Shown in pieces: positions 1 to 64,000 of a DNA stretch of 64,000 bases. Below the pieces are notes generated by a model that saw only the letters and a program-made list of their open reading frames with translations, was not told where the DNA came from and did no database searches. This DNA is from Malassezia japonica (lineage: Eukaryota > Basidiomycota > Malasseziomycetes > Malasseziales > Malasseziaceae), in contig NC_083370.1 of NCBI RefSeq assembly GCF_029542785.1, forward strand, positions 496,001 through 560,000, written 5' to 3'. Every line of letters starts with the position of its first letter. Position 1 is the first letter of the stretch. A program made the position numbers and the translations under genes.

Positions 1-2189
1 TCGTCGTTGAAGAACGCCCAGCCCTCCTTGGGCTCGGTGCCGTGGTGGACGTGGGCGACATAGTGGCCGCTGTGCACCGACGGGCCGCGGTGTGTGATGA
101 AGCTCGCGAGGCGGTAGCGCGGGGCGTCGACGAGGCCTGGCGTCGCCGGCGGCCCGCTCGGCGCGTCGACGTCGCCCGTGTCGTCGGGGTGCTCAAAGAG
201 CCACGCCACTGCCGCCTCGGGGTTGCCCGTGAGGCGCAGTGCTTTGGTAGCCTGCGCTGAGCTGAATCCCATCTCTTCGAGCATCGACGTGTCCGGCTTG
301 GACTCGCCGAGCGGCGCGTCCAGCGACGCGTCTTCCATGCGCTCAAAGAGCCAGTTGGCGGCCGCCTCGGCGTTTCCGGCGGCGTCCAGCGCGCGGCGCG
401 CGCGGTTCTCGCTAAAGCCCATGGCCGTGAGCATGCTCAGCGCCTCGAGGTCGACCGTGTCCGGCGCTGCATCGTCCGGAAGCGCCTCTTCGCTGCTCTG
501 CATGCCGTGGCCCTGGAAGGCGGCAATGTCGAGCTCGCCCTCGAGCGGCACCTGGAACGGGACATTGACCTTTTGCGGCACCCAGTTCACCAGTTGGAAC
601 CGCTGTGCCTGGACGACGAGCACTTCTGGGAAGGTCTTGAACTTGGTCGTCTTTTCTGCCGTGACCTCGGTGTGGCACGCCGGGCAGTGGTAGGGCAACG
701 ACTCGGGTGTGGTGAATGCAGCGAGGCTTTCTTTGAGCGTCACTGGCTCGTAGAGCCTGCCGCTAGCCGCGTCCGCGTGCCGGTCGTCCGACGCGCGCTC
801 GCGCACCGCGACCGGGAGCGCGACGCCGACCTCGCGGGGCTCTTCGCTGTACCGCACGCGCTTGCACTGTGTGCACTGCAGGCGGTGTTCGAGCGCGTAC
901 GACAAGGCGTGTGTCGGATCGACGTCCGGGTGCGGCTCGTTGTGCACCTTTTGCACAAAGTGCTGCAGGAACTCGTCGGCGTCCTGCTGGCGCATTGTGC
1001 CAAACTCGGCGTGGCCTCGGCCCAGGAGCGCCTTGAGCATGGCCGGCTTGATGCCAGCCTGGAACGCCACTTCTCCCTCGGCGCCCGGACGCGGCACGGC
1101 GTAGCGGCCCGAGAGCAGGCCGTCGGCCAGCTTTCCCAGCTGGCACGCGAGGCACGCGGCCGGCATCGCGCTGCACTCGGCAATGTGCTGGGCGTGCTCC
1201 GTCGAGTTGTACCGCGCCTGGAACGCGGGCAAGGCAAAGAGCGCCTGCAGCACCGAGGCCATGTAGCAGCTGTTGCCGAGGTTGCGCAGGCCCGTGTATC
1301 CCGGCCCAAACAGCGGCTCGAGCGCGCGGCCGTCGTCGGTGGTCATGCTAAAGTCGAAGCGTGCATTCTGCTCAAGCTGCAGCTCGGTCATGCTCTTTTC
1401 CGTCTTGCTCTGCTCGGCGACGTTCATGCCAAAGTGTGCGAGGTGCTCGCCGAGCGCCGGATCGACACGCGCGTCGTTGCACGCGTAGCAGTACACGTCG
1501 CCGGTGCCTTCTGCGGTGATGGTGCCCTGCTTGACGCTGCAGGGGTGCCCCGACGCCTCAAAGTGTGCGAGGCCGTGGCTGTTGCCCGCGACGCCGCCAA
1601 ACTGCGCGCGGCCGCACCCGAGGTGGCCGCACGACAGGCAGAGCCACAGGTTCGACGTCAGGCCGCACTCGGCGCATGCCGCATTGGCGAGCTCGAGCGG
1701 CGTGGCGTCGGTCTGTGCGAGGTGCTTGGTGTGCTCGCACGGCACGACCTCTTCTTCCCACGCCTGCACCTCGGCCTTGTGTGCGGACGAGGTGGCGCGC
1801 AGGATGCCCTCGGCGACGGCCGTCAGCACGTCCGTCTTGGGCAGCTCGCGCCCGTGCGTCGGATCGCACGCGACACAGCGCGGCGTCCAGCTATACGTGT
1901 ACTCCTCCTCCTCCGGGCGCTCGACCACCTGCAGCTTGGTCAGCGGCGCACGCGGCTTGGGCGTGCGTGTGAGCGTCACGACGATCGGGTGCTCGCTCTT
2001 GTGGTAGTGCAGCCCGGCGTGCGATCGGTCGCCGAGGCACCCCGCCTGGAAGCAGGTGGCGCACACACTCACGCCACTCGGCACGTCTGCCGAGTCAAAG
2101 CACAAGAGGCACTCGTCTTTGTACACGTCCTGCCCCGCCGGCGGCGCCAGCCGGCGCTCGGCATCGGTATAGTGCGCACAGACGTTCAT
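1..2189 (-). CDS. UBP14: UBP14/USP5-type ubiquitin hydrolase, 3' end cut off
   Basis: Cysteine protease of the USP5/UBP14 family, which takes apart unanchored polyubiquitin chains in the cytosol. The minus strand is open without introns from the ATG at 2189 to the window edge (729 codons). The visible protein ends at WAFFND, which in this family lies close to the C-terminus, so only a short tail is missing. Zinc-finger cysteine clusters lie in the N-terminal 200 residues (for example CLSCGHLGCGR). The Cys box NLGNSCYMAS places catalytic Cys near residue 308, and the His box SGHYVAHV places catalytic His near 709. Two UBA-like repeats (TAMGFSENRARRAL and EEMGFSSAQATKAL) sit between them at about 580-670, as in USP5. 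The SRV2 stop lies 26 bp upstream on the same strand. Family assignment is firm. Confidence 0.93.
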   Translation of the reverse strand, partial: MNVCAHYTDAERRLAPPAGQDVYKDECLLCFDSADVPSGVSVCATCFQAGCLGDRSHAGLHYHKSEHPIVVTLTRTPKPRAPLTKLQVVERPEEEEYTYSWTPRCVACDPTHGRELPKTDVLTAVAEGILRATSSAHKAEVQAWEEEVVPCEHTKHLAQTDATPLELANAACAECGLTSNLWLCLSCGHLGCGRAQFGGVAGNSHGLAHFEASGHPCSVKQGTITAEGTGDVYCYACNDARVDPALGEHLAHFGMNVAEQSKTEKSMTELQLEQNARFDFSMTTDDGRALEPLFGPGYTGLRNLGNSCYMASVLQALFALPAFQARYNSTEHAQHIAECSAMPAACLACQLGKLADGLLSGRYAVPRPGAEGEVAFQAGIKPAMLKALLGRGHAEFGTMRQQDADEFLQHFVQKVHNEPHPDVDPTHALSYALEHRLQCTQCKRVRYSEEPREVGVALPVAVRERASDDRHADAASGRLYEPVTLKESLAAFTTPESLPYHCPACHTEVTAEKTTKFKTFPEVLVVQAQRFQLVNWVPQKVNVPFQVPLEGELDIAAFQGHGMQSSEEALPDDAAPDTVDLEALSMLTAMGFSENRARRALDAAGNAEAAANWLFERMEDASLDAPLGESKPDTSMLEEMGFSSAQATKALRLTGNPEAAVAWLFEHPDDTGDVDAPSGPPATPGLVDAPRYRLASFITHRGPSVHSGHYVAHVHHGTEPKEGWAFFND

Positions 2190-2215
2190 GGTAGTGGAGG
2201 GGAAAGAAACTATGG

Positions 2216-3792
2216 CTAGCCGGCGTGCTGCACGACGTGCGTCGTGACCGTGGCGCGGTCCTTGCGCGCGAATGTGTGCATGAGCTGCTCGGGCAGCGGC
2301 AGCTCCTCGTACTCGCCCGGGACGCCGACCACGGGAATGCTCACGTTCAGCGCGCTGCTCTTGGACGTCACGACTTCGGTCCCGAGACCGTCGTCGGACA
2401 GGTAGATCTGGCCGCCGTCCGTGTTGTCCACGAGGACCGTGGGCGTCTGGCCGGTGATCTGCGCGGTGAACGACTGGCACCGGGTGATCTCGAGCGACGA
2501 GACGAGCGTGTTGAGCAGCACCGACGTCTTTTTGCACGAGACTGCGTCAGTAAACGACACGTACCGAGGGAGACGGCATTCACCTTGCCGCGCACTTCAA
2601 TCACGCACTCGTCGCAGTTGAACACGTTGATCGTGTGGCTGAGCTCGGTCTGGTCAATGACGATCTGCTCCTTGACATAGTTTTCCTGTGTGAGCTGCGC
2701 GACGTACGACCGTCCACTTGTTCCCCTCGAGCACCTTGGACGCGGGCTTCTTCTTCGGGGCAGCCGCAGGCGCCGCGGAAAGCGCCGTGGGCTTCTCGGC
2801 GACGACCGGCGCATCCTTGCGCAGCGTGGGATTCTTGTGCGTCATCTCACTCGCGTCGACACGGCGCAAGGAGCGCGTGATGTTCTCGCCCTGGTTGATC
2901 TGCCCAAACACGGCGTCCATCCCGCCGGCGGCCGGCGCGGCGCCCGCCGCGGGCGGCGCCGGCGGCGGCGGAGGAATGCCGGCGGGCGGCGGCGGCGGCG
3001 GCGGCGGCACGTCCGACGCGCCGCCCTTCGCGTAGCTCGCAAGGTCCTGGCCGCTGGCGTTCCAGACAAGGCCGGTCGTGTGGTGCGCCTTGACGTACGC
3101 ACGCAGCGTGTCCAGGAGCGACGTAAACGAGCGTGCCCACACGACGTGCTTCTTGTCGCTGCATAAGCCACTCGACGTACCCATCCTTGTGCTCCTTAAT
3201 GACACGATTCGCGAAGAACTCGGCGCTCTCCTTCATGTCCGCAGTGTACGGCGCGGGGGTCTTTTCGACGGCGATCCAGCCGAGCGCGGGGATGCCTTCG
3301 CTGACCGTGCTGAGGTGGTTAAAGAGCGCCTTTTCGCCGCGGTTCTTTTCCCGCAGCTCGACGATGCGCTGAATCGACCCCTGCAGCGGCTGCAGGAGCG
3401 GCGCGACGGCCGGCGACGCCATGCCGTCGGCCGGCAGCTTGCACACGGTCGCCGTCTGCACAATGTCGCGCGTGTGCCCAAACGCCGCCTGCACCTCGGC
3501 CGCCTGCTCGGCGACAAGCGTACCGATGGCCGCACTCGCCTCGACAAACTTGGCCAGCGCAGGGCCCACGTCCGCGTCCCACGCGCTCACCGCGAGCGCG
3601 TCGGTCGTCGGCGCCTCCCGCGTGGTCTCGGCGACGGGGGCGACGGCCGGCGCCTCGCTCGGCACGGGCGCATGGCCCGCCTGCGCAATCGCAATGTCCT
3701 CCAGCCGCGACGTGGCCGCCTCGAGTCTACATCAGCACGTCCACGCACCGCTTGATGAGCGTGCTCAGATTCCCAATCCCGGTCGTGCTCAT
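2216..3792 (-). CDS. SRV2: Adenylyl cyclase-associated protein (CAP/Srv2), 5 exons
   Basis: Actin-monomer recycling factor that also binds adenylyl cyclase in fungi. Exons are 3792-3749, 3726-3181, 3158-2708, 2685-2565 and 2541-2216. The introns at 3727-3748, 3159-3180, 2686-2707 and 2542-2564 are 22, 22, 22 and 23 nt. Splicing gives 495 aa. The N-terminus carries the cyclase-binding signature (LIKRLEAATSRLEDIA), followed by the helical CAP-N domain and HHTTGLVWN. A polyproline stretch lies around residue 250 and the CARP beta-helix domain at the C-terminus (KVNAVSLVSCKKTSVL crosses the last intron). Length and domain order match the family. Without removing the mini-introns the gene looks broken in four places. 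NDC80 ends 21 bp upstream on the same strand. Confidence 0.93.
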
Positions 3793-3813
3793 CGTGATTA
3801 CAAGTGGAGGTGG

Positions 3814-5634
3814 CTATGGCTTGGACTGCGCCGTGACGGCGTACTCGATCTCTTGCAGCCCGTTCTTGACGAGCTCCTTGAGGTCGAGGAGGGTATGGAG
3901 TGCGTCGTACATGTCGCAGTCGATCGCCTGGCGTTCCGCCTGGAGACCCTCGTCGAGCTGCGCAAGCTCCGCCTCGACCTCGGCGAGGCGGCCCTTTGCG
4001 TGCTGCAGCCGCGCGGCGCTCGCCTGGTGCTGGCCCTGGACAAACGTGCGCTTTTGGGCAATGAGCTTCGCCGCGGCACTCTCCTCGTCCGCCGCGTCGC
4101 GCGTCAGCGTGGCGAGCTCGTCGGAGAGCGCCGCGAGGCGCTTCTCCCGCGCGCGGTGCTCGCGGTGAAGGCGCACGACGTCGGCGCGCAGCGCCTCGCC
4201 GGCGGCCGCGCGTGCGGCGCGCTCCGACTCGAGGTCGGTCGCGCGCGTGGTGTGGCGGGTATGCGCGTCCTTGATCTTGGCGAGGACCGGGGACATGCTC
4301 ACCCCCGGCGGCAGCATCGTCGTCGGATGCGCGGGGTGCAGGGCGATCTGCGCACGCTGCACGCCATCGGGCATCGCGAGTGCGATGCGCTCGGCGCCCT
4401 TGTGGAATGCGGCGAGGCGCGACTCGACCAGGTCCTGCTTCCGCGTAAGCTCGACCTCGGTCTTGTCGCACCGCTCGTGTGCGCCTTTTCGCTGCGCCTG
4501 GATGTCCTGGAGGAGGCTCGTGAGCTGCTCGCGCTCGGCGGCGAGGCGCTCGTACGCGTCGTCCGACACGCCCTGTGCCTCGACCTCGCTCGCTGCGCGC
4601 GCCAGCTCGCGCCGCTTGTGCTGGAGCTCGTCGACGGTCTCGGCGACCTCGGCCTCGAGCCGCGCGATATGCCGCCGCGTCTTTTCCATGCGGGGAAGGA
4701 GCTTGGTCTCGCGGTAGTCATTAAAGGCGTGGATATCTTTCAGGAGGACCTTGCCCTCTTTCTCCTCGCGCACGCGCGGCCAGGCGTGCATCAGGCGGTT
4801 GTACTCGCCTTGGAGCGCGGCGTGCTGCGCCTCGAGGTCGGCGGTGCTCGTGGCGAGCTCTTGGTTCTTTGCGCGGAAGCTCTCCTTGAGCTCGGCCGTC
4901 TGCTGCGGAAATTCGTCGACCTCCTGCGTCCAAAACAGGTCGTAGCACCGCCAGAGGTAGGGGAAAAAGATGGCGTGCAGCTCATTGTCGTCGGTGCGCT
5001 CCAGGGGCCCGTAGCCGACCGAGTTTAGCATCGTGCCCATGCGCACGATCCAGTCGAGCATCGCGAGGCACACCGGCCAGTTCTGGTGCGAGCCGGCGGC
5101 CATGAGCTTGGTCTTGGTCAGGTCCTCGAGGAAGGGGTACTGCAGATCACGCAGCAGCTGCTGCGTCTCGTCGTCAAACTTTTTGCCCTCGTCAAACTTG
5201 TACTCCCCGTCAATGCACACACGGTACACATGCTTGAACATGTCCATAAACGCCTGCTGCGTCGGCTCATGCACGAGTCGCGAGTTGTGGTTCGCGTGGG
5301 GCGTCACAAAGCCGGTGCGGTCCAAAAAGGCCGACAGGTCCGCCTCCATCATCGGGCGCGCCGCCTTGCTGCGCAGGCGCATGTCCTTGGCGGGCACCGC
5401 AGGGACGCTCATCCCGGGCACCATCGACAAGCGCCCGGCAAACGAGCGGCGCCCAGACATCGAGGGCCGTGCGATCGAGCGGCGGGGGGACGTGGTGGGG
5501 GGAAGCGCGCTCTGCCGCCGCACCACCGACATACGTGGTCTATTCGAAACCGGCGGCGGCTTCATCGCCTTGGGCGCCGCCGCAGGCTGGTTCGTGTCCA
5601 GCGACGCAAGCGTCATGCGCCGTGGCTGCGACAT
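3814..5634 (-). CDS. NDC80: Kinetochore protein Ndc80/Hec1
   Basis: Microtubule-binding subunit of the four-protein NDC80 complex at the outer kinetochore. It is a single exon of 606 aa from the ATG at 5634. The basic, serine-rich N-terminal tail (about residues 1-105) contains several RRxS-type sites of the kind regulated by Aurora kinase in this family. The calponin-homology domain follows at about 110-240 (DLSAFLDRTGFVTPHANHN, CLAMLDWIVRMGT). The rest is long coiled coil rich in Glu, Arg and Ala. Upstream in-frame codons to about 5976 have no family support, so I start at MSQPRRMTLA. The gene shares a 42-bp spacer with the divergent GH5 gene. Confidence 0.92.
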   Translation of the reverse strand: MSQPRRMTLASLDTNQPAAAPKAMKPPPVSNRPRMSVVRRQSALPPTTSPRRSIARPSMSGRRSFAGRLSMVPGMSVPAVPAKDMRLRSKAARPMMEADLSAFLDRTGFVTPHANHNSRLVHEPTQQAFMDMFKHVYRVCIDGEYKFDEGKKFDDETQQLLRDLQYPFLEDLTKTKLMAAGSHQNWPVCLAMLDWIVRMGTMLNSVGYGPLERTDDNELHAIFFPYLWRCYDLFWTQEVDEFPQQTAELKESFRAKNQELATSTADLEAQHAALQGEYNRLMHAWPRVREEKEGKVLLKDIHAFNDYRETKLLPRMEKTRRHIARLEAEVAETVDELQHKRRELARAASEVEAQGVSDDAYERLAAEREQLTSLLQDIQAQRKGAHERCDKTEVELTRKQDLVESRLAAFHKGAERIALAMPDGVQRAQIALHPAHPTTMLPPGVSMSPVLAKIKDAHTRHTTRATDLESERAARAAAGEALRADVVRLHREHRAREKRLAALSDELATLTRDAADEESAAAKLIAQKRTFVQGQHQASAARLQHAKGRLAEVEAELAQLDEGLQAERQAIDCDMYDALHTLLDLKELVKNGLQEIEYAVTAQSKP

Positions 5635-5676
5635 GGTAACACAAACAAACCGCGACGCGTGTGTCACGTGACTACC
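5635..5676. promoter_or_regulatory. 42-bp divergent spacer with CACGTG
   Basis: Only 42 bp separate the NDC80 start codon (minus) from the GH5 start codon (plus). The palindrome TCACGTGA sits at its right end, with its core at 5665-5670, six bases before the GH5 ATG. It is probably a shared compact promoter; factor binding is inference. Confidence 0.45.
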
Positions 5677-7663
5677 ATGTTGGACGTACGCGAAACGCTC
5701 CGCGACGCGCACGGACGTCAAGTGCTCCTGCGCGGCGTGAACCTGGGGGGGACCAGCAAGAGCCCCGCCGGCGTGGGGTCGTACCAGAAGCAGAAAGAGG
5801 GGGAGTGTACATTTGTAGGGCGCCCAGTGCCGCTCGACGAGGCGGACACGCACTTGGCGCGGCTCAGGCAATGGGGCTTCACGGCGCTCCGATACGTCTT
5901 TACGTGGGAAGCACTCGAGCACGACGGGCCGTATGTGCATGGGCTTATGCAGAGGCGTATACGACCGGGAGTACATTGCGTATACCGTCGAGGTGCTCAG
6001 GCGCGCCAGAGCACACGGATTCTATGTCGTGATGGATCCGCACCAGGACTTGGTACGTAGATAGGCTCACCAGTTCTCGCGCTTTGCGGGGGGGTCCGGC
6101 GCACCGGTGTGGGCATTGTATGCGGCCGGACTCGATCCAGAGGCACTCCACGAGACGCACGCCGCCTTGCTCCACGACGCGTGGGACCCGCCAAAGGACT
6201 ATCCTCCCATGATATGGGCGACCAACTACCACCGCCTCGCGTGCCTCACGCTCTTTACCTTGTTCTTTGCCGGGGATACGTTCGCCAAAAGGTGCACGAT
6301 CGACGACGAGCCCATCCAGGGATGGCTGCAGCGCCATTTCTTGGGGGCCGTCGCCCAGCTCGTCACGGCCGTGCGCGAGGCGGACCTCTTGGACGAGTGT
6401 GTCATCGGATGGGATAGCCTCAACGAGCCGCATCCGGGCCTCGTCGGCGCAGACCTGCGCGCGCGGCCAGGGCCCATGCGCCAGGGGCCGATGCCGACGC
6501 CGTTTGAAAGCATGCTCCTCGGCGAGGGAGAGGCCGTCACGCTGCCCACCTACACGTTCGGCGCACTCGGCGCGCGGCACACGGGCAGCGTGCACGTCGC
6601 GCCGAAACGAGGCGTGTGGCTCACGGCCGACGCCGACGCCGCTCGGGGGGCAGGCCGCTACGGCTGGCGCCGCGGCGCGGCGCGGCCGGGCTGCGTCTGG
6701 GCCCAGCACGGCGTGTGGGACACAGAGTCCAAGACGCTCTTGCAGCCCGACTACTTTCGTGCAGACTTTGTCGAGGGATTCTGGCTGCCGCACTGGGCCG
6801 TGTATACGCGCCTCGTTCGCAGCATCCATGCACGGGCCATCCTCTTTGTCCAGCCGCCCGTCTTTGCGCCGCCGCCGCACGCGATCCGCGCGCTGCTCGA
6901 CGAGCGCGCATGCTCAAGCGCGCACTTTTACGACGGCCTGACGCTCGTCACCAAGCGCTGGCACTCGTTCAACGCGGACGGCGTGGGAATCCTGCGCGGC
7001 GCCTACTCGCACGTCCTCTTTGCGCTGGCGCTCGGGCGGCGCGCGGTGCGCGCGTGCCTCGCGCGGCAGCTTGCGCGCCTCGCGGCCGACGTCGCGGAGC
7101 GCATGGGGCCGTACCCTTTCCTGGTCGGCGAGACGGGCGTGCCGATGGATATGGGCGACGCAACCTATGCCGAGCAGGCGCACGCAATGGACGCGACGCT
7201 CGCCGCGTGCGACGCCAACCTGCTCGGGTACTTTTTGTGGACGTACACTGCGGACCACTCGTCCGAGTGGGGCGACCGCTGGAACGGCGAGGACCTCTCG
7301 CTCTGGTCGCCGCACGGACCCGACGCGCGGTGGGCGTATGCGCGCGGTGCCCGCGCGATCGACGCATGGTGCCGGCCGTACGCCCGCGCGGTGCCTGGGC
7401 GCCTCACGCACCTCGCCTTTGACATGACATCGAAAGTGTTTGCCGTGTCCTTTTCCACCGGCGCCCTCCCTGCTGTTGTCGAGGCACGGACCGCCGAGAT
7501 CTATCTGCCGTACATCCACTATGGCCGCGCCGATGCGCGCGGCGCGCTGTCGATCGACGTCACCGCCTCTGACGGCGACTGGACGTGCACAGACCAGCTG
7601 CTCTTGTGGCGCATCGACGCCGACCGATCCGAGCACACGCTGCGCGTGCGCCGCGTGGAATAG
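5677..7663 (+). CDS. GH5 glycosidase, EGCrP2/steryl-beta-glucosidase-like, 3 exons
   Basis: Retaining glycoside hydrolase of family 5, closest in layout to fungal endoglycoceramidase-related or ergosteryl-beta-glucosidases that break down sterol and sphingolipid glucosides. Exons are 5677-5930, 5953-6052 and 6074-7663, with introns of 22 nt (5931-5952) and 21 nt (6053-6073), giving 647 aa. Visible landmarks are LLRGVNLGGTSKSP at the N-terminus, VVMDPHQDL crossing the second intron, WDSLNEPHPG with acid/base Glu near residue 236, and FLVGETGVPMDM with nucleophile Glu near 471. A beta-sandwich-like C-terminal extension follows. There is no obvious signal peptide, which fits the intracellular EGCrP2 class. 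It converges on RNR2 with 41 bp between stops. Exact substrate is not resolved. Confidence 0.85.
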
Positions 7664-7704
7664 TGAAACGTCGCATGAAACTATGATGGGGTATGGATCG
7701 GGAT

Positions 7705-8883
7705 TTAAAAGTCCTCCTCGAGCGAGAAGCCGTGTGCGTTGCCCGACTTGGGCACCGCCTCGTCGTCGTCCGGGCGCGCGACACCCGCCTTGGCGTAGTC
7801 GGCGACCTTGCGCTCGAAAAAGTTCGACTTGCCCTGGAGCGAGATGTTCTCCATAAAGTCGAAGGGGTTCGTCGAGTTGTAGTGCTTCGAGTTGCCGAGC
7901 GCGACAAGCAGGCGGTCCGCAACAAACTCAATGTACTGGCACATCAGACGGGCGTTCATGCCAATGAGCGACACCGGGAGCGCATCCGTCAAAAAGTCTT
8001 GCTCGATCGAGACGGCCTCGGTGATGATCTTGTTCACGGTGTCGGGGTGCGCGCGCTTCTTGAGGTGGCCAAAGAGCAGGCACGCAAAGTCGGTGTGCAG
8101 ACCCTCGTCACGCGAGATGAGCTCGTTCGAGAAGGCGAGACCCGGCATCAGGCCGCGCTTCTTCAGCCAAAAGATCGAGGCAAAGGAGCCCGAGAAGAAG
8201 ATGCCCTCGACCGCGGCAAAGGCCACGAGGCGCTCCGAGAACGAGGCGCGGCGGTCGTTGATCCAGCGCAGCGCCCACTCGGCCTTTTGCTTCACCACGG
8301 GGATGGTCTCGATGGCGTTGAAGAGGAAGTCGCGTTGGTCGGGCTCGCGGATGTAGGTGTCGATCAGGAGCGAGTAGGTCTCCGAGTGGATGTTCTCCAT
8401 CATGATCTGGAAACCGTAGAAGCAGCGGGCCTCGGCGGCCTGCACCTCGGACGAGAAGCGCTCGAGGAGGTTCTCGTTCACGATACCGTCCGACGCGGCA
8501 AAGAACGCAAGGACGTGGCTCACAAAGTGACGCTCGTTGTCCGTCATGCGGTTGTCCCAGTCGTGCAGGTCCTTGGAGAGGTCAATCTCCTCGGCGGTCC
8601 AGAACGAGGCCTCGGCCTTCTTGTACATCTGCCAGATCTCGTGGTAGCGGATGGGGAAGAGCACAAAGCGGCGGTTGTTCTCAATCAGAAGAGGCTCCTC
8701 CTCCTCGGGCAGGTCGACCTCGCCCACAAACTTGCCGTAGACATGGTCGGGCTGGGCACTCTTGTCTTCCTCCTCCTCTTCCTTGGCGACGGGCTTGGCA
8801 GCGTTCTTGGTCGGCGACGCGCCCACGTCAATCTTGGAGAAGCTCTCGGCAACCTTCTTGGAGGGAGTCGCAGTAACGGACAT
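7705..8883 (-). CDS. RNR2: Ribonucleotide reductase small subunit (R2)
   Basis: Class I ribonucleotide reductase beta subunit, which carries the di-iron tyrosyl radical needed to make dNTPs. It is a single exon of 392 aa from ATG 8883. After a short variable acidic N-terminus come the helical R2 core motifs: [66 protein letters not shown] and [14 protein letters not shown]. The C-terminal tail FSLEEDF matches the peptide that docks on the large subunit. Iron-ligand residues (Asp, Glu, His) are present in these motifs. A TATA-like run (AAATATATAC on the plus strand, 8915-8924) lies about 35 bp upstream of the ATG. Confidence 0.97.
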
Positions 8884-9378
8884 CGTGTGGTGGGGGAACG
8901 CGAAAACGCAGCGCAAATATATACCTTTCACGCACCGGTGGCGTCCTCGTCGGCCGGCGGCGCGCGGCGCGCGTGCCTAGCAATTAAATCAGTCGAGACT
9001 CGCGCGCCGCGTTTTTTCCGTCTCCGATTGGGCGTAGTGGCCCGAAAGGGGCAGGGAGGGCCAATCATGGTTCTTCTCGACGCGCGTTGATCCATTCTAC
9101 GCGCGACGCGCCGCGCCACGGTACGCGCTCAAAGTCCAATCCGATGGGCGGTATAACCTGCGGCGCTGCGCGCGTCGCGCAAACTTCAGGTCAGGACACG
9201 GGAATCAATCAATCGGTGCCCCACATCCGCGCGTGATGAACACATGGGTCGCGGAGTGTCGATTCAACAGTGACGTGATGCTCACTGATGGGCGATAGAC
9301 CGATGGCGATCAGCATCGCTCGGCGCATTCCGTACCAAGGGGTAAGGGGACGTGCGCAACATAGTAAGACTAAGGTCT
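8884..9378. other. 495-bp intergenic region upstream of RNR2
   Basis: No convincing gene. It holds the RNR2 promoter (TATA-like element near 8915-8924, several CGCG-containing runs at 9078-9185 that resemble but do not exactly match MCB elements) and the 3' flank of the glutathione transferase gene. A GTGATGA motif near 9232 and CTGA near 9283 recall C/D snoRNA boxes, but I do not annotate them. Confidence 0.5.
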
Positions 9379-10172
9379 CTATAGATCCAACTCGGAATAG
9401 TAACGGAAAAGACCATCGCTAAAGGGGCGGCGCCGTGCACTGCCGAGGTACTCTTTGAGCTCCTCGGCGAGCTCGGCACGGAAGGGCTCGAGGTCCGCGG
9501 CATCGCCCGAGTCTTGAAGGCGCTGCATCGCGCGGGGGTGCGCAAAGCGCAGGCCCTCGAGCACCTGGAACAGGACGAGGTCCGCAACGCTCGTCTTGGT
9601 GCCGACGAGGCGGCGCACGTTGTGCCGCTGGCGGTTCAGCGTGAGCGCGGCTTGAAAGTGCTGCGTTAGCAGGGACACGTACCTTGGCAAACTTGGGGAT
9701 GCGCTCGTGCACAAAGGCTTGCGTGTACCGCAGCGCCTCGGGCTTCTGGTCTTCGTAGTAGAGCGCGACAGAACTGGGTTAGGCGTGCGACGTACATGGG
9801 GTGGTGCACATTGTGCGCCTCCAGCGCCCAGTCGAGGCCGGTGAGCGTAAACTGGAGGACTTGCGCGTGCGTCACGTCGGACTCGACGCCGGGCTGCTCG
9901 CCGTCCAGGCCAAAACGCTTCGCAACAAACTGCAAAATGTTGCCCGTCTGGCTCAGGTAGAACGGCGCCTGGCGCTCGGGCTGCACTTCGAGCACCGGCA
10001 CCGCAAACTGGGGCTCGTGCCCGGCTACGCCACCGTCCGCCGACGTAAGTGCAACGAGCTTCCCCACGTCATTCACCTCGGGCAGCGGCACCTTGGCCGC
10101 GGCGAACGCAAGACGCACAAACTCGCCACGACCGGGAATCTGCGGCCAGTAAAATAGGCGGTAGGAGGCCAT
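9379..10172 (-). CDS. Glutathione S-transferase family protein, 3 exons
   Basis: Soluble GST-fold protein, probably conjugating glutathione to electrophiles. Exons are 10172-9796, 9773-9683 and 9660-9379, with two 22-nt introns at 9774-9795 and 9661-9682. The product is 249 aa. The thioredoxin-like N-terminal domain has the YRLFYWPQIPGRGEFVRLAF start typical of sigma/mu-like GSTs and YLSQTGNILQFVAKRFGL, where the SQT/SNT loop binds the gamma-glutamyl group. The helical C-terminal domain includes VGTKTSVADLVLFQVLEGL, the conserved fold-stabilising Asp segment. It lies 24 bp downstream of PRP43 on the same strand, and a CACGTG at 10190-10195 lies 18 bp upstream of its ATG. Substrate unknown. 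Confidence 0.85.
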
Positions 10173-10196
10173 GGTATGGGGTAACTATCCACGTGG

Positions 10197-12571
<2,375 letters not shown>

Positions 12572-13590
12572 ATGGTAAGTGCTCTGGCTGATGCAGGCGA
12601 CCCCCGCGTTTGGCGCACACGGCGCGAGTGCCGATACCAAGACCGTGGAGACGTACCACGAGGATGCTGTGGTATGTGGAATGGCTGACGCAGCACGATG
12701 CGCAGCTCGACTTTTACGGCAGCAAGCTGGCGACCTGCTCCTCCGACCGCACCGTCAAGGTGTTTGACGTGCAGAACGGCGCGGCGACCGGTGCCGGCGA
12801 GACGCTTGTCGGCCACGAAGGGCCTGTGTGGCAGGTCGCGTGGGCGCACCCGTCCTTTGGCACGATCCTCGCGAGCGCGTCCTACGACGGCAAGGTGTTC
12901 ATCTGGAAGCAGGAGGCCGGTGCCCAGACGTACGGCGCGAGCAGCTGGACGCGCATCAAGGACCATGCGCTGCACACTGCCTCGGTGAACGCCATCTCCT
13001 GGGCGCCGCACGAGCTCGGCGCGACGCTTGCATGCGCGTCGTCGGACGGCAAAGTGTCGGTGCTCACCTTCAACTCGGACGGCTCGTGGTCGGTGGACAT
13101 TGTCACGGCGCACCCCGCGGGCTGCAACGCGGTGTCGTGGGCGCCGGCGGTGGTCGCGGGTGCGGACGCGAACGAGCCCGCGCCGCTCGTCCGCCGCTTT
13201 GCGAGCGCGGGCTGCGACTCGGTTGTAAAGATCTGGGAGTTTAGCGAGGAGGACAACCGCTACATTGAGGTCGAGCAGCTCGCCGGGCACACGGACTGGG
13301 TGCGCGACGTGGCCTTTGCGCCGAACCTCGGCCTGGCACGGACCTACCTCGCGTCCGCGTCGCAGGACGGCACCGTGCTCATCTGGACCCAAAACGGAGC
13401 GGAGGCGCCGTGGACCAAGACCGCGCTACAGCCCAAGAGCAACCCGGCGGACCCCGCCAAGTTCCCGGACACGGTCTGGCGCGTGTCGTGGAGCATCAGC
13501 GGCAACGTGCTGGCCGTGAGCTGCGGCGACGGCAAGGTCTCGCTCTGGAAGGAGAACCTCAAGGGCGCTTGGGAGTGCATCAGCGAGTAG
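12572..13590 (+). CDS. SEC13: COPII and nuclear-pore WD-repeat protein Sec13, 3 exons
   Basis: Six-bladed WD40 protein shared by the COPII coat (with Sec31) and the Nup84 subcomplex. Exons are 12572-12574, 12597-12671 and 12694-13590, with two 22-nt introns at 12575-12596 and 12672-12693. The product is 324 aa. The first coding exon is just the ATG. Spliced exon 2 to exon 3 gives VETYHEDAVHDAQLDFYG, the characteristic Sec13 N-terminus, followed by LATCSSDRTVKVFDV and repeated GHEGPVWQVAW and GHTDWVRDVAF blades. The length is typical for the family. The unspliced frame from 12610 would give a wrong N-terminus, so the conserved VETYHEDAVHDAQ decides the model. Confidence 0.95.
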
Positions 13591-13717
13591 GTACCGAGCG
13601 ACTCACCCAGCCTCGACGCATAGTCGGCCGCCCGCATCTCCATAGCGCTGTACCGAAATGAGTTCCTTGCTTGATTCTTCCTCCACGCGAAATTGGGCCA
13701 TTTTCCGCTCCACTACG

Positions 13718-14099
13718 ATGTCGTCGGCCGCCCAGAAAGCGTCCGCGGCGCTCTTCTCGATGGTCTCGCTCGAGGCCGCGGCGACGCGCGCCACGACACG
13801 CGAGCTGTCCGACAAGATATACCACGAGCTGCGCATCGCGGTACGTCGCACTTCTTACCCAGCTTCCGTCGCGCGAAGACGCACAACACACGCCGATCGG
13901 CGAGCTGACACGCATCCTGAGCGTGCAGAACGGCCAGCTGGAGCCGCTCGCGAACCTCGAGCTGTTCCTGCGCAGCAAGCGCATGCACAACTCGCTCATG
14001 GAGCGGTACAACCCGCTGTATGGCATGTCGGAGCAGGACCGCATCAAGGCCACCGCCCGGCGGGTCGGCCTGGATGTGCCGGCCGACCAAAAAGCGTAG
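13718..14099 (+). CDS. FMC1: FMC1-like mitochondrial ATP synthase assembly factor, 2 exons
   Basis: Small protein resembling Fmc1/LYR-superfamily assembly factors, which help fold the F1 part of ATP synthase in mitochondria. Exons are 13718-13840 and 13863-14099, joined over a 22-nt intron (13841-13862); product 119 aa. Support comes mainly from the C-terminal half, FLRSKRMHNSLMERYNPL and RIKATARRVGLDVP, which matches the ERYNPG...ARRVGLxxP pattern I know from Fmc1. An in-frame upstream ATG at 13658 would add 20 residues that could act as a presequence. The identification is by remembered similarity and is moderate. Confidence 0.62.
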
Positions 14100-14419
14100 T
14101 GTGGGACGGACGGGATGCGTGCTTGGGTGCGTGTAGATGGGATGCGTGCGGGTGGTGCACAGGATGTGCTGCGCGAGGCCGATGGATAGGCCATGCTGCC
14201 CTGCGCCTCGGCACCTGGGCTGGTCCGTGGACGTGCGCTGGATGCGCCTCGCCAGCCACGCTTGGCCCCTGCTAGCCGCTACGAGCCACGGCGAACTACT
14301 ATTGCAACCCCCCCCCTCTTTTTCCCATCCTCTCGATAGCCCACCCACCTGGTTCTTACGTCTTGCAACATTCGTACATATCATCTACAGATGCACAACA
14401 GGCAGTACGATGCAACCCC
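14100..14419. other. 320-bp convergent intergenic region
   Basis: It lies between the stop of the FMC1-like gene and the stop of the orphan minus-strand gene. It contains two copies of GGGATGCGTGC about 27 bp apart (near 14112 and 14139) and a C-run/T-run near 14308-14325. I see no gene. Confidence 0.5.
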
Positions 14420-16060
14420 CTATGCAAAGTCGCGCAGCACTGCTGTCGTGCGCCGCCGCTTGATCTCGGCGGGCGGCTGCGGCCCAGGCGTCTGATTGGC
14501 ACCCGGTGCAACGTCCATCGATGCCGCGTGACGGAGCGGCGGCGGGCTGTTACCTTGCTCCCCACCCGGCTCGTCCTCGTCGTCCTCTTCGCCGTCCGAG
14601 TCGCGGTAGCCACGCAGCGGGACCTTGTAGCTGCCGCTCGGGGCGACGGCCGAGCACAGCTCCTCCGCGTCGTCGATGCCGTAGTTGACAAAGCTGAGCG
14701 AGACCGGCGGGCGGCGTGCGGCCGGCTTCGACGCGGCGTGCATCGCATTCGCCTGGCGCAGCGCCATCATCGAGCCACGCGCACGGAGCCTTGCGCCCTG
14801 CGCCTTGTCGCCCGGCGTCGAAGTGACGCTGCTGGGCCCGCTCGCATTCATGCGCTTATTGCTTCCGTGTTTGCGCAGTGCCTTCTGCGACGTGCGCTGG
14901 CGCACCGGCGACGGGGCGAGGCTTGGCACCGGCGGCGCGGACTCGACGCCGGTCATGGTCATGATCTGGAACATGGGCGTGCTCTGCGCCTTGCGTGGCG
15001 CCTTTTGCGTTGCGGCCCGCGCACGCCGCGACGGCGACAGGCACTTGGTCGGCGACGAGGGCGATGCCGAGATCGGCGCGGGCGACTGCAGCGACGTGGC
15101 GGCCATCGCCGGGGTGAGCGACCAGTGCGTTGCGTCGATGCTCGTCCGTGCCGACGACTCGCCGCTCGTCGACGAAGGATCGATAAACAGCGGCTGCGGT
15201 GCGCCCGGCCGCAGCGCCTGCAGGCCGAATGACGACAAGGCGCCCGAGAGGTGGCCGAGCGAGTGCGGCTCGGCGTTCGGCACGAGGCCCAGCGAGGAAA
15301 ACTGGTGTGCGGGCTGGAGCAGCGGCTCGTTCCACGCACGCAGTGCCAGCGGCGAGCCGCTCACGTGGATCGGGGAGGTATGGTGGGAGGGAATCTGCGC
15401 GGGCGATGCGGTGACCGCCTCGCTGCGGTCGCTGGGCGTGGCGGATGCGCGCATGCCGTGCGCCAGCGTTGCGTCGCGGTTGAGCGGCGTGTGCGGGGGT
15501 GTTTCGCGTTTGATCTGCGAGTCCATCAGCTCGGGGTGGGCGGAACGCGGTGTGCGCAGGTCCGCCGGCGGCCACGGGCGCATGCGCGTCGGCACTTCGG
15601 GCGACGGATGCTTGGCGGGGTCTGGCGACGGTTGCATTGTTGCCGACCACATTTCGCCGTACTCGCTCTCGCTCTCCGCACCACCCGAGAGGCGGCCGCG
15701 CCCCGCGAGCATGTCGGTGCTGTTGGTGGCGCGCGCGAGGCTCGTCACCGAGCTGGTGCTGGCGGTGCTCGAGCTGCTTTCGAGGCCGCCGCCGAGGTCG
15801 TCTGGGTGCAGGCTGCACTGCCAGGAGCCTTGTGTGAGCCATGTATGCGACGTACCCAGCGGCCCGAGGTGTTTACTCGCCCCAGACAAGTCCGCGGCGC
15901 TCGCGTTGCGCAGCGGAAACTCGTTCCCGAGCGCTTTCGGCGTCTCGAGCGCATCGTCAAAATGCATCGACCCGACGCTCGTAAACTCGGCCAAGGGGTC
16001 ACTTATTTCAGAAAAAGACATGGAAAAGGAGTCCATCGCATCGACAAACGGCGACGTCAT
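14420..16060 (-). CDS. Orphan serine/proline-rich disordered protein
   Basis: I do not recognise a family. The frame is open from at least ATG 16060 (MTSPFVDAMDSFSM, 546 aa); an in-frame codon further upstream cannot be excluded. The protein is low-complexity, rich in Ser, Pro and Ala, with many SP/TP sites that could be proline-directed phosphorylation sites. One more ordered, possibly conserved segment lies near the C-terminus (VSLSFVNYGIDDAEELCS then AVAPSGSYKV), followed by an acidic run and a basic KRRR tail. This looks like a regulatory or DNA-associated protein rather than an enzyme. A 27-nt stretch at 15829-15855 has donor, branch site and AG and is a multiple of three, so it may be an intron; if so the protein is 9 residues shorter. 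Confidence 0.6.
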   Translation of the reverse strand: MTSPFVDAMDSFSMSFSEISDPLAEFTSVGSMHFDDALETPKALGNEFPLRNASAADLSGASKHLGPLGTSHTWLTQGSWQCSLHPDDLGGGLESSSSTASTSSVTSLARATNSTDMLAGRGRLSGGAESESEYGEMWSATMQPSPDPAKHPSPEVPTRMRPWPPADLRTPRSAHPELMDSQIKRETPPHTPLNRDATLAHGMRASATPSDRSEAVTASPAQIPSHHTSPIHVSGSPLALRAWNEPLLQPAHQFSSLGLVPNAEPHSLGHLSGALSSFGLQALRPGAPQPLFIDPSSTSGESSARTSIDATHWSLTPAMAATSLQSPAPISASPSSPTKCLSPSRRARAATQKAPRKAQSTPMFQIMTMTGVESAPPVPSLAPSPVRQRTSQKALRKHGSNKRMNASGPSSVTSTPGDKAQGARLRARGSMMALRQANAMHAASKPAARRPPVSLSFVNYGIDDAEELCSAVAPSGSYKVPLRGYRDSDGEEDDEDEPGGEQGNSPPPLRHAASMDVAPGANQTPGPQPPAEIKRRRTTAVLRDFA

Positions 16061-16356
16061 CGTGCCGAGCTCGGCCCAGGACACACGTCCTTGCGCCTGG
16101 CGGGAGAGGAAAGCACGAGCGGCTCTCGCGCGCGCTGTGTTGGTTCCTGAGCAAGTCGCGCCACAGTATGTCCGTCTGTAGCCCTGCGCCAAACGTGCCT
16201 GAAATTGCGCGCAGCCGCGTCGAGCGATGGTCTAGCCCTGCTGCCTGCCGCGGTAGATGTTGCTCGCGTGCGGCTGGTCCGAGGCCACGCACGTTCCACG
16301 TGGCCTCACGTGGCAAAGGGAGCGCCGCGCCGGGTTTCGTCGTTCGACGCTGCACC
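16061..16356. other. 296-bp divergent region with two CACGTG sites
   Basis: Spacer between the orphan minus-strand gene and the complex I subunit gene. The two palindromes at 16297-16302 and 16307-16312 are 10 bp apart, one helical turn, and about 45-60 bp upstream of the complex I subunit ATG. Part of the region may be extra N-terminal coding sequence of the orphan gene. Confidence 0.4.
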
Positions 16357-16637
16357 ATGTCTGCCGCTTTCCGGCCGTTTGTGAACACGTTCAACTACCT
16401 GGTATGTCGCGAGGCTAACGTTCAGCGCCAGTCTGCGCACGAGCGCCCGATCGTCTTTTTCTCGCTGCTCGTCGGCTTTGTGGGCCCGACGGCGGTGATT
16501 GGCGTGCCGCGTGTGCGTGCCTCGTACGGCTGGAAGCCCGCGGAGCGCATTCCCGTTACCTATCCGCGTACGTATGCATTTCTAACGCAGTGCCCGACAG
16601 GCCGCGGGAGCCGGTGACGGGATACGATGACGAGTAA
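16357..16637 (+). CDS. NADH dehydrogenase 9.5 kDa subunit (NDUFA3-like), 3 exons
   Basis: Small single-membrane-span accessory subunit of mitochondrial complex I. Exons are 16357-16401, 16426-16567 and 16591-16637, with introns of 24 nt (16402-16425) and 23 nt (16568-16590). The product is 77 aa. Spliced, it reads RPFVNTFNYLRQSAHERP, then a hydrophobic span (IVFFSLLVGFVGPTAVIGV), ERIPVTYPLPDRP and the GYDDE end. This matches the layout of the fungal NI9M subunit (SHEKP, membrane span, IPxTYPxP, GYDD). The first intron is frame-neutral and has no stop, so an unspliced reading would silently insert eight residues. Two CACGTG sites lie just upstream at 16297-16302 and 16307-16312. Confidence 0.82.
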
Positions 16638-16674
16638 TCTACACTGTAGGCGAGAATGCCCGCATGGGATACCA

Positions 16675-18110
16675 CTAGAGCGCGAGCACCAAAAAGCTGA
16701 AGCAGCTGCCTGCCGTCAGTCCCAGCACGAGCCAGAACGAGAGGATCATGGATGCGATCGACGCGTCGCCGTCGAGCGGCGCATTCGGCGCATCGAGCAG
16801 GCGGTCCTGCTCCACGTCGTCCGTAGCTGCACTTTCGAGGGGGACCGCGGTGCCGGGGCGCTTCTCGAGGAGCTTCGGGCCCGAGATCAAAATCGAGGTC
16901 GAGTTGCACCCGGTTGTCACGCCCAGGAAAAAGACCAGCGCGAAAAAGACGGCGTCGGGCAGCGCCCACGCGGGCGTCTTGTTGCTCTCGCCCACCAGAT
17001 TGCACGCAAAGAACAGGGGGAAGAAGAAGAAGCGGAGCGTCGTGCACGCAAGCGACACCCATCCGCGACGGATCAGCAGATAGGTCGAGAGCACAGGCAG
17101 GCGCCGGCCGATCAGGTCGCCGAGATTCATCGCGACAATGTGCAGCGCGACAAACACGCTCGCACTCTCGACGAGCGTCCCGTCGGGGCGCGAGTGCACC
17201 GAGCGCGCTTGAGACGTCAGCGCGGGGTACACGCCGAGCGTCACGAGGAACACACAAAAGATGCTCGCGGACCACGGCAAGATGCGCTTTTGCACGCGCA
17301 TCAGGCGCCGGAAGCCGTCGGACGAGCGGGAGCGCTCCTCCGCCCCGGCACCCCACTCGTCCATCCGCGCCGAGACCGCGGGGAGACGCAGCGCGCGCCA
17401 GAGGCACACGAGCGTCGTCGCCTGCAGAAGCGTCGTGGTGAGAAACACGGCCATGGCCGCGTTTGCATTCTCGTGCGCCTGCTTTGTGTCGGACGACGGC
17501 GCACCTTTGTCGAGCTGCACGGCGAGCATCGTGGACACCAGGTTGACCACACTGCCAAACACGCCTTGCAGCGCCTGCCCGGCAAGCATGTAGCCCATCA
17601 GCGTGCCGTCGACCGTGAGCTGTGTACAGATGACCATGATGGCACTCTGCATAAACGCCTGGGCCACCGCAAGCACCACCGATATTCCAAGCAGAAAGAC
17701 ATAGTAGGGGTATACAGCCTCCAGCGGCTCCGTGCCGCGCACCGGCACCGACACAGCGAGCACGAGGAAGCCGCCGATCGATGCATAGAGCGCGCGCACC
17801 ACGCGGTGCATTGGACTCGCCTGCATTAGTCTCGCCACCTACATCTTTTCGCCCACCACGCATCGTCGCGAGGATCGCACAGAAAACCGACGTCACATTG
17901 AACACGGTCATGATACCGCTGCTAAACGTCGTCGCGACACCGGGCGCGAGCCGGAATGCATCGTGGAAATAGGCCATCGATGTCACAAGCGTGTTGCTAC
18001 ATAAGCACAATAACATACAATGGCGCAAGCATGCTCATCCCGAGCAGCACCGCGAGCCACTTCACCAGCGCAATGCGCCCCGGCGAGCCTGCTGGCCGCG
18101 CCGCCTCCAT
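16675..18110 (-). CDS. Equilibrative nucleoside transporter, 3 exons
   Basis: Multi-spanning transporter of the ENT/SLC29 family (yeast Fun26 relative), moving nucleosides or nucleobases across plasma or vacuolar membrane. Exons are 18110-18019, 17996-17843 and 17820-16675, with two 22-nt introns (17997-18018, 17821-17842). The product is 463 aa with about 11 hydrophobic segments. Splicing of exons 1 and 2 restores the hallmark first helix GMSMLAPFNTLVTSMAYF, where most ENTs have PWN. The loop between the two halves is charged, as in the family. The gene converges on the complex I subunit gene with 37 bp between stops. Confidence 0.88.
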
Positions 18111-18179
18111 GCTGGAGGAGTACCTCCACTCGAGCACGTGGCCACGGCGTCGTTTCGGCCTCGACAGCCGGTCAGCGGG
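18111..18179. promoter_or_regulatory. 69-bp divergent ENT/MCT1 spacer with CACGTG
   Basis: Spacer between the divergent start codons. It carries GCACGTGG, with the core at 18135-18140, 25 bp from the transporter ATG. Confidence 0.4.
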
Positions 18180-19937
18180 ATGCTGCGTAGGAGTGTTCCC
18201 AGTAGACTACCGCCCGTCGCGGCAGTGCGCCGCTTCTCGCAGAGCGCTTGCGTGCGTGGTGACGACGATGGACCGAAGCGCGGCCGCGCATTTCCCGACA
18301 TGACCGAGTCGCTCGTGTCCGGCTCGGCGAACCCCGTCAAGTTTGTGCGCGCCCACGCCGGCAAAGGCGCCGTATTAAACTACGGGCGCCGCACACGCTC
18401 TGGCGCGAACAAAGCACTGCGCGCCGCTACTGGGCTCGGCCAGGCACACGACGAGCACAGCGCGCCAAAGAAGCCGCTGCCGGAACTCCGCACGTTTTCG
18501 CAGCCTTCCTCCTCGGTCAACTCGCTCTCGTGGCTCAAGTCGGGCGGCGCACAGCAAGGTACGAGCGACACTGGGCGCCCAATGCCGCGGAAACGCACCG
18601 CACTGATTCTCCCGGGCCAGGGGTCGCAGTATGTGACCATGTCGCGCGATTTGTACGACCTGTTCCCTGCCGCACGCCACGTGTGGCACGAGGCCGAGGA
18701 GACGCTCACCGCTTTCATGCAGGGCCAGCCGCTTACGAAGGACGACATGGCGCTCGCGAGTCCCCTCCGCAGCGCGTTTGAGGAGAAGCTCTTGCAGGGC
18801 GCCACCCTCGAGACGACACACGCACCCAAGCCGGGCTGGCTCTTGGACCTCGTATTTGCAGGCGACCAGCTCGAGCTGACACGCTCCGAGAACGCACAGC
18901 CGGCGATTCTCGCGTGCACGCTCGCACTGCTCGCCGTGCTGCGCCACGAGTTCGGCGTGGACCTGGTCAAGGAGCATATTCACTGGAGCGCGGGGCACGG
19001 CTCGGGCGCGTACGCGGCCCTCGTCGCCTCGGGCTCCCTTCTCCAGGTCGATGCACTGCGTGCGTTGCGGTACCGCGGCCTTGAGGCGATGAAGTGCCTC
19101 GAGAACCACCCGGTGCTCTTCCCCGAAGGATCCAAGCGGCCTGCAAGTATATACGAGACGTGGGGCTTTGCGAACGCGGGCAGTGGCAAGGGCAGCGACC
19201 TGATTGTCGAGACGCTGCCTTCGGAGCCGTCTCCGGACGAAGACGGCTCGACGCGGAAGTGGAAAGGCACGCAGGTCAGCGCGGTCGTCGTGCGCCCGGG
19301 GCGTCTCCAAGACGCCTTGCGCGAGGTCGACACGGTGCAGCACGAGATCCACAACGGACTCGTGCCCGGCATTGCGCGCGACGAGTTTGTCGCCGTGGCC
19401 AACGTCAACTCGCAGCTGCAAATGGTCGTGGCAGGAACGCGTGTTGGCGTGTCCTACGCGTGCGACCGCCTGCGCTTCAAGCTGCTGGGCGCGCGCGCCG
19501 CCAATCTGCCCGTCTCTGGCCCGTACCACACGTCGATGGTCAAGTCCGCGACGGACGCCTTCCGTGGCGTAGTCGACGTGATGCCGATCCACGATCCTTC
19601 GCCCGATCTGGCGGTCGTCTCGTCCCTCGACGGGCACGTCTACCAGGACAGCGTCGATATCCGCACCGATCTTGGCAATGCGCTCGACGCGCCTGTGCAC
19701 TGGGTGCAGTCGATCAGCACCCTGGTCGAGCAGGGGGTGCGCCGCTTTGTGTGCCTCGGCCCCGGCCGGGCCTGTGCGCACCAGCTGAGCAAAGAGCTGG
19801 CGTACTACGAAAAAAGCCTCGGCTCTGCTATGAACGACAAGTCCTCCAACTCCGAGTTTGAGGTATGGAGCGTTTCTACCACCCAGGGCATGGAGCAGCT
19901 CGCCTCCGCCCTGCGCCGCGTGCCGCCGGCGCCATAG
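18180..19937 (+). CDS. MCT1: Mitochondrial malonyl-CoA:ACP transacylase with altered active site
   Basis: Malonyl transferase of the mitochondrial type II fatty-acid pathway, loading malonate on acyl carrier protein upstream of lipoate synthesis. Single exon, 585 aa. The start MLRRSVPSRLPPVAAVRRFS is a good mitochondrial presequence. GQGSQ (146-150) forms the oxyanion region and SGPYHTSMV supplies the His-containing motif. The nucleophile elbow, normally GHSxGE, here reads GHGSGA (272-277): the usual Ser position is Gly and a Ser follows one residue later. There are also insertions (around 310-345, acidic and Ser-rich) compared with the about 300-residue bacterial enzyme. Either the Ser is displaced but usable, or the enzyme is altered. 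Confidence 0.85.
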   Translation: MLRRSVPSRLPPVAAVRRFSQSACVRGDDDGPKRGRAFPDMTESLVSGSANPVKFVRAHAGKGAVLNYGRRTRSGANKALRAATGLGQAHDEHSAPKKPLPELRTFSQPSSSVNSLSWLKSGGAQQGTSDTGRPMPRKRTALILPGQGSQYVTMSRDLYDLFPAARHVWHEAEETLTAFMQGQPLTKDDMALASPLRSAFEEKLLQGATLETTHAPKPGWLLDLVFAGDQLELTRSENAQPAILACTLALLAVLRHEFGVDLVKEHIHWSAGHGSGAYAALVASGSLLQVDALRALRYRGLEAMKCLENHPVLFPEGSKRPASIYETWGFANAGSGKGSDLIVETLPSEPSPDEDGSTRKWKGTQVSAVVVRPGRLQDALREVDTVQHEIHNGLVPGIARDEFVAVANVNSQLQMVVAGTRVGVSYACDRLRFKLLGARAANLPVSGPYHTSMVKSATDAFRGVVDVMPIHDPSPDLAVVSSLDGHVYQDSVDIRTDLGNALDAPVHWVQSISTLVEQGVRRFVCLGPGRACAHQLSKELAYYEKSLGSAMNDKSSNSEFEVWSVSTTQGMEQLASALRRVPPAP

Positions 19938-19993
19938 CTTGTACTTGTACCCCGATATATCACGTGACCCCCTACCGGTCCGCTTCCAACACC

Positions 19994-20659
19994 ATGGCGG
20001 GGTACGGCGTGCTGTCGCGTGTCGTGTGCCTCTGCGCTCTTCTCGCCCTTGCGCTTGTCCCGGAACAGGCAGAGGGTGCGTCTCTGTCGACCAAGGTGCC
20101 TGCACATGAAAAGACGTGCTTCTACACCTGGGTGGACCAGCAGTACGAAAAGGTCGGCTTCTACTTTGCCGTGCAAGAGGGCGGCAACTTTGACATTGAC
20201 TACTCGGTGCACAGTCCGTCGGACAAGGTGGTAATCGAGGGACAAAAGTCGTCGCAGGAAGACTATGTGTTTACCGGGAACGAGTACGGCGAGTACACGT
20301 TCTGCTTCGAGAACTACCTGAGCTCGGCAGAGGACAAGATGATCGACTTTGACATTACCGTCGAGTCGGAGCCACGTCTCGAGCTCCCGCTCGCCAAGGC
20401 CTCGCTGCTGTCGGAGCAGTCGACGCCGGTCGAGGAGTCGATGCTCAAGATCGACTCGGACCTGATCGCCGTGGAACGCACCCTGCGCTACTTCCGCATG
20501 CGCGAGAACCACGGATACTCGCTCGTGGAAAAGACACGGAAACGCATCCTGCGCTACAGCATCATTCAAACGCTCATGATCATCTCCATTTCCACCGGCC
20601 AAGTATTTATCGTGCGCCTCCTCTTTGACAAGGGCTCGACGATGCGCAACCGCGTCTAA
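19994..20659 (+). CDS. p24 family cargo receptor (EMP24/GP25L/ERP)
   Basis: Type I membrane protein of the p24 family that cycles between ER and Golgi in COPII and COPI vesicles. Single exon, 221 aa. A hydrophobic signal peptide (about 1-28) is followed by a GOLD domain with the two conserved cysteines (KTCFYTW, YTFCFENY). Then come a coiled-coil segment (SLVEKTRKRILRYS), one transmembrane helix near the C-terminus and a short tail, RLLFDKGSTMRNRV. The tail lacks a clear KKxx retrieval motif, which some subclasses also lack. It resembles yeast Erp3/Erp4 but I cannot fix the subclass. CACGTG lies at 19961-19966. Confidence 0.88.
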   Translation: MAGYGVLSRVVCLCALLALALVPEQAEGASLSTKVPAHEKTCFYTWVDQQYEKVGFYFAVQEGGNFDIDYSVHSPSDKVVIEGQKSSQEDYVFTGNEYGEYTFCFENYLSSAEDKMIDFDITVESEPRLELPLAKASLLSEQSTPVEESMLKIDSDLIAVERTLRYFRMRENHGYSLVEKTRKRILRYSIIQTLMIISISTGQVFIVRLLFDKGSTMRNRV

Positions 20660-20666
20660 ACTATGT

Positions 20667-20677
20667 GATATATATAC
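20667..20677 (+). promoter_or_regulatory. TATA-like element upstream of TYS1
   Basis: GATATATATAC lies about 145 bp before the TYS1 ATG in the 159-bp p24/TYS1 spacer. Position and composition suggest a TATA box; function not shown. Confidence 0.4.
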
Positions 20678-20818
20678 CCGTCTGTAGGCACCGCTCGCGC
20701 ACTACGACGAAGACACGCGCCCCACTCCCCTTCTCGCATCCCCGGTAGCACGGCACGGCGCTGCTCGTTGTGCTTACCTAATCCTCCTTTCGCACGCTCG
20801 CTTCTGACTCAATCCAAC

Positions 20819-22242
20819 ATGTCGGCTGCGGACGCCTTGACGGCGACCAAGAAGTTTGAGCTGATCTCGCGAGGCATCGAAGAGATTCTCGGTGCGGATG
20901 CTATCCACAAGATCCTTGAGGAAAACGAGCGGCCGGTGCGCTGCTACTGGGGCACGGCGCCGACCGGCCGCCCCCACGTCGGCTACCTCGTGCCCCTGAC
21001 GAAGCTCGCCGACTTTTTGCGCGCGGGTGTTAATGTCAAGGTGCTCTTTGCGGGTGCGTGTCGCGACTAATTTAGATATCCATGCGTTCCTGGACAACAT
21101 GAAGGCTCCGATCGAGCTCGTGAAGCAGCGCGCCGAGTACTACCAGCGCATTCTCATTGCCGTGATGCAGGCGATCGGCGTGCCGACCAACCAGATGACC
21201 TTTGTCCTCGGCTCGTCGTACCAGCTCACGGAAAAGTACAACTTTGACACCTACCGCCTCGCGGCGATGGTCACGGAGCACGACGCGAAAAAGGCCGGCG
21301 CCGAGGTCGTGAAGCAGGTCGCTTCGCCGCTCATCAGTGGTCTGCTGTACCCTGGTCTGCAGGCGCTCGACGAGCAGTACCTCGACGTCGACTTCCAGTT
21401 CGGCGGTATCGACCAGCGCAAGATCTTTACGTTTGCCGAGCAATACCTGCCGAAGCTCGGCTACGCCAAGCGCTCGCACCTCATGAACGCCATGGTGCCG
21501 GGCATGAACGGCACCAAGATGTCCTCGTCGGACGTCGACTCCAAGATCGACTTCCTCGACTCGCCCGCGGACATCAAGCGCAAGATCAAGGGCGCCTACT
21601 GCATGCCGGGCGAGATTGAGAACAACGGTGTGATTGCGTTTGTCGGCTCGGTGCTCATGCCGATCGCGCGCGTGCGCGCCGACTCGGTCGCGATGGGCGT
21701 CACGCCGGACCCGCACTGGGTCCGCCCGCTGGTCCCGAGCGATGCGCCGGCCGGCACGCTCTTTACCATCCCCCGTCCGGAGAAGTACGGCGGCGCGCTG
21801 CACTACAGCACCTACGACCAGCTCGTGTCCGACTATAAAGAGCAAAAGGTGCACCCCCAGGACCTCAAGTCGGCCGTCACCGAGGCGCTGATCACCCTCC
21901 TGGAGCCGGTCTATCACATGTTTGAGACCGACGAGTCCTTCCGCAAGATCAAGGCGCAGGCCTACCCCGAAGACGAGCCGAAGGAGGTCAAGAAGAAGGT
22001 CAAGAAGGGTACGTATTTTTTTTTGTGCTGACGCAGTGAACCCCCGCATGGCGCCGTTCATCCTCAAATCCGAGGGCGGTCTCGCGGAGACCGAGGAGGA
22101 GGCCGCGGCGAACGCGGCTGCGGCCGGCGTGCCGTACAAGCCCTCGCGGAAAGGCAAGAAGCAGGACGCTGCGCCGGCCAACACCGACGCGCCGGCCGAC
22201 GCGCCGACCGAGGCGCTCGCCGCGGTCGATCTGCAGAAATAA
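20819..22242 (+). CDS. TYS1: Cytosolic tyrosyl-tRNA synthetase, 3 exons
   Basis: Class I aminoacyl-tRNA synthetase charging tRNA-Tyr. Exons are 20819-21053, 21076-22008 and 22037-22242, with introns of 22 nt (21054-21075) and 28 nt (22009-22036, stretched by a T-run). The product is 457 aa. Spliced exon 1 to exon 2 yields [17 protein letters not shown], a conserved eukaryotic/archaeal TyrRS segment. The HIGH-equivalent is [12 protein letters not shown] and the KMSSS loop is GTKMSSSD. The C-terminus is a lysine/alanine-rich extension ([12 protein letters not shown] onward), much as in yeast Tys1, which has a short basic tail rather than an EMAP-like domain. Confidence 0.95.
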
Positions 22243-22323
22243 GTAGCTTCGTCCATGACGTAACGCACGTGGCATCCACTCCAGCAGGGTCCAGGTCCTG
22301 GCCCGGGCGTCCTTGCCACAACC

Positions 22324-22869
22324 ATGCCGACGACTTCTGGTACGTAGATGCGCGGCTGACCCCGAGAGACTGCGAGCTTCCGCTTTAACCAGTAGGTGGC
22401 TTTTCTGACGCAGCACGATGCTCCGTGTGAAGGACCCCAAAAAGTCGCTCGACTTTTACCAGGACGTGCTGGGCATGACGCTCATTGACACGCACGAGGC
22501 CTCCGACTTTACGCTGTACTTTTTGGGCTACGAGCACCAGAAGGGTGTGCCCCGTGGCGAGCGTGAGGCGCTCCTCGAGCTCACGTACAACCACGGCACG
22601 GAGAAGGACCCCGACTTCCACTACCACAACGGCAACACGGAACCCCAAGGCTTTGGCCACATTGCCATCTCGGTGGACAACATCCAGGAGGCGTGCGAGC
22701 GCTTTGAGCGTCTCGGCGTGCGCTTCCAGAAGCGCCTGACAGGTACGTGCCTTGGCTAACGCAGACGGCAAAATGAAGACGATCGGTACGTTGCGCGACT
22801 CACGCAGCCTTTATCCTCGACCCCGACAACTACTGGATCGAGGTGGTTCCCTCGCAGGGCGGACAGTAA
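22324..22869 (+). CDS. GLO1: Lactoylglutathione lyase (glyoxalase I), 5 exons
   Basis: Metal-dependent enzyme that isomerises the methylglyoxal-glutathione hemithioacetal. Exons are 22324-22339, 22367-22391, 22414-22742, 22765-22785 and 22808-22869. The introns are 27, 22, 22 and 22 nt. The product is 150 aa, one glyoxalase module as in animals, not the double-module yeast form. Spliced motifs are SFRFNHTMLRVKDPKKSLDF (metal-binding region), LELTYNHGTE, GFGHIAISVDNI and DGKMKTIAFILDPDNYWIEV, each crossing or flanking a mini-intron. Exon 4 is only 21 nt. The first intron ends in GAG rather than CAG and is the least certain splice. CACGTG lies upstream at 22266-22271. Confidence 0.92.
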
Positions 22870-22996
22870 CTGGTACAATCATGACTAGCATTACGTAGGT
22901 ATGAAACCGTATCGTCTACAATACAAGGCACAGGCCACAAGCTGCGCCATCCATACGATATACACAAGATGGCGCGCGATAAAAAACCCATATACA

Positions 22997-24839
22997 TCAC
23001 GGCGCGTTTCCGCCGGTCATGGACATATTGCCGTTGCTCACCGCAGCGAGGAACGCCGCCGAGCTGGGCTGCGCGCCCGCATTCGGCGCATTCTTGGCAC
23101 ACTGTGCCTGCGCCTGCTGGTTCAGGAGCGCCTGCGCTGCGGCGGCCGCCTGGACAATCTGCTCGCGCGAGAGTGTCTCGGTCGAGACGGGGGGGCGGCC
23201 GCTGATGCTATCCGCCTTGGCGCTCGCGCCGCCGCCATTCGCGTGCAGCAGCTGGAGGCCAAGGAGGCCATGCGATCCCGAGTGCAGGTAGTGGTAGCGC
23301 AAACCGTTGAGGTTCTTGTAGCGCTTGTCGCAGTTGCCCACCTGGCACACGTACGTCTTTTCCGGCTGGCTCGTGGCGGCGGGCTTGGTCGGCGTCGAGG
23401 GCGCCTCGCGGGATTGCGGCTCGGGTGCGTTGGTGCCGGTACTGTGTATACCAAAGGCAGCAAGGTCGGGTGTCTGTCCCGCTGCGGGCTTGTGGTCGGT
23501 GGCGCCTACGCCTGCACTGTTTGCGTCGCCGTTCGGAGTCGGTGTGTTCTGTGCGGAGTTCTGCGCGCCATCCGAAGGCAGCACGAGGCCATTATTGACG
23601 TTGCGCAGATTTTGGTTGCAGTGCCCGTGAAGGCGATGGTACTTGAGGCCGTTCATCTGTTTGTAGGCCTTGTCGCACCCGGGTGCAGGGCACTTGTATG
23701 GCCGGTGCTCGCTCGCATTCGAGTCGGACGGCATCGGCGAGGCGGTTGCGGACACGTTTGATGCGCTGCTTCCCACTGACGGCGCGCTGCCGTTGGAGCC
23801 GTTGGAGTTGAAGCGCTCGCGCTTAGCAGGGCGCGCGGCTTGGTTCGCCGTTGCCGACGGGAAAAAGAGATTCGGAGGCGCACACGACGGCAGCTGGTGG
23901 TCCTCGGTGTTGTTCCCGCGGATCGACAAGTTGGAAAAGACGCTCGGCTGCGTTGTAGAGCCAAAGAACGTCTCGCTGTCCGAATCCAGCGTTGGCGTAC
24001 CCGCCCGCGACGAACCCGGCGTGGAAAAGGGCGAGGCGGGCGAGTATACATTCGTCATGCCGAACGGATGGCGGTTGCCGCCGTCGATCAGCGCGCGGTA
24101 CAGCGGGTTGGCGCCGCTGCCACTACCCATGTTGGGCTGGCCAAAAGCGCGCTTTTTGCCGCGGTTGGTCGACGGCGAGCGCATCACCGCCGTGTCAAAC
24201 GCACTCGGCGAGTCCAGATTCTCTGCCGAGGTCACGACCATCGGCGTCGAGGGGCCATTGTTCAGCGGCCGGTCGCGCTTGAGGTCCGAGTCGGTGCCCG
24301 ACGCCTTGCTGCTCCCCGGGCTGGTCACCGGGGACACGGGGCCCGACGGCGCGGCCGGCGCCGAGGCCTCCGAGGCGATGCTTGCCGTCTCCTCGAGCTC
24401 CTCGTCCGTCATCATCGACGGCACGTCCTCGTCTTCGTCTTCAAAGCGGACGTGGCACTCTTCGTAGTGCTGCAGCAGGTCGTGGAGATCGTCCAGGCCT
24501 CTCCCGCAGCACGTAAAGTTGCGGCAGAAGGTCGACTCCAGGCGGACGGACGACGGCGCGGCGACCGTCGCCTCGGAATCGGTCGAGGACGAGAAGCGCC
24601 CAATTGAATATTCCAGCAGACTAATGGTTAGCACAATATACATACTCGGCGACGTCCTTTCCGAACGAGAGCGCCATCGATTCACGGAAACTGCTGCTGC
24701 CGCCCAGCGAGCCGCTCAGCCCGAGATAGCTGCCGGCGCTGCCGCCGGGGCGGGCGGACACGGAGGAATCGCTAGTGGTTTTATCAATGCCATCGCCGCC
24801 CCGTGCGATAGGTATAGGGCCTTGGGTCGCACTCGTCAT
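22997..24839 (-). CDS. SFP1: SFP1-like C2H2 zinc-finger regulator, 2 exons
   Basis: Transcription factor resembling fungal Sfp1, which couples nutrient/TOR signals to ribosome production and cell size. Exons are 24839-24646 and 24620-22997 with a 25-nt intron (24621-24645); product 605 aa. An N-terminal conserved piece spans the splice (FGKDVADLLEYSIGRFSSS) and is followed by an atypical CCGRGLDDLHDLLQHYEECH finger, then an acidic segment. Near the C-terminus are two C2H2 fingers with long loops, CPAPGCDKAYKQMNGLKYHR and CQVGNCDKRYKNLNGLRYHY, the pattern I know from Sfp1. The middle is Ser/Thr/Pro-rich and disordered. Start uncertain: an earlier non-ATG extension is open. Confidence 0.8.
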
Positions 24840-25288
24840 CGTTATTGCTTTGGGCGAGCCGCGACGCCGGACGGATAGGTGGCTGAGGGTGGAGAGTGGC
24901 AAATTTGAGAATTCCCCCGAGCGTCGGCGGGCCCGAGTGGACCGAGGCCTGGGAGGGCGGCGACTCCCCGATGGCCAGGTTCCGGGGCACTCGCTGTTGC
25001 CGCACGACAGTACGCTTATCTAATAATACTGCATCGGATTTCCATTGATTGGGCCCAAGTAGCGAAGAGGAAATCAACCTAGTTAGCTCATGCAGCATAA
25101 TATACGGCGTACATCGTACCTGGCACGTTCGCTCATCCGTTGGACAGTCCTGCGGACTAGCGCTCGGGTGACAGACAGGTGATACATTCGGCACACGCTC
25201 AAAATTCAGCGGCTTAATCTCCTCAACGAAGCTGCATCGCGATTGACGCATACGACAAGATAGTTTGTGCCGTAATCGGGGCTGCGCA
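24840..25288. other. 449-bp divergent SFP1/GPI2 intergenic region
   Basis: The longest divergent spacer in the window, less GC-rich than its surroundings. I see no gene, no tRNA and no clear repeat. Its size compared with the 26-75 bp spacers elsewhere suggests a larger control region for the SFP1-like regulator. Confidence 0.5.
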
Positions 25289-26318
25289 ATGCACAATGTC
25301 GGTGCGCACGCAACCGTCGGGCCATCGGCCTCTTCGGAGATCCACACGCCCTGGCGGAAACTCTTGTGGAGGCGGCAGCCGTACCCGGACAATTATGTCG
25401 ACGCGTCCTTCCTGAGCCAGCTGCGGACGAACGGTAGGTGTGGGTCGTGGCACTGACGCAGCGACGGCTGCGTTTCCTTCCTATGCGACCATTGCTCTGT
25501 CGTCGCTCGGCATCGTCCAGCAACTGAGCTCGGTGCTCTTGTTCGTCGCCCTCTTTGTGCACCTGCACCTCGGCACACTCTCGGCGCAGGCGCTGGTCGC
25601 CGGCAGCCTCGGCGTGACGCTCGTCCTGGGGTGCATCAGTCTCAAGGCGCACCCGCTGTCGAAAGACCAGCCGTCTCTGCTGCGCAGCCTGCCGAGCCTC
25701 GCGGTGCTCGCGCTGACATTGCACGCCCTCTCGCCGGTCCTGCGCACGCTCAGCGAGGCGACGACGAGCGACAGCATCTGGGCGTTTTCTGCGATGCTCT
25801 TTGGCTGCCACTGGGCGCTGGCCGACTACTCGATGCAACCCACGACCCGCCCGCTGCTCTCCTCGACGCTGAGCCTGAACCTGGCCATGTGCGCGAGCGT
25901 CGTGCTGTCCAGCCGGCTTTCTTCCGATGTGGACGTGTTTGCGCTGCTGCTGGCCGCGCTGCAGCTCTTTGCGATTTACCCCCTCCTGCGCCAACGTATC
26001 TACCTCGCCTTTGGCGCGATGCAGCACAGCGGCGCAGCGATACCCCGCGCCGCCGTTCCGTGCACGATGGTGCTCGTAGCGGCGAGCCTCTATGCCATGC
26101 TGCCGCTCAGTCGCGTCGTCGCGGTCGTGCTGATGCCTGGCAGCCTTGTATTTTTAATGGTGCTATGCCCCCTATGGATGCGGCGTGCCCAGCGCTGGAA
26201 GCACGAGATGCGGGGGCCGTGGGACGAGGCGGTGTTAGCGCCGGCCGTCGACGGCCTTGTCGGCGATGCATCGAGCCCATTTGATGGGGCGCAGCCTCCA
26301 CTTGCGCAGCGCATGTGA
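25289..26318 (+). CDS. GPI2: GPI-GlcNAc transferase subunit Gpi2/PIG-C, 2 exons
   Basis: Membrane subunit of the ER complex that adds GlcNAc to phosphatidylinositol, the first step of GPI anchor synthesis. Exons are 25289-25433 and 25462-26318 with a 28-nt intron (25434-25461); product 333 aa. The hallmark [20 protein letters not shown] lies in exon 1 just before the splice. The rest is hydrophobic with about eight membrane spans, including [20 protein letters not shown], a conserved PIG-C stretch. The start is chosen at the ATG nearest to family length; the upstream spacer has no better option. Confidence 0.9.
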
Positions 26319-26448
26319 TTAGTTTGTGCCAAGCCGCGTGATAACGCCGCGCCGCTTTAATAATCCCAGGCTGAAGCGGTGCAGCGGAACCGTACGAGTT
26401 TAGCCTAGATTAACGTTCCTAGGTTTGTCCTCTTGTTGCACCTCCAGC

Positions 26449-28212
26449 ATGGATTCCGAGCGGGGCCATAGTGTCTTCAGCTCGAGTCCCTCCATTACCG
26501 TCGCTTCAGATAACACGGCATCAGAGCGCTCCCATGAAAAGGGGATGGACAAAATCGATCTGGGGAGTCCCATGCCCCCGACGCCCCAGCGGTCCGAGAC
26601 GGCCACTTCCGAGTCTCGGCACCACTTTTTCCACCCGGGGTCGATCCTTCCCAAGGTCGGCACGACCTTGATGCACCCGCGGCTCCCCCGGATCTTTCCT
26701 TCGGTGGATTTTCCCAACCAGGGCCACGGGTGCCGCTCCGAGTTTAACCAAACTGCCCCGCTGTGGGTGTGCCAGCCGCTAAAGGCCGTGTACACGGTAT
26801 TCTTCATCTTGGTAACTGCGTTCGTTTACCTGCCGTGGCAGGCGCTCTGGAATATCCCCCGGAGCTGCCGCGGCCGACCGGCCTGGTCCTGGTCGCGGTC
26901 CATGACCGTTCTTTTTCTGCGCCGATGTGTGACCTACATTTGCAACACGCGTGTCGTTCTGACCAAGACACCGCCCAAAAAGGAACCCAAGCTGAAGCAC
27001 AGCGAGTTTACGTGGCTCGAGCCGGAGGCGTATCTAACGCCGTGCGGCGCCAGCGAGAGCCTGGAAAAGAGCCCCGACTTTCGCGGCGAGCTCGCGCGTG
27101 CGATGCAGGTGCAAGGCGTCGGCGCGAAAAAGATCTGCGGATACTGGTACTTTGCGCAAGGCAGCCAGCTGCACGCCAGCACGCCGGCACGCAAGGACGA
27201 ACAGGTGCTTTACTACCTGCACGGCGGTGCCTACTGGATGGGCAGCGGCCACGAAGGCGGCCCGACCGGCAACCTCGCCAAGAAGTTTTTCGCGTGCCTC
27301 GCCGGGCACGCCGCGCCGGTGCCGGCGCGCCTCTTTGCGCTCGAGTACCGCCTGTCGCAGCACACCGACTTTCAGCACGGGAGCTACCCCGCGGCGCTCG
27401 TCGATGCGCTCGTGGGGTACCTGTACCTCGTGCGCGCGTGCGGCTTTGCCCCAGAAAATATTGTGCTGGTCGGCGACAGCTCGGGCGGCAACCTGGCCAT
27501 GGCGCTCTGCCGCTACCTGCGCGACGAAGGCGTGGCCGGCGTGCCCGGCTCGCTGCTGCTCTTTTCGCCGTGGAGCGACGTGTCGCGCTCGCACAGCGGC
27601 CCGGTGCAGGCCCCGAATCCCTTCTCGTCCGTGCACGAAAACAAGAAGAGCGACATTATCGACGCCTCGGTGCTCTACCGCAACACGAGCGTGATGGCGT
27701 TCCTCGGCAAGCTCCCTGCGAGTGAAACCTACCTGAACCCCTACATTTCCCCCGTCTCACTGCAGCTCGATGCGTTGTCTGGCGGCCGTCCCCCCCACTG
27801 GGGCTTTTACGGCTTCCCAAAGCGCACCTACATTGTCACTGGGAGCGCCGAGCTGAACACGGAGCAGCACGTCACGCTGGCGCACCGCCTTGCGCAAGGC
27901 ACGCAGCGTGGCGTCCCGGAGTACGTCGGCGACCGCATCAGTGCCTGCGGCGATGCGGAGCAGTTCATCTGGCGCGGCAGCTACCCCCGGTCGCACCGCT
28001 GTGCCGACCGGCACCAAAACACTGACCATCACAAGATTCACGACTCCACGCCCCTTGACCCCCGCGAGGTGGTCCTCGACGAGGTCCACGACGCGATTCA
28101 TGTTTTCCCCCTCTTTTCCTGGTACGAGCCTGAGCGTAGCCAGACCATGGATCGGATCGCCAGCTGGATTGCCCACGAGGCAGTCGGCGCGACCGACACT
28201 GTACATGTATAG
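26449..28212 (+). CDS. Membrane-anchored alpha/beta hydrolase (HSL/arylacetamide-deacetylase type)
   Basis: Predicted carboxylesterase or lipase of the hormone-sensitive lipase class. Single exon, 587 aa from ATG 26449. A Ser/Thr-rich N-terminus (1-105) is followed by a hydrophobic span (about 112-138) and basic residues, suggesting anchoring with the catalytic part on one face of the membrane. The oxyanion motif is YYLHGGAYW and the nucleophile elbow is GDSSGGN. The Asp/His pair is probably contributed by the LDEVHDAIHVF region near the C-terminus. An insertion rich in His/Asp/Arg (about 505-540) precedes it. It is plausible for lipid use in a lipid-dependent yeast, but substrate is unknown. 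Confidence 0.8.
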   Translation: MDSERGHSVFSSSPSITVASDNTASERSHEKGMDKIDLGSPMPPTPQRSETATSESRHHFFHPGSILPKVGTTLMHPRLPRIFPSVDFPNQGHGCRSEFNQTAPLWVCQPLKAVYTVFFILVTAFVYLPWQALWNIPRSCRGRPAWSWSRSMTVLFLRRCVTYICNTRVVLTKTPPKKEPKLKHSEFTWLEPEAYLTPCGASESLEKSPDFRGELARAMQVQGVGAKKICGYWYFAQGSQLHASTPARKDEQVLYYLHGGAYWMGSGHEGGPTGNLAKKFFACLAGHAAPVPARLFALEYRLSQHTDFQHGSYPAALVDALVGYLYLVRACGFAPENIVLVGDSSGGNLAMALCRYLRDEGVAGVPGSLLLFSPWSDVSRSHSGPVQAPNPFSSVHENKKSDIIDASVLYRNTSVMAFLGKLPASETYLNPYISPVSLQLDALSGGRPPHWGFYGFPKRTYIVTGSAELNTEQHVTLAHRLAQGTQRGVPEYVGDRISACGDAEQFIWRGSYPRSHRCADRHQNTDHHKIHDSTPLDPREVVLDEVHDAIHVFPLFSWYEPERSQTMDRIASWIAHEAVGATDTVHV

Positions 28213-28240
28213 CATCTGTAGCGTCCGAGTGCATTTTTGT

Positions 28241-30096
28241 CTATGAGTGAATCCCGTGGCTCGCGTGGTTGTGCAGGCTGCGCCGCACGTAAAAGAGCTG
28301 GTAGGCCTTGCAGCCGAGCACTTGCGCGAGCGTCGCGCGCGTCACCTTGTCGTCGTCAAAGCGGTACCACTGCTGCTTCCAGCGCGAAAAGTTGGTATAG
28401 TGCCCCGAGGTGAGCGTGCCCTCGTGGACGACCACGGTAAAGAGGTCGTAGAGGAACATCGTTGGGTCCTTGGGCTCCTCGCTTGTGTCGTCGTCGTGTG
28501 CCTCGACGCAGCAGTCGCGCACATCGACGACCAACGGAAACTGCACGCGGGTGTCGACCTTGGCCGCGCCGACCGTGTGCTCGTACCGCTTGAGCTGGAT
28601 GCAGAGGACCGGCGGCAGCTGCAGCAGCCCCATCTGCTTCACCGCCTTGGCACTGTTTTGGCACTCGCTGCAGCGGTACGACGCCTCGCCGAGCTGCTCG
28701 GGCGAGCAGTACCTCGCGAGGCATGCATTCAGGCTCTGTGGCTGCACCTCGGGCGTGCCCGCCAGCGACGCACGCGCCTTCTTGTCTTTTTCCGTTTTGG
28801 AGAGCTTCTTTTTCTTTTGTGGCGCGAGGCTGTCGTCCACAATGCGGTCGCGCGCGTCGTCCGAGCGCACGTCGAGGCTCAAGTCGAGGAAGGGCTCGCG
28901 TGTATGCGTCACCTTGCTGCACCGCAGGCACGTCACCGAGCTCTGCAGCACGCCGCAAAAGGTGCGGTGGATCACACATGGACAGCCCGCGCCGTGGTCG
29001 AGGTTGCCTTTGCTGTCTGCTGCGCGGTCCGCACGCTCGTAAAGCTGCGCGTTCGCCTCGGCGCCGTCGAGCGGAAACGGCGGCAGCTGGCCGCGCTCGT
29101 GGGCGTGCTGCGTCAGGGCGCCGTGGATGCCGTTCAAGGCGCTGATAAACATCTCGTGTGCGTCGTGCTGCCCGGTCTGCGACAGCTCGCTGGAGGAGCT
29201 GTCGACCCAGATGGCGTACAGGAACGAGGTCGGCCCGTACGGCCCTTTGTTGTCCGAGCGCGAGTAAAACTCGGCGTAGAGCTTGTCCATCTCGCACGCA
29301 AGGCAGTCTTTCCCGACGGCGCACAGCTGTGCATTGTGGCGGTCTGAGAGGAAGTAGTTGCGCAGCAGCGGGTTGTGCAGGAACGACTGCAGGATCACGT
29401 TCAGAAAGCACGTCGCACCCATATTCCGCAGTCCGCGTGGCGCTGCATTAGCCAAGGTACCTACTCCGACAAAAGGACGCGAGGCGCGCCTCGTCCGCAA
29501 ACGCGTCTTTTTCGAGCAGCGTATCCAGCGCATGCTCACCGGCGCGGTGCACCGCCGAGCGCCCTTGCTCGGCGCGGCGCACATGGTCGAAACGCGCGTC
29601 GTACACGACGTCGTCACACGCGGAGCAGAACAGCGTGCCATGCACCATATCGCAAGCTGCATAAGTCGCGCAACGTACCAAACGCGTGCCCCTCCTCTGC
29701 GAGGTGCAGGCCGATGTGCGACGTGCCGACCTCGGCGCCGTCGACGGCATCCGCTTTTTGCGCGCCGGCGTCCGTCACGGGGTCGCGGAAGAAGCACGCA
29801 AAATACGTGCAGCTCAGGCACACATACGGCCGCCGCAGGTCCATATGGCACACGGCACACGTAGGGTACTCGAGCCGTGTGCGCTTCACGCTCTTCTCGT
29901 CCTCCTCGTCGGTCGCATCCTGCGGCCGGATCTTGCCTTCTTGTATGTAGCGCCCGTACCGCAGCGCACCGGCATACCGCCGCAGCACACGCCGCATCTC
30001 GTCCGGCGTCTGAGATGCGAGGTGCTCACACCCCGCACGCTCACGGGGCAGCGCAAGCAGGCGCTCGGGCACACTCCCTCGCCCTTCGCTACGCAT
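28241..30096 (-). CDS. UBP8: SAGA deubiquitinase Ubp8 (USP22 type), 3 exons
   Basis: Ubiquitin protease of the SAGA DUB module, removing ubiquitin from histone H2B. Exons are 30096-29679, 29656-29465 and 29442-28241, with two 22-nt introns (29657-29678, 29443-29464); product 603 aa. An N-terminal ZnF-UBP domain (YPTCAVCHMDLRRPYVCLSC, EEGHAFACDMVHGTLFC, the second crossing intron 1) precedes the USP core. Cys box: GLRNMGATCFLN, Cys near residue 215. Also QHDAHEMFISAL, four zinc-binding cysteines (CLRCSKV, CSECQN) and the His box TSGHYTNFSRW. Domain order and size point to Ubp8 rather than other USPs. The 5' end lies 17 bp from the URB1 stop. Confidence 0.9.
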
Positions 30097-30113
30097 GGTG
30101 AAAAGGTGGAGCA

Positions 30114-33100
30114 CTATCCACGTGAGGCGCACGGCCCGACCCAGGCGGCGAGCGCCCAGCGGCGGGGGGCGTAGCTACGGGGGTGCCGCGCCAGGTCGAG
30201 CGGCAGCGCAAGCGGCGCGCCGAGCGGCGCAGCGTACAGTGCGGCAGAGAGCAGCGCGGCAGAGAGCGTGGCGTCCGTTGCATACGCACGCAGCCGGCCC
30301 ACGAGGCGCGCGGCGAGGCGGCCCTCGGCGGTCGTGTACGCCGACGTGCGCAGGCTCGCGTACTCGAGCACCGCATGCACGAGGCGCAGCGCCGTCTGCG
30401 CGGGAGCCGCATCGTCACACAGCGCGTCGTCGACCGTGCCGAGGATCTGCACGGGGAGCGCGCCGTCCAGCAGGCGGTCCATGCTCTCCATGTGCGCGAC
30501 GCGCAGCGGCGCATCGAGGTGCACCCCGACGACGTCCGACATGAGCTGCAGCCAGTACGCGGACCGCTCGGGGGTGCGCGTCGCACGCTCGCTCGCGACG
30601 CGCATCGCAATCCACTGCAGAAAGCCGCGGCGCGTGACGAGCGTCGCGCCGAGGTATGGAATGCGCGCGGCGCACGCAAAGATCGACTCGAGGCGCGCCT
30701 GGTCGCGTGCCTCGGCGTGCGTATTCGCCTGGGCGTGCGCGAGGGCGCCGTCGGACAGCGCGTCGTACAGGCTTAGGAGCAGGTCCCAGACGTGGCGGCG
30801 CTGGAAGACGCGCCAGTCGGCACGCGTGCGCCGCCGCGCTTCCGGCGCGCTCGAGTCGGCGAGGCGCGCGTGAGCCGCGAGCGCGTCGTCGAGGAAGCGC
30901 AGGAGCCAGCTGCGCTCGTGGTGCAGCTGGTCGGACGACGAGTGCAGCAGATTATAGAGGAGCGGCACGTCCGCCACGTCGAGCTTCGGGCGCTGCAGCA
31001 GGAAGCGGCAAAAGACGGGAAAGAGCGTGAGCTGCGGCGCGGCGACCGCACGCAGGCAGTGCGCGACAAAGAGCGTCGCCATCGTCGGCAGCCACGGCAC
31101 CTCTTCGTAGCGCCCGGTGATTGACGTCGGCGGCGGCGGCGGAATCACGTCGCGCACGCGGTCGAGGATCAGGAGGACGAGGTCGCGCTCGCGGAACGTC
31201 GCTTGGCCGATGCTCGCATACACCTTGCCCAGCAGGCCAAGCGCAAAGAGGCGCAGCGGCGCACGGTGTGCAGAGAGCGCACACACCACGACGCCGATCG
31301 CGCCGGTGCGCAGCACCGCGAGCCACTCGAGGCCGGTCAAGTGGCTCTCGCCCGCCTCGCGCTCGAGCATCGCACCCCCGACCAGGTTCAGCACGAGCCA
31401 GGGATCGTAGGCGCTCGCATCGCCCGCCGCCGCCTTGGCACGCCGGGGGAACTGGACACAGGCGGCGTGCGTGCGCTGCGCGTCGAGCGACAGCAGCGCA
31501 GCGAGGAGCGTGTCGCGCTGGAGCGACGACGGCACCAGCGCCTGGTCCGCGCTCCACGCGCCGAGCACATCCAACAGCGACTGCCCGGTTTGGCGCTCGT
31601 GCGCCTGGAACAGCGAAAAGAGCGCACGGTCGCTGGCGCTCAGCGTACCCGTGTACAGGTAGAGGAGGCGCGCGAGCGTCGTCGGCGCCTGCACCGCATC
31701 CGGCGCCTGGCGCGCCAGGGCAACCAGCAGCGAGACGAGCGCTGAACGCAGCGCAGCGGCCGCGGCATCGGCCGGCGCACGCACCGAGCTCAAGAGCTCG
31801 GTGCGCGTGACGAGGCCGTTGAGCGCACGCGCAGCGCTCGCCGCACGCAGCGGCACGGTGCGCACGAGCGCAAGCGCAAGGCGCACGCCGTCCAGGTCCC
31901 CAGCACGGTACGCGACCACCGCCTCGAGCACCGGGTCGGCGAGCGCCGCATCGGCCCGCTGCGTGCGTAGCACGAGCGCAGTAAAGGCCCGCACTGCGCG
32001 GCGCGTACGCAGGCCGTCGCTCGCCTCGTCGGCGTACTGGTGCACCACCTGGCGGAGCGCCACGGCCGTCAGCGCATCCTGGAGCGCAGGCATGCCCAGC
32101 TCCGCAACGAGCCACACGAGCTCGGGCGTCAGGGCGAGCACCGGCATGAGCTTCGCGGCGAGCGCGTCGTGCGCAGAGCGCGGCAGCAGCGCCATCGCGA
32201 GGCACCGTGCGACGGCGTGCGGCCCGACGACTTCGGCAGCCGTCGCAAGGAGCGCGTCGACGAGCGCAGCGGGCACGGGTTCGCGCGCCGCGTGCGTCAG
32301 CTCGAGCACGGCGAGCGTCGTGCAGGGGTATCGGCGCACGGCATCTGCGGTGCTGCCCCACGCTGCTTGCACGTCGCGGAAGCCGCTGGGGACGGCATAG
32401 ACACAGCGCATAAGCACCGCGTCTGCGTCCGAGGCCATACGCACGATCGGCTCAAACGGAATGCGGTGCTCTTGCAGTGCACGCAGCGCCTGCATCGAGC
32501 CGGAGGTGGGCGGCGCGGCGCCGTCGAGGCCCGCGGGCAGCGCAGAGCACAGGACGCGGTGCAGCAGCCGCACGCCCGCCGCATCGTCCAGCAGCTCGAC
32601 GAGCGTCGGCAGCGCCCGCTGCAAGAGCGCGTGCGACTCGGCGTTGGGTTCTTTTGCGTACGCCGCGAGGCACGCAAGCTGCGCCGAGCGTGCGTCGCCC
32701 GGCGTGCGCAGCGCCTCGAGGAGCGTGCGCACGAGCGCTGTGTGCGCCGCGGGATGCGCGGCGCCCGCCAGCGCACGCGCGCTGTGCAAGAGACGCACGT
32801 CGCTCGTGTCCTCGGCGAGGTGCGCGACGACGTTCTCCACGAGCGGCGCCAGGCACGGCGCGTACGACGCGCGGCCGGCGGCCATGCGGGACACGAGCTC
32901 GACGAGACGCACACGCAGCGCGGCCGACGCGGCGGTGCGCTGCTCGAGCAGCGCAGCGACGACGGGGTGCTCGACTAGGTAGATGCGCAGATCAAAAGGC
33001 GACAGTTCGTACGTCGCGGCCCACTGATCGAGTGCATCGAGCGTCGTCTCGACGGCGGGTGCATCGGCATTTTCAAGACGCTGCAGCAGCACGGCCCAAA

Positions 33101-35642
33101 ACATGCGCCAGTCGCTGCCGACGGCGCCAGGGAGCGCAGCATAGTCCGCCCAGCGGCTGTGCAGCACGGCCAGCGCGCCGTGCGCGTGCTTGGCTGCCCA
33201 GAGGTTCTGTGTCGTGGGATCGAGCGCCCACGCATCGTCGGCGGCCGGCGCCGCGGCAGACGTCGACGGCGCAACGGCTGCAGCATGCAGCAACGCCGTG
33301 CCTGCGGCAAGCGCCTTGGCCGTCGGCGCGTCGCCGCCACGCAGCTCGCTCAGGAGCGCCGCGAGCGCGGCGTACGGCTTGCGCTCGGCGACGAGGCGCA
33401 CCACGAGGCGCACAATGTACTGCACGATCGGCTCGCTTGCGTTGGCGTCTGCGCCGCCGTGCGTGCCAAATAGCCCCTTTTCGAGGCGGATCGCGGCCTG
33501 CTCCATGAGCACCATGAGCAATGGGCTGGGGCACGCCTCTTCTGGCGCATTCGGCAGCGTCTGTGCGACGAGGGCGCGCGCGCGCTCGGCGTAGCGGTAC
33601 GGCGTCTTGAGGCAGCGCTGCATGCACTCGTCCCAAAAGTTGAGCACACTCGGGACCGCTGCGTCGTTCCTCGGCAGCGCCGCGAGCCACGCATGCAGCT
33701 CTGCGGGGTCGTGCGCAAAGAGCGCGCTGCCGCCGAGCTGGCTGTGCAGCAGTGCCGCTGCGCGGCGGCGCACCGCGCCGTCTGTCTGCGAGTACAGCGC
33801 GAGGAGAAAGTGCAGGTTGGAGCGCAGCGCGCAGCCCGGCCACGCGCTCTGCGCCTTGGCCGCAAAGTCGTACGCGGCCTCTGTAGTGCGCGAGACGATC
33901 TGGAGCGCGTGCAGCTGGCACAGGCGCTCGAGGTGCAGCGGCCCTTTGGCGGTGGTCTCGAGGAATGCGCTGCTGAGCAGCTTGCCCGCGTCGTAGCGCG
34001 TATCAAAGGTCATGCTCGGCAGCGCGGTGTGGTACAATGCGAGCACGCGAAGCGCGGCCTCCTGGCGCATGCTGCCCGTCTCGGCCACGAGCTGGGCCAC
34101 TGCGTCGACGGACGGGAAGCGCTTGCGCCACGCCAGCTCGAGCGTGCGCCGCGCCTCGGTCCATGCGCCGTCGTGCGGCTCGTCAAAGTGCAGCGACGTG
34201 CGGCGCGCGGCGCGCTCGACGTGCTCGACGCGCTGCAAGGCGCGTGCAATGACAAGGCACGCAAAGTACTGCACGAGCGCGTCGGCGTGGCGCAGGCCGC
34301 GGCCCAGTGCGCGGAGCAGCATCTCTGGCGCGGTATTCGCCAGGACCGTGGCCATGGGCGGCGGCGTGGCATTCGGCGTGGCGAGCGGCACAGGCAGCGC
34401 GAGCACGCGCCCGACAAACGCCATGCTGCCGAGCCACGCGCTCTCCGCCTTGGGCTCGAGCGTGAGTGTACGCTGCGCCGACTGGAGGTAGCCAGCGACG
34501 AGCTCCGGGCACGCGGCGAGGATGCGCAGCGCGAGCTCTTGCTGGCGCAGGTCGTCGACCGGTGCGAGCTGTTTGACGAGGTGCGCGAGCACCTTGTTGT
34601 ACACGACGGGCCCGCCCTGCTCTTCCTCGAGCTTGGGGTACCAGCCGCGGTCCTGGTAGCAGATGCCAAAGCCGGGGTGCGTCGCGATGCTCAGGAAGAA
34701 GTGGTGCACGAGGTCCGCGACCGACGTGTTTTCGCCGATCGTGTCCTGCTCGCGGGTATAGAGGCGCAGGAGCGACGCGCACGCGTGCTCGCTCATGAGC
34801 CGCGCCTTGGCGCCGCGCGGCACGGCCGTGTCCTTGAAGAGCTCTTCGTGCAGGATTAGCAGGACGTACTGCACGACCTCGGCAGGGTCGTTGTACATCC
34901 CTTTGAACACGACGGGCAGCCCCTCCCCGCCGAGGTCCAGCAGCGCGGTCTTGAGCGAGGCGTGAAAGGGCTGGGCAAGCATCGCGCCGAGGAACAAGAG
35001 GTACTGCGTGCGGATGTCTGCGTCGTGCAGCGACACGAGCGCCCCCGCGCGTGCGCGGCGGCGCATCGACAGGAGCCGAGCGTGGACGTCTGCGCTCCAG
35101 TGAAAGCGCTCCCAGACGCTCTGTGCGAGCTTTCCACGCGCAAACGCCGCCATGGCGGTGAGCAGCTTGAGGGCGACGAGCGCCGCGATCGTGTCGCTGC
35201 TGCCCTCGCGTTTCTCGCGCCGCGCCTGCGTCGCCGCGGCAATGTAGCCGTGCATGCGCCCGAGCCACGCATTGGTCGGCGCCAGGAGCTCTTCGATGAT
35301 TTTTTCGCCGAGCGCGTGGTACGGCTGGTGCACCGAGAGCAAGTCGAGGATCTGCGCGAGGACCTGCATCGGCACCGGGCGCAGCGTCGGCAGCGTCCGC
35401 TGCTCCGCGACCTCCCACGCATCCAAGATCAGGGGCACGAGCGGCGGCTGCGCTTCACACAGCTGCCGCGCAAGGTGCAGGCGCTCGTCGGTCACCGCGA
35501 CGTGCGCCGCGGCGTACTCGCCGAGATCGGCAGCGTGCAGACGCAGCGCGCCTCGCAGCTTGTTCAGCGCGGCGGCCGACGCATCTGCCGAGCTATTGGC
35601 AAGCTCCGCACGCAGCGCGTCCACCGACAAGCGCGCCGCCAT
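30114..35642 (-). CDS. URB1: Ribosome biogenesis protein Urb1/Npa1
   Basis: Very large nucleolar helical-repeat protein needed for early 60S assembly. One exon, 1842 aa from ATG 35642 (MAARLSVDALRAEL). The N-terminal Npa1 domain shows GLPVVFKGMYNDPAEVVQYV, DLVHHFFLSIATHP, GICYQDRGWYP, and LRQQELALRILAACPELVAG, all remembered features of fungal Urb1. The remainder is Ala/Leu-rich helical solenoid, and the C-terminus contains ATLVTRRGFLQWIAMRV, also typical. Composition is strongly alanine/arginine biased, which makes the opposite strand open by chance for long stretches. The ATG lies 48 bp from that of ULA1. Confidence 0.88.
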   Translation of the reverse strand: MAARLSVDALRAELANSSADASAAALNKLRGALRLHAADLGEYAAAHVAVTDERLHLARQLCEAQPPLVPLILDAWEVAEQRTLPTLRPVPMQVLAQILDLLSVHQPYHALGEKIIEELLAPTNAWLGRMHGYIAAATQARREKREGSSDTIAALVALKLLTAMAAFARGKLAQSVWERFHWSADVHARLLSMRRRARAGALVSLHDADIRTQYLLFLGAMLAQPFHASLKTALLDLGGEGLPVVFKGMYNDPAEVVQYVLLILHEELFKDTAVPRGAKARLMSEHACASLLRLYTREQDTIGENTSVADLVHHFFLSIATHPGFGICYQDRGWYPKLEEEQGGPVVYNKVLAHLVKQLAPVDDLRQQELALRILAACPELVAGYLQSAQRTLTLEPKAESAWLGSMAFVGRVLALPVPLATPNATPPPMATVLANTAPEMLLRALGRGLRHADALVQYFACLVIARALQRVEHVERAARRTSLHFDEPHDGAWTEARRTLELAWRKRFPSVDAVAQLVAETGSMRQEAALRVLALYHTALPSMTFDTRYDAGKLLSSAFLETTAKGPLHLERLCQLHALQIVSRTTEAAYDFAAKAQSAWPGCALRSNLHFLLALYSQTDGAVRRRAAALLHSQLGGSALFAHDPAELHAWLAALPRNDAAVPSVLNFWDECMQRCLKTPYRYAERARALVAQTLPNAPEEACPSPLLMVLMEQAAIRLEKGLFGTHGGADANASEPIVQYIVRLVVRLVAERKPYAALAALLSELRGGDAPTAKALAAGTALLHAAAVAPSTSAAAPAADDAWALDPTTQNLWAAKHAHGALAVLHSRWADYAALPGAVGSDWRMFWAVLLQRLENADAPAVETTLDALDQWAATYELSPFDLRIYLVEHPVVAALLEQRTAASAALRVRLVELVSRMAAGRASYAPCLAPLVENVVAHLAEDTSDVRLLHSARALAGAAHPAAHTALVRTLLEALRTPGDARSAQLACLAAYAKEPNAESHALLQRALPTLVELLDDAAGVRLLHRVLCSALPAGLDGAAPPTSGSMQALRALQEHRIPFEPIVRMASDADAVLMRCVYAVPSGFRDVQAAWGSTADAVRRYPCTTLAVLELTHAAREPVPAALVDALLATAAEVVGPHAVARCLAMALLPRSAHDALAAKLMPVLALTPELVWLVAELGMPALQDALTAVALRQVVHQYADEASDGLRTRRAVRAFTALVLRTQRADAALADPVLEAVVAYRAGDLDGVRLALALVRTVPLRAASAARALNGLVTRTELLSSVRAPADAAAAALRSALVSLLVALARQAPDAVQAPTTLARLLYLYTGTLSASDRALFSLFQAHERQTGQSLLDVLGAWSADQALVPSSLQRDTLLAALLSLDAQRTHAACVQFPRRAKAAAGDASAYDPWLVLNLVGGAMLEREAGESHLTGLEWLAVLRTGAIGVVVCALSAHRAPLRLFALGLLGKVYASIGQATFRERDLVLLILDRVRDVIPPPPPTSITGRYEEVPWLPTMATLFVAHCLRAVAAPQLTLFPVFCRFLLQRPKLDVADVPLLYNLLHSSSDQLHHERSWLLRFLDDALAAHARLADSSAPEARRRTRADWRVFQRRHVWDLLLSLYDALSDGALAHAQANTHAEARDQARLESIFACAARIPYLGATLVTRRGFLQWIAMRVASERATRTPERSAYWLQLMSDVVGVHLDAPLRVAHMESMDRLLDGALPVQILGTVDDALCDDAAPAQTALRLVHAVLEYASLRTSAYTTAEGRLAARLVGRLRAYATDATLSAALLSAALYAAPLGAPLALPLDLARHPRSYAPRRWALAAWVGPCASRG

Positions 35643-35690
35643 GCTGAAAGAAGCCAAAAAAGGCTGAGTCAGCACTCCGCACGGACAGGC
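35643..35690. promoter_or_regulatory. 48-bp divergent URB1/ULA1 spacer
   Basis: Spacer between divergent start codons. It contains the palindromic TGAGTCA at about 35664-35670, a Gcn4/AP-1-type half-site pair, central in the spacer. Confidence 0.4.
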
Positions 35691-37414
35691 ATGGCGACAT
35701 CGCGGCCGGACCGGCAGACGCAGCGGTACGACCGCCAGCTGCGGCTGTGGAACAAGTCGGGGCAGGCGGCGCTCGAGCACGCACGCGTGCTGGTCGTCGG
35801 CGCCTCGGGCCTTGCGGGGCAGATCCTCAAGAACCTCGTGCTGCCGGGCCTCGGTGGCTTCACCGTCCTCGACGGAGCAACCGTGCAGAAGGACGATATC
35901 GGGACCAACTTTTTCCTCGAAGAGGCGAGCGTCGGCAAGCCGTATGCGGACGAGCTTGCGCGGCTCGTCGCTGAGCTGAACCCGAGCGTGTCGCACGCGG
36001 CGCGCGTCGAGGTATGTCGCCCGGACTCACCCAGTCACCCGCGGCGGTCCTCGACGCGGATCCCGACTTTTTTACGCAGTTTTCCCTGATCTTGTGTGTG
36101 CGCCAACCGCGCGAAGTGCAGGAGCGCGTCGCCGCGCTGGGCTGGGAGCACACGCCCGCGATCCCGGTGCTGTGCGCACACACCTCGGGCTTCCAGGGCC
36201 TGTTTCAGGTGAGCGTGCGCGAGCTCGGCAGTACGTCACACTGCTCACCCAGTCGTCGAGACGCACCCCGAGTCGCTGGTCGATCTGCGCCTCACGCGCC
36301 CGTTTGACGAGCTGAGCGCGTACGCGGCGTCGTTCGACATGGACACGACCGACTCGATGCAGCGCAGCCACATTCCGTACGTCGTCCTGCTGCTGCGTGC
36401 GCTGCACGACTGGAAGGAAGAGGTAGGTCCCGTTCTAACGCAGCACGGCACGCTCCCTGCCTCTTCGTCGCGCGCCGAATTCCTCGCGTTTCTGCGCAAG
36501 CGCCGGCCGGAAAGCGATAGCGAAAACTACGACGAGGCGCACGCGGCGCTGGCGCAGCACGTATGGCGCCCCCTGCAGTCGCCGGCCGTCCCGCCGAACG
36601 TCGCGGGTGTCCTGGGCGACGTGCAGGCAAGGGAAATCTCGGCCAAGACGCCACTGTTCTGGCTGCTGGTCGCCGCGCTCCGTAAGTTTGTCGACGAGGC
36701 GCAGTGCCTGCCGCTCTCGGGCGCACTGCCGGACATGAAGGCGACGTCTGCGACGTACGTCGCGCTGCAGCACATCTATGTCGCAAAGGCGCGCCGCGAC
36801 CTGGACACGTTCCAGCGCCACCTCGACGGCGTGCTGCGCCAGGCGGGCGTGGACCGCAGCGAGGTCGGCCTCGACGACGACCAGGTGCGCACGTTTGTCA
36901 AGCACGCCGCGCACCTGCGCCTCGTGCGCGGCCGCCGCCTCGAGCAGCAGCGGGCCGATCCGGACGTGGGCGCGATGGGTATGTTCTTCCGCTCACGCAG
37001 CGCTGGCCTTTGCGGACCCCGTGAATCCCGTCACGGTGCAGTACCTCGTCGCATTCTTTGGCGCAGACACGTTCTATACAAAGCACGGCCGCTACCCCGG
37101 CCAGGCGCCGGACGCGCAGCTTGACGAAGACAATGCGGCGCTCCTCCGCGAGGCGATGCAGTACGCCGCCGACGTCCATTTGGAGCTGTCAAAGGACGAC
37201 GTGGAAAAGCTGGCGGACGCATGCCGCGAAATGTACGTCGCTCGACTCACACAGGGTGCGCGGCGCCCAAACCGACCTTTCGTCCACCGCCGCGTTCCTT
37301 GCCGGGATTGTGGCGCAGGAGACGATCAAGGTGCTCACGGTGCAGTACATCCCACTCGACAATACCTGTGTCTATGACGGTGTGTCGCAGGCTATCGGCA
37401 GTATCCGACTGTAG
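35691..37414 (+). CDS. ULA1: NEDD8-activating enzyme regulatory subunit (Ula1/APPBP1), 6 exons
   Basis: Partner of Uba3 in the E1 that activates NEDD8/Rub1 for cullin modification. Exons are 35691-36011, 36035-36230, 36253-36422, 36444-36978, 37001-37232 and 37255-37414; introns are 23, 22, 21, 22 and 22 nt. The product is 537 aa. N-terminus: RYDRQLRLWNKSGQAALEHA, then a degenerate nucleotide fold ending LVLPGLGGFTVLDGATVQ; NFFLEEASVGK follows. It lacks the catalytic Cys domain, as expected for the regulatory subunit. The last exon carries QETIKVLTVQYIPLDNT, the conserved adenylation-domain end. Intron 3 (36423-36443) is 21 nt and stop-free, so it reads through in frame. The stop codon directly abuts that of the DnaJ gene. 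Confidence 0.92.
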
Positions 37415-38840
37415 CTACTTGTCCTCGGTAGGATCCGCCTTGACGTTCATATACACCTCGCCGACGATGCCGAGCGCCTCGGCACGCAGGCGCTGCGTCT
37501 GCTTCGAGACGCTTCCATCGTACAGCACACGCTCGGACACCTCGCGGATGACGCTTTCCACCTCGAGCTTGGCGCCCTTGAAGAGCGCGCGCATGCCCTT
37601 CTCTGCTGCCTGGTCCTCGAGCTGTTTCTTGCGCTCCTCCGTGATGCCGTCCTGCTCGGCCTTGGCGAGCTCCTCAAAGACGCTCTTTAGCTCGAGCGCC
37701 GCGCGTACCGTCGATACCGTCTCGCGCACCGTGTGGAAGGACGAGCTGGCGGCGTGGAACATACCGCCGATGCTGCCAAACATGCCAGTCGCCGCGAGGT
37801 AGTGCCGCGACTTGGCCGCGTAGATAAAGCCGACCGCATGCAGGAGCTCTACGCCGTAGTTCTCCGTTTTGAGCTCCTCGGCCTCGAGGCGCACAATCTC
37901 GCGGAAGCCTTGGCGCACCTCGTCGGCCTGCGTGTCGTCGCCGGCCGTCGCGACGCTCTCCGAGTAGATGCTGAGCTTGCGCGTGAGCTTCTCGACGAGC
38001 GCCACGACGCGCTCTTCGCGCTGCGCGTCCTTTTCCTTCTGCTTGCGCTCCTCTTCGGCCTCTTTCGCGGCTTTTTGCTCGGCAGTGAGCTCCTCGTCTT
38101 TCTTGACGGGCTCCTCGCCCTCTGCCTGCTTCTCGAGCTCCTCCGAGTCTTGCTGCAGCGCCTCTTTCATCTCGCGGCCGATGCTAATCGTACCGATCTG
38201 GGTGAGCTTTCACACGTACAATGTCCTGGAAGCGCTCGCCACCAAAGAGGCCGCCAAAGACCTCTTCCGGATCAATGATCCCGTCCTCCGACGGGAGGCC
38301 CGGCGTCGCGGGGCCAAACTCGTTGTACTTGTGGCGCAGTTCGGGGTCGGACAGCACCTGGTAGGCCGCCGCGAGCGCTTTAAACTTTTCCTCGCCTTCG
38401 GGGTCGTTGGGGTTCTTGTCCGGGTGCAGCTTGATCGCCAGCTTGCGATACGCCTTCTTTACGTCCTCGGTCGTGGCCGTCGCCGGAATATTCAGGATAT
38501 CATAGCTGGGTTAGGGGGCAGCGACGTACTAGGTCATGTCGAGCGGGCGCTCGTCCGTGCCGATGCGGCGCTTCGCCACGTCGCGCTTGCCGCCGTCGCC
38601 CTTGATCTCAGCACGCACTTCGCGCAGGATCTTGGGCGCGCCAGGGGGGTCAAAGTTGCGCTGGCACGCGACACACGTCACCGAGAACGTCGTGAGCGTG
38701 CTCGGCATCGCCGCGACCGCCTCGGCAGTCGGCGGCAGGTACTCGACAGATGCCTTGCAGTCCGTGTACGGACATGTCACCGCAATGTACCGCTCCTTGC
38801 GGCGCGAGGGGACGACCAGCCGCGCTGCTTCCTCGCCCAT
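37415..38840 (-). CDS. DnaJ-X family co-chaperone with N-terminal cysteine module, 3 exons
   Basis: J-domain protein of the Caj1/Djp1 (DnaJ-X) type. Exons are 38840-38530, 38505-38220 and 38197-37415, with introns of 24 nt (38506-38529) and 22 nt (38198-38219); product 459 aa. Residues about 1-103 form an unusual leading module with CPYTDC and CVAC pairs spaced like a zinc ribbon. The J domain then follows across intron 1: [18 protein letters not shown] and [11 protein letters not shown] with the HPD motif. A G/F-like stretch ([12 protein letters not shown]), an acidic/lysine-rich coil and the DnaJ-X domain (residues about 270-450) complete it. Since the N-module is joined only by splicing, the fusion needs transcript proof. 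Confidence 0.83.
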
Positions 38841-38893
38841 CGAGAAGGAACACGAAGCGAAGCGTGGAGGCCATACTTCCCATCCATCTCACC
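38841..38893. promoter_or_regulatory. 53-bp divergent DnaJ/SPC1 spacer
   Basis: Only 53 bp separate the two start codons. It is purine-rich on the left and pyrimidine-rich on the right, with no TATA or CACGTG. Probably a minimal bidirectional promoter; 5' UTRs must be very short or start inside the neighbouring gene. Confidence 0.4.
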
Positions 38894-39213
38894 ATGGACG
38901 CCTTGAACAAGTACGGGGCGATTGTACGTCGTGCGTCTCTCACACAGGACTATCAAGGGCAGCTCCTCGCGGAGAAGATCAACCAGCGGCTGCTGATTTC
39001 CGGCGCAGTACGTGGACGCGCTCACCCAGATCCTTGCGTTTATCGTGGGCTACGCGTGCGATAACCTTGCGCTGACCATGTATACCTTTGGCGCGTTCTT
39101 TGCCCTGAGCCTGCTCGTACGTCGCCCTATTAACGCAGGTGTGTGTCCCGCCGTGGCCCATGTACAACCGCTGCCACGTCCAGTGGCTCCCGTCGACGAC
39201 CCCCGCTGCATAG
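38894..39213 (+). CDS. SPC1: Signal peptidase complex subunit Spc1, 4 exons
   Basis: Small ER membrane subunit of signal peptidase. Exons are 38894-38923, 38948-39007, 39030-39116 and 39139-39213, with introns of 24, 22 and 22 nt; product 83 aa. After splicing: DYQGQLLAEKINQRLLISGA, two hydrophobic spans, then VCVPPWPMYNRCHVQWLP, all hallmarks of Spc1/SPCS1. Intron 1 (38924-38947) is frame-neutral and free of stops, so it can be mistaken for coding sequence. A third of the 320-nt locus would look frameshifted without splicing. Confidence 0.93.
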
Positions 39214-39253
39214 CCTACATAATTCCCCGATCTGTTATCGCTCTTTTCCTGCC

Positions 39254-40185
39254 ATGGCGTCGTGTGTCGAGCAGACGAAAAAGCTCAGTAAGCAGCTGTC
39301 CAAGGCGGCTGCCGACGGGCAGACCGAGGATGTCCTGTCGCTGCTGAAGCAGCTGAAGCAGGTCGTCGAACCAACCGAAGAGATCATCCGCGTACGTTTC
39401 CCCCTCACTCACCCAGGCGACCAAGATCGGTGTCGCGGTCGGCAAGCTGCGCACGCACACGGACGCGCGCGTCGCGGACCTCTCCAAGGAGCTGGTCAAG
39501 ATGTGGAAGATGCAGGTGGAAAAGCAGCGCCGCGAATCGACTACCAAGGAGAAGCCCAAGAAGGAGGAGACGCCCGCGCCCCCGCCGTCCGAGACGAAGC
39601 CGGCACCCGCGAAGCCGGTCAACATCGACTTTGAGGTGCTGAACGACAAGACGCGCAACGCGTGCCTGAAGCTGCTCTACGCGAGCCTCGAGCTCGCCCC
39701 GGACGCGGACGCGCAAAACGTGTACGGCTGCGCGCTGCGCATCGAGCAGTCGACCCTCGACACGATCGGCCAGGGCAACGTCAACGGAGACTACCGCGCA
39801 AAGGTCCGCAGCCTGAGCCTCAACCTGAAGGACAAAAACAACCCCGAGCTGCGCGAGCAGGTGCTCGACGGCTCGATCTCTGCCGACGAACTCGTCGTGA
39901 TGAAGTCCGAGGTACGTTCTCTCGCTCACCCCAGGACATGGCATCCAGCGCGCGCAAGGCCGAGCGCGAAAAGCTCCAGCAGCAGAACCTGCACAACGCC
40001 AAGGGCGCCGAGGCCCAGGAGGCCGAGACCGACGCGTTCCAGTGCGGAAAGTGCAAGCAGCGCAAGACGCGTTACTACCAGATGCAGACACGGAGCGCCG
40101 ATGAGCCTATGTACGTCAATCCACTAACCCCAGGACGACCTTTGTGACCTGCGTCAACTGTAACAACAAGTGGAAGTTTTGCTAG
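39254..40185 (+). CDS. DST1: Transcription elongation factor TFIIS, 4 exons
   Basis: RNA polymerase II elongation factor that stimulates transcript cleavage in arrested complexes. Exons are 39254-39391, 39417-39911, 39935-40110 and 40134-40185, with introns of 25, 23 and 23 nt; product 286 aa. It has an N-terminal LW helical domain (VLSLLKQLKQVVEPTEEIIR), a lysine/proline linker, a central domain (VNIDFEVLNDKTRNACLKLL) and the C-terminal zinc ribbon CGKCKQRKTRYYQMQTRSAD and CVNCNNKWKFC. The catalytic acidic hairpin RSADEPMT is interrupted by the third intron and is only complete after splicing. Confidence 0.96.
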
Positions 40186-40267
40186 TCTGTATTGTAGCTC
40201 GGCCGCGGCGCGCGTGGCAATCCAAAATTTTGGCGCACAAGCCTCCCATTTTTTTTCTGCCGACGAA

Positions 40268-43200
40268 ATGGGGCGCGACTTTCGGCCCAAAGGCAAAGGC
40301 GCGCGCAAGGCGCCGCCGGCGCAGCGGGATGCGTCGGATGATGACGAGCACAACGTAGCAGACGATGTACTCCTGCGCGAGGTCCAGGCGCTTGGCGGGA
40401 ACAAGGACGACGTGGCGCTCATGCAGAGCAAGGGCGGCAGCGGGCCGAAACTGAGTGTACGTGTAGTGACTGACGCAGGACGCCCAGCTTTCGTCGGAAC
40501 TCGCTGCGTTTATGCAGCAGGAGAACATGGCTCTGCCTGGGAAGGAGAAGCCTAGGCAGGAGCAGGGCAAGAACCTGCCCAAGGATACCAAAGGAGGGAA
40601 GGAGCAGGTAAAGGAGCAGGCCAAGGCCAAGGTGCCGGCGAAGGAGCAGGCGAAGGAGCAGGTGAAGGAGAACAAGGCCAAGGAGAACAAGGCCAAGGAG
40701 CACAAGGCGAAGGAGCAGCCCAAGCAGCAGCCCAAAGAGCAGCCCAAGGAGCAGCCCAAAGCGCAAAAGCAGCAAAAGCCGCGGGAAAAGGCGCACGACT
40801 CCCAAAAGGCACAGGACGCTCCTGCGCGCCCGGCCGGCAAGCACATGCTCTTTGACGGCGAGACGCCGCGTGTTGTCGAGGCTGGCTCGCTCAAGCTCCT
40901 CATCGAGCCGCAGCCCGACTGGCCGGCGATCCCCCTGTCGCCCCTCGATGTGCCCCCGAACAAGATCCCAAAGACGGTGCAGGATGCGACTGTCGCTGCG
41001 CTCCATGCGCTCGGGCAGCAGACGCTCGACGAGGAGAATGCGACGTACGCGCGCCTTGCCAATGGCGAGGGCGGCAAGAACATTACGCTCGGTGCGCTCA
41101 CGCTCTCCGACCTGCAGTTTGCGCGCACGCTGCTCACCTCGAGCAAAGCGAGTACGCTGTCTGACCGCATCTCTGCGGTGACGCTGCTGCTGCAGAGCAG
41201 CCCCGTGCACAACCTCAAGGCCCTCGACACGCTCATGACGATGGCCGGCAAGCCGAGCCGCGAGGAGGCCGGCCGCGCGACGCGTGCGCTCGCCGACTGG
41301 CTCGCGAGCGGCGGCGGACTCGGCCCCGGCAAGCTGAACTACTTCCGCGACCAGCCCCTCCTCCCCGCGGCTGCGGCTGCGTACGCCAGCGGCACGTCGC
41401 AGGCGCTGCGCGTCTGCACCTGCCTGTGGGCGTTTGAAGACATGCTCAAAAAGACCTACTTTGCGTTTGTGCAGCTGCTTGAGCGCCAGTCGCACGACAC
41501 GCTGCTCTTTATGCGCAAGCAGGCCGTGACGCAGGTCTTTGTTTTGCTGCGCGACAAGGCCGAGCAGGAGCACAACCTGCTCCGCCTGCTCACCAACAAG
41601 CTCGGTGATCCCGACCGGAGCGTCGCGTCCAAGGCGAGCACGCACCTGATGGAGCTGCTGCACGCGCACCCTGCGATGAAAGGCATTGTCCTGCGCGAGG
41701 TCAGCGAAACGGTGCTGCGCTCCCAGGTCGTGAACCATGCAGGAGAGACCGGCAAGGGCAACCAGCACGCGACGTACTATGGCGTGCTCACGTTGAACCA
41801 GACGCTCTTTACGACGCAGGACGCGGCGATCGCAAACGAGGTCTTTACCGTCTATTTCCAGCTGTTTGACGTGTGCCTCGCGCAGGAGGAGAGGGAGGAG
41901 AAGGAGGACAAGTCCAAGGAGGAGCCGCGCGACAAGAAGCGCTGGCGCGACCAGCAAAAGGGCGCAGCGAACCGCGACCTGGTCAACAAGGCCGCGGCCG
42001 ATGTCGACTCGCGCCTGCTGGCGGCGATCCTCACTGGTATCCGCCGCGTCTTTCCCTTTACCTCGATGGAGGCGGCGGCGCTCGACAAGCACCTCGACAC
42101 GCTCTTCCGCATCACGCACACGCACTCGTTCAACATTGCGATCCAGGCGCTGCAGCTCATCTTCCAGGTCGCGATCGGTGCCGCAAAAGACGCGAGTGCG
42201 CCCAACTTTTCGCCACACATTGCCGACCGCTACTACCGGACGCTGTACGACTCGCTGCTCGACAGCCGCCTCGCGACGACGAGCAAGCAGGCCATGTACC
42301 TGAACCTTGTGTACAAGTCGCTCAAGGCGGATCTCGATCCGGAGCGCGTCAAGGCGTTTGTGAAGCGCATCTGCCAGATCCTCTGTGTGCAGGACCCGCC
42401 GTTTATCTGCGGCGCGCTCGTGCTCCTCAGCGAGCTCTTTACCGCCGTGCCGGGCCTGCGCTCGATGCTCACCGACCCGGAAGAAGACGGCGTGGAGCAC
42501 TTTGCGGATGCCGACGAGGACGGCGAAACGGCCGCGCAGCCCACGCAACGCTCGCTGTACGACGGACGCAAGCGCGATCCTCGCTTTGCGCACGCGGGCG
42601 ACACGGCGCTGTGGGACATCTTGCCGCTCCTGCACCACTTCCACCCGTCCGTCAGCCTGAATGCCAAGCAGCTCCTCGACGGCGTCAAGGTCACGTCGAA
42701 TGCAGACCTCACGCTGAACACGCTCATGCACTTCCTCGACCGCTTCGTCTTCCGCAACCCCAAGAAGATGTCGGCCGTGAAGGGCTCGAGCATCATGCAG
42801 CCGGCTCTCAGCGGCGACATGGACAACGAGGTGCTGGTGCGCCGCAGCCACGTCCCGCTCGACTATGTCAACTCGGCCGCGTTCTGGTCGCAGCGCCCGG
42901 AGAATGTGCCGGTCGACCAGCAGTTCTTCCTGCAGTTCTTCCAGGCGAAGCAGAAGCGCGCCGGCCAGGACAAGCCCAAGCCAAGTGCCGACGAGGAGGT
43001 CGATACCGTGCTCGACAAGGAGGGCGCGGACGAGGCGGACGACGCCGAGCTCAGCACCGACGATGAGCAGGAGAAGGAGATCTGGAAGGCGATGAAGGAC
43101 TCGCTTCCGACCGAGGACGTCGACGAGGAAGAGGACGACGACGACGACGACGAGCTGCTCGAGCAGCTTGGCGACGACGAGGACGAGGACGACGAGGACG

Positions 43201-43523
43201 AGGACGACGAGGACGACGACGGCGGGCGCATCGAGGATGATGGCGACGAGGACGACGAGCCCGGAATGTTCCTCGAGGACGACGACGACCTCGTGCCCTT
43301 CACCAACTTTGACGACGAGGACGAGGAGGAGGAGGAGGAGGAGGAGGAGAAAGAGCCCGCCGCCGGCACCAAGCGCGCGGCCGAGGACGAAGACGAGGCG
43401 GCGCCCGCGAGCAAGAATCGCAAGCGCGCCGAGCAGCGCCGCAAGCGCCGCGCACTTCCCGCCTTTGCCAGCGCCGACGAATACGCGCACATGCTCGCGT
43501 CCGACGACGAAGGCAACGTATAG
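40268..43523 (+). CDS. MAK21: Ribosome biogenesis protein Mak21/Noc1, 2 exons
   Basis: Nucleolar factor of early 60S assembly (CBF/NOC family, human CEBPZ). Exons are 40268-40456 and 40479-43523 with one 22-nt intron (40457-40478); product 1077 aa. After a charged N-terminus comes a lysine/glutamine-rich low-complexity segment (about residues 105-175, KEQ and QPKEQ repeats). The HEAT-like body contains LRVCTCLWAFEDMLKKTYF and the CBF domain (FSPHIADRYYRTLYDSLLDS, STHLMELLHAHPAMKG nearby). The C-terminus is long Asp/Glu tracts (about 43117-43360) and a basic tail with KRAEQRRKRRALP. The intron falls just before DAQLSSELAAFM. Confidence 0.93.
40590..40785 (+). repeat. Degenerate KEQ/QPKEQ coding repeats in MAK21
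   Basis: Tandem degenerate units such as GCCAAGGAGAACAAG and CAGCCCAAGGAG encode a Lys/Gln/Glu-rich helix-prone segment. It is a likely site of length variation between strains. Confidence 0.7.
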
Positions 43524-43551
43524 TTTCTTTCCTAGCCTCCACTTTTCTGCC

Positions 43552-44938
43552 ATGGCGACGCTGCGCCGCTGCATCCAGCCGGGCGACTGGGTGATTGTGT
43601 TTGCCGTACGTGTTTCTTCTCACATAGTCGCGCGACCGCACCCCGACACCGGTCTGTGTCGAGGCCGGGCAGCAGCTCGTGAACCTCTACGGGACGTTTC
43701 TGCACGATGACATGGTCGGGCAGCCGTACGGCTGCAAGCTGCATTCGCGCAACCGCAAAGGGTTTGTGTACCTGCTGAAGCCTACGCCGGAGCTGTGGAC
43801 GATCTCGCTGCCCCACCGTACGCAGATCCTGTATGCGCCGGACATGGCCTTTATCGTGATGAAGCTCAACCTCTCGCCGGGCGCGACGGTGATCGAGTCG
43901 GGCACCGGCTCGGGCTCGTTTACGCATACGCTCGCACGCACCGTCGCGCGGGGCCCGCCGGCTGGCGATGGCGTGGGGCAGCTGCCGGCGACGTGGAACG
44001 GCGCGAACGCATCGCCTGGCTATGCGCCGGGGGCGTACGACGGCCGTGTGTACTCGTTCGAGTTCCACGCGGAGCGCGTCGAGAAAGCGCGCGCCGAGTT
44101 TTCCGAGCACGGCCTCGACAAGACGGTCGTGCTCGAGCACCGCAACGTGTGCAAAGACGGCTTTGGGCTGACGAGCGCGGCCGACGCCGCGTTCCTCGAC
44201 CTCCCGGCGCCGTGGGAGGCCGTGCCGTTTGCCAAAGAGTCGCTGCGCGCGGATGTCGTGACGCGCATCTGCTGCTTCTCGCCGTGTATTGAGCAGGTGC
44301 TGCGTACGGTCGCGGCGCTGTCCGAGCACGGGTTCAGCGACGTGTCGACGTACGAGAGTCTTATCCGGACGCACGAATCGCTGACCAATGTTGCGCCGCT
44401 CGAGCCGATCAAGGACGTCGTCGACCGGATCCGCGACAATGAGCGCCGCCGTGAAGGCCGCCGCGAGATGCAGATGGCCAACTCGCGCATGGAGCGTGAA
44501 AAGAGGGAGGCTGCAAAGAAGAAGGAGAGCAAGGAAGAGCGAGAGGGAGGCGATGGGAGTGGCGAGGTCGAGGTCGACGACGAGGCCACGGAAACCGAGG
44601 CGAAGGAAACCGATGGCAGCGCCCAGCCCGAGACCGAGACGCACGGCCTTGCCGACGTATCGATGCACACCGAGCCCGCCGACTCTGCCGAAACGCCCTC
44701 GGACGAGCCGGCCAAGCGCAAGGCCGACGACGGCGACGAGCCGGCCACCAAGCGCCGTACGCAGCCGGCAGACGACGGCCCCGCCGAGCCTCCTGCCGAG
44801 ATGCTGTACAGCGCTGGCTTCCGCCAGCGCCTCGAGCTACGTCCGCTCACGCCGACCAACGTGTACTCGCGCCCCTTTCCCCAGATGCGCGGCCACACGA
44901 GCTACTTGACCTTTGCGACGCTCCTCCCCCGTACTTAA
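43552..44938 (+). CDS. TRM61: tRNA m1A58 methyltransferase catalytic subunit (Trm61), 2 exons
   Basis: Catalytic subunit of the Trm6-Trm61 complex that methylates A58 of tRNA, important for initiator tRNA stability. Exons are 43552-43605 and 43628-44938 with one 22-nt intron (43606-43627); product 454 aa. Motifs: CIQPGDWVIVFA joined to SRDRTPTPV, YGTFLHDDMVGQPYG, ILYAPDMAFIVMKLNLSPG and the SAM loop VIESGTGSGSFTH. A glycine/proline-rich insertion follows near 140, and a long acidic/lysine linker (about 300-405) precedes the conserved C-terminal MRGHTSYLTFATLLP. Its stop codon overlaps the stop of the convergent TRM7. Confidence 0.93.
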
Positions 44939-45753
44939 CTATACCCCTGTAGGTCGCCTAGGAACGCCTGCTGCGCCGCCTCGAGCGATGTGTCGTGCTG
45001 GACGTGGCCGAGGCACACGACAAAGTGCTCTGCGCTCGACGCGCGGCTGCTGCTCGGCTTGGCGAGTTCCACGTGCTGGAACGAGCGGCGGAGCTGCGCA
45101 AGGAGCAGGCGCGCCGACGCGCTCTGCGGCTGCACAAACACCTTTGCGAGAAACGTTCCGCCCGGCCGCAGCATGCGCAGCGCCATCGAGAACGCCGCCA
45201 TGAGCAGCTGCGACTGGACGTACTCGTCGAGCGTCTGGATGCCCGTCACGTCCGGCGCGCCGTCGCACACAATCAAGTCGGCGCGCCGCACCGACGGGGT
45301 ATCACGCTGTGCCTCGCAGAATGCACGCTCTACAGCCTGTGCCGTGGCCTCGGTCGTAATGTCGCCGACGACTTGCGTAACGTGCTCGAGCGGCGCCATG
45401 GCCTGCAGGTCGACGGCGACGATGCATGCGCCGCTCGCGCCGAGCAGGCGGCTCAGCACCTGGCTCCACGAGCCTGGCGCCGCACACAGGTCGATCACGT
45501 AGCCCGGCGCATCCTGGCGCGGTGGGAGCGCCGCACGCACCTTGTCGCTGAGCGCGCCGCCGAGCGCGTCGGCGAGCGCGTCGTCTTGATGCCTTTTCTG
45601 CGCCATTCGGCTCGCGAGCGAGCGCGACTCTTGGCCAAACAGCCCATAATGCTCATCGAGCTGCAAAAGCTTGTACGCGGACCGCGCGCGGTAGCCCTCC
45701 TGCTTGCCTTGGCGGTAAAAGTGGTCGCGCTGGTCCTTGGTCGACTTGCCCAT
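44935..45753 (-). CDS. TRM7: tRNA 2'-O-ribose methyltransferase Trm7
   Basis: FtsJ-family enzyme that methylates the anticodon loop (positions 32 and 34) of several tRNAs with partner proteins. Single exon, 272 aa from ATG 45753. N-terminus KSTKDQRDHFYR and EGYRARSAYKLLQLDE are family hallmarks and fix the start. SAM motif: VIDLCAAPGSWSQVL; catalytic Lys/Asp/Lys/Glu positions fall in RSAYK, DLIVCDGAPDVTG, FLAKVF and the C-terminal KPSSSRASSAEHFVV. It converges on and overlaps TRM61 by 4 bp, and diverges from NGL2 with only 26 bp between start codons. Confidence 0.94.
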   Translation of the reverse strand: MGKSTKDQRDHFYRQGKQEGYRARSAYKLLQLDEHYGLFGQESRSLASRMAQKRHQDDALADALGGALSDKVRAALPPRQDAPGYVIDLCAAPGSWSQVLSRLLGASGACIVAVDLQAMAPLEHVTQVVGDITTEATAQAVERAFCEAQRDTPSVRRADLIVCDGAPDVTGIQTLDEYVQSQLLMAAFSMALRMLRPGGTFLAKVFVQPQSASARLLLAQLRRSFQHVELAKPSSSRASSAEHFVVCLGHVQHDTSLEAAQQAFLGDLQGYS

Positions 45754-45779
45754 CCGCCGTGGTGGAGGTGGAGAACAGC
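45754..45779. promoter_or_regulatory. 26-bp divergent TRM7/NGL2 spacer
   Basis: Only 26 bp lie between the two start codons, both supported by family N-termini. There is no room for a classical promoter, so control elements or transcription starts must lie inside one or both coding regions, or leaders must be nearly absent. Confidence 0.5.
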
Positions 45780-47281
45780 ATGGACGCCGACGCGATTGCC
45801 CAGAAGCGCGCGGCGCGCGCGGCGAAAAAAGCGCAGGCAGGCGCGGCGGGCACGCCTGTTCCGCCGGCAGACCATCTGATTCGGAAGCGCGAGTGGGTGC
45901 CGGTGCGCGATGCGCCGGACGGCGGGCGCCGCGTACGTGTCGTGAGCTGGAATATGCTGGCACAGTGCCTCGTCCGCCGCGAGCTCTTTCCGGGCAGCGA
46001 CTGCCTCAAGAACAAGGACCGCTTCCCCGGCCTGGCCGCGGAGCTGCGCGCGTACGACTGGGACATTGGGTGCTTCCAGGAAGTCGACTGCATCAAGGAA
46101 CATGCCGATACCCTCGGCAAGGCCGGCTACGCGTACCACTACGAGCGCGGCTACGATAACAAGCTGCACGGCCTGATGATTGCATGGCGCTGCAGCGGCG
46201 ACCGACCGTCGTTTACGTACCCTGTGTACAAGCGCGTCGTGTACTACGACGACGCACGCCCGCTCGAGATTGCGGCACGCGCGCGGGGCGCGCCGCTCGA
46301 CGAGCGTGGCGTGCCGCAGGCGGACGTGTACTTTGCACCGGACTCGGCGGTCGGCGCGGAGGGTGCGCCGCACTCTGCGACGGCCGTCTCGCGCCTGACG
46401 CGCAACATTGCCTGCATCGTCGCGCTGCCGTTTGCCGAAGGCGACGGTGGCGTGATTGTCGCGACGACGCACCTGTTCTGGCATCCCAAGTACGCGTACG
46501 AGCGCGTGCGCCAGGCGGCGATCCTCATGCAGGAGCTCGAGGCGTTCCGCAGCGACCCCGAGCACGCGGACGTTGCGTCGTGGCCGGCGATCCTCGCGGG
46601 CGACCTGAACGACCAGCCGCACTCGCCGACGTACACGCTGCTCACCGGCCAGGGGCGCACGTACGTCGACGAGCTCGCGCAGGCCTTGGGCGAGTCGCGC
46701 ATCGTGCACACGTCCGTTGACGAGGTGCGTGGCATGCGCAGCGCCAACTATGCGGTGACTGTAACAGAGGCCGGCGACGAGGACCGCGTCCTGGGCCGCT
46801 ACCGCCCGCCGGCCAAGAGCGAGCTGCTGACCCTCGAGCAGATTCTGCGCATGTACGAGCTGCCCGCCGCGGACGGCGTCGGGGCGATGCAGAGCGTATA
46901 CGCCGCCGCGCACCCCCGGCTCGTCACGGACGAGTCCAAGACATTCTTTTCGGTACGTACCCCCTCTCACGCAGCGACGCGGCACGCGCTCGGAACGCTA
47001 CGATATCGAGAAAATGCCGGTGCCGACCGACCCCCGCCAGCTGCAGAGCGCCGAGCCGATGTGGACGATGTACTCGTCGCTCTTTCACCTCACGCTCGGT
47101 ACGTCTATTTTCTCACACAGACTATATCCTCCTTGCACCGATGCGCAACACACGCAACGACTACCCGCCGATCACGGCGCTCCTGCGCCTGCACCCCGAG
47201 GACACGTTGCAGCCGGGCGTGCCGCGCAAGGGCGTCTGCAGCTCGGATCATGTGATGCTCGGCGTGGAGCTCGTGCTGTAG
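45780..47281 (+). CDS. NGL2: Ngl2-type RNA exonuclease (EEP family), 3 exons
   Basis: Endonuclease/exonuclease/phosphatase-fold nuclease; yeast Ngl2 trims the 3' end of 5.8S rRNA. Exons are 45780-46952, 46975-47098 and 47121-47281, with two 22-nt introns; product 485 aa. The start is set by AIAQKRAARAAKKAQ, which matches the Ngl-type N-terminus. Catalytic motifs: VVSWNMLAQ, DIGCFQEVD (metal-binding Glu), TTHLFWHPKYAYER, LAGDLNDQPHS (Asp/Asn) and the C-terminal CSSDHVMLG (Asp/His). The last is reached only after splicing both introns. Confidence 0.9.
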
Positions 47282-47307
47282 GCCGTGCGCAGTGGAGGTT
47301 GGTTGCC

Positions 47308-48900
47308 ATGCTCCGCTGGCGGCCGCTCCGGCGCGACGTGCACGAATGGATCGTAGCGCCCAAGGGTGTGCAGGCCCTTCGCATAGTATGGTGCATACTC
47401 ATCCTGTACGCTGAGCGCCTTGCGTTTGGGCGTGCAGCCGGCCGCTGTCGCATCCCCGCGCCAGAGATGGGCGCGGCGCTGAACGTGCTCATCGTGTCCG
47501 ATCCGCAGGTCGTGGGGCGCGGCACGTACGAGGACGCGCTGTGGATCTTTTGGGAAGCTGCGCGTTTCTTTTCGGACCAGTATCTTCGCAAGGTGTGGCG
47601 CGCATTGCAGGGGAGCGGCCTCGGCGCCTCGCTCACGGCAGCGCCGCCGGCCGCCGACGTGGTCGTGATGCTCGGCGACATGTCTGACCGCGGACGGTGG
47701 TACACGTCCAAGGAAAGATGGGCGGCGCTCCAGGTGCGGTGGCATACCATCTTTTCCGGGACGCACATCGTGCAGGGCGGTGGAGCGCTCGGCAGGCGCA
47801 CTGCGCCGTCCATCCCCGCACTGGTCGTGCCCGGCAACCACGACATCGGCCTCCCGGACGCAGAGACCGGGCTGCATACGGCTGCGAACAAAGAGGCCGC
47901 CGCGTGGTTCGCCGATATGTACGCACCGCACGTCGACGACGCCTTCCGCCTCGCCAACACGACCACCCCCTCGTGGAATGCGCGCATTCCGGTGTCGGTC
48001 GACGGCGCAACGACGACGCACGAGCTGGTGCTCGTCAATGCGCTCGACCTCGTGAGCATGCAACCGCTCCTTTCCGAGCCGTTTGACGCGGGCGGCACGC
48101 GCTTTGCGGCGGCCAAAGCACGCGCGCCGCACACCACACACATGATCGATTTGTTGGACGAGGAGGCCAAGAACCACACGCAGCTCCCCCCACGCATCCT
48201 TTTTTCGCACGTCCCCCTCTCTCGGGGCCGCGACGAGCACTCGTGCGACGTGCCGTGGCGCACGGCGACGCACGGCGTGCGCCGCGAGTCGCACCGCGCC
48301 CCCGTGCCCGGCGGCGATATCCTGCAAGGCGGCGACCTGCAGCGCACGTACCAGAACCTGGTGCAGCCCGAGGTGTCCGAGTACGTGCTTGGCGCCGTGC
48401 AGCCCGCGCTGCTCTTTTCCGGCGACGACCACGACCACTGCGAGGCGGTGCACCACTCGTGGCGCTTCCGCACCGCGACGCACGGCAGCGTGCCCGGCTT
48501 TAGCGTGATCGACGTCCCGGAGCTCACGGTCAAGTCGATCTCGATGCTCGAGGGCGTGCGCCGCCCGGGCTACGCATGGCTGCAGCTGTCGTCGACCAAC
48601 ACCGTGCCGTCGATGGAGTATACCCCGTGCCTGCTGCCCGACCAGGTGGCGCTGTGGCTCTACCTCTACGTCCCTCTTTTCCTGCTCACGCTCGTGCTGG
48701 GCCTGCACCGGAGCATGCACCCCGCGCATAGCGCGCAGCTCCTCCCGAGCCACGAGTCGATTCCGATGGAGCGCATCGGGCGCGACCGACGCCGGCGGCC
48801 AGTCGAGGCGTACGCCCCGTCGCGTCTCGCGCGTCTCGCGCGCGTCGTCGCGATGGTCGGCGTAGTGCCCCTCCCGTTCTGGGTCGCACTGCAGCACTAG
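47308..48900 (+). CDS. CDC1: Cdc1/PGAP5-type metallophosphoesterase
   Basis: ER membrane metallophosphoesterase that removes ethanolamine phosphate from the GPI anchor mannose. Single exon, 530 aa. Metal-binding motifs: VLIVSDPQVVG, VVMLGDMSDRGRW, LVVPGNHDIG, FSHVPLSR and LLFSGDDHDHCEAVH. A membrane span is predicted near the N-terminus (about 25-40) and another near 450-470 (LYLYVPLFLLTLVLGL), with a third hydrophobic stretch at the very C-terminus. It follows NGL2 by 26 bp and converges on the UBX gene with 6 bp between stops. Confidence 0.9.
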   Translation: MLRWRPLRRDVHEWIVAPKGVQALRIVWCILILYAERLAFGRAAGRCRIPAPEMGAALNVLIVSDPQVVGRGTYEDALWIFWEAARFFSDQYLRKVWRALQGSGLGASLTAAPPAADVVVMLGDMSDRGRWYTSKERWAALQVRWHTIFSGTHIVQGGGALGRRTAPSIPALVVPGNHDIGLPDAETGLHTAANKEAAAWFADMYAPHVDDAFRLANTTTPSWNARIPVSVDGATTTHELVLVNALDLVSMQPLLSEPFDAGGTRFAAAKARAPHTTHMIDLLDEEAKNHTQLPPRILFSHVPLSRGRDEHSCDVPWRTATHGVRRESHRAPVPGGDILQGGDLQRTYQNLVQPEVSEYVLGAVQPALLFSGDDHDHCEAVHHSWRFRTATHGSVPGFSVIDVPELTVKSISMLEGVRRPGYAWLQLSSTNTVPSMEYTPCLLPDQVALWLYLYVPLFLLTLVLGLHRSMHPAHSAQLLPSHESIPMERIGRDRRRRPVEAYAPSRLARLARVVAMVGVVPLPFWVALQH

Positions 48901-48906
48901 ATAGCA

Positions 48907-49918
48907 CTACGCACTACTCGCATCCAGGGCCGCGTTCGGCACGAGCCCCAGCGCCTTGAGCGTCTCTTGGCGCTCGGCCGCGCCAAAGGTGCGCCGGGGA
49001 AAGGTCGACGAAAACTGCAGCGCGGACGCATCGCCGCCCTTGCCATCCGCAAGCACCGCCTTTTCGAGGTCGGCGAGCGTCGCGTCGGCGGGCAGCGTGC
49101 CCATCCACTGGCCGCCCGGCGCACGGACGCGGAGACGCGCCTCCGTGCCCGCATTCGCGCGGGGCACGGACGCGGTGGGCGGCGGCGCGGGCGCGCCCTG
49201 GGGCGCCGCGCCGGGGAGCGGCGTGCCCTCGCGCAGCGCCTTTTCGCGCGCCGCCTTTTCTGCGCGCGCGCGCTTGTCCTCCTCGATCTGGGCCTTGACG
49301 CGCGCCTTGGCGGCAATGTCATCGGCCTTTTCGCGGCGCTTGCGCTCCGCCTCCTTGATGCGCTCTGTGTGAGTCGGGCGACGTACCCTTGCGCTCGAGC
49401 TCCTCGCGCGCGGCGCCGGCGTCCTGGCCGGCCTTGCGGCGGATCTGCTCGTTGGCGCGGCGCTCGTCGGCGTCCTTTGACGCGTTCGCTGCGCGCTTCT
49501 CCTGCAGCTTGTGGCGCACTGGGTGAGCACGGTGACGTACGCTCGGCGAGGCGCTGCTGCTTCTCCTCCTCGGTCAGCGGCTGGATCTCCTCGGTGCTCT
49601 CTTCAAAGTCGTCGTGGCCCGACTTGTCCGCATGGTACATCGCGAGGTCCATGTCGCGGAACACCTTGTCGCACTCGCGGCAGCGGATGGACTGGGTGAG
49701 ATGCGTGGCGTACCTTGGGCGCCTCCGAGGCCGGCGCCTCGCTCGCTTCGCGCCAGTTTTCCGGCATCGGCTCGTCCTGGTGCGCCTCGAGGTGGTCGAG
49801 CGCGGCCTGCATCCCAGAAGACTTGGTCTCCTGGAGCGCCCAGTCGACGCGGTCCTGCTCAAATCCCATTTCCAGCACTGCGTCAGCCACACGACCTACA
49901 TGCTTCGCGGTCCCCCAT
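48907..49918 (-). CDS. UBA-UBX protein (UBXN1/SAKS1-like), 5 exons
   Basis: Ubiquitin- and Cdc48/p97-binding adaptor. Exons are 49918-49900, 49877-49714, 49691-49541, 49518-49387 and 49364-48907. All four introns are 22 nt (49878-49899, 49692-49713, 49519-49540, 49365-49386). The product is 307 aa. The UBA domain starts directly after exon 1 (LLEMGFEQDRVDWAL). A C2H2-like finger (CRECDKVFRDMDLAMYHADK) leads into SGHDDFEESTEEIQPLTEEE, nearly as in human UBXN1. A charged coiled coil follows, then the UBX domain (RLRVRAPGGQWMGTLPADAT, LQFSSTFPRRTF with the FP-type p97 loop). The first coding exon is only 19 nt. Confidence 0.9.
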
Positions 49919-49953
49919 GTTGCGGTCAGTGCGCAAGCACGTGATGCTACGGG

Positions 49954-51915
49954 CTACGACTGGAGGGGGCCTTCAAAGGTAAGCGCGACGCGGCGCTTTT
50001 TCTTCTTGGCCTCGAGCTCGGTGGGGGGTGCGTGGCTGGGTTCGGCGGAAGGCTGCGCTGCCGGCTGTGCAGCCTGCGGCGCCGGCGCGCTCGCGGCGTG
50101 GCTCGCGGCGTGGCCAGCGTGCTCTGCTTCTTGGGGTATCGACGCCTCGGCACGCGGGGCGCGGCGCAGCGATGGCTGCAGCGTGTAGTTGTATGGCCGG
50201 CCCAGCTCGTTGTAGTCAAAGACGGCCACGGAGCAGTACCCGTCGGAGGACGACATCATCAGCAGCTGGCCGTCGGGGGACCACGACAGGTCCGTAAAGG
50301 ACGCATAGTGCAGGTTGCTAAAGCAGCACAGCGGCGCAGCCTGCTGTGTGTCATAGACCCACACACTCTCTTGCGTTGCAATGGCATAGACCATGCGGTA
50401 CGGCAGCGAAAACGCGCTCGTCGCCGCCGCCGTCGCAAGGCTCGCTTCGCGCACATGCCCGGGCTCGAGCGGCACGTCGGGCATCGGCGGCGCGGCCTCG
50501 GCGCGGTGCCGCAGGCGGTACAGGATCGGCGAAAAGCGCACGACAAGCGTCACCGACTTGTGCCCGGGCAGCGCGGCGATCGGCGCGTGCGAGCGTGCAA
50601 AGTTCCCGCGGCCGTACAAGTACACGGCGCTCGATTGCCCCGCACGCTGCTCGCTCGCGCTCGGCGGCGCGTACTGCCCGGTGGGCGTCGCAAGCAGCGC
50701 GCCGTCCGGCGAAAAGGCGAGGCGGCGGAAGAAACTGCTGTAGCGGTCGTCGCCATACAGCTTCAGCGCCGACGCGCCCGGCGCGGTCGGCGCGCCCAGC
50801 ATACGCTCGCGGGGCGACGGCGGCGCACGGATCGACGGCAAGGGCGCGGGCGATGCGGACCGCCCCGAGGCGGCCGACGGCGAGCGCGACGGCGTCGGCG
50901 GCGCGCCGAGCGACTGCGCGTGCGTCGAATCGGTCGGCGCCGGCGACGGCGCTGGCATCGGCGTGCTTTCGCGTGTCGACGGCTTCGCGTCGCTCTCTGA
51001 CGCACGCTCGTCCTTGTCGCTGCTCGCGACATCGACCTTGGCGTGCCGGCTCGCGATCTGCACGTCGCGGATCGTGTCATTGTGTCCTCGCACGAGGTTG
51101 TAGAGGTGCACCGCGCGGTCGCTGCTCTGCGTCGCGAGGAACTGGTTCAGGGGGTCCCATGCCACGCCTTGCACATAGTGCTGGTGCTCGGAAATCTCGC
51201 GCGTGACGGTCCCGTCGGCCGCGTTGATGATGCGCGCCGCAAAGTCGGTGCCGCCGACAAGGACCGATTCCCCGTCGGGGCTCCATGCCATATCATACAG
51301 CTCCTGCGACGTGGCACGCGTCATGATCCGCACGCGCCACGACTCCTTCTCGTACAGCGCCTCGCCATCGGCGCCAAACTGGCTCTCGCCAAACGACGGG
51401 CGCATTTGGTCGCTGCGCACCCAGAACAGGACGGTGCCGTCGTCGCCCGCCGACGCAAGCACGTCGCCAGCCGGCGAGAAGCGCACGACGTTCACGACAC
51501 CAGTATGCCGCGAGAGCGTCGCCGCGTACTCCGCCCGGGGGGGATGCACCGGCGTGCCCGACGCGCCGGCCGCGGCAAGGGCCGCGGGCGAGGGGATATT
51601 CGGATGGATCGTCCAAATCTGCGTCAGGAAAGCGACGTACGCGGACATTATTATCGCCACCGGCCGTAGCTAGCCGCCAGCTCTGGCCACCAGCGAGAAT
51701 CGGCGCTTGGTGCTCGTTCTGCGCCTCGCTCCCGTCGCCAGCCAAGTCGTGTCCGGGCGGCAGTCCAGCGGCTGCGTCAGAAATAACTACCTACCTTGGC
51801 CGAGATTATGGTCCAGCACTTTCGCAAGGCGCACAGGCGCAATCGACTGAAAGTCACACGAGTAGATGGGCAGCGTGTCGTGCCATCGGATCTCAAACGT
51901 CACACAGCGCACCAT
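49954..51915 (-). CDS. CAC2: Chromatin assembly factor 1 p60 subunit (Cac2), 3 exons
   Basis: WD40 subunit of CAF-1, which deposits H3-H4 behind replication forks. Exons are 51915-51795, 51771-51641 and 51618-49954, with introns of 23 nt (51772-51794) and 22 nt (51619-51640); product 638 aa. Spliced, it begins VTFEIRWHDTLPIYSCDFQ and continues SWRLATAGGDNNVRIWTI, the CAF-1 p60 signature. Repeats include LSRHTGVVNVVRFSPAGDVL and LYDMAWSPDGESVLVGGTD. A Ser/Pro-rich loop (about 225-330) interrupts the propeller. The last blade is FTDLSWSPDGQLLMMSSSDG, then an Ala/Pro-rich tail. Confidence 0.93.
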
Positions 51916-51970
51916 CGCGCTGCAAGACACGCTCCGCAAGGCGCGCTTCGGCCGATACCTCCACTACAAA

Positions 51971-53110
51971 CTAGCGAGGGCGCTGCGGGAGTTGGGGGGG
52001 CGCGGGCGCGGCGGGGCGCGCGACACGCAGCTTGGCATCAATCATGCCGAGCGCAGAGGCGAACTGGGCACAGGTCAGGCCGCGTGCGGACGTGTCGGAT
52101 CCGGCGACTGCCGTCCAAATCTCGGCGAGGTCCGTGCTTGGGAGCTTGCTTTTCGCCCACACACTGCGCACGGACGCAGGACGAGCCAGGGGGGGATCCA
52201 GCGTAGAGTCACAGATAGCTTGGAAGCACCTCGTATAGCGCGCTGGCGTGCTCTTTGACTCGGGAGGCGCAGGGGCCGAGCGCCGGCCGCTCGGCACGAC
52301 AGGGGCGGTGCGGCGGGCGTCCGGCGGCGTCGACGGCAGCGGCTCGTCGTCGGTGCTGAGCGCAGGCGAGTCGGTCACTTGGGCAATGCGCACCGGCTTG
52401 GATGTGGGGCGGGGGGGAGGCTCCTTGTCCGTGCTCTCTTTTCGGGGGCGCGTTGGGAGTGTCGGCGGCTCATCCGCGTGCTTGCGAAAAGTGTCCGAGT
52501 CGGCCCGTTTTGGTTTGGCTGCGACGGGGGGAGGCGCGCGCCGCGCGGGCTTCGCACTTTCGGTATTCGCAGGCGGGGAGGCACTGGGGGAAGACGGCGC
52601 GTCACGCGCCTCGTCCTCGGCGGGCTCGGGCTCGGCCGCGTCTGCCGCCTCTTTTTCTCTTGCCTCGTCTTTTGTCTCGCTCGAGGTGCGCGAGACAACG
52701 GTGGGCTTGGGGCGCAGGGCCGGCTTTTCCTTGGCGCCCCGGCTCGGTCGTGGGGCCACGTCCTTTTCTGCTGCACGCTTGCTGTCCTCGGAAACACTGC
52801 TCTTGCTAAACGAGCGGCGCAGCGCCGCAAAGTCGGGCGCTGCCTCTTCTGAATCTCTTGGAGTAGGTGCGTCGGCTTCTTTGGCCGCTTTCGGTTCCTT
52901 GGCCTCTGGGGAGGCTTCCAGGGCGGTGGGTGCCTTGGACGCTTCGGCACGCTCGCCTCCCATGTCGGCCTTGGGCACTGCCCCACCCGCTTTCGTGCGA
53001 ATTCCATCTGGCTTTTTGATGGGCTGCGGCGTGCTTCCGCCAGCATTGCCTTCAAACATGGCACGCAAGTTGCGCACCCCCGCCGGCGCCGCCTCCTCGG
53101 CACCGCTCAT
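51971..53110 (-). CDS. IRS4: IRS4/TAX4-like EH-domain protein
   Basis: Single exon, 379 aa. The N-terminal 280 residues are low-complexity, rich in Lys, Glu, Pro, Ser and Ala, with polyproline pieces. The C-terminal about 80 residues form an EH-like domain (CFQAICDSTLDPPLARPASV then RSVWAKSKLPSTDLAEIW, QFASALGMIDAKL), closest to the fungal Irs4/Tax4 group that binds the inositol phosphatase Inp51 and affects autophagy. The gene diverges from the first dehydrogenase across 50 bp. Assignment rests on the short EH region. Confidence 0.68.
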   Translation of the reverse strand: MSGAEEAAPAGVRNLRAMFEGNAGGSTPQPIKKPDGIRTKAGGAVPKADMGGERAEASKAPTALEASPEAKEPKAAKEADAPTPRDSEEAAPDFAALRRSFSKSSVSEDSKRAAEKDVAPRPSRGAKEKPALRPKPTVVSRTSSETKDEAREKEAADAAEPEPAEDEARDAPSSPSASPPANTESAKPARRAPPPVAAKPKRADSDTFRKHADEPPTLPTRPRKESTDKEPPPRPTSKPVRIAQVTDSPALSTDDEPLPSTPPDARRTAPVVPSGRRSAPAPPESKSTPARYTRCFQAICDSTLDPPLARPASVRSVWAKSKLPSTDLAEIWTAVAGSDTSARGLTCAQFASALGMIDAKLRVARPAAPAPPQLPQRPR

Positions 53111-53160
53111 GTTGGTGGAGAACCGTGCGCGCTTAGTCAGCGGAACCAGTCTCCACCACC

Positions 53161-54255
53161 ATGAATGCTACGGTATACACAGAGTGCTTTCCGTACGTGT
53201 AATTCGCTGATATAGCCCTGCGCCAACATGGTCCATTGACGATATGCCGAACCAGACGGGCCGCGTACGTCCTTGTCCTAACCCAGGTCGTGATCGTGAC
53301 GGGCGGCAACTCGGGCATCGGCCTCGAGACCGTGCGGGCGCTGCTCCGCAAGGGCGCCAAGGTGTACATGGCTGCGCGCAACGAGGCCAAGGCACGCAAT
53401 GCGTTTGTCAAGCTGCGCGAGGACACGGCGACGGCCGCCGGCGCGGTCGACTTCCTCCACCTGGACCTGGCGAGTTTCCGGAGTATCGAGCAGTTTGTGC
53501 GCGACTTTCAGCGCCGCGAAGAGCGTCTCGACCTTCTCTTTAATAACGCAGGGCTCTTGGTGCCGAAGGACAATGGCGAAAAGACGTCCGAAGGCTACGA
53601 GATCCACATGGGCGCAAACGGCCTCGGCGTGTACTATCTCACGCAGCTGCTGATCCCCTTTCTCAAGATGTCGTACAGCCTGAACCCCGCGCGCCCCCCG
53701 CGCGTATGCTTCACGTCGAGCCTTGGGCACCGCGCCGCACCAAAGTGCGGCTTTGATCCGTCGGATCCCAGCGGCGCCAACATCCGCTTCCGCATGCTCC
53801 CGCGCGAGGTGCAGGCATACGCGAACAGCAAGATGGCCAACCTGCTCTGTATGTACCTTTTCTGACCCAGCGGCGCGCAAGATGCACCGCACCTACGGCA
53901 AGGACGGTATTATTTTGTACGTCTCGCCTCTGACCCAGCAACGCGTGTAACCCCGGCAACATTAAATCAGCCCTCACGCGCGACGTGTCCGGCCCGTCGG
54001 TTTTGCTCCTGAACCATGTCGTGAACCCCTACTTTTTGCACGCGCCCGAGCTCGGCGCACTGACGCAGCTCTACGCAAATACCTCGCTGGAAGCCGGCGA
54101 GGACGGCGGCGTGTACTACATTCCGTGGGCGCGCCGCGGCGAGTCGGTTCCTGCGGGAAACAGCACCGAGGCACAGGACAAACGTACGTCACGCGCCTAA
54201 CGCAGTGGCCGCCTACTTTGACGCACAGATTGCGCAACACGCCCGCCCTGTTTAA
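53161..54255 (+). CDS. Short-chain dehydrogenase, tandem copy 1, 6 exons
   Basis: NAD(P)-dependent oxidoreductase of the classical SDR type related to retinol dehydrogenase/WWOX-like proteins. Exons are 53161-53192, 53216-53264, 53287-53848, 53871-53916, 53939-54183 and 54206-54255; introns are 23, 22, 22, 22 and 22 nt. The product is 327 aa. Motifs: VVIVTGGNSGIGLETV (cofactor), LLFNNAGLLV, FTSSLGHR (catalytic Ser) and YANSK (catalytic Tyr and Lys). Introns 3 and 4 flank a 46-nt exon that is absent as a separate exon in copies 2 and 3. Substrate unknown. Confidence 0.85.
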
Positions 54256-54302
54256 TTCATGTAAATAGCCACGTGGTTGGGGGGACCGTGCCCCGCACCA
54301 CG

Positions 54303-55325
54303 ATGCTGACTGCGCTTTTCCCGTACGTGTGCGTTCCTGATCCAGCCCGCCCGCTACGTGGGACCCTGAGCAGGGTATCCCCGACCAATCTGGACGTGTA
54401 GGTAGTGCGTGCTAATCCAGGTTGCGATTGTCACTGGCGGCAACACCGGTATCGGCTATCTGACAGTGTACTGGCTCCTCAAGAAGAATGCCAAGGTGTA
54501 CCTCGCTGCGCGCAGCGAAGGCCGCGCGCGCGAGGCGATCCAGAAGCTCGAGGCGGAGAACCTGCCTGGTTCGGTCGAGTGGCTGAAGCTCGACCTTGCC
54601 GACCTGAACAGCGTCAAAGCGTTCGCGACCGCTTTCCAGGGCAAGGAGAAGCGCCTCGACCTCTTGTTTAACAATGGCGGTGTGATGTATCCCAGGCTCA
54701 TGCCGGACACGGTCGATGGGTACGAGATGCACCTGGGCACAAACGGCCTTGGTCACCACTACCTCACCAAGCTCCTGCTGCCGACGCTGCTCGCCACGCA
54801 GAAGGTTTCGCCGTCGAACCCGCCGCGCGTGTGCTTCACGTCGAGTCTCGCACACCGCTTCGCCTCCGCCGAGGGCTTCAAGCCCGAGGACCCGACTGGG
54901 CTAGGCTCGCGGCCCTTTTATCTCTCCCCCGCCTCGCGCGCGTACGGCACGAGCAAGCTGGTCAACATCCTCTCGGCCAACAAGTTCCAGCGCCAGTACG
55001 GACCCGAGGGTCTCGTCTTTACCTCGGTCCACCCGGGCATTCTGTACACCGAGCTGATGCGCGACTGGAACCCGCTGTTTGGCGTGACGCAGCTTATCCA
55101 GTCCTACCTCTTCTACCCCGCTTCCATGGGCTGCCTGACGCAGCTCTTTGCCAACACGGCTCCGGAAGCCGCCAAGAAGGGCGGCAGCTACTTTGTGCCG
55201 TGGGCGCGTGAGGCCGAGCCGATGCCTATTGCGCACGACAAGGCGAACCAGGATGCTTGTATGTTCCTTTACTCACTCCAGTCGATGCCTGGGTCGACGT
55301 GCAGGTTGCCAAGCACGTCAAATAG
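54303..55325 (+). CDS. Short-chain dehydrogenase, tandem copy 2, 4 exons
   Basis: Paralogue of the preceding gene. Exons are 54303-54322, 54346-54397, 54421-55258 and 55282-55325; all three introns are 23 nt. The product is 317 aa. The first two introns are at the same codons and phases as in copies 1 and 3 (after the FP of the N-terminus and after the xGR before the cofactor loop). Motifs: IVTGGNTGIGYLT, LFNNGGVMYP (NNGG in place of NNAG), FTSSLAHR and YGTSK. It lacks the two middle introns of copy 1. CACGTG lies 28 bp upstream (54270-54275). Confidence 0.85.
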
Positions 55326-55488
55326 CGTACGGCGTAGGGCACACAAGCGCCATGTGGCAATGGTCCGTGCGCCAAGCCGCTGCCCCAGAAATTAGGCGAT
55401 AGCCTACGTCATTGACCGCCTATCAACCGGGGAACGCCCAATATTATACGCGCATGCTACAGTCAAAGCTTGGCGTGTTACTACCATC

Positions 55489-56536
55489 ATGCTGTCGTTT
55501 GTGTTTCCGTAGGTAGCGATTCTTGACCTAGGCCTCCGTGCGAATGGGATCCGGCCAAGGACATGCCTGACCAGACCGGCCGTGTACGTCTCTTGCACTT
55601 ATGCAGGTCGCCATTGTGACAGGAGGGAACTCGGGTATTGGGTTTGAGATCGCGCGGTGGCTTTTGCGGAAGAATGCCAAGGTATACATTGCGTCCCGCA
55701 GCGAGCAACGTGCCAACGTCGCCATCAAGAAGTTTAAGGAGGAGGGCCTGCCTGGCGATGCCATTTACATGACCCTGGACCTCGGGAGCCTGGTGAGCAT
55801 CAAGAAGTTTGTTATTAGCTTCTTGGCCCGCGAGCAGCGCCTCGACCTTCTCTTCAATAATGGCGGCATTACGAATTTGGACGTACGTGCATCTACTCAC
55901 CCAGCTCCACGCTACGACAGTCGATGGTTACGAAACGAATATGGGAATCAATGCTCTGGGGCCGCACTATCTCACGCAGCAGTTAATTCCGGCGCTGGTT
56001 GCTTCCTACAGAACCACGCCAGAAAACCCCCCTCGGGTATGCTTTACGTCCAGCCTGTTGCACCGCGGCGCGTCAGCCAAGGGCTTTGACCCCGAGGACC
56101 CCTCGGGCCTCAAGGCACCGCGTCCCTTTGGGCTGGCGCCCCAAATGCGCGCGTACGGTTCGAGCAAATTTGCCAACATCCTCTCGGTCAAGAAGCTGGA
56201 CCGCCAGTACGGCCCCGACGGCATTGTCTTTACCGCTGTGCACCCCGGTGGGCTGCGTACGGGAATCTTGAAGGACAGTCCGGGCCTGTTTGGCGCCGCG
56301 CTACGACTCACGTCCCAGCTCTTTTTCTACCCGCAGGAAATGGGCGCACTGACGCCGCTCTACGCAGGCACCGCCCCCGAGACGGCGAAAAAGGGCGGAC
56401 GCTACTTTGCCTCGTGGGCGCGCGAGGTGGAGCCCATGACGCTGACAGAGCACGAAGGGATCCAAGATGCATGTACGTCTCATCTACTCACTCAGTCGAC
56501 ACATGGGTCAGCGAGCAAGTGTCCAAGCACACGTAA
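55489..56536 (+). CDS. Short-chain dehydrogenase, tandem copy 3, 5 exons
   Basis: Third paralogue. Exons are 55489-55508, 55532-55583, 55607-55882, 55905-56472 and 56496-56536, with introns of 23, 23, 22 and 23 nt; product 318 aa. Motifs: IVTGGNSGIGFEIA, LFNNGGITNL (NNGG), FTSSLLHR and YGSSK. It has its own intron (55883-55904) directly after the NNGG strand, at a place where copies 1 and 2 have none. The final intron (56473-56495) is shared in position with the last intron of copies 1 and 2. Confidence 0.85.
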
Positions 56537-57334
56537 GCTCCTGCACGAGGAGGGACATCGCGCCTCTTTTCGCGCCTGCGCTCGTACCTGTATGACGAGC
56601 GAGACGCTCCTTGATTGGTAACGAATAATGCCTGATAGTCTACGCAAAAGCTCCCGAGCTACCCGATCCATCTGAGGGCATCCGTATTTCCTCTGGTGGT
56701 TTAGGATTGGTCACAGCAAGCGCGTGGCGCTATGGCGTAGCACTGTCCAAATAAAGTTTCCTACGCTCCTGGACGGCGTCTCTCGTTTTGGCACACCAAG
56801 CTCCATGCGGTGGCCACCTCTACCTAGCACAATGCACGTTCTCCCCCACCCCATGTGCCGGTGGGCGCGCAGCGCGAGCGGTTCTGTGCATAATGTCGCC
56901 CTACTGCGTTCCTGCACGCAGTTGTCCTGCAGCTGCCCGCCCGATCCACGATGTGCACTGCGGTACAATCGCTGATTTGTCAGCTCTAACCTTGTGCAGC
57001 CCTGGCTGCAGCACTGTGGAGGCGTCCGGTAGGCCGGCGCAGGCGATTTGCGCTCGCGGCACGAAAAAAGGACGGCGGGCTCGGTGCGCTCCCTGCCGAC
57101 CACCACCGCAAGGTGCTGTGTGTGACGACTTTTGTAAACTTATGGTTGAATCTATTCCGAGCATCCATACTGTGATTGAGCGCGTTCCCACAGCTGTCTC
57201 GACGTACTCCCAGTCTCTTCTGACGCTGCTTTTCTCAAGTGACTTGGACTCGGAGCCTGCCTAACACGACTTTCGTGTTCCCTATCGCGCCCTGGTAGCC
57301 GATTCTCTTCGCATGGCACTTTGCTGATCTGACC
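56537..57334. other. 798-bp gene-free region
   Basis: The longest stretch without a supported gene. Base composition is more even than in the genes. I see no tRNA, no repeat and no ORF with a recognisable domain. A short frame at about 57143-57264 reads MVESIPSIHTVIERVPTAVS and on to a stop; it has no family support. It could hold a long promoter, a non-coding RNA or a decayed fourth dehydrogenase copy, but I cannot show any of these. Confidence 0.5.
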
Positions 57335-59953
57335 ATGCCGATCTTTTCTCGTAACATGCACCCTCCTGCGGCAGAGGCAGCTGCGCTTCCCTCTGCACAA
57401 AACTCCCCCGAAAAGCCTGGCGAAGAGGCCGAGGCTGGCAAGTGGTTTAACAAGCGTCCGGGCCCTTTGTCGTTCGGTGGGCTGGCCAAGCGCCCGCTCG
57501 CCAACGAAAAGCTCCCCATGACGCCCCCCCCGAATGTCAACAAACAGCTGAGCGCCTCCCATGCCCAAGACGCGGCGCTCGCGCAGAGGGTCGACCCCTC
57601 GCGCCTCTCGCAGTTTTCGCTGCGGCTCAACGAGCTTGTGAACAAGGCGTTTGTTGCGCCAAACACGTCGGCCGCCGCACCTGCGCCACTCTCGGCCACA
57701 TCGCCGTTCAGTGGCGCGGTGATTGCGCTGCCCCGCCTCCAGTCGATCACCTACGGCTCGAATCGGCTGCCTGACCGTGTCAAGGTGATTGAAATGACGC
57801 GGCTCATTGTGAACGAGCTGCAGAACGCTGCAACCGTCGACCCGTACCTGCTGCGTGCCGTATCACGCGCGGTGCTCAAGTCGATCTCGCTGTTTGTCAC
57901 GCGGATCGAGTCGCTGCTGGTGCCTGCAGCACGCGACCCGTCGGCTCTTGTCGTCCCGTCGTCGGTGCGCGGTGCGCAGCAGCTGCCCGCCGCGATGGAG
58001 TTCAACTTGGCGCTGATGAGTCTCGAGTGGATTGTGGAAGAGAGCCTCGAGCGCTGTCTCGAAGGCCTGCCTCCTCTTGCGCTCCTGAGCTCGCCCAACA
58101 TCATGGTCCCGACATCGTCTGAGGGCGAGGCGGCGCCGCGCATGCCGCCGTACGTCCACGAGATTCTCTCGCCGCTGCGCGAGCAGATGGAGGCGAGTAT
58201 TATCCATGTCGTGCAGCCGGTGCTGGTGCAGGTCAAGTCGTCGCTTGCGGGCTGCATTGCAAAGGGCAACCCCTACCCCTTCCAGCCCCAAAAGGCGCCC
58301 GGCGCAGAGACCGACGTGGGCGCGGTGCGCTCGCCCAGCGCGGCGTGGCTCAAGGAGCTCGAGGAGCGCCTCGATACCGCACACCGTCTCCTCTTTCTGC
58401 GTGTCGTGGAGCGGTGTGGCCAGGACGGGCAGGCATGGTACATCTCGGTCGCGATCCACCTTATCTGGAAAGGACTCGTGGCCATCACCTCGCGTTCCGT
58501 CTTTGCGCCGGCGAGCGTTGTCGAGGCACAGTTTGCCCACACGTTTGGGCGCACGTCGGGCACGGCGCCGTCGAGCGCTGTGCTCAACTCGCTCCTTTCG
58601 GACGAGTCGAGCAGCAAGCGCGTGCCGACCCCCACGCAGCTCGCCCATGCCCTGCGCTCGGTTGGCAAGCCCGGCGCACACCGCCTGCGCAAGGCGCCCG
58701 GTGAGGCGGCGACCGGCGCCCAGACGCCGGTCGAAATGCACGAGTCCGAGTTTGACGGCTGGAAGACGCACTTTATGCTGCCGAACGATGACACTGACTG
58801 CTACGTGATCAACCCTCTCCTCGTTGCCGAGCAGCTGCACGACCTGCAGGTGTTTGAGCGCCTCATGACGCAGTTTGCTTCCGACCTCGCGACCCCCGCG
58901 CACTTCCAAAAGACGCGGCGCTCTGCGAGCCGGCAGCGCAAGGCGTCGGGCGACAGCGAGGTGTACGACGAAGGCCTGCATCCCGCGCGCTCGCACTCGA
59001 GCGATGACCAGGACGAGAGCGAGGACGAGGACCTGGCGCACGCCGCGCTCAAAGAGGCGCTCGGCGCGCTCCAGTCGACCGTGGTAGTGCTGCGGACGCT
59101 GCTCCAGGAGCCAGACACGCTGCAGCACCTGGCGATGCGCACCAAGCACGGCAGCGAGGCGACAGAGCACCTCTTGACGCCTGCTGCCCTGCACGCGTTC
59201 AACGTAATTCCCGAGCTGCTCCTCGTGCACATTGCCTTTTGCCGCATCCCCCCGGGCTGGACACAGCGCGACGACCAGCGCCCGGATGCAGAGAGCGCAC
59301 GCGCCGGCCTCCTTCCGACCCCGCCGCAGCTCTTTGGCTACACCTGGGCGCAGTACGAGGCGGCGCTCACCGGCTTTGCGGCCGGCGAGGCGGCCGCGTC
59401 GTCGCTCGCGCGCCTCTACGCGCCGGTGCTCGGCGAAGTCTACCACATGCTCGACGAGCGGTGCGCCGACCACGAGCCGCACCCCGACGACCCCGACGCC
59501 AGCTCGATCCACTCAGAGTCGAGCGCGGAGGGCGACGTGCCGAGCGCCATGACGCAGTCTGCGCCCACGCTCGACAATTTGCACATCAGCGACACCCCCA
59601 AGGCCAACCGCGAGGCGCCGGTCATGGGCCACATGAACCTGGAGCACGGCGAGCCGACGCGCTCGCGCTCGCTGCACCGCAGCGCCATCTCCAACCGATT
59701 CTGGCGCCGCTCGCACGCGAGCGGCCACGGCCTGCACCTCCCCCACGCGCTGCCGCCGCGTGTGTCGCGTGCGAACGCCACGAGCTCGCCGTACCTTGGC
59801 CGCCACCGGCGCACTTCGCCGCTCGGCCACTCGAACAGCTCGCTGCCCCGCAGCCAGACGCATACGCTGGCGCACATGCAGCGCAATGCGCTCAACATGT
59901 TTGATAGCGTGCTCAGGCGCGTCGACCAGACGTACCGCAGCAACACACCGTAG
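57335..59953 (+). CDS. Orphan conserved-looking fungal protein, 872 aa
   Basis: I do not recognise this family. The frame is open for 872 aa without introns. The N-terminal 100 residues are proline-rich. A long helical middle part (about 125-480) contains regularly spaced hydrophobics (VKVIEMTRLIVNELQNAA, FNLALMSLEWIVEESLER, WYISVAIHLIWKGLVAIT), suggesting an alpha-solenoid. An acidic Ser/Asp/Glu segment lies around 545-570 and a second helical block at 570-715. The C-terminus is Ser/His/Arg-rich and probably disordered. No signal peptide or catalytic motif. Codon use and GC look like the neighbours, so it is a real gene; function unknown. Confidence 0.75.
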   Translation: MPIFSRNMHPPAAEAAALPSAQNSPEKPGEEAEAGKWFNKRPGPLSFGGLAKRPLANEKLPMTPPPNVNKQLSASHAQDAALAQRVDPSRLSQFSLRLNELVNKAFVAPNTSAAAPAPLSATSPFSGAVIALPRLQSITYGSNRLPDRVKVIEMTRLIVNELQNAATVDPYLLRAVSRAVLKSISLFVTRIESLLVPAARDPSALVVPSSVRGAQQLPAAMEFNLALMSLEWIVEESLERCLEGLPPLALLSSPNIMVPTSSEGEAAPRMPPYVHEILSPLREQMEASIIHVVQPVLVQVKSSLAGCIAKGNPYPFQPQKAPGAETDVGAVRSPSAAWLKELEERLDTAHRLLFLRVVERCGQDGQAWYISVAIHLIWKGLVAITSRSVFAPASVVEAQFAHTFGRTSGTAPSSAVLNSLLSDESSSKRVPTPTQLAHALRSVGKPGAHRLRKAPGEAATGAQTPVEMHESEFDGWKTHFMLPNDDTDCYVINPLLVAEQLHDLQVFERLMTQFASDLATPAHFQKTRRSASRQRKASGDSEVYDEGLHPARSHSSDDQDESEDEDLAHAALKEALGALQSTVVVLRTLLQEPDTLQHLAMRTKHGSEATEHLLTPAALHAFNVIPELLLVHIAFCRIPPGWTQRDDQRPDAESARAGLLPTPPQLFGYTWAQYEAALTGFAAGEAAASSLARLYAPVLGEVYHMLDERCADHEPHPDDPDASSIHSESSAEGDVPSAMTQSAPTLDNLHISDTPKANREAPVMGHMNLEHGEPTRSRSLHRSAISNRFWRRSHASGHGLHLPHALPPRVSRANATSSPYLGRHRRTSPLGHSNSSLPRSQTHTLAHMQRNALNMFDSVLRRVDQTYRSNTP

Positions 59954-60019
59954 ATCGGGCCATGTCCGTGCGAAAAAAAAAATTGATTGGTCATCCACTG
60001 GGGTTCTTTAGCGTCCGGG

Positions 60020-62159
60020 ATGTACCACCGAGCATATTGTGTGGGGCGCGCTGCGCTAGGAGCGGGAGCGTTGCGCTACGCGCGGGCGCGTGCTGCCGCG
60101 ACGCCCTGGCTGACTCGGGCGCTTTCTACGGACGGCGAACCACATTCATTTTCTCACGCCCACTTTGATACCGCCCGCAATCACAACAACGAGCCCCCCA
60201 ACGATGCTGGCGAAGAGGCCGCGCCGAAGGAGCACGCGGTCATCTCCATGTTTGACCTCTTTTCGATTGGTATTGGCCCCTCGTCCTCGCACACTGTCGG
60301 CCCGATGCGCGCAGGCGCCATTTTTGTGAACGACTTGCGCGAGTCGCAGCTGTTGGATAAGGCCAACACGCTCAAGATTGCTCTCTACGGCTCGCTGGCC
60401 GCGACCGGCAAAGGACACATGACGCCCCAGGCACTGCTGCTTGGATTTGAAGGCGCAGACTGCGAGACGGTAGACACCGAGGCGGTGCCGACGCGTTACG
60501 AGGCGATCCTCCGCGACAAGGTCCTGACGCTCGGCAAGGATACGGATGCGTCCTACGGCGACGCGAAAGCTATCGCATTTGACTTTGAAAAGGACCTCGT
60601 GTGGAAGTGGGGACAGACGCTTCCAATGCATTCGAACGGCATGCGCTTCAGCGTCTTTGACGTGAACGGCGATTTGATTGCGACCAACGACTTTTACAGC
60701 ATCGGCGGCGGGTTTGTCATCAACGGCAAGATGGCCGTCGCCGATGTCCCGGGTCCGCGGCCGATGCGCGAGGGCCTCGAGGCGCCGGACGGTGCACAGG
60801 AGCCTGGGTTCCCTCACGAAGCCGCGCCGACGACGGCCGTCGTGCCGACCGACGCGGACAAACACCCCGAGGATATGCTCGAAAACGTCTTTTACAAGTC
60901 GATCCGCCGCGACGATGCGGGCGGCGATCGCCGCAGCGGCGTCACGCCGCACGCGGACGAGACGGACCTCCCGCCGAAGCTCTTGTCCATCGGCGGCGAC
61001 GTCCAGGATGAGCCCGACCGCCCCACGCCAGGCCAAAAAGAGCCGCGCTTTCCTTTTCACAACATGGCCAGTCTGCTCGCGCTCACGCGCAAGCACAACC
61101 TGACCATTGCCCAGATTGTCTACGAGAACGAGCTGACGTGGTACACGCCCGAGGAAATCGACGAAAAGATTATGCGGATCTGGAGCGTGATGGACGAGGG
61201 GATCCGCGCGGGCGTGCACAGCACGCAGGAAGTCCTTCCCGGCTCGCTGCAGATGAAGCGCCGTGCGCCAAAGCTCTACCGCCGCCTGATGCGCGGCCTG
61301 TACATGGGCCCCCGCCGCCTCGGCAACATGAACGGGCCCGACACGGACGAGATCGAGCGGCCAAAGGGTGCGGGCGAGGTCGAGCGCCTCCCCAAGCCGC
61401 AGCGCGATGCGCCCAGCGTCCCGGCCAAGTACATGCGCCGCGAGGCATCGCGCGCGCCGACGATCCGTGGCTCGTTCCAGCACGAAATCATGCCGGTGCC
61501 CCCCCGGCGCACCAACTTTCCGGCGATGGACTGGCTCTCGTGCTGGGCGATTGCGACGAACGAGCAGGTCGCGGCCGGCGGCCGTATTGTGATTGCGCCG
61601 ACGCTCGGCGCGGCCGGCATCATCCCCGCAGTCCTGCGCTACGTCGTGGAATTTGTCGCGCTCTCGCCCGAGGACGAGGAGAATCTCGTGCGCACCTTCC
61701 TTTTGACTGCCGCAGCGATCGGCATGCTCTTTAAGCGCGGTGCGACGATCAGCGCCGCCGAGGGCGGGTGCATGGCCGAGGTCGGCACGAGCTGCTCGAT
61801 GGCCGCCGGCGCCTTTGCCGCGTGCATGGGCGGCAGCCCGGAGGTGATTGAGCAGGCCGCCGAGACGGCGATCGAGCACAACCTGGGCCTTACCTGTGAC
61901 CCGGTCGACGGCCTGGTGCAGGCACCGTGCATTGAGCGCAACGCGGTCGGCTCGGTAAAGGCCGTCGTCAGCGCGAACCTCGCGCTGTCGTCCGACGGCG
62001 TGCACTCCATCTCGCTCGACGAGGCGATCCACGCTGCGCGCATTACTGCCGCGGATATGCACATGAAATACAAAGAGACTAGGTACGTGCTTCTACTGAC
62101 GCAGTCTGAGCGGCCTGGCCACCACGGTCAAGATTCCCGTCGCGGTGCCCGAGTGCTAG
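60020..62159 (+). CDS. Bacterial-type iron-sulfur L-serine dehydratase, 2 exons
   Basis: Single-chain [4Fe-4S] L-serine ammonia-lyase (SdaA class) converting serine to pyruvate and ammonia; not the PLP-type enzyme usual in fungi. Exons are 60020-62092 and 62115-62159 with a 22-nt intron (62093-62114); product 705 aa versus about 455 in bacteria. N-terminus RAYCVGRAALGAGALRYARA looks like a mitochondrial presequence. The beta-domain starts SMFDLFSIGIGPSSSHTVGP. The catalytic domain has EGGCMAEVGTSCSMAAGAF, EHNLGLTCDPVDGLVQAPCI and ERNAVGSVK. Cys584, Cys626 and Cys637 have the 42- and 11-residue spacing of the known cluster ligands. After splicing the protein ends VPEC, and a C-terminal Cys is the fourth ligand in the family. 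Extra insertions lie around 250-330 and 430-490. Confidence 0.9.
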
Positions 62160-62195
62160 TATGTAGGTGTGTATTATCGGTCCTCCTCCACGACC

Positions 62196-63812
62196 ATGGC
62201 GTTTTCGTTCGGAAAGCCGCCGGGCGGCGCGTCTGCGCCGCTGTTTGGCAATGCAAGCGCCACGCCGTCGTTCGGCACTCAGGCGCAGGGAACGCAGGGC
62301 GCGCCGGCGGGGCAGGCGGGGCAGTCGGGCTTCTCGTTCGGCAGCACCGCGCCGTCGGGCGGCCTGTTTGGCCAAAAACCCGACGCGAGCGCACAGGCGC
62401 CGGGCGCACCGGGCACGCAGACACAGAGCGCCGGGCTCTTTGGCCAGCAAAAGCCGGCGTCGACTGGGATGTTTGGACAGCAGGGGCAGCAGGGGCAGCA
62501 GGGGCAGCAGGGCGGATTGTTCGGGCAGTCGGCGCCGGCACAGCAGGGCCAGCAACAAGGCGGCCTCTTTGGCCAGTCGCAGCCGGCGCCGCAGGGCCAG
62601 GGCGGTCTCTTTGGGCAGGCATCGCAGCCCGCACAGGGACAGCAGCAGGGCGGGCTCTTTGGCCAGTCGACCCCACAGCCGGCGCAGGGCCAAGGCGGGC
62701 TCTTTGGCCAGTCAACACAAAACCAGGCGAGCGGCCTTGGGCAGTCGGCGCCCCCCGCGCCCTCCGGCGGGCTCTTTGGCCAGTCGAGCACACAGCCAGG
62801 CCAGCAACAGGGCGGCCTGTTTGGCCAGTCGTCCGCCGCGGCCAAGCCCGGCGGCGGCCTCTTTGGCGCGCAGCCTGCTGGTGCGCAAAAGCCGTCGCTC
62901 TTTGGGCAGTCGCAGCCTGCATCCTCCGCGCCGCCCGCGCCCATGGGCCAGTCGACTTCCGCGCCGCAGGACAAGAAACTCGGCGCGCCGCTCAATACGC
63001 AGCTCGAGCAGATCCGAGCGAGCTGGGATACCTCGAATCTGTCTACTTGCCAGTTCCAGCACTACTTGTACAACCGTGCGCCGGATGCGCAAGCGCTCCC
63101 CCAGCTTGCCGTGCGGCGTGCGGATGCCGTTGGCCCGATGCACGATGCGCTGTGGGCGAAAGCGATGCAAGAGAACCCCGAGCCGGACCGCCTATACCCC
63201 GTGCTGGCCGTCGGCTTTGGCGATCTGCAGGCGCGTGCGCGTGCGCAGTCTGCCGAAGCCGGCCGGCAGCACAACAAGCTCGCCGAGCTGTCCAAGCAGC
63301 TTTCTGCGCTGCAGCAGAAGCACGATCTCTCGAACGCCGTCCGTGCACAGTCGGCAATGCTGATGCAGGCGCGTATCCACCAGCGGCTCCTGAGCCTGAT
63401 CAAGGACAGTGCGACGCTCATCCCCGCGCTGCGTGGCCAGACGATGACCGCGAGCGAGGACATGCTCCTCTCGGTGCTCGAGTCGTGCGAGGCGCAGCTG
63501 AACGGCGCGACGAACGAGTACGCGGGTGCGACACAGACGCGCCTGCGTGCGCAGATCAACGAGCTCTGGGCGCAGCTCGGCGTGGTGCGCGCCAAGCGCG
63601 AGGCGCTTGCATCGCAGGGCCGCGTCGACTCGGGCAACACCGAGTGGGCGGTCGTGGACGAGGCGAGCTTTGAGGAGATTACGAGCATCCTCGCCTCGCT
63701 CCAGCAGGGCCTGCTGCACCTGACCAACACGCTCAGCGCGGATACCAAGGCGCTGAACATGGTCTGCGACGGGCTGACCGGCGTCCCGCTCGTCGGCATC
63801 CGGAATCGGTAG
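62196..63812 (+). CDS. NUP57: FG nucleoporin Nup57/Nup54
   Basis: Central-channel nucleoporin of the Nsp1-Nup49-Nup57 complex. Single exon, 538 aa. Residues 1-260 are an FG domain with about a dozen GLFGQ repeats in Gln/Gly/Ala/Pro spacers. From about 270 the conserved Nup54 alpha-helical domain begins (FQHYLYNRAPDAQAL, RLYPVLAVGFGDLQARAR), followed by coiled coil (LAELSKQLSALQQKHDL) and MTASEDMLLSVLESCEAQL. Length and order match Nup57/Nup54 rather than Nup49 or Nsp1. Confidence 0.93.
   Translation: MAFSFGKPPGGASAPLFGNASATPSFGTQAQGTQGAPAGQAGQSGFSFGSTAPSGGLFGQKPDASAQAPGAPGTQTQSAGLFGQQKPASTGMFGQQGQQGQQGQQGGLFGQSAPAQQGQQQGGLFGQSQPAPQGQGGLFGQASQPAQGQQQGGLFGQSTPQPAQGQGGLFGQSTQNQASGLGQSAPPAPSGGLFGQSSTQPGQQQGGLFGQSSAAAKPGGGLFGAQPAGAQKPSLFGQSQPASSAPPAPMGQSTSAPQDKKLGAPLNTQLEQIRASWDTSNLSTCQFQHYLYNRAPDAQALPQLAVRRADAVGPMHDALWAKAMQENPEPDRLYPVLAVGFGDLQARARAQSAEAGRQHNKLAELSKQLSALQQKHDLSNAVRAQSAMLMQARIHQRLLSLIKDSATLIPALRGQTMTASEDMLLSVLESCEAQLNGATNEYAGATQTRLRAQINELWAQLGVVRAKREALASQGRVDSGNTEWAVVDEASFEEITSILASLQQGLLHLTNTLSADTKALNMVCDGLTGVPLVGIRNR
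62338..62915 (+). repeat. Tandem GLFGQ-coding repeats of NUP57
   Basis: Imperfect units of roughly 40-70 bp with the core GGCGGGCTCTTTGGCCAGTC encode GGLFGQS. Within them, GGGCAGCAG is repeated in immediate tandem near 62485-62510. They are protein-coding FG repeats. Confidence 0.85.
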
Positions 63813-63821
63813 CTGCATAGC

Positions 63822-64000
63822 CTACTTGGGGTCCCACTCTTCCACCGCGCCGTAGAATGCGCCGATGGTGCGCTTCTGCGCGTCGGCGCCCGACTCGCTC
63901 GGCACATCGCCGATCGCACGCACGACGAGGTACTTGCGACCGGTGAGGACCTTGGGCGTGACCGCCGGGGGCCACGCGCCCTGGGCGGCGGCGGCGGCGG
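63822..64000 (-). CDS. C-terminal 58 codons of an unidentified protein
   Basis: Only the 3' end of a minus-strand gene is inside the window. It reads an alanine run, then WPPAVTPKVLTGRKYLVVRA, IGDVPSESGADAQKRTIGAF and YGAVEEWDPK before the stop at 63824-63822. I do not recognise the family. Its stop is 9 bp from that of NUP57 (convergent). Codon usage resembles the neighbouring genes. Confidence 0.55.
   Translation of the reverse strand, partial: AAAAAQGAWPPAVTPKVLTGRKYLVVRAIGDVPSESGADAQKRTIGAFYGAVEEWDPK

Follow-up and report, generated by a model that had tools for sequence, protein, structure and literature searches.

Nucleomorph introns are mostly 18-20 nt long, while introns of about 25 nt are described in Paramecium and of 15 nt in Stentor (PMC5014332, PMC12316389). 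The earlier note had assigned introns near 20 nt mainly to nucleomorphs and some ciliates, which is incomplete: Trichomonas vaginalis has introns of 23-25 nt, and "very short introns" of Malassezia are already in print (PMC7426719). For M. restricta, a median intron of 30 nt is listed (PMC9241646, Table 1), and the minimum intron length was set to 20 and then to 15 (PMC6473144). In the part of Irimia and Roy's survey used here, the clearest anchored branch points belong to intron-poor species with strong motifs (PMC2483917). Malassezia japonica is a skin yeast, and the length and uniformity of its introns are unusual for a fungus.

The short, near-uniform 22-nt introns of M. japonica are confirmed here. 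The sample comprised the window (the whole 64-kb stretch of DNA analysed) and 200 kb elsewhere in the genome, 264 kb in total, and covered eight of the nine contigs. When all lengths of 10-150 nt were given equal prior weight and no motif other than GT..AG was demanded, a gene finder placed 47 of its 136 calls at 22 nt. Frameshifts, sequencing errors or pseudogenes spanned by chance GT..AG pairs could give rise to such calls, and some false introns are indeed made by the gene finder; six decoy end pairs yield similar totals (121-135 versus 136). The decoys lack a comparable spike, however, with only 4, 4, 3, 2, 3, and 7 calls at 22 nt. A scan of both strands for GTANGT..CTNAYNYAG, made independently of gene models, found 34 matches at 22 nt and nine at 23 nt in the window, and 47 and seven, respectively, in the 200 kb elsewhere, far above order-3 Markov controls (0.0 per replicate at either length, 10 replicates). 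An earlier scan of the window with CTRAY as the only branch motif had given 19 and eight matches (controls 0 and 0.1). Together with the restoration of conserved residues at the junctions and a public M. japonica protein that is spliced identically (MJAP1_000324, see below), this makes an artefact of this kind improbable in the extreme.

A second run, which used learned site profiles and weighted lengths of 14-400 nt equally, returned 219 introns, of which 93 are 22 nt and 20 are 23 nt long. The profiles were trained on 79 introns of 15-35 nt from the flat-prior run, so that the motif percentages are partly circular; the decoy comparison and the motif scan with its Markov controls are free of this circularity. 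Measured against gene models that had used the site profiles, 131 of the 134 motif matches of 21-28 nt are in the sense orientation, two are antisense, and one falls outside any model; 58 of the 134 were also found by the motif-free gene finder. A separate class of long introns was rejected: 51 of the 136 GT..AG calls exceed 35 nt, fewer than with the decoy ends, where 84-110 calls fall outside 15-35 nt. Two long calls in the window were inspected and proved wrong: 3727-3844 bridges two genes across a 22-nt intron, and 40111-40197 stands in place of the true intron 40111-40133.

In 24 of the 36 window gene models, 59 introns of 21-32 nt were called that open with GT[AG]NG[TC] and carry the CTNAY branch motif (37 of 22 nt, 11 of 23 nt). 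Four more were added by hand, the counts of the earlier note being known: 39117-39138 (branch TTAAC) and 55509-55531 (branch TTGAC) are called by the learned-profile gene finder, and 40111-40133 and 16402-16425 come from the CTRAY scan and were then checked, the former more fully. Three calls lacking the pair of motifs were removed (19863-19886, 45933-45965, 63339-63368), and 16402-16431 was replaced by 16402-16425. As an intron, 45933-45965 would delete residues that are weakly kept in related nucleases. Of the resulting 63 introns, 38 are 22 nt and 13 are 23 nt long, numbers identical to those of the earlier note, which had put the total at 62. Two members are doubtful, namely 22340-22366, which ends in GAG, and 25434-25461, for which an alternative start at 25440 gives 22 nt. 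Window position, strand, intron length, and gene are as follows:

2542..2564, minus, 23 nt, CAP/Srv2; junction gapless
2686..2707, minus, 22 nt, CAP/Srv2
3159..3180, minus, 22 nt, CAP/Srv2
3727..3748, minus, 22 nt, CAP/Srv2
5931..5952, plus, 22 nt, gene with glycoside hydrolase 5 C-terminal domain
6053..6073, plus, 21 nt, gene with glycoside hydrolase 5 C-terminal domain
9661..9682, minus, 22 nt, glutathione S-transferase-like gene
9774..9795, minus, 22 nt, glutathione S-transferase-like gene
10359..10390, minus, 32 nt, Prp43 helicase; junction gapless
12575..12596, plus, 22 nt, SEC13, directly after the start codon
12672..12693, plus, 22 nt, SEC13
13587..13610, plus, 24 nt, SEC13, last codons
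13841..13862, plus, 22 nt
16402..16425, plus, 24 nt, small-protein gene; added by hand
16568..16590, plus, 23 nt, same small-protein gene as 16402..16425
17821..17842, minus, 22 nt, nucleoside-transporter-like gene
17997..18018, minus, 22 nt, nucleoside-transporter-like gene
21054..21075, plus, 22 nt, tyrosyl-tRNA synthetase; junction gapless
22009..22036, plus, 28 nt, tyrosyl-tRNA synthetase
22340..22366, plus, 27 nt, glyoxalase I; doubtful, ends GAG
22392..22413, plus, 22 nt, glyoxalase I
22743..22764, plus, 22 nt, glyoxalase I, 5′ of 21-nt exon
22786..22807, plus, 22 nt, glyoxalase I
24621..24645, minus, 25 nt, gene with weak zinc-finger match
25434..25461, plus, 28 nt (or 22 nt from 25440)
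29443..29464, minus, 22 nt, ubiquitin carboxyl-terminal hydrolase gene
29657..29678, minus, 22 nt, ubiquitin carboxyl-terminal hydrolase gene
36012..36034, plus, 23 nt, NEDD8 E1 regulatory subunit (NAE1)
36231..36252, plus, 22 nt, NAE1
36423..36443, plus, 21 nt, NAE1
36979..37000, plus, 22 nt, NAE1
37233..37254, plus, 22 nt, NAE1
38198..38219, minus, 22 nt, DnaJ-domain gene
38506..38529, minus, 24 nt, DnaJ-domain gene
38924..38947, plus, 24 nt, small-protein gene
39008..39029, plus, 22 nt, same small-protein gene as 38924..38947
39117..39138, plus, 22 nt, same small-protein gene as 38924..38947; branch TTAAC; added by hand
39392..39416, plus, 25 nt, TFIIS
39912..39934, plus, 23 nt, TFIIS
40111..40133, plus, 23 nt, TFIIS; omission restores conserved C-terminus; added by hand
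40457..40478, plus, 22 nt, CBF/Mak21-family gene
43606..43627, plus, 22 nt, GCD14-family tRNA methyltransferase gene
46953..46974, plus, 22 nt, endonuclease/exonuclease/phosphatase-family gene
47099..47120, plus, 22 nt, endonuclease/exonuclease/phosphatase-family gene
49365..49386, minus, 22 nt, UBX gene; omitted in model matching MJAP1_000324
49519..49540, minus, 22 nt, UBX gene; omitted in model matching MJAP1_000324
49692..49713, minus, 22 nt, UBX gene; omitted in model matching MJAP1_000324
49878..49899, minus, 22 nt, UBX gene; omitted in model matching MJAP1_000324
51619..51640, minus, 22 nt, CAF1B/HIR1-like WD-repeat gene
51772..51794, minus, 23 nt, CAF1B/HIR1-like WD-repeat gene
53193..53215, plus, 23 nt, SDR gene 1; position common to three paralogues
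53265..53286, plus, 22 nt, SDR gene 1; position common to three paralogues
53849..53870, plus, 22 nt, SDR gene 1
53917..53938, plus, 22 nt, SDR gene 1
54184..54205, plus, 22 nt, SDR gene 1; position common to three paralogues
54323..54345, plus, 23 nt, SDR gene 2; position common to three paralogues
54398..54420, plus, 23 nt, SDR gene 2; position common to three paralogues
55259..55281, plus, 23 nt, SDR gene 2; position common to three paralogues
55509..55531, plus, 23 nt, SDR gene 3; common position; branch TTGAC; added by hand
55584..55606, plus, 23 nt, SDR gene 3; position common to three paralogues
55883..55904, plus, 22 nt, SDR gene 3
56473..56495, plus, 23 nt, SDR gene 3; position common to three paralogues
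62083..62104, plus, 22 nt, serine dehydratase gene

The glyoxalase I gene harbors an exon of only 21 nt between two 22-nt introns (22743..22764 and 22786..22807). The three SDR paralogues have three intron positions and phases in common.

Removal of the introns had been said to restore frame and conserved residues, and this is borne out in the way expected of U2-type introns. Conserved residues return on omission in GLO1, TyrRS, SEC13, CAP, Prp43, TFIIS, and others, and the conserved C-terminus of TFIIS is regained only when 40111-40133 is left out. PDB chains were aligned to eight proteins that contain 24 junctions; 20 of the junctions fall within the printed alignments, and 17 of these 20 are gapless within about three residues, as read by eye. 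The other three all belong to NAE1 (codons 230, 408, and 485) and sit where the human protein has small indels; against the proteins of M. furfur and M. vespertilionis, no gap occurs at any of the three. Among up to 120 relatives per gene, compared as protein sequences only, three junctions are gapless less often than the background: NAE1 230 (17/120) and NAE1 408 (74/119) against 0.80, and UBX 62 (31/120) against 0.86. The UBX model without its four 22-nt introns agrees with the public protein MJAP1_000324 at each of 307 aa, which means that part of the 22-nt set has already been annotated.

The introns take on a common layout, GTACGT-N7-CTNAY-N-CAG. The start GTACGT occurs in 89/140 introns, and GTANGT in 81 of the 93 22-mers, in agreement with the 5′ consensus of U2-type spliceosomal introns; the GT..AG ends themselves were required by the search. 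CTNAYNYAG closes 90 of the 93 22-mers. Branch geometry was taken from 154 introns, after 20 of 174 (18-70 nt) lacking such a motif had been set aside. The branch A is base 17 in 93/154 introns, exactly five bases follow it in 131/154, and both apply in 90/154. The AG starts three bases past the branch A, which leaves no room there for a polypyrimidine tract, and the branch motif is degenerate, the commonest hexamer being found in 22/140 introns. Surplus length lies mainly between the 5′ site and the branch point. Among the 140 anchored-branch introns (restricted to 18-34 nt), one is 21 nt, 90 are 22 nt, and 137 are at most 28 nt long, a dominant class below 30 nt with the narrow spread of genome-wide ultra-short introns. 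With 152 gene models in the 264 kb, this amounts to roughly one per model and, by extrapolation, to thousands in the genome. The genome-wide spliceosomal class proposed in the earlier note finds support in the eight of nine contigs that were sampled; its near-fixed length applies to the 3′ part, and the whole intron has a sharp edge with a tail.

The genome contains matches to U2, U6, SF1, large U2AF, Slu7, and Prp18, the one to large U2AF scoring 224 bits, below the family cut-off of 310. The U2 snRNA carries the GTAGTA branch-recognition box, so that both U2 and a branch motif are present as in U2-type introns, and the ACAGAGA of U6 is intact although intron base +4 is mostly C. U1 snRNA gave no Rfam match in the genome at E up to 10, a failure to match that does not show absence. 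An altered U1 5′ end that would pair with GTACGT was looked for as well; ATACTTACCTGG does not occur in the genome. Three ATACGTACCTGG matches were rejected as U1 candidates and are read as 5′ sites on the opposite strand, one of them clearly followed by a 22-nt intron; the three loci gave no Rfam RNA match at E up to 1. In budding yeast, short branch-to-AG distances can render Slu7 and Prp18 dispensable, and one of them might have been expected to be lost here. Lost 3′-site factors were dismissed as the cause of the short introns, as the four searched for, Slu7, Prp18, SF1, and large U2AF, all match the genome.

Inserts this short are unusual for a fungal spliceosome and could instead be removed by an endonuclease and ligase, as in the HAC1 or tRNA intron type, or be bypassed by the ribosome. 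Such a route is very improbable in view of the GT..CTNAY..AG signals, in which the position of the branch A is fixed, and of the presence of U2 and U6. Judged from sequence, the inserts are almost certainly U2-type spliceosomal introns of a single layout, reduced in length down to an edge at 21-22 nt. The spliceosome would recognize the 5′ site and the branch point as it does elsewhere and would use the AG that begins three bases after the branch A, where a polypyrimidine tract would not fit, and transcripts would be spliced at these predicted ends. The fixed geometry may compensate for the degenerate branch motif. The sharp lower edge likely reflects a spacing limit between the 5′ site and the branch point, toward which deletion pressure in a compact genome may have pushed the introns, leaving a short tail above. 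A spliceosome close to its steric minimum, as suggested earlier, is plausible for this lineage; other organisms have introns of 15 and 18 nt (parts of PMC12316389), so 22 nt is no general limit.

The uniform length could also stem from history, or from selection for a frame shift on retention (22 = 3n+1), rather than from a spacing limit. Lengths of 3n+1 account for 110 of the 161 called introns of 21-32 nt, against 28 of 3n+2 and 23 of 3n, as this explanation would have it, and M. obtusa and relatives appear to have 21-nt introns at matching places, which would mean that the edge is not exactly 22 nt across the genus. A retained intron brings its own stop codon in only 53/152 cases, however, and the single 21-mer beside ninety 22-mers with a tail above, as well as variation mostly between 5′ site and branch point, fit a spacing limit, leaving history or frame-shift selection the unlikely, though not negligible, explanation.

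Public proteins of M. obtusa (MOBT1_001225) and close relatives carry inserts of 7, 8, and 11 residues, which are best read as unspliced introns of 21, 24, and 33 nt. It is conceivable, if slightly short of an even chance, that the spliceosome of M. japonica and its close relatives works like a ruler: both spacings would be nearly locked (5′ site to a branch A at base 17, five bases after it), the usual length would step by single bases between close species, and 21-nt members would enter public proteins as false 7-residue inserts. From the 22 nt usual in M. japonica, the length in M. obtusa would perhaps step to 21 nt. With nearly locked spacings, geometry would carry the information missing from the degenerate branch motif.

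In the literature searched, the rigid intron geometry and its sharp 22-nt edge seem to be undescribed. A culturable fungus with thousands of near-minimal, near-equal introns would suit study of the lower limit of introns and its cause. Gene callers with a minimum intron above 22 nt will yield wrong Malassezia proteins, as will those reading through introns of 3n length.

Introns of M. restricta and M. arunalokei are likewise short, but their published medians are 30 and 40 nt, and the published accounts, in the parts consulted, give no single 22-nt class or fixed layout. Yarrowia lipolytica resembles M. japonica in its branch motif followed by two bases and AG, with the polypyrimidine tract absent (as given in part of PMC2483917), and the fixed branch-to-AG distance is found in both. 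Unlike M. japonica, Y. lipolytica has a median of 204 nt, few introns, and one branch hexamer in 71%; in M. japonica no hexamer reaches half of the introns (22/140), and 140 introns in 152 gene models lie far from fewer than about 0.15 per gene. Anchoring in the M. japonica genome thus goes together with a degenerate motif and an intron density near one per gene model. The type B introns of Trichomonas vaginalis are alike in length (23-25 nt) and in the fusion of branch site and 3′ site, but, in the account cited, number 24 in the genome, are T-rich, and occur alongside a 56-196 nt class (PMC12316389), whereas the M. japonica introns extrapolate to thousands and include no clear class of long ones. 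Nucleomorph and ciliate introns share the near-fixed, ultra-short length genome-wide, according to the parts consulted (PMC5014332, PMC12316389); these are unrelated lineages, with some introns shorter still, in contrast to which M. japonica is a fungus with a window G+C of 61-70%.

The genome of Malassezia japonica comprises 8,433,779 bases on nine contigs, and the window takes up bases 496001-560000 of contig 1. Genome-wide statements are drawn from the window together with 20 stretches of 10 kb each from contigs 1-8 (264 kb, ~3% of the genome). A motif scan for GTANGT..CTNAYNYAG yields 34 sites at 22 nt and nine at 23 nt in the window and 47 and seven, respectively, in the 200 kb outside it, while Markov controls give 0.0 sites per replicate at either length. 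When a codon-based gene finder was run with a flat prior on length and GT..AG as the sole requirement, 47 of its 136 calls fell at 22 nt. Six decoys with other end pairs gave 4, 4, 3, 2, 3, and 7 such calls out of 121-135 each, in runs that reused the codon table trained with GT..AG. A second run, for which the 15-35 nt calls supplied the site profiles and the length prior was flat to 400 nt, called 219 introns, 93 of them at 22 nt; its long calls are often doubtful. Motif matches of 21-28 nt lie sense to a gene model in 131 of 134 cases (two antisense, one outside), and 58 of the 134 had also been called by the motif-free gene finder. The earlier note's observation of a class of introns of about 22 nt proves right almost to the number. 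The introns are a spliceosomal class, some of which public gene models already include. The 200 kb sampled elsewhere hold 85 introns of 18-34 nt with an anchored branch point, which extrapolates to ~3,600 genome-wide.

The layout of the introns was derived from 174 introns of 18-70 nt, from which 20 without a CTNAY-like branch point were left out (n = 154). In 93 of these introns the branch A falls at base 17 and in 21 at base 18, and in 131 exactly five bases follow it; both base 17 and the five-base spacing, which make 22 nt, occur together in 90. The 3′ part is therefore nearly fixed, and added length falls mainly between the 5′ site and the branch point. Introns of 18-34 nt whose branch point is anchored number 140: one has 21 nt, 90 have 22 nt, 19 have 23 nt, seven have 24 nt, nine have 25 nt, and 14 are longer. 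Across the 93 introns of exactly 22 nt, information content is 0.1-0.4 bit at each of the seven middle bases and 0.04 bit at the third branch base. Base +4 of the 5′ site is C in 80% of these 22-mers and in 70% of the 219 calls in the 264 kb. At window 25434-25461, a single acceptor is shared by a pair of donors spaced six bases apart (28 or 22 nt), possibly an in-frame alternative 5′ site.

Two spliceosomal RNAs were located in the genome.

Spliceosomal RNAs
Contig 2, 763486-763677: U2 snRNA, with GTAGTA box
Contig 9, 407313-407417: U6, with ACAGAGA

U1 gave no match in the genome, either in the Rfam search or in a search for the sequence. The C at +4 coexists with the unchanged ACAGAGA of U6, and a search for a pairing reason found none. 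Slu7 and SF1 are matched in the genome, as are Prp18 (two matches, a stop within the second) and large U2AF (score below the family cut-off). Since these matches are present, loss of the factors tested does not account for the short 3′ end. Within the window, Rfam at gathering scores returns nothing; a tRNA-Ala called by ARAGORN on the minus strand at 43397-43476 is likely false.

Homology was assessed by aligning eight proteins with 24 junctions to PDB chains. A junction was taken as gapless within about three residues, as read by eye from the printed alignments. Twenty of the 24 junctions fall inside the alignments, and 17 of these 20 are gapless.

Gapless junctions against PDB chains
glyoxalase I: 3
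TyrRS: 1
SEC13: 2
CAP: 4
Prp43: 1
NAE1 (NEDD8 E1 regulatory subunit): 2
TFIIS: 3
DnaJ: 1 (edge of alignment)

The other three are NAE1 codons 230, 408, and 485, where the human protein has small indels; all three are gapless against the proteins of M. furfur and M. vespertilionis. A wider comparison covered three genes with up to 120 relatives each among the matches listed.

Gapless counts per junction among the matches listed
NAE1: 100/118, 111/119, 17/120, 74/119, 98/116; background 0.80
UBX: 106/109, 31/120, 118/120, 118/120; background 0.86
SDR: 81/101, 111/113, 114/119, 109/118, 107/115; background 0.80

Among these listed relatives, 11 of 14 junctions reach at least the background, and those below it (NAE1 230, NAE1 408, and UBX 62) all lie in variable stretches. 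A 21-nt exon of glyoxalase I (window 22765-22785), flanked by a 22-nt intron on each side, matches human GLO1 without a gap. The C-terminal sequence of TFIIS (24 residues) is the same as in PDB relatives only after removal of 40111-40133. Three adjacent SDR paralogues, with 46-47% identity to the first copy, have three intron positions and phases in common, and their intron sequences differ. Over 307 aa, the UBX model with its introns removed shows 100% identity to the public M. japonica protein MJAP1_000324; no M. japonica-labelled protein for NAE1 or SDR is among the 120 matches listed. Gene names were taken from PDB and Pfam matches and the relatives listed, and small proteins without a gene name lie at window 16357 and 38894.

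Relatives' proteins at ≥50% identity contain 69 inserts of 6-14 residues, which were tested for back-translation to GTRNGY..CTNAYNYAG. Near junctions, seven fit against 17 that do not; elsewhere the figures are three and 42. All ten fitting inserts are in exact register, and all seven near junctions match the M. japonica intron phase. Random windows fit in 76, 28, 38, and 56 cases per 3,600 for lengths 7, 8, 9, and 11 (27 tries each). The fitting inserts, seven of them distinct, are found in M. obtusa MOBT1_001225 and in three further proteins (P0004, P0046, and P0123), with P0004 carrying the same three as MOBT1_001225. The simplest reading of the inserts of 7, 8, and 11 residues is that they would be unspliced introns of 21, 24, and 33 nt annotated as coding because a multiple of three keeps the frame. 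Only such introns are visible as protein inserts, so the inserts do not give the true length spread in those species. An insert of P0123 at UBX codon 62 looks alike by eye; the alignment split it, which places it outside the test count. The three fits away from junctions lie at a single site, NAE1 codon 297 (window 36645), at which the M. japonica model has no intron. Judged from protein sequences, M. obtusa and P0046 seem to hold an extra short intron here, which would be a gain or loss among close species.

The rigid geometry and narrow length were not found described in the literature searched, and an earlier report is possible. Among the papers listed for "22-nt introns" and like phrases, none has Malassezia in its title or the opening of its abstract. 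Malassezia is credited with "very short introns" (PMC7426719), and annotation of M. restricta used a minimum intron of 20, later 15 (PMC6473144). Median introns are 30 nt in M. restricta and 40 nt in M. arunalokei (PMC9241646), the average in M. globosa is 79 nt (PMC4634964), and M. sympodialis is classed as intron-poor (PMC8476143). For M. japonica, the portion consulted gives nine chromosomes and does not mention introns (PMC7025860). Anchored branch points are treated in PMC2483917 and ciliate introns in PMC5014332. Trichomonas introns measure 23-25 nt, and lengths of 15 nt and 18 nt are cited for other organisms (PMC12316389).
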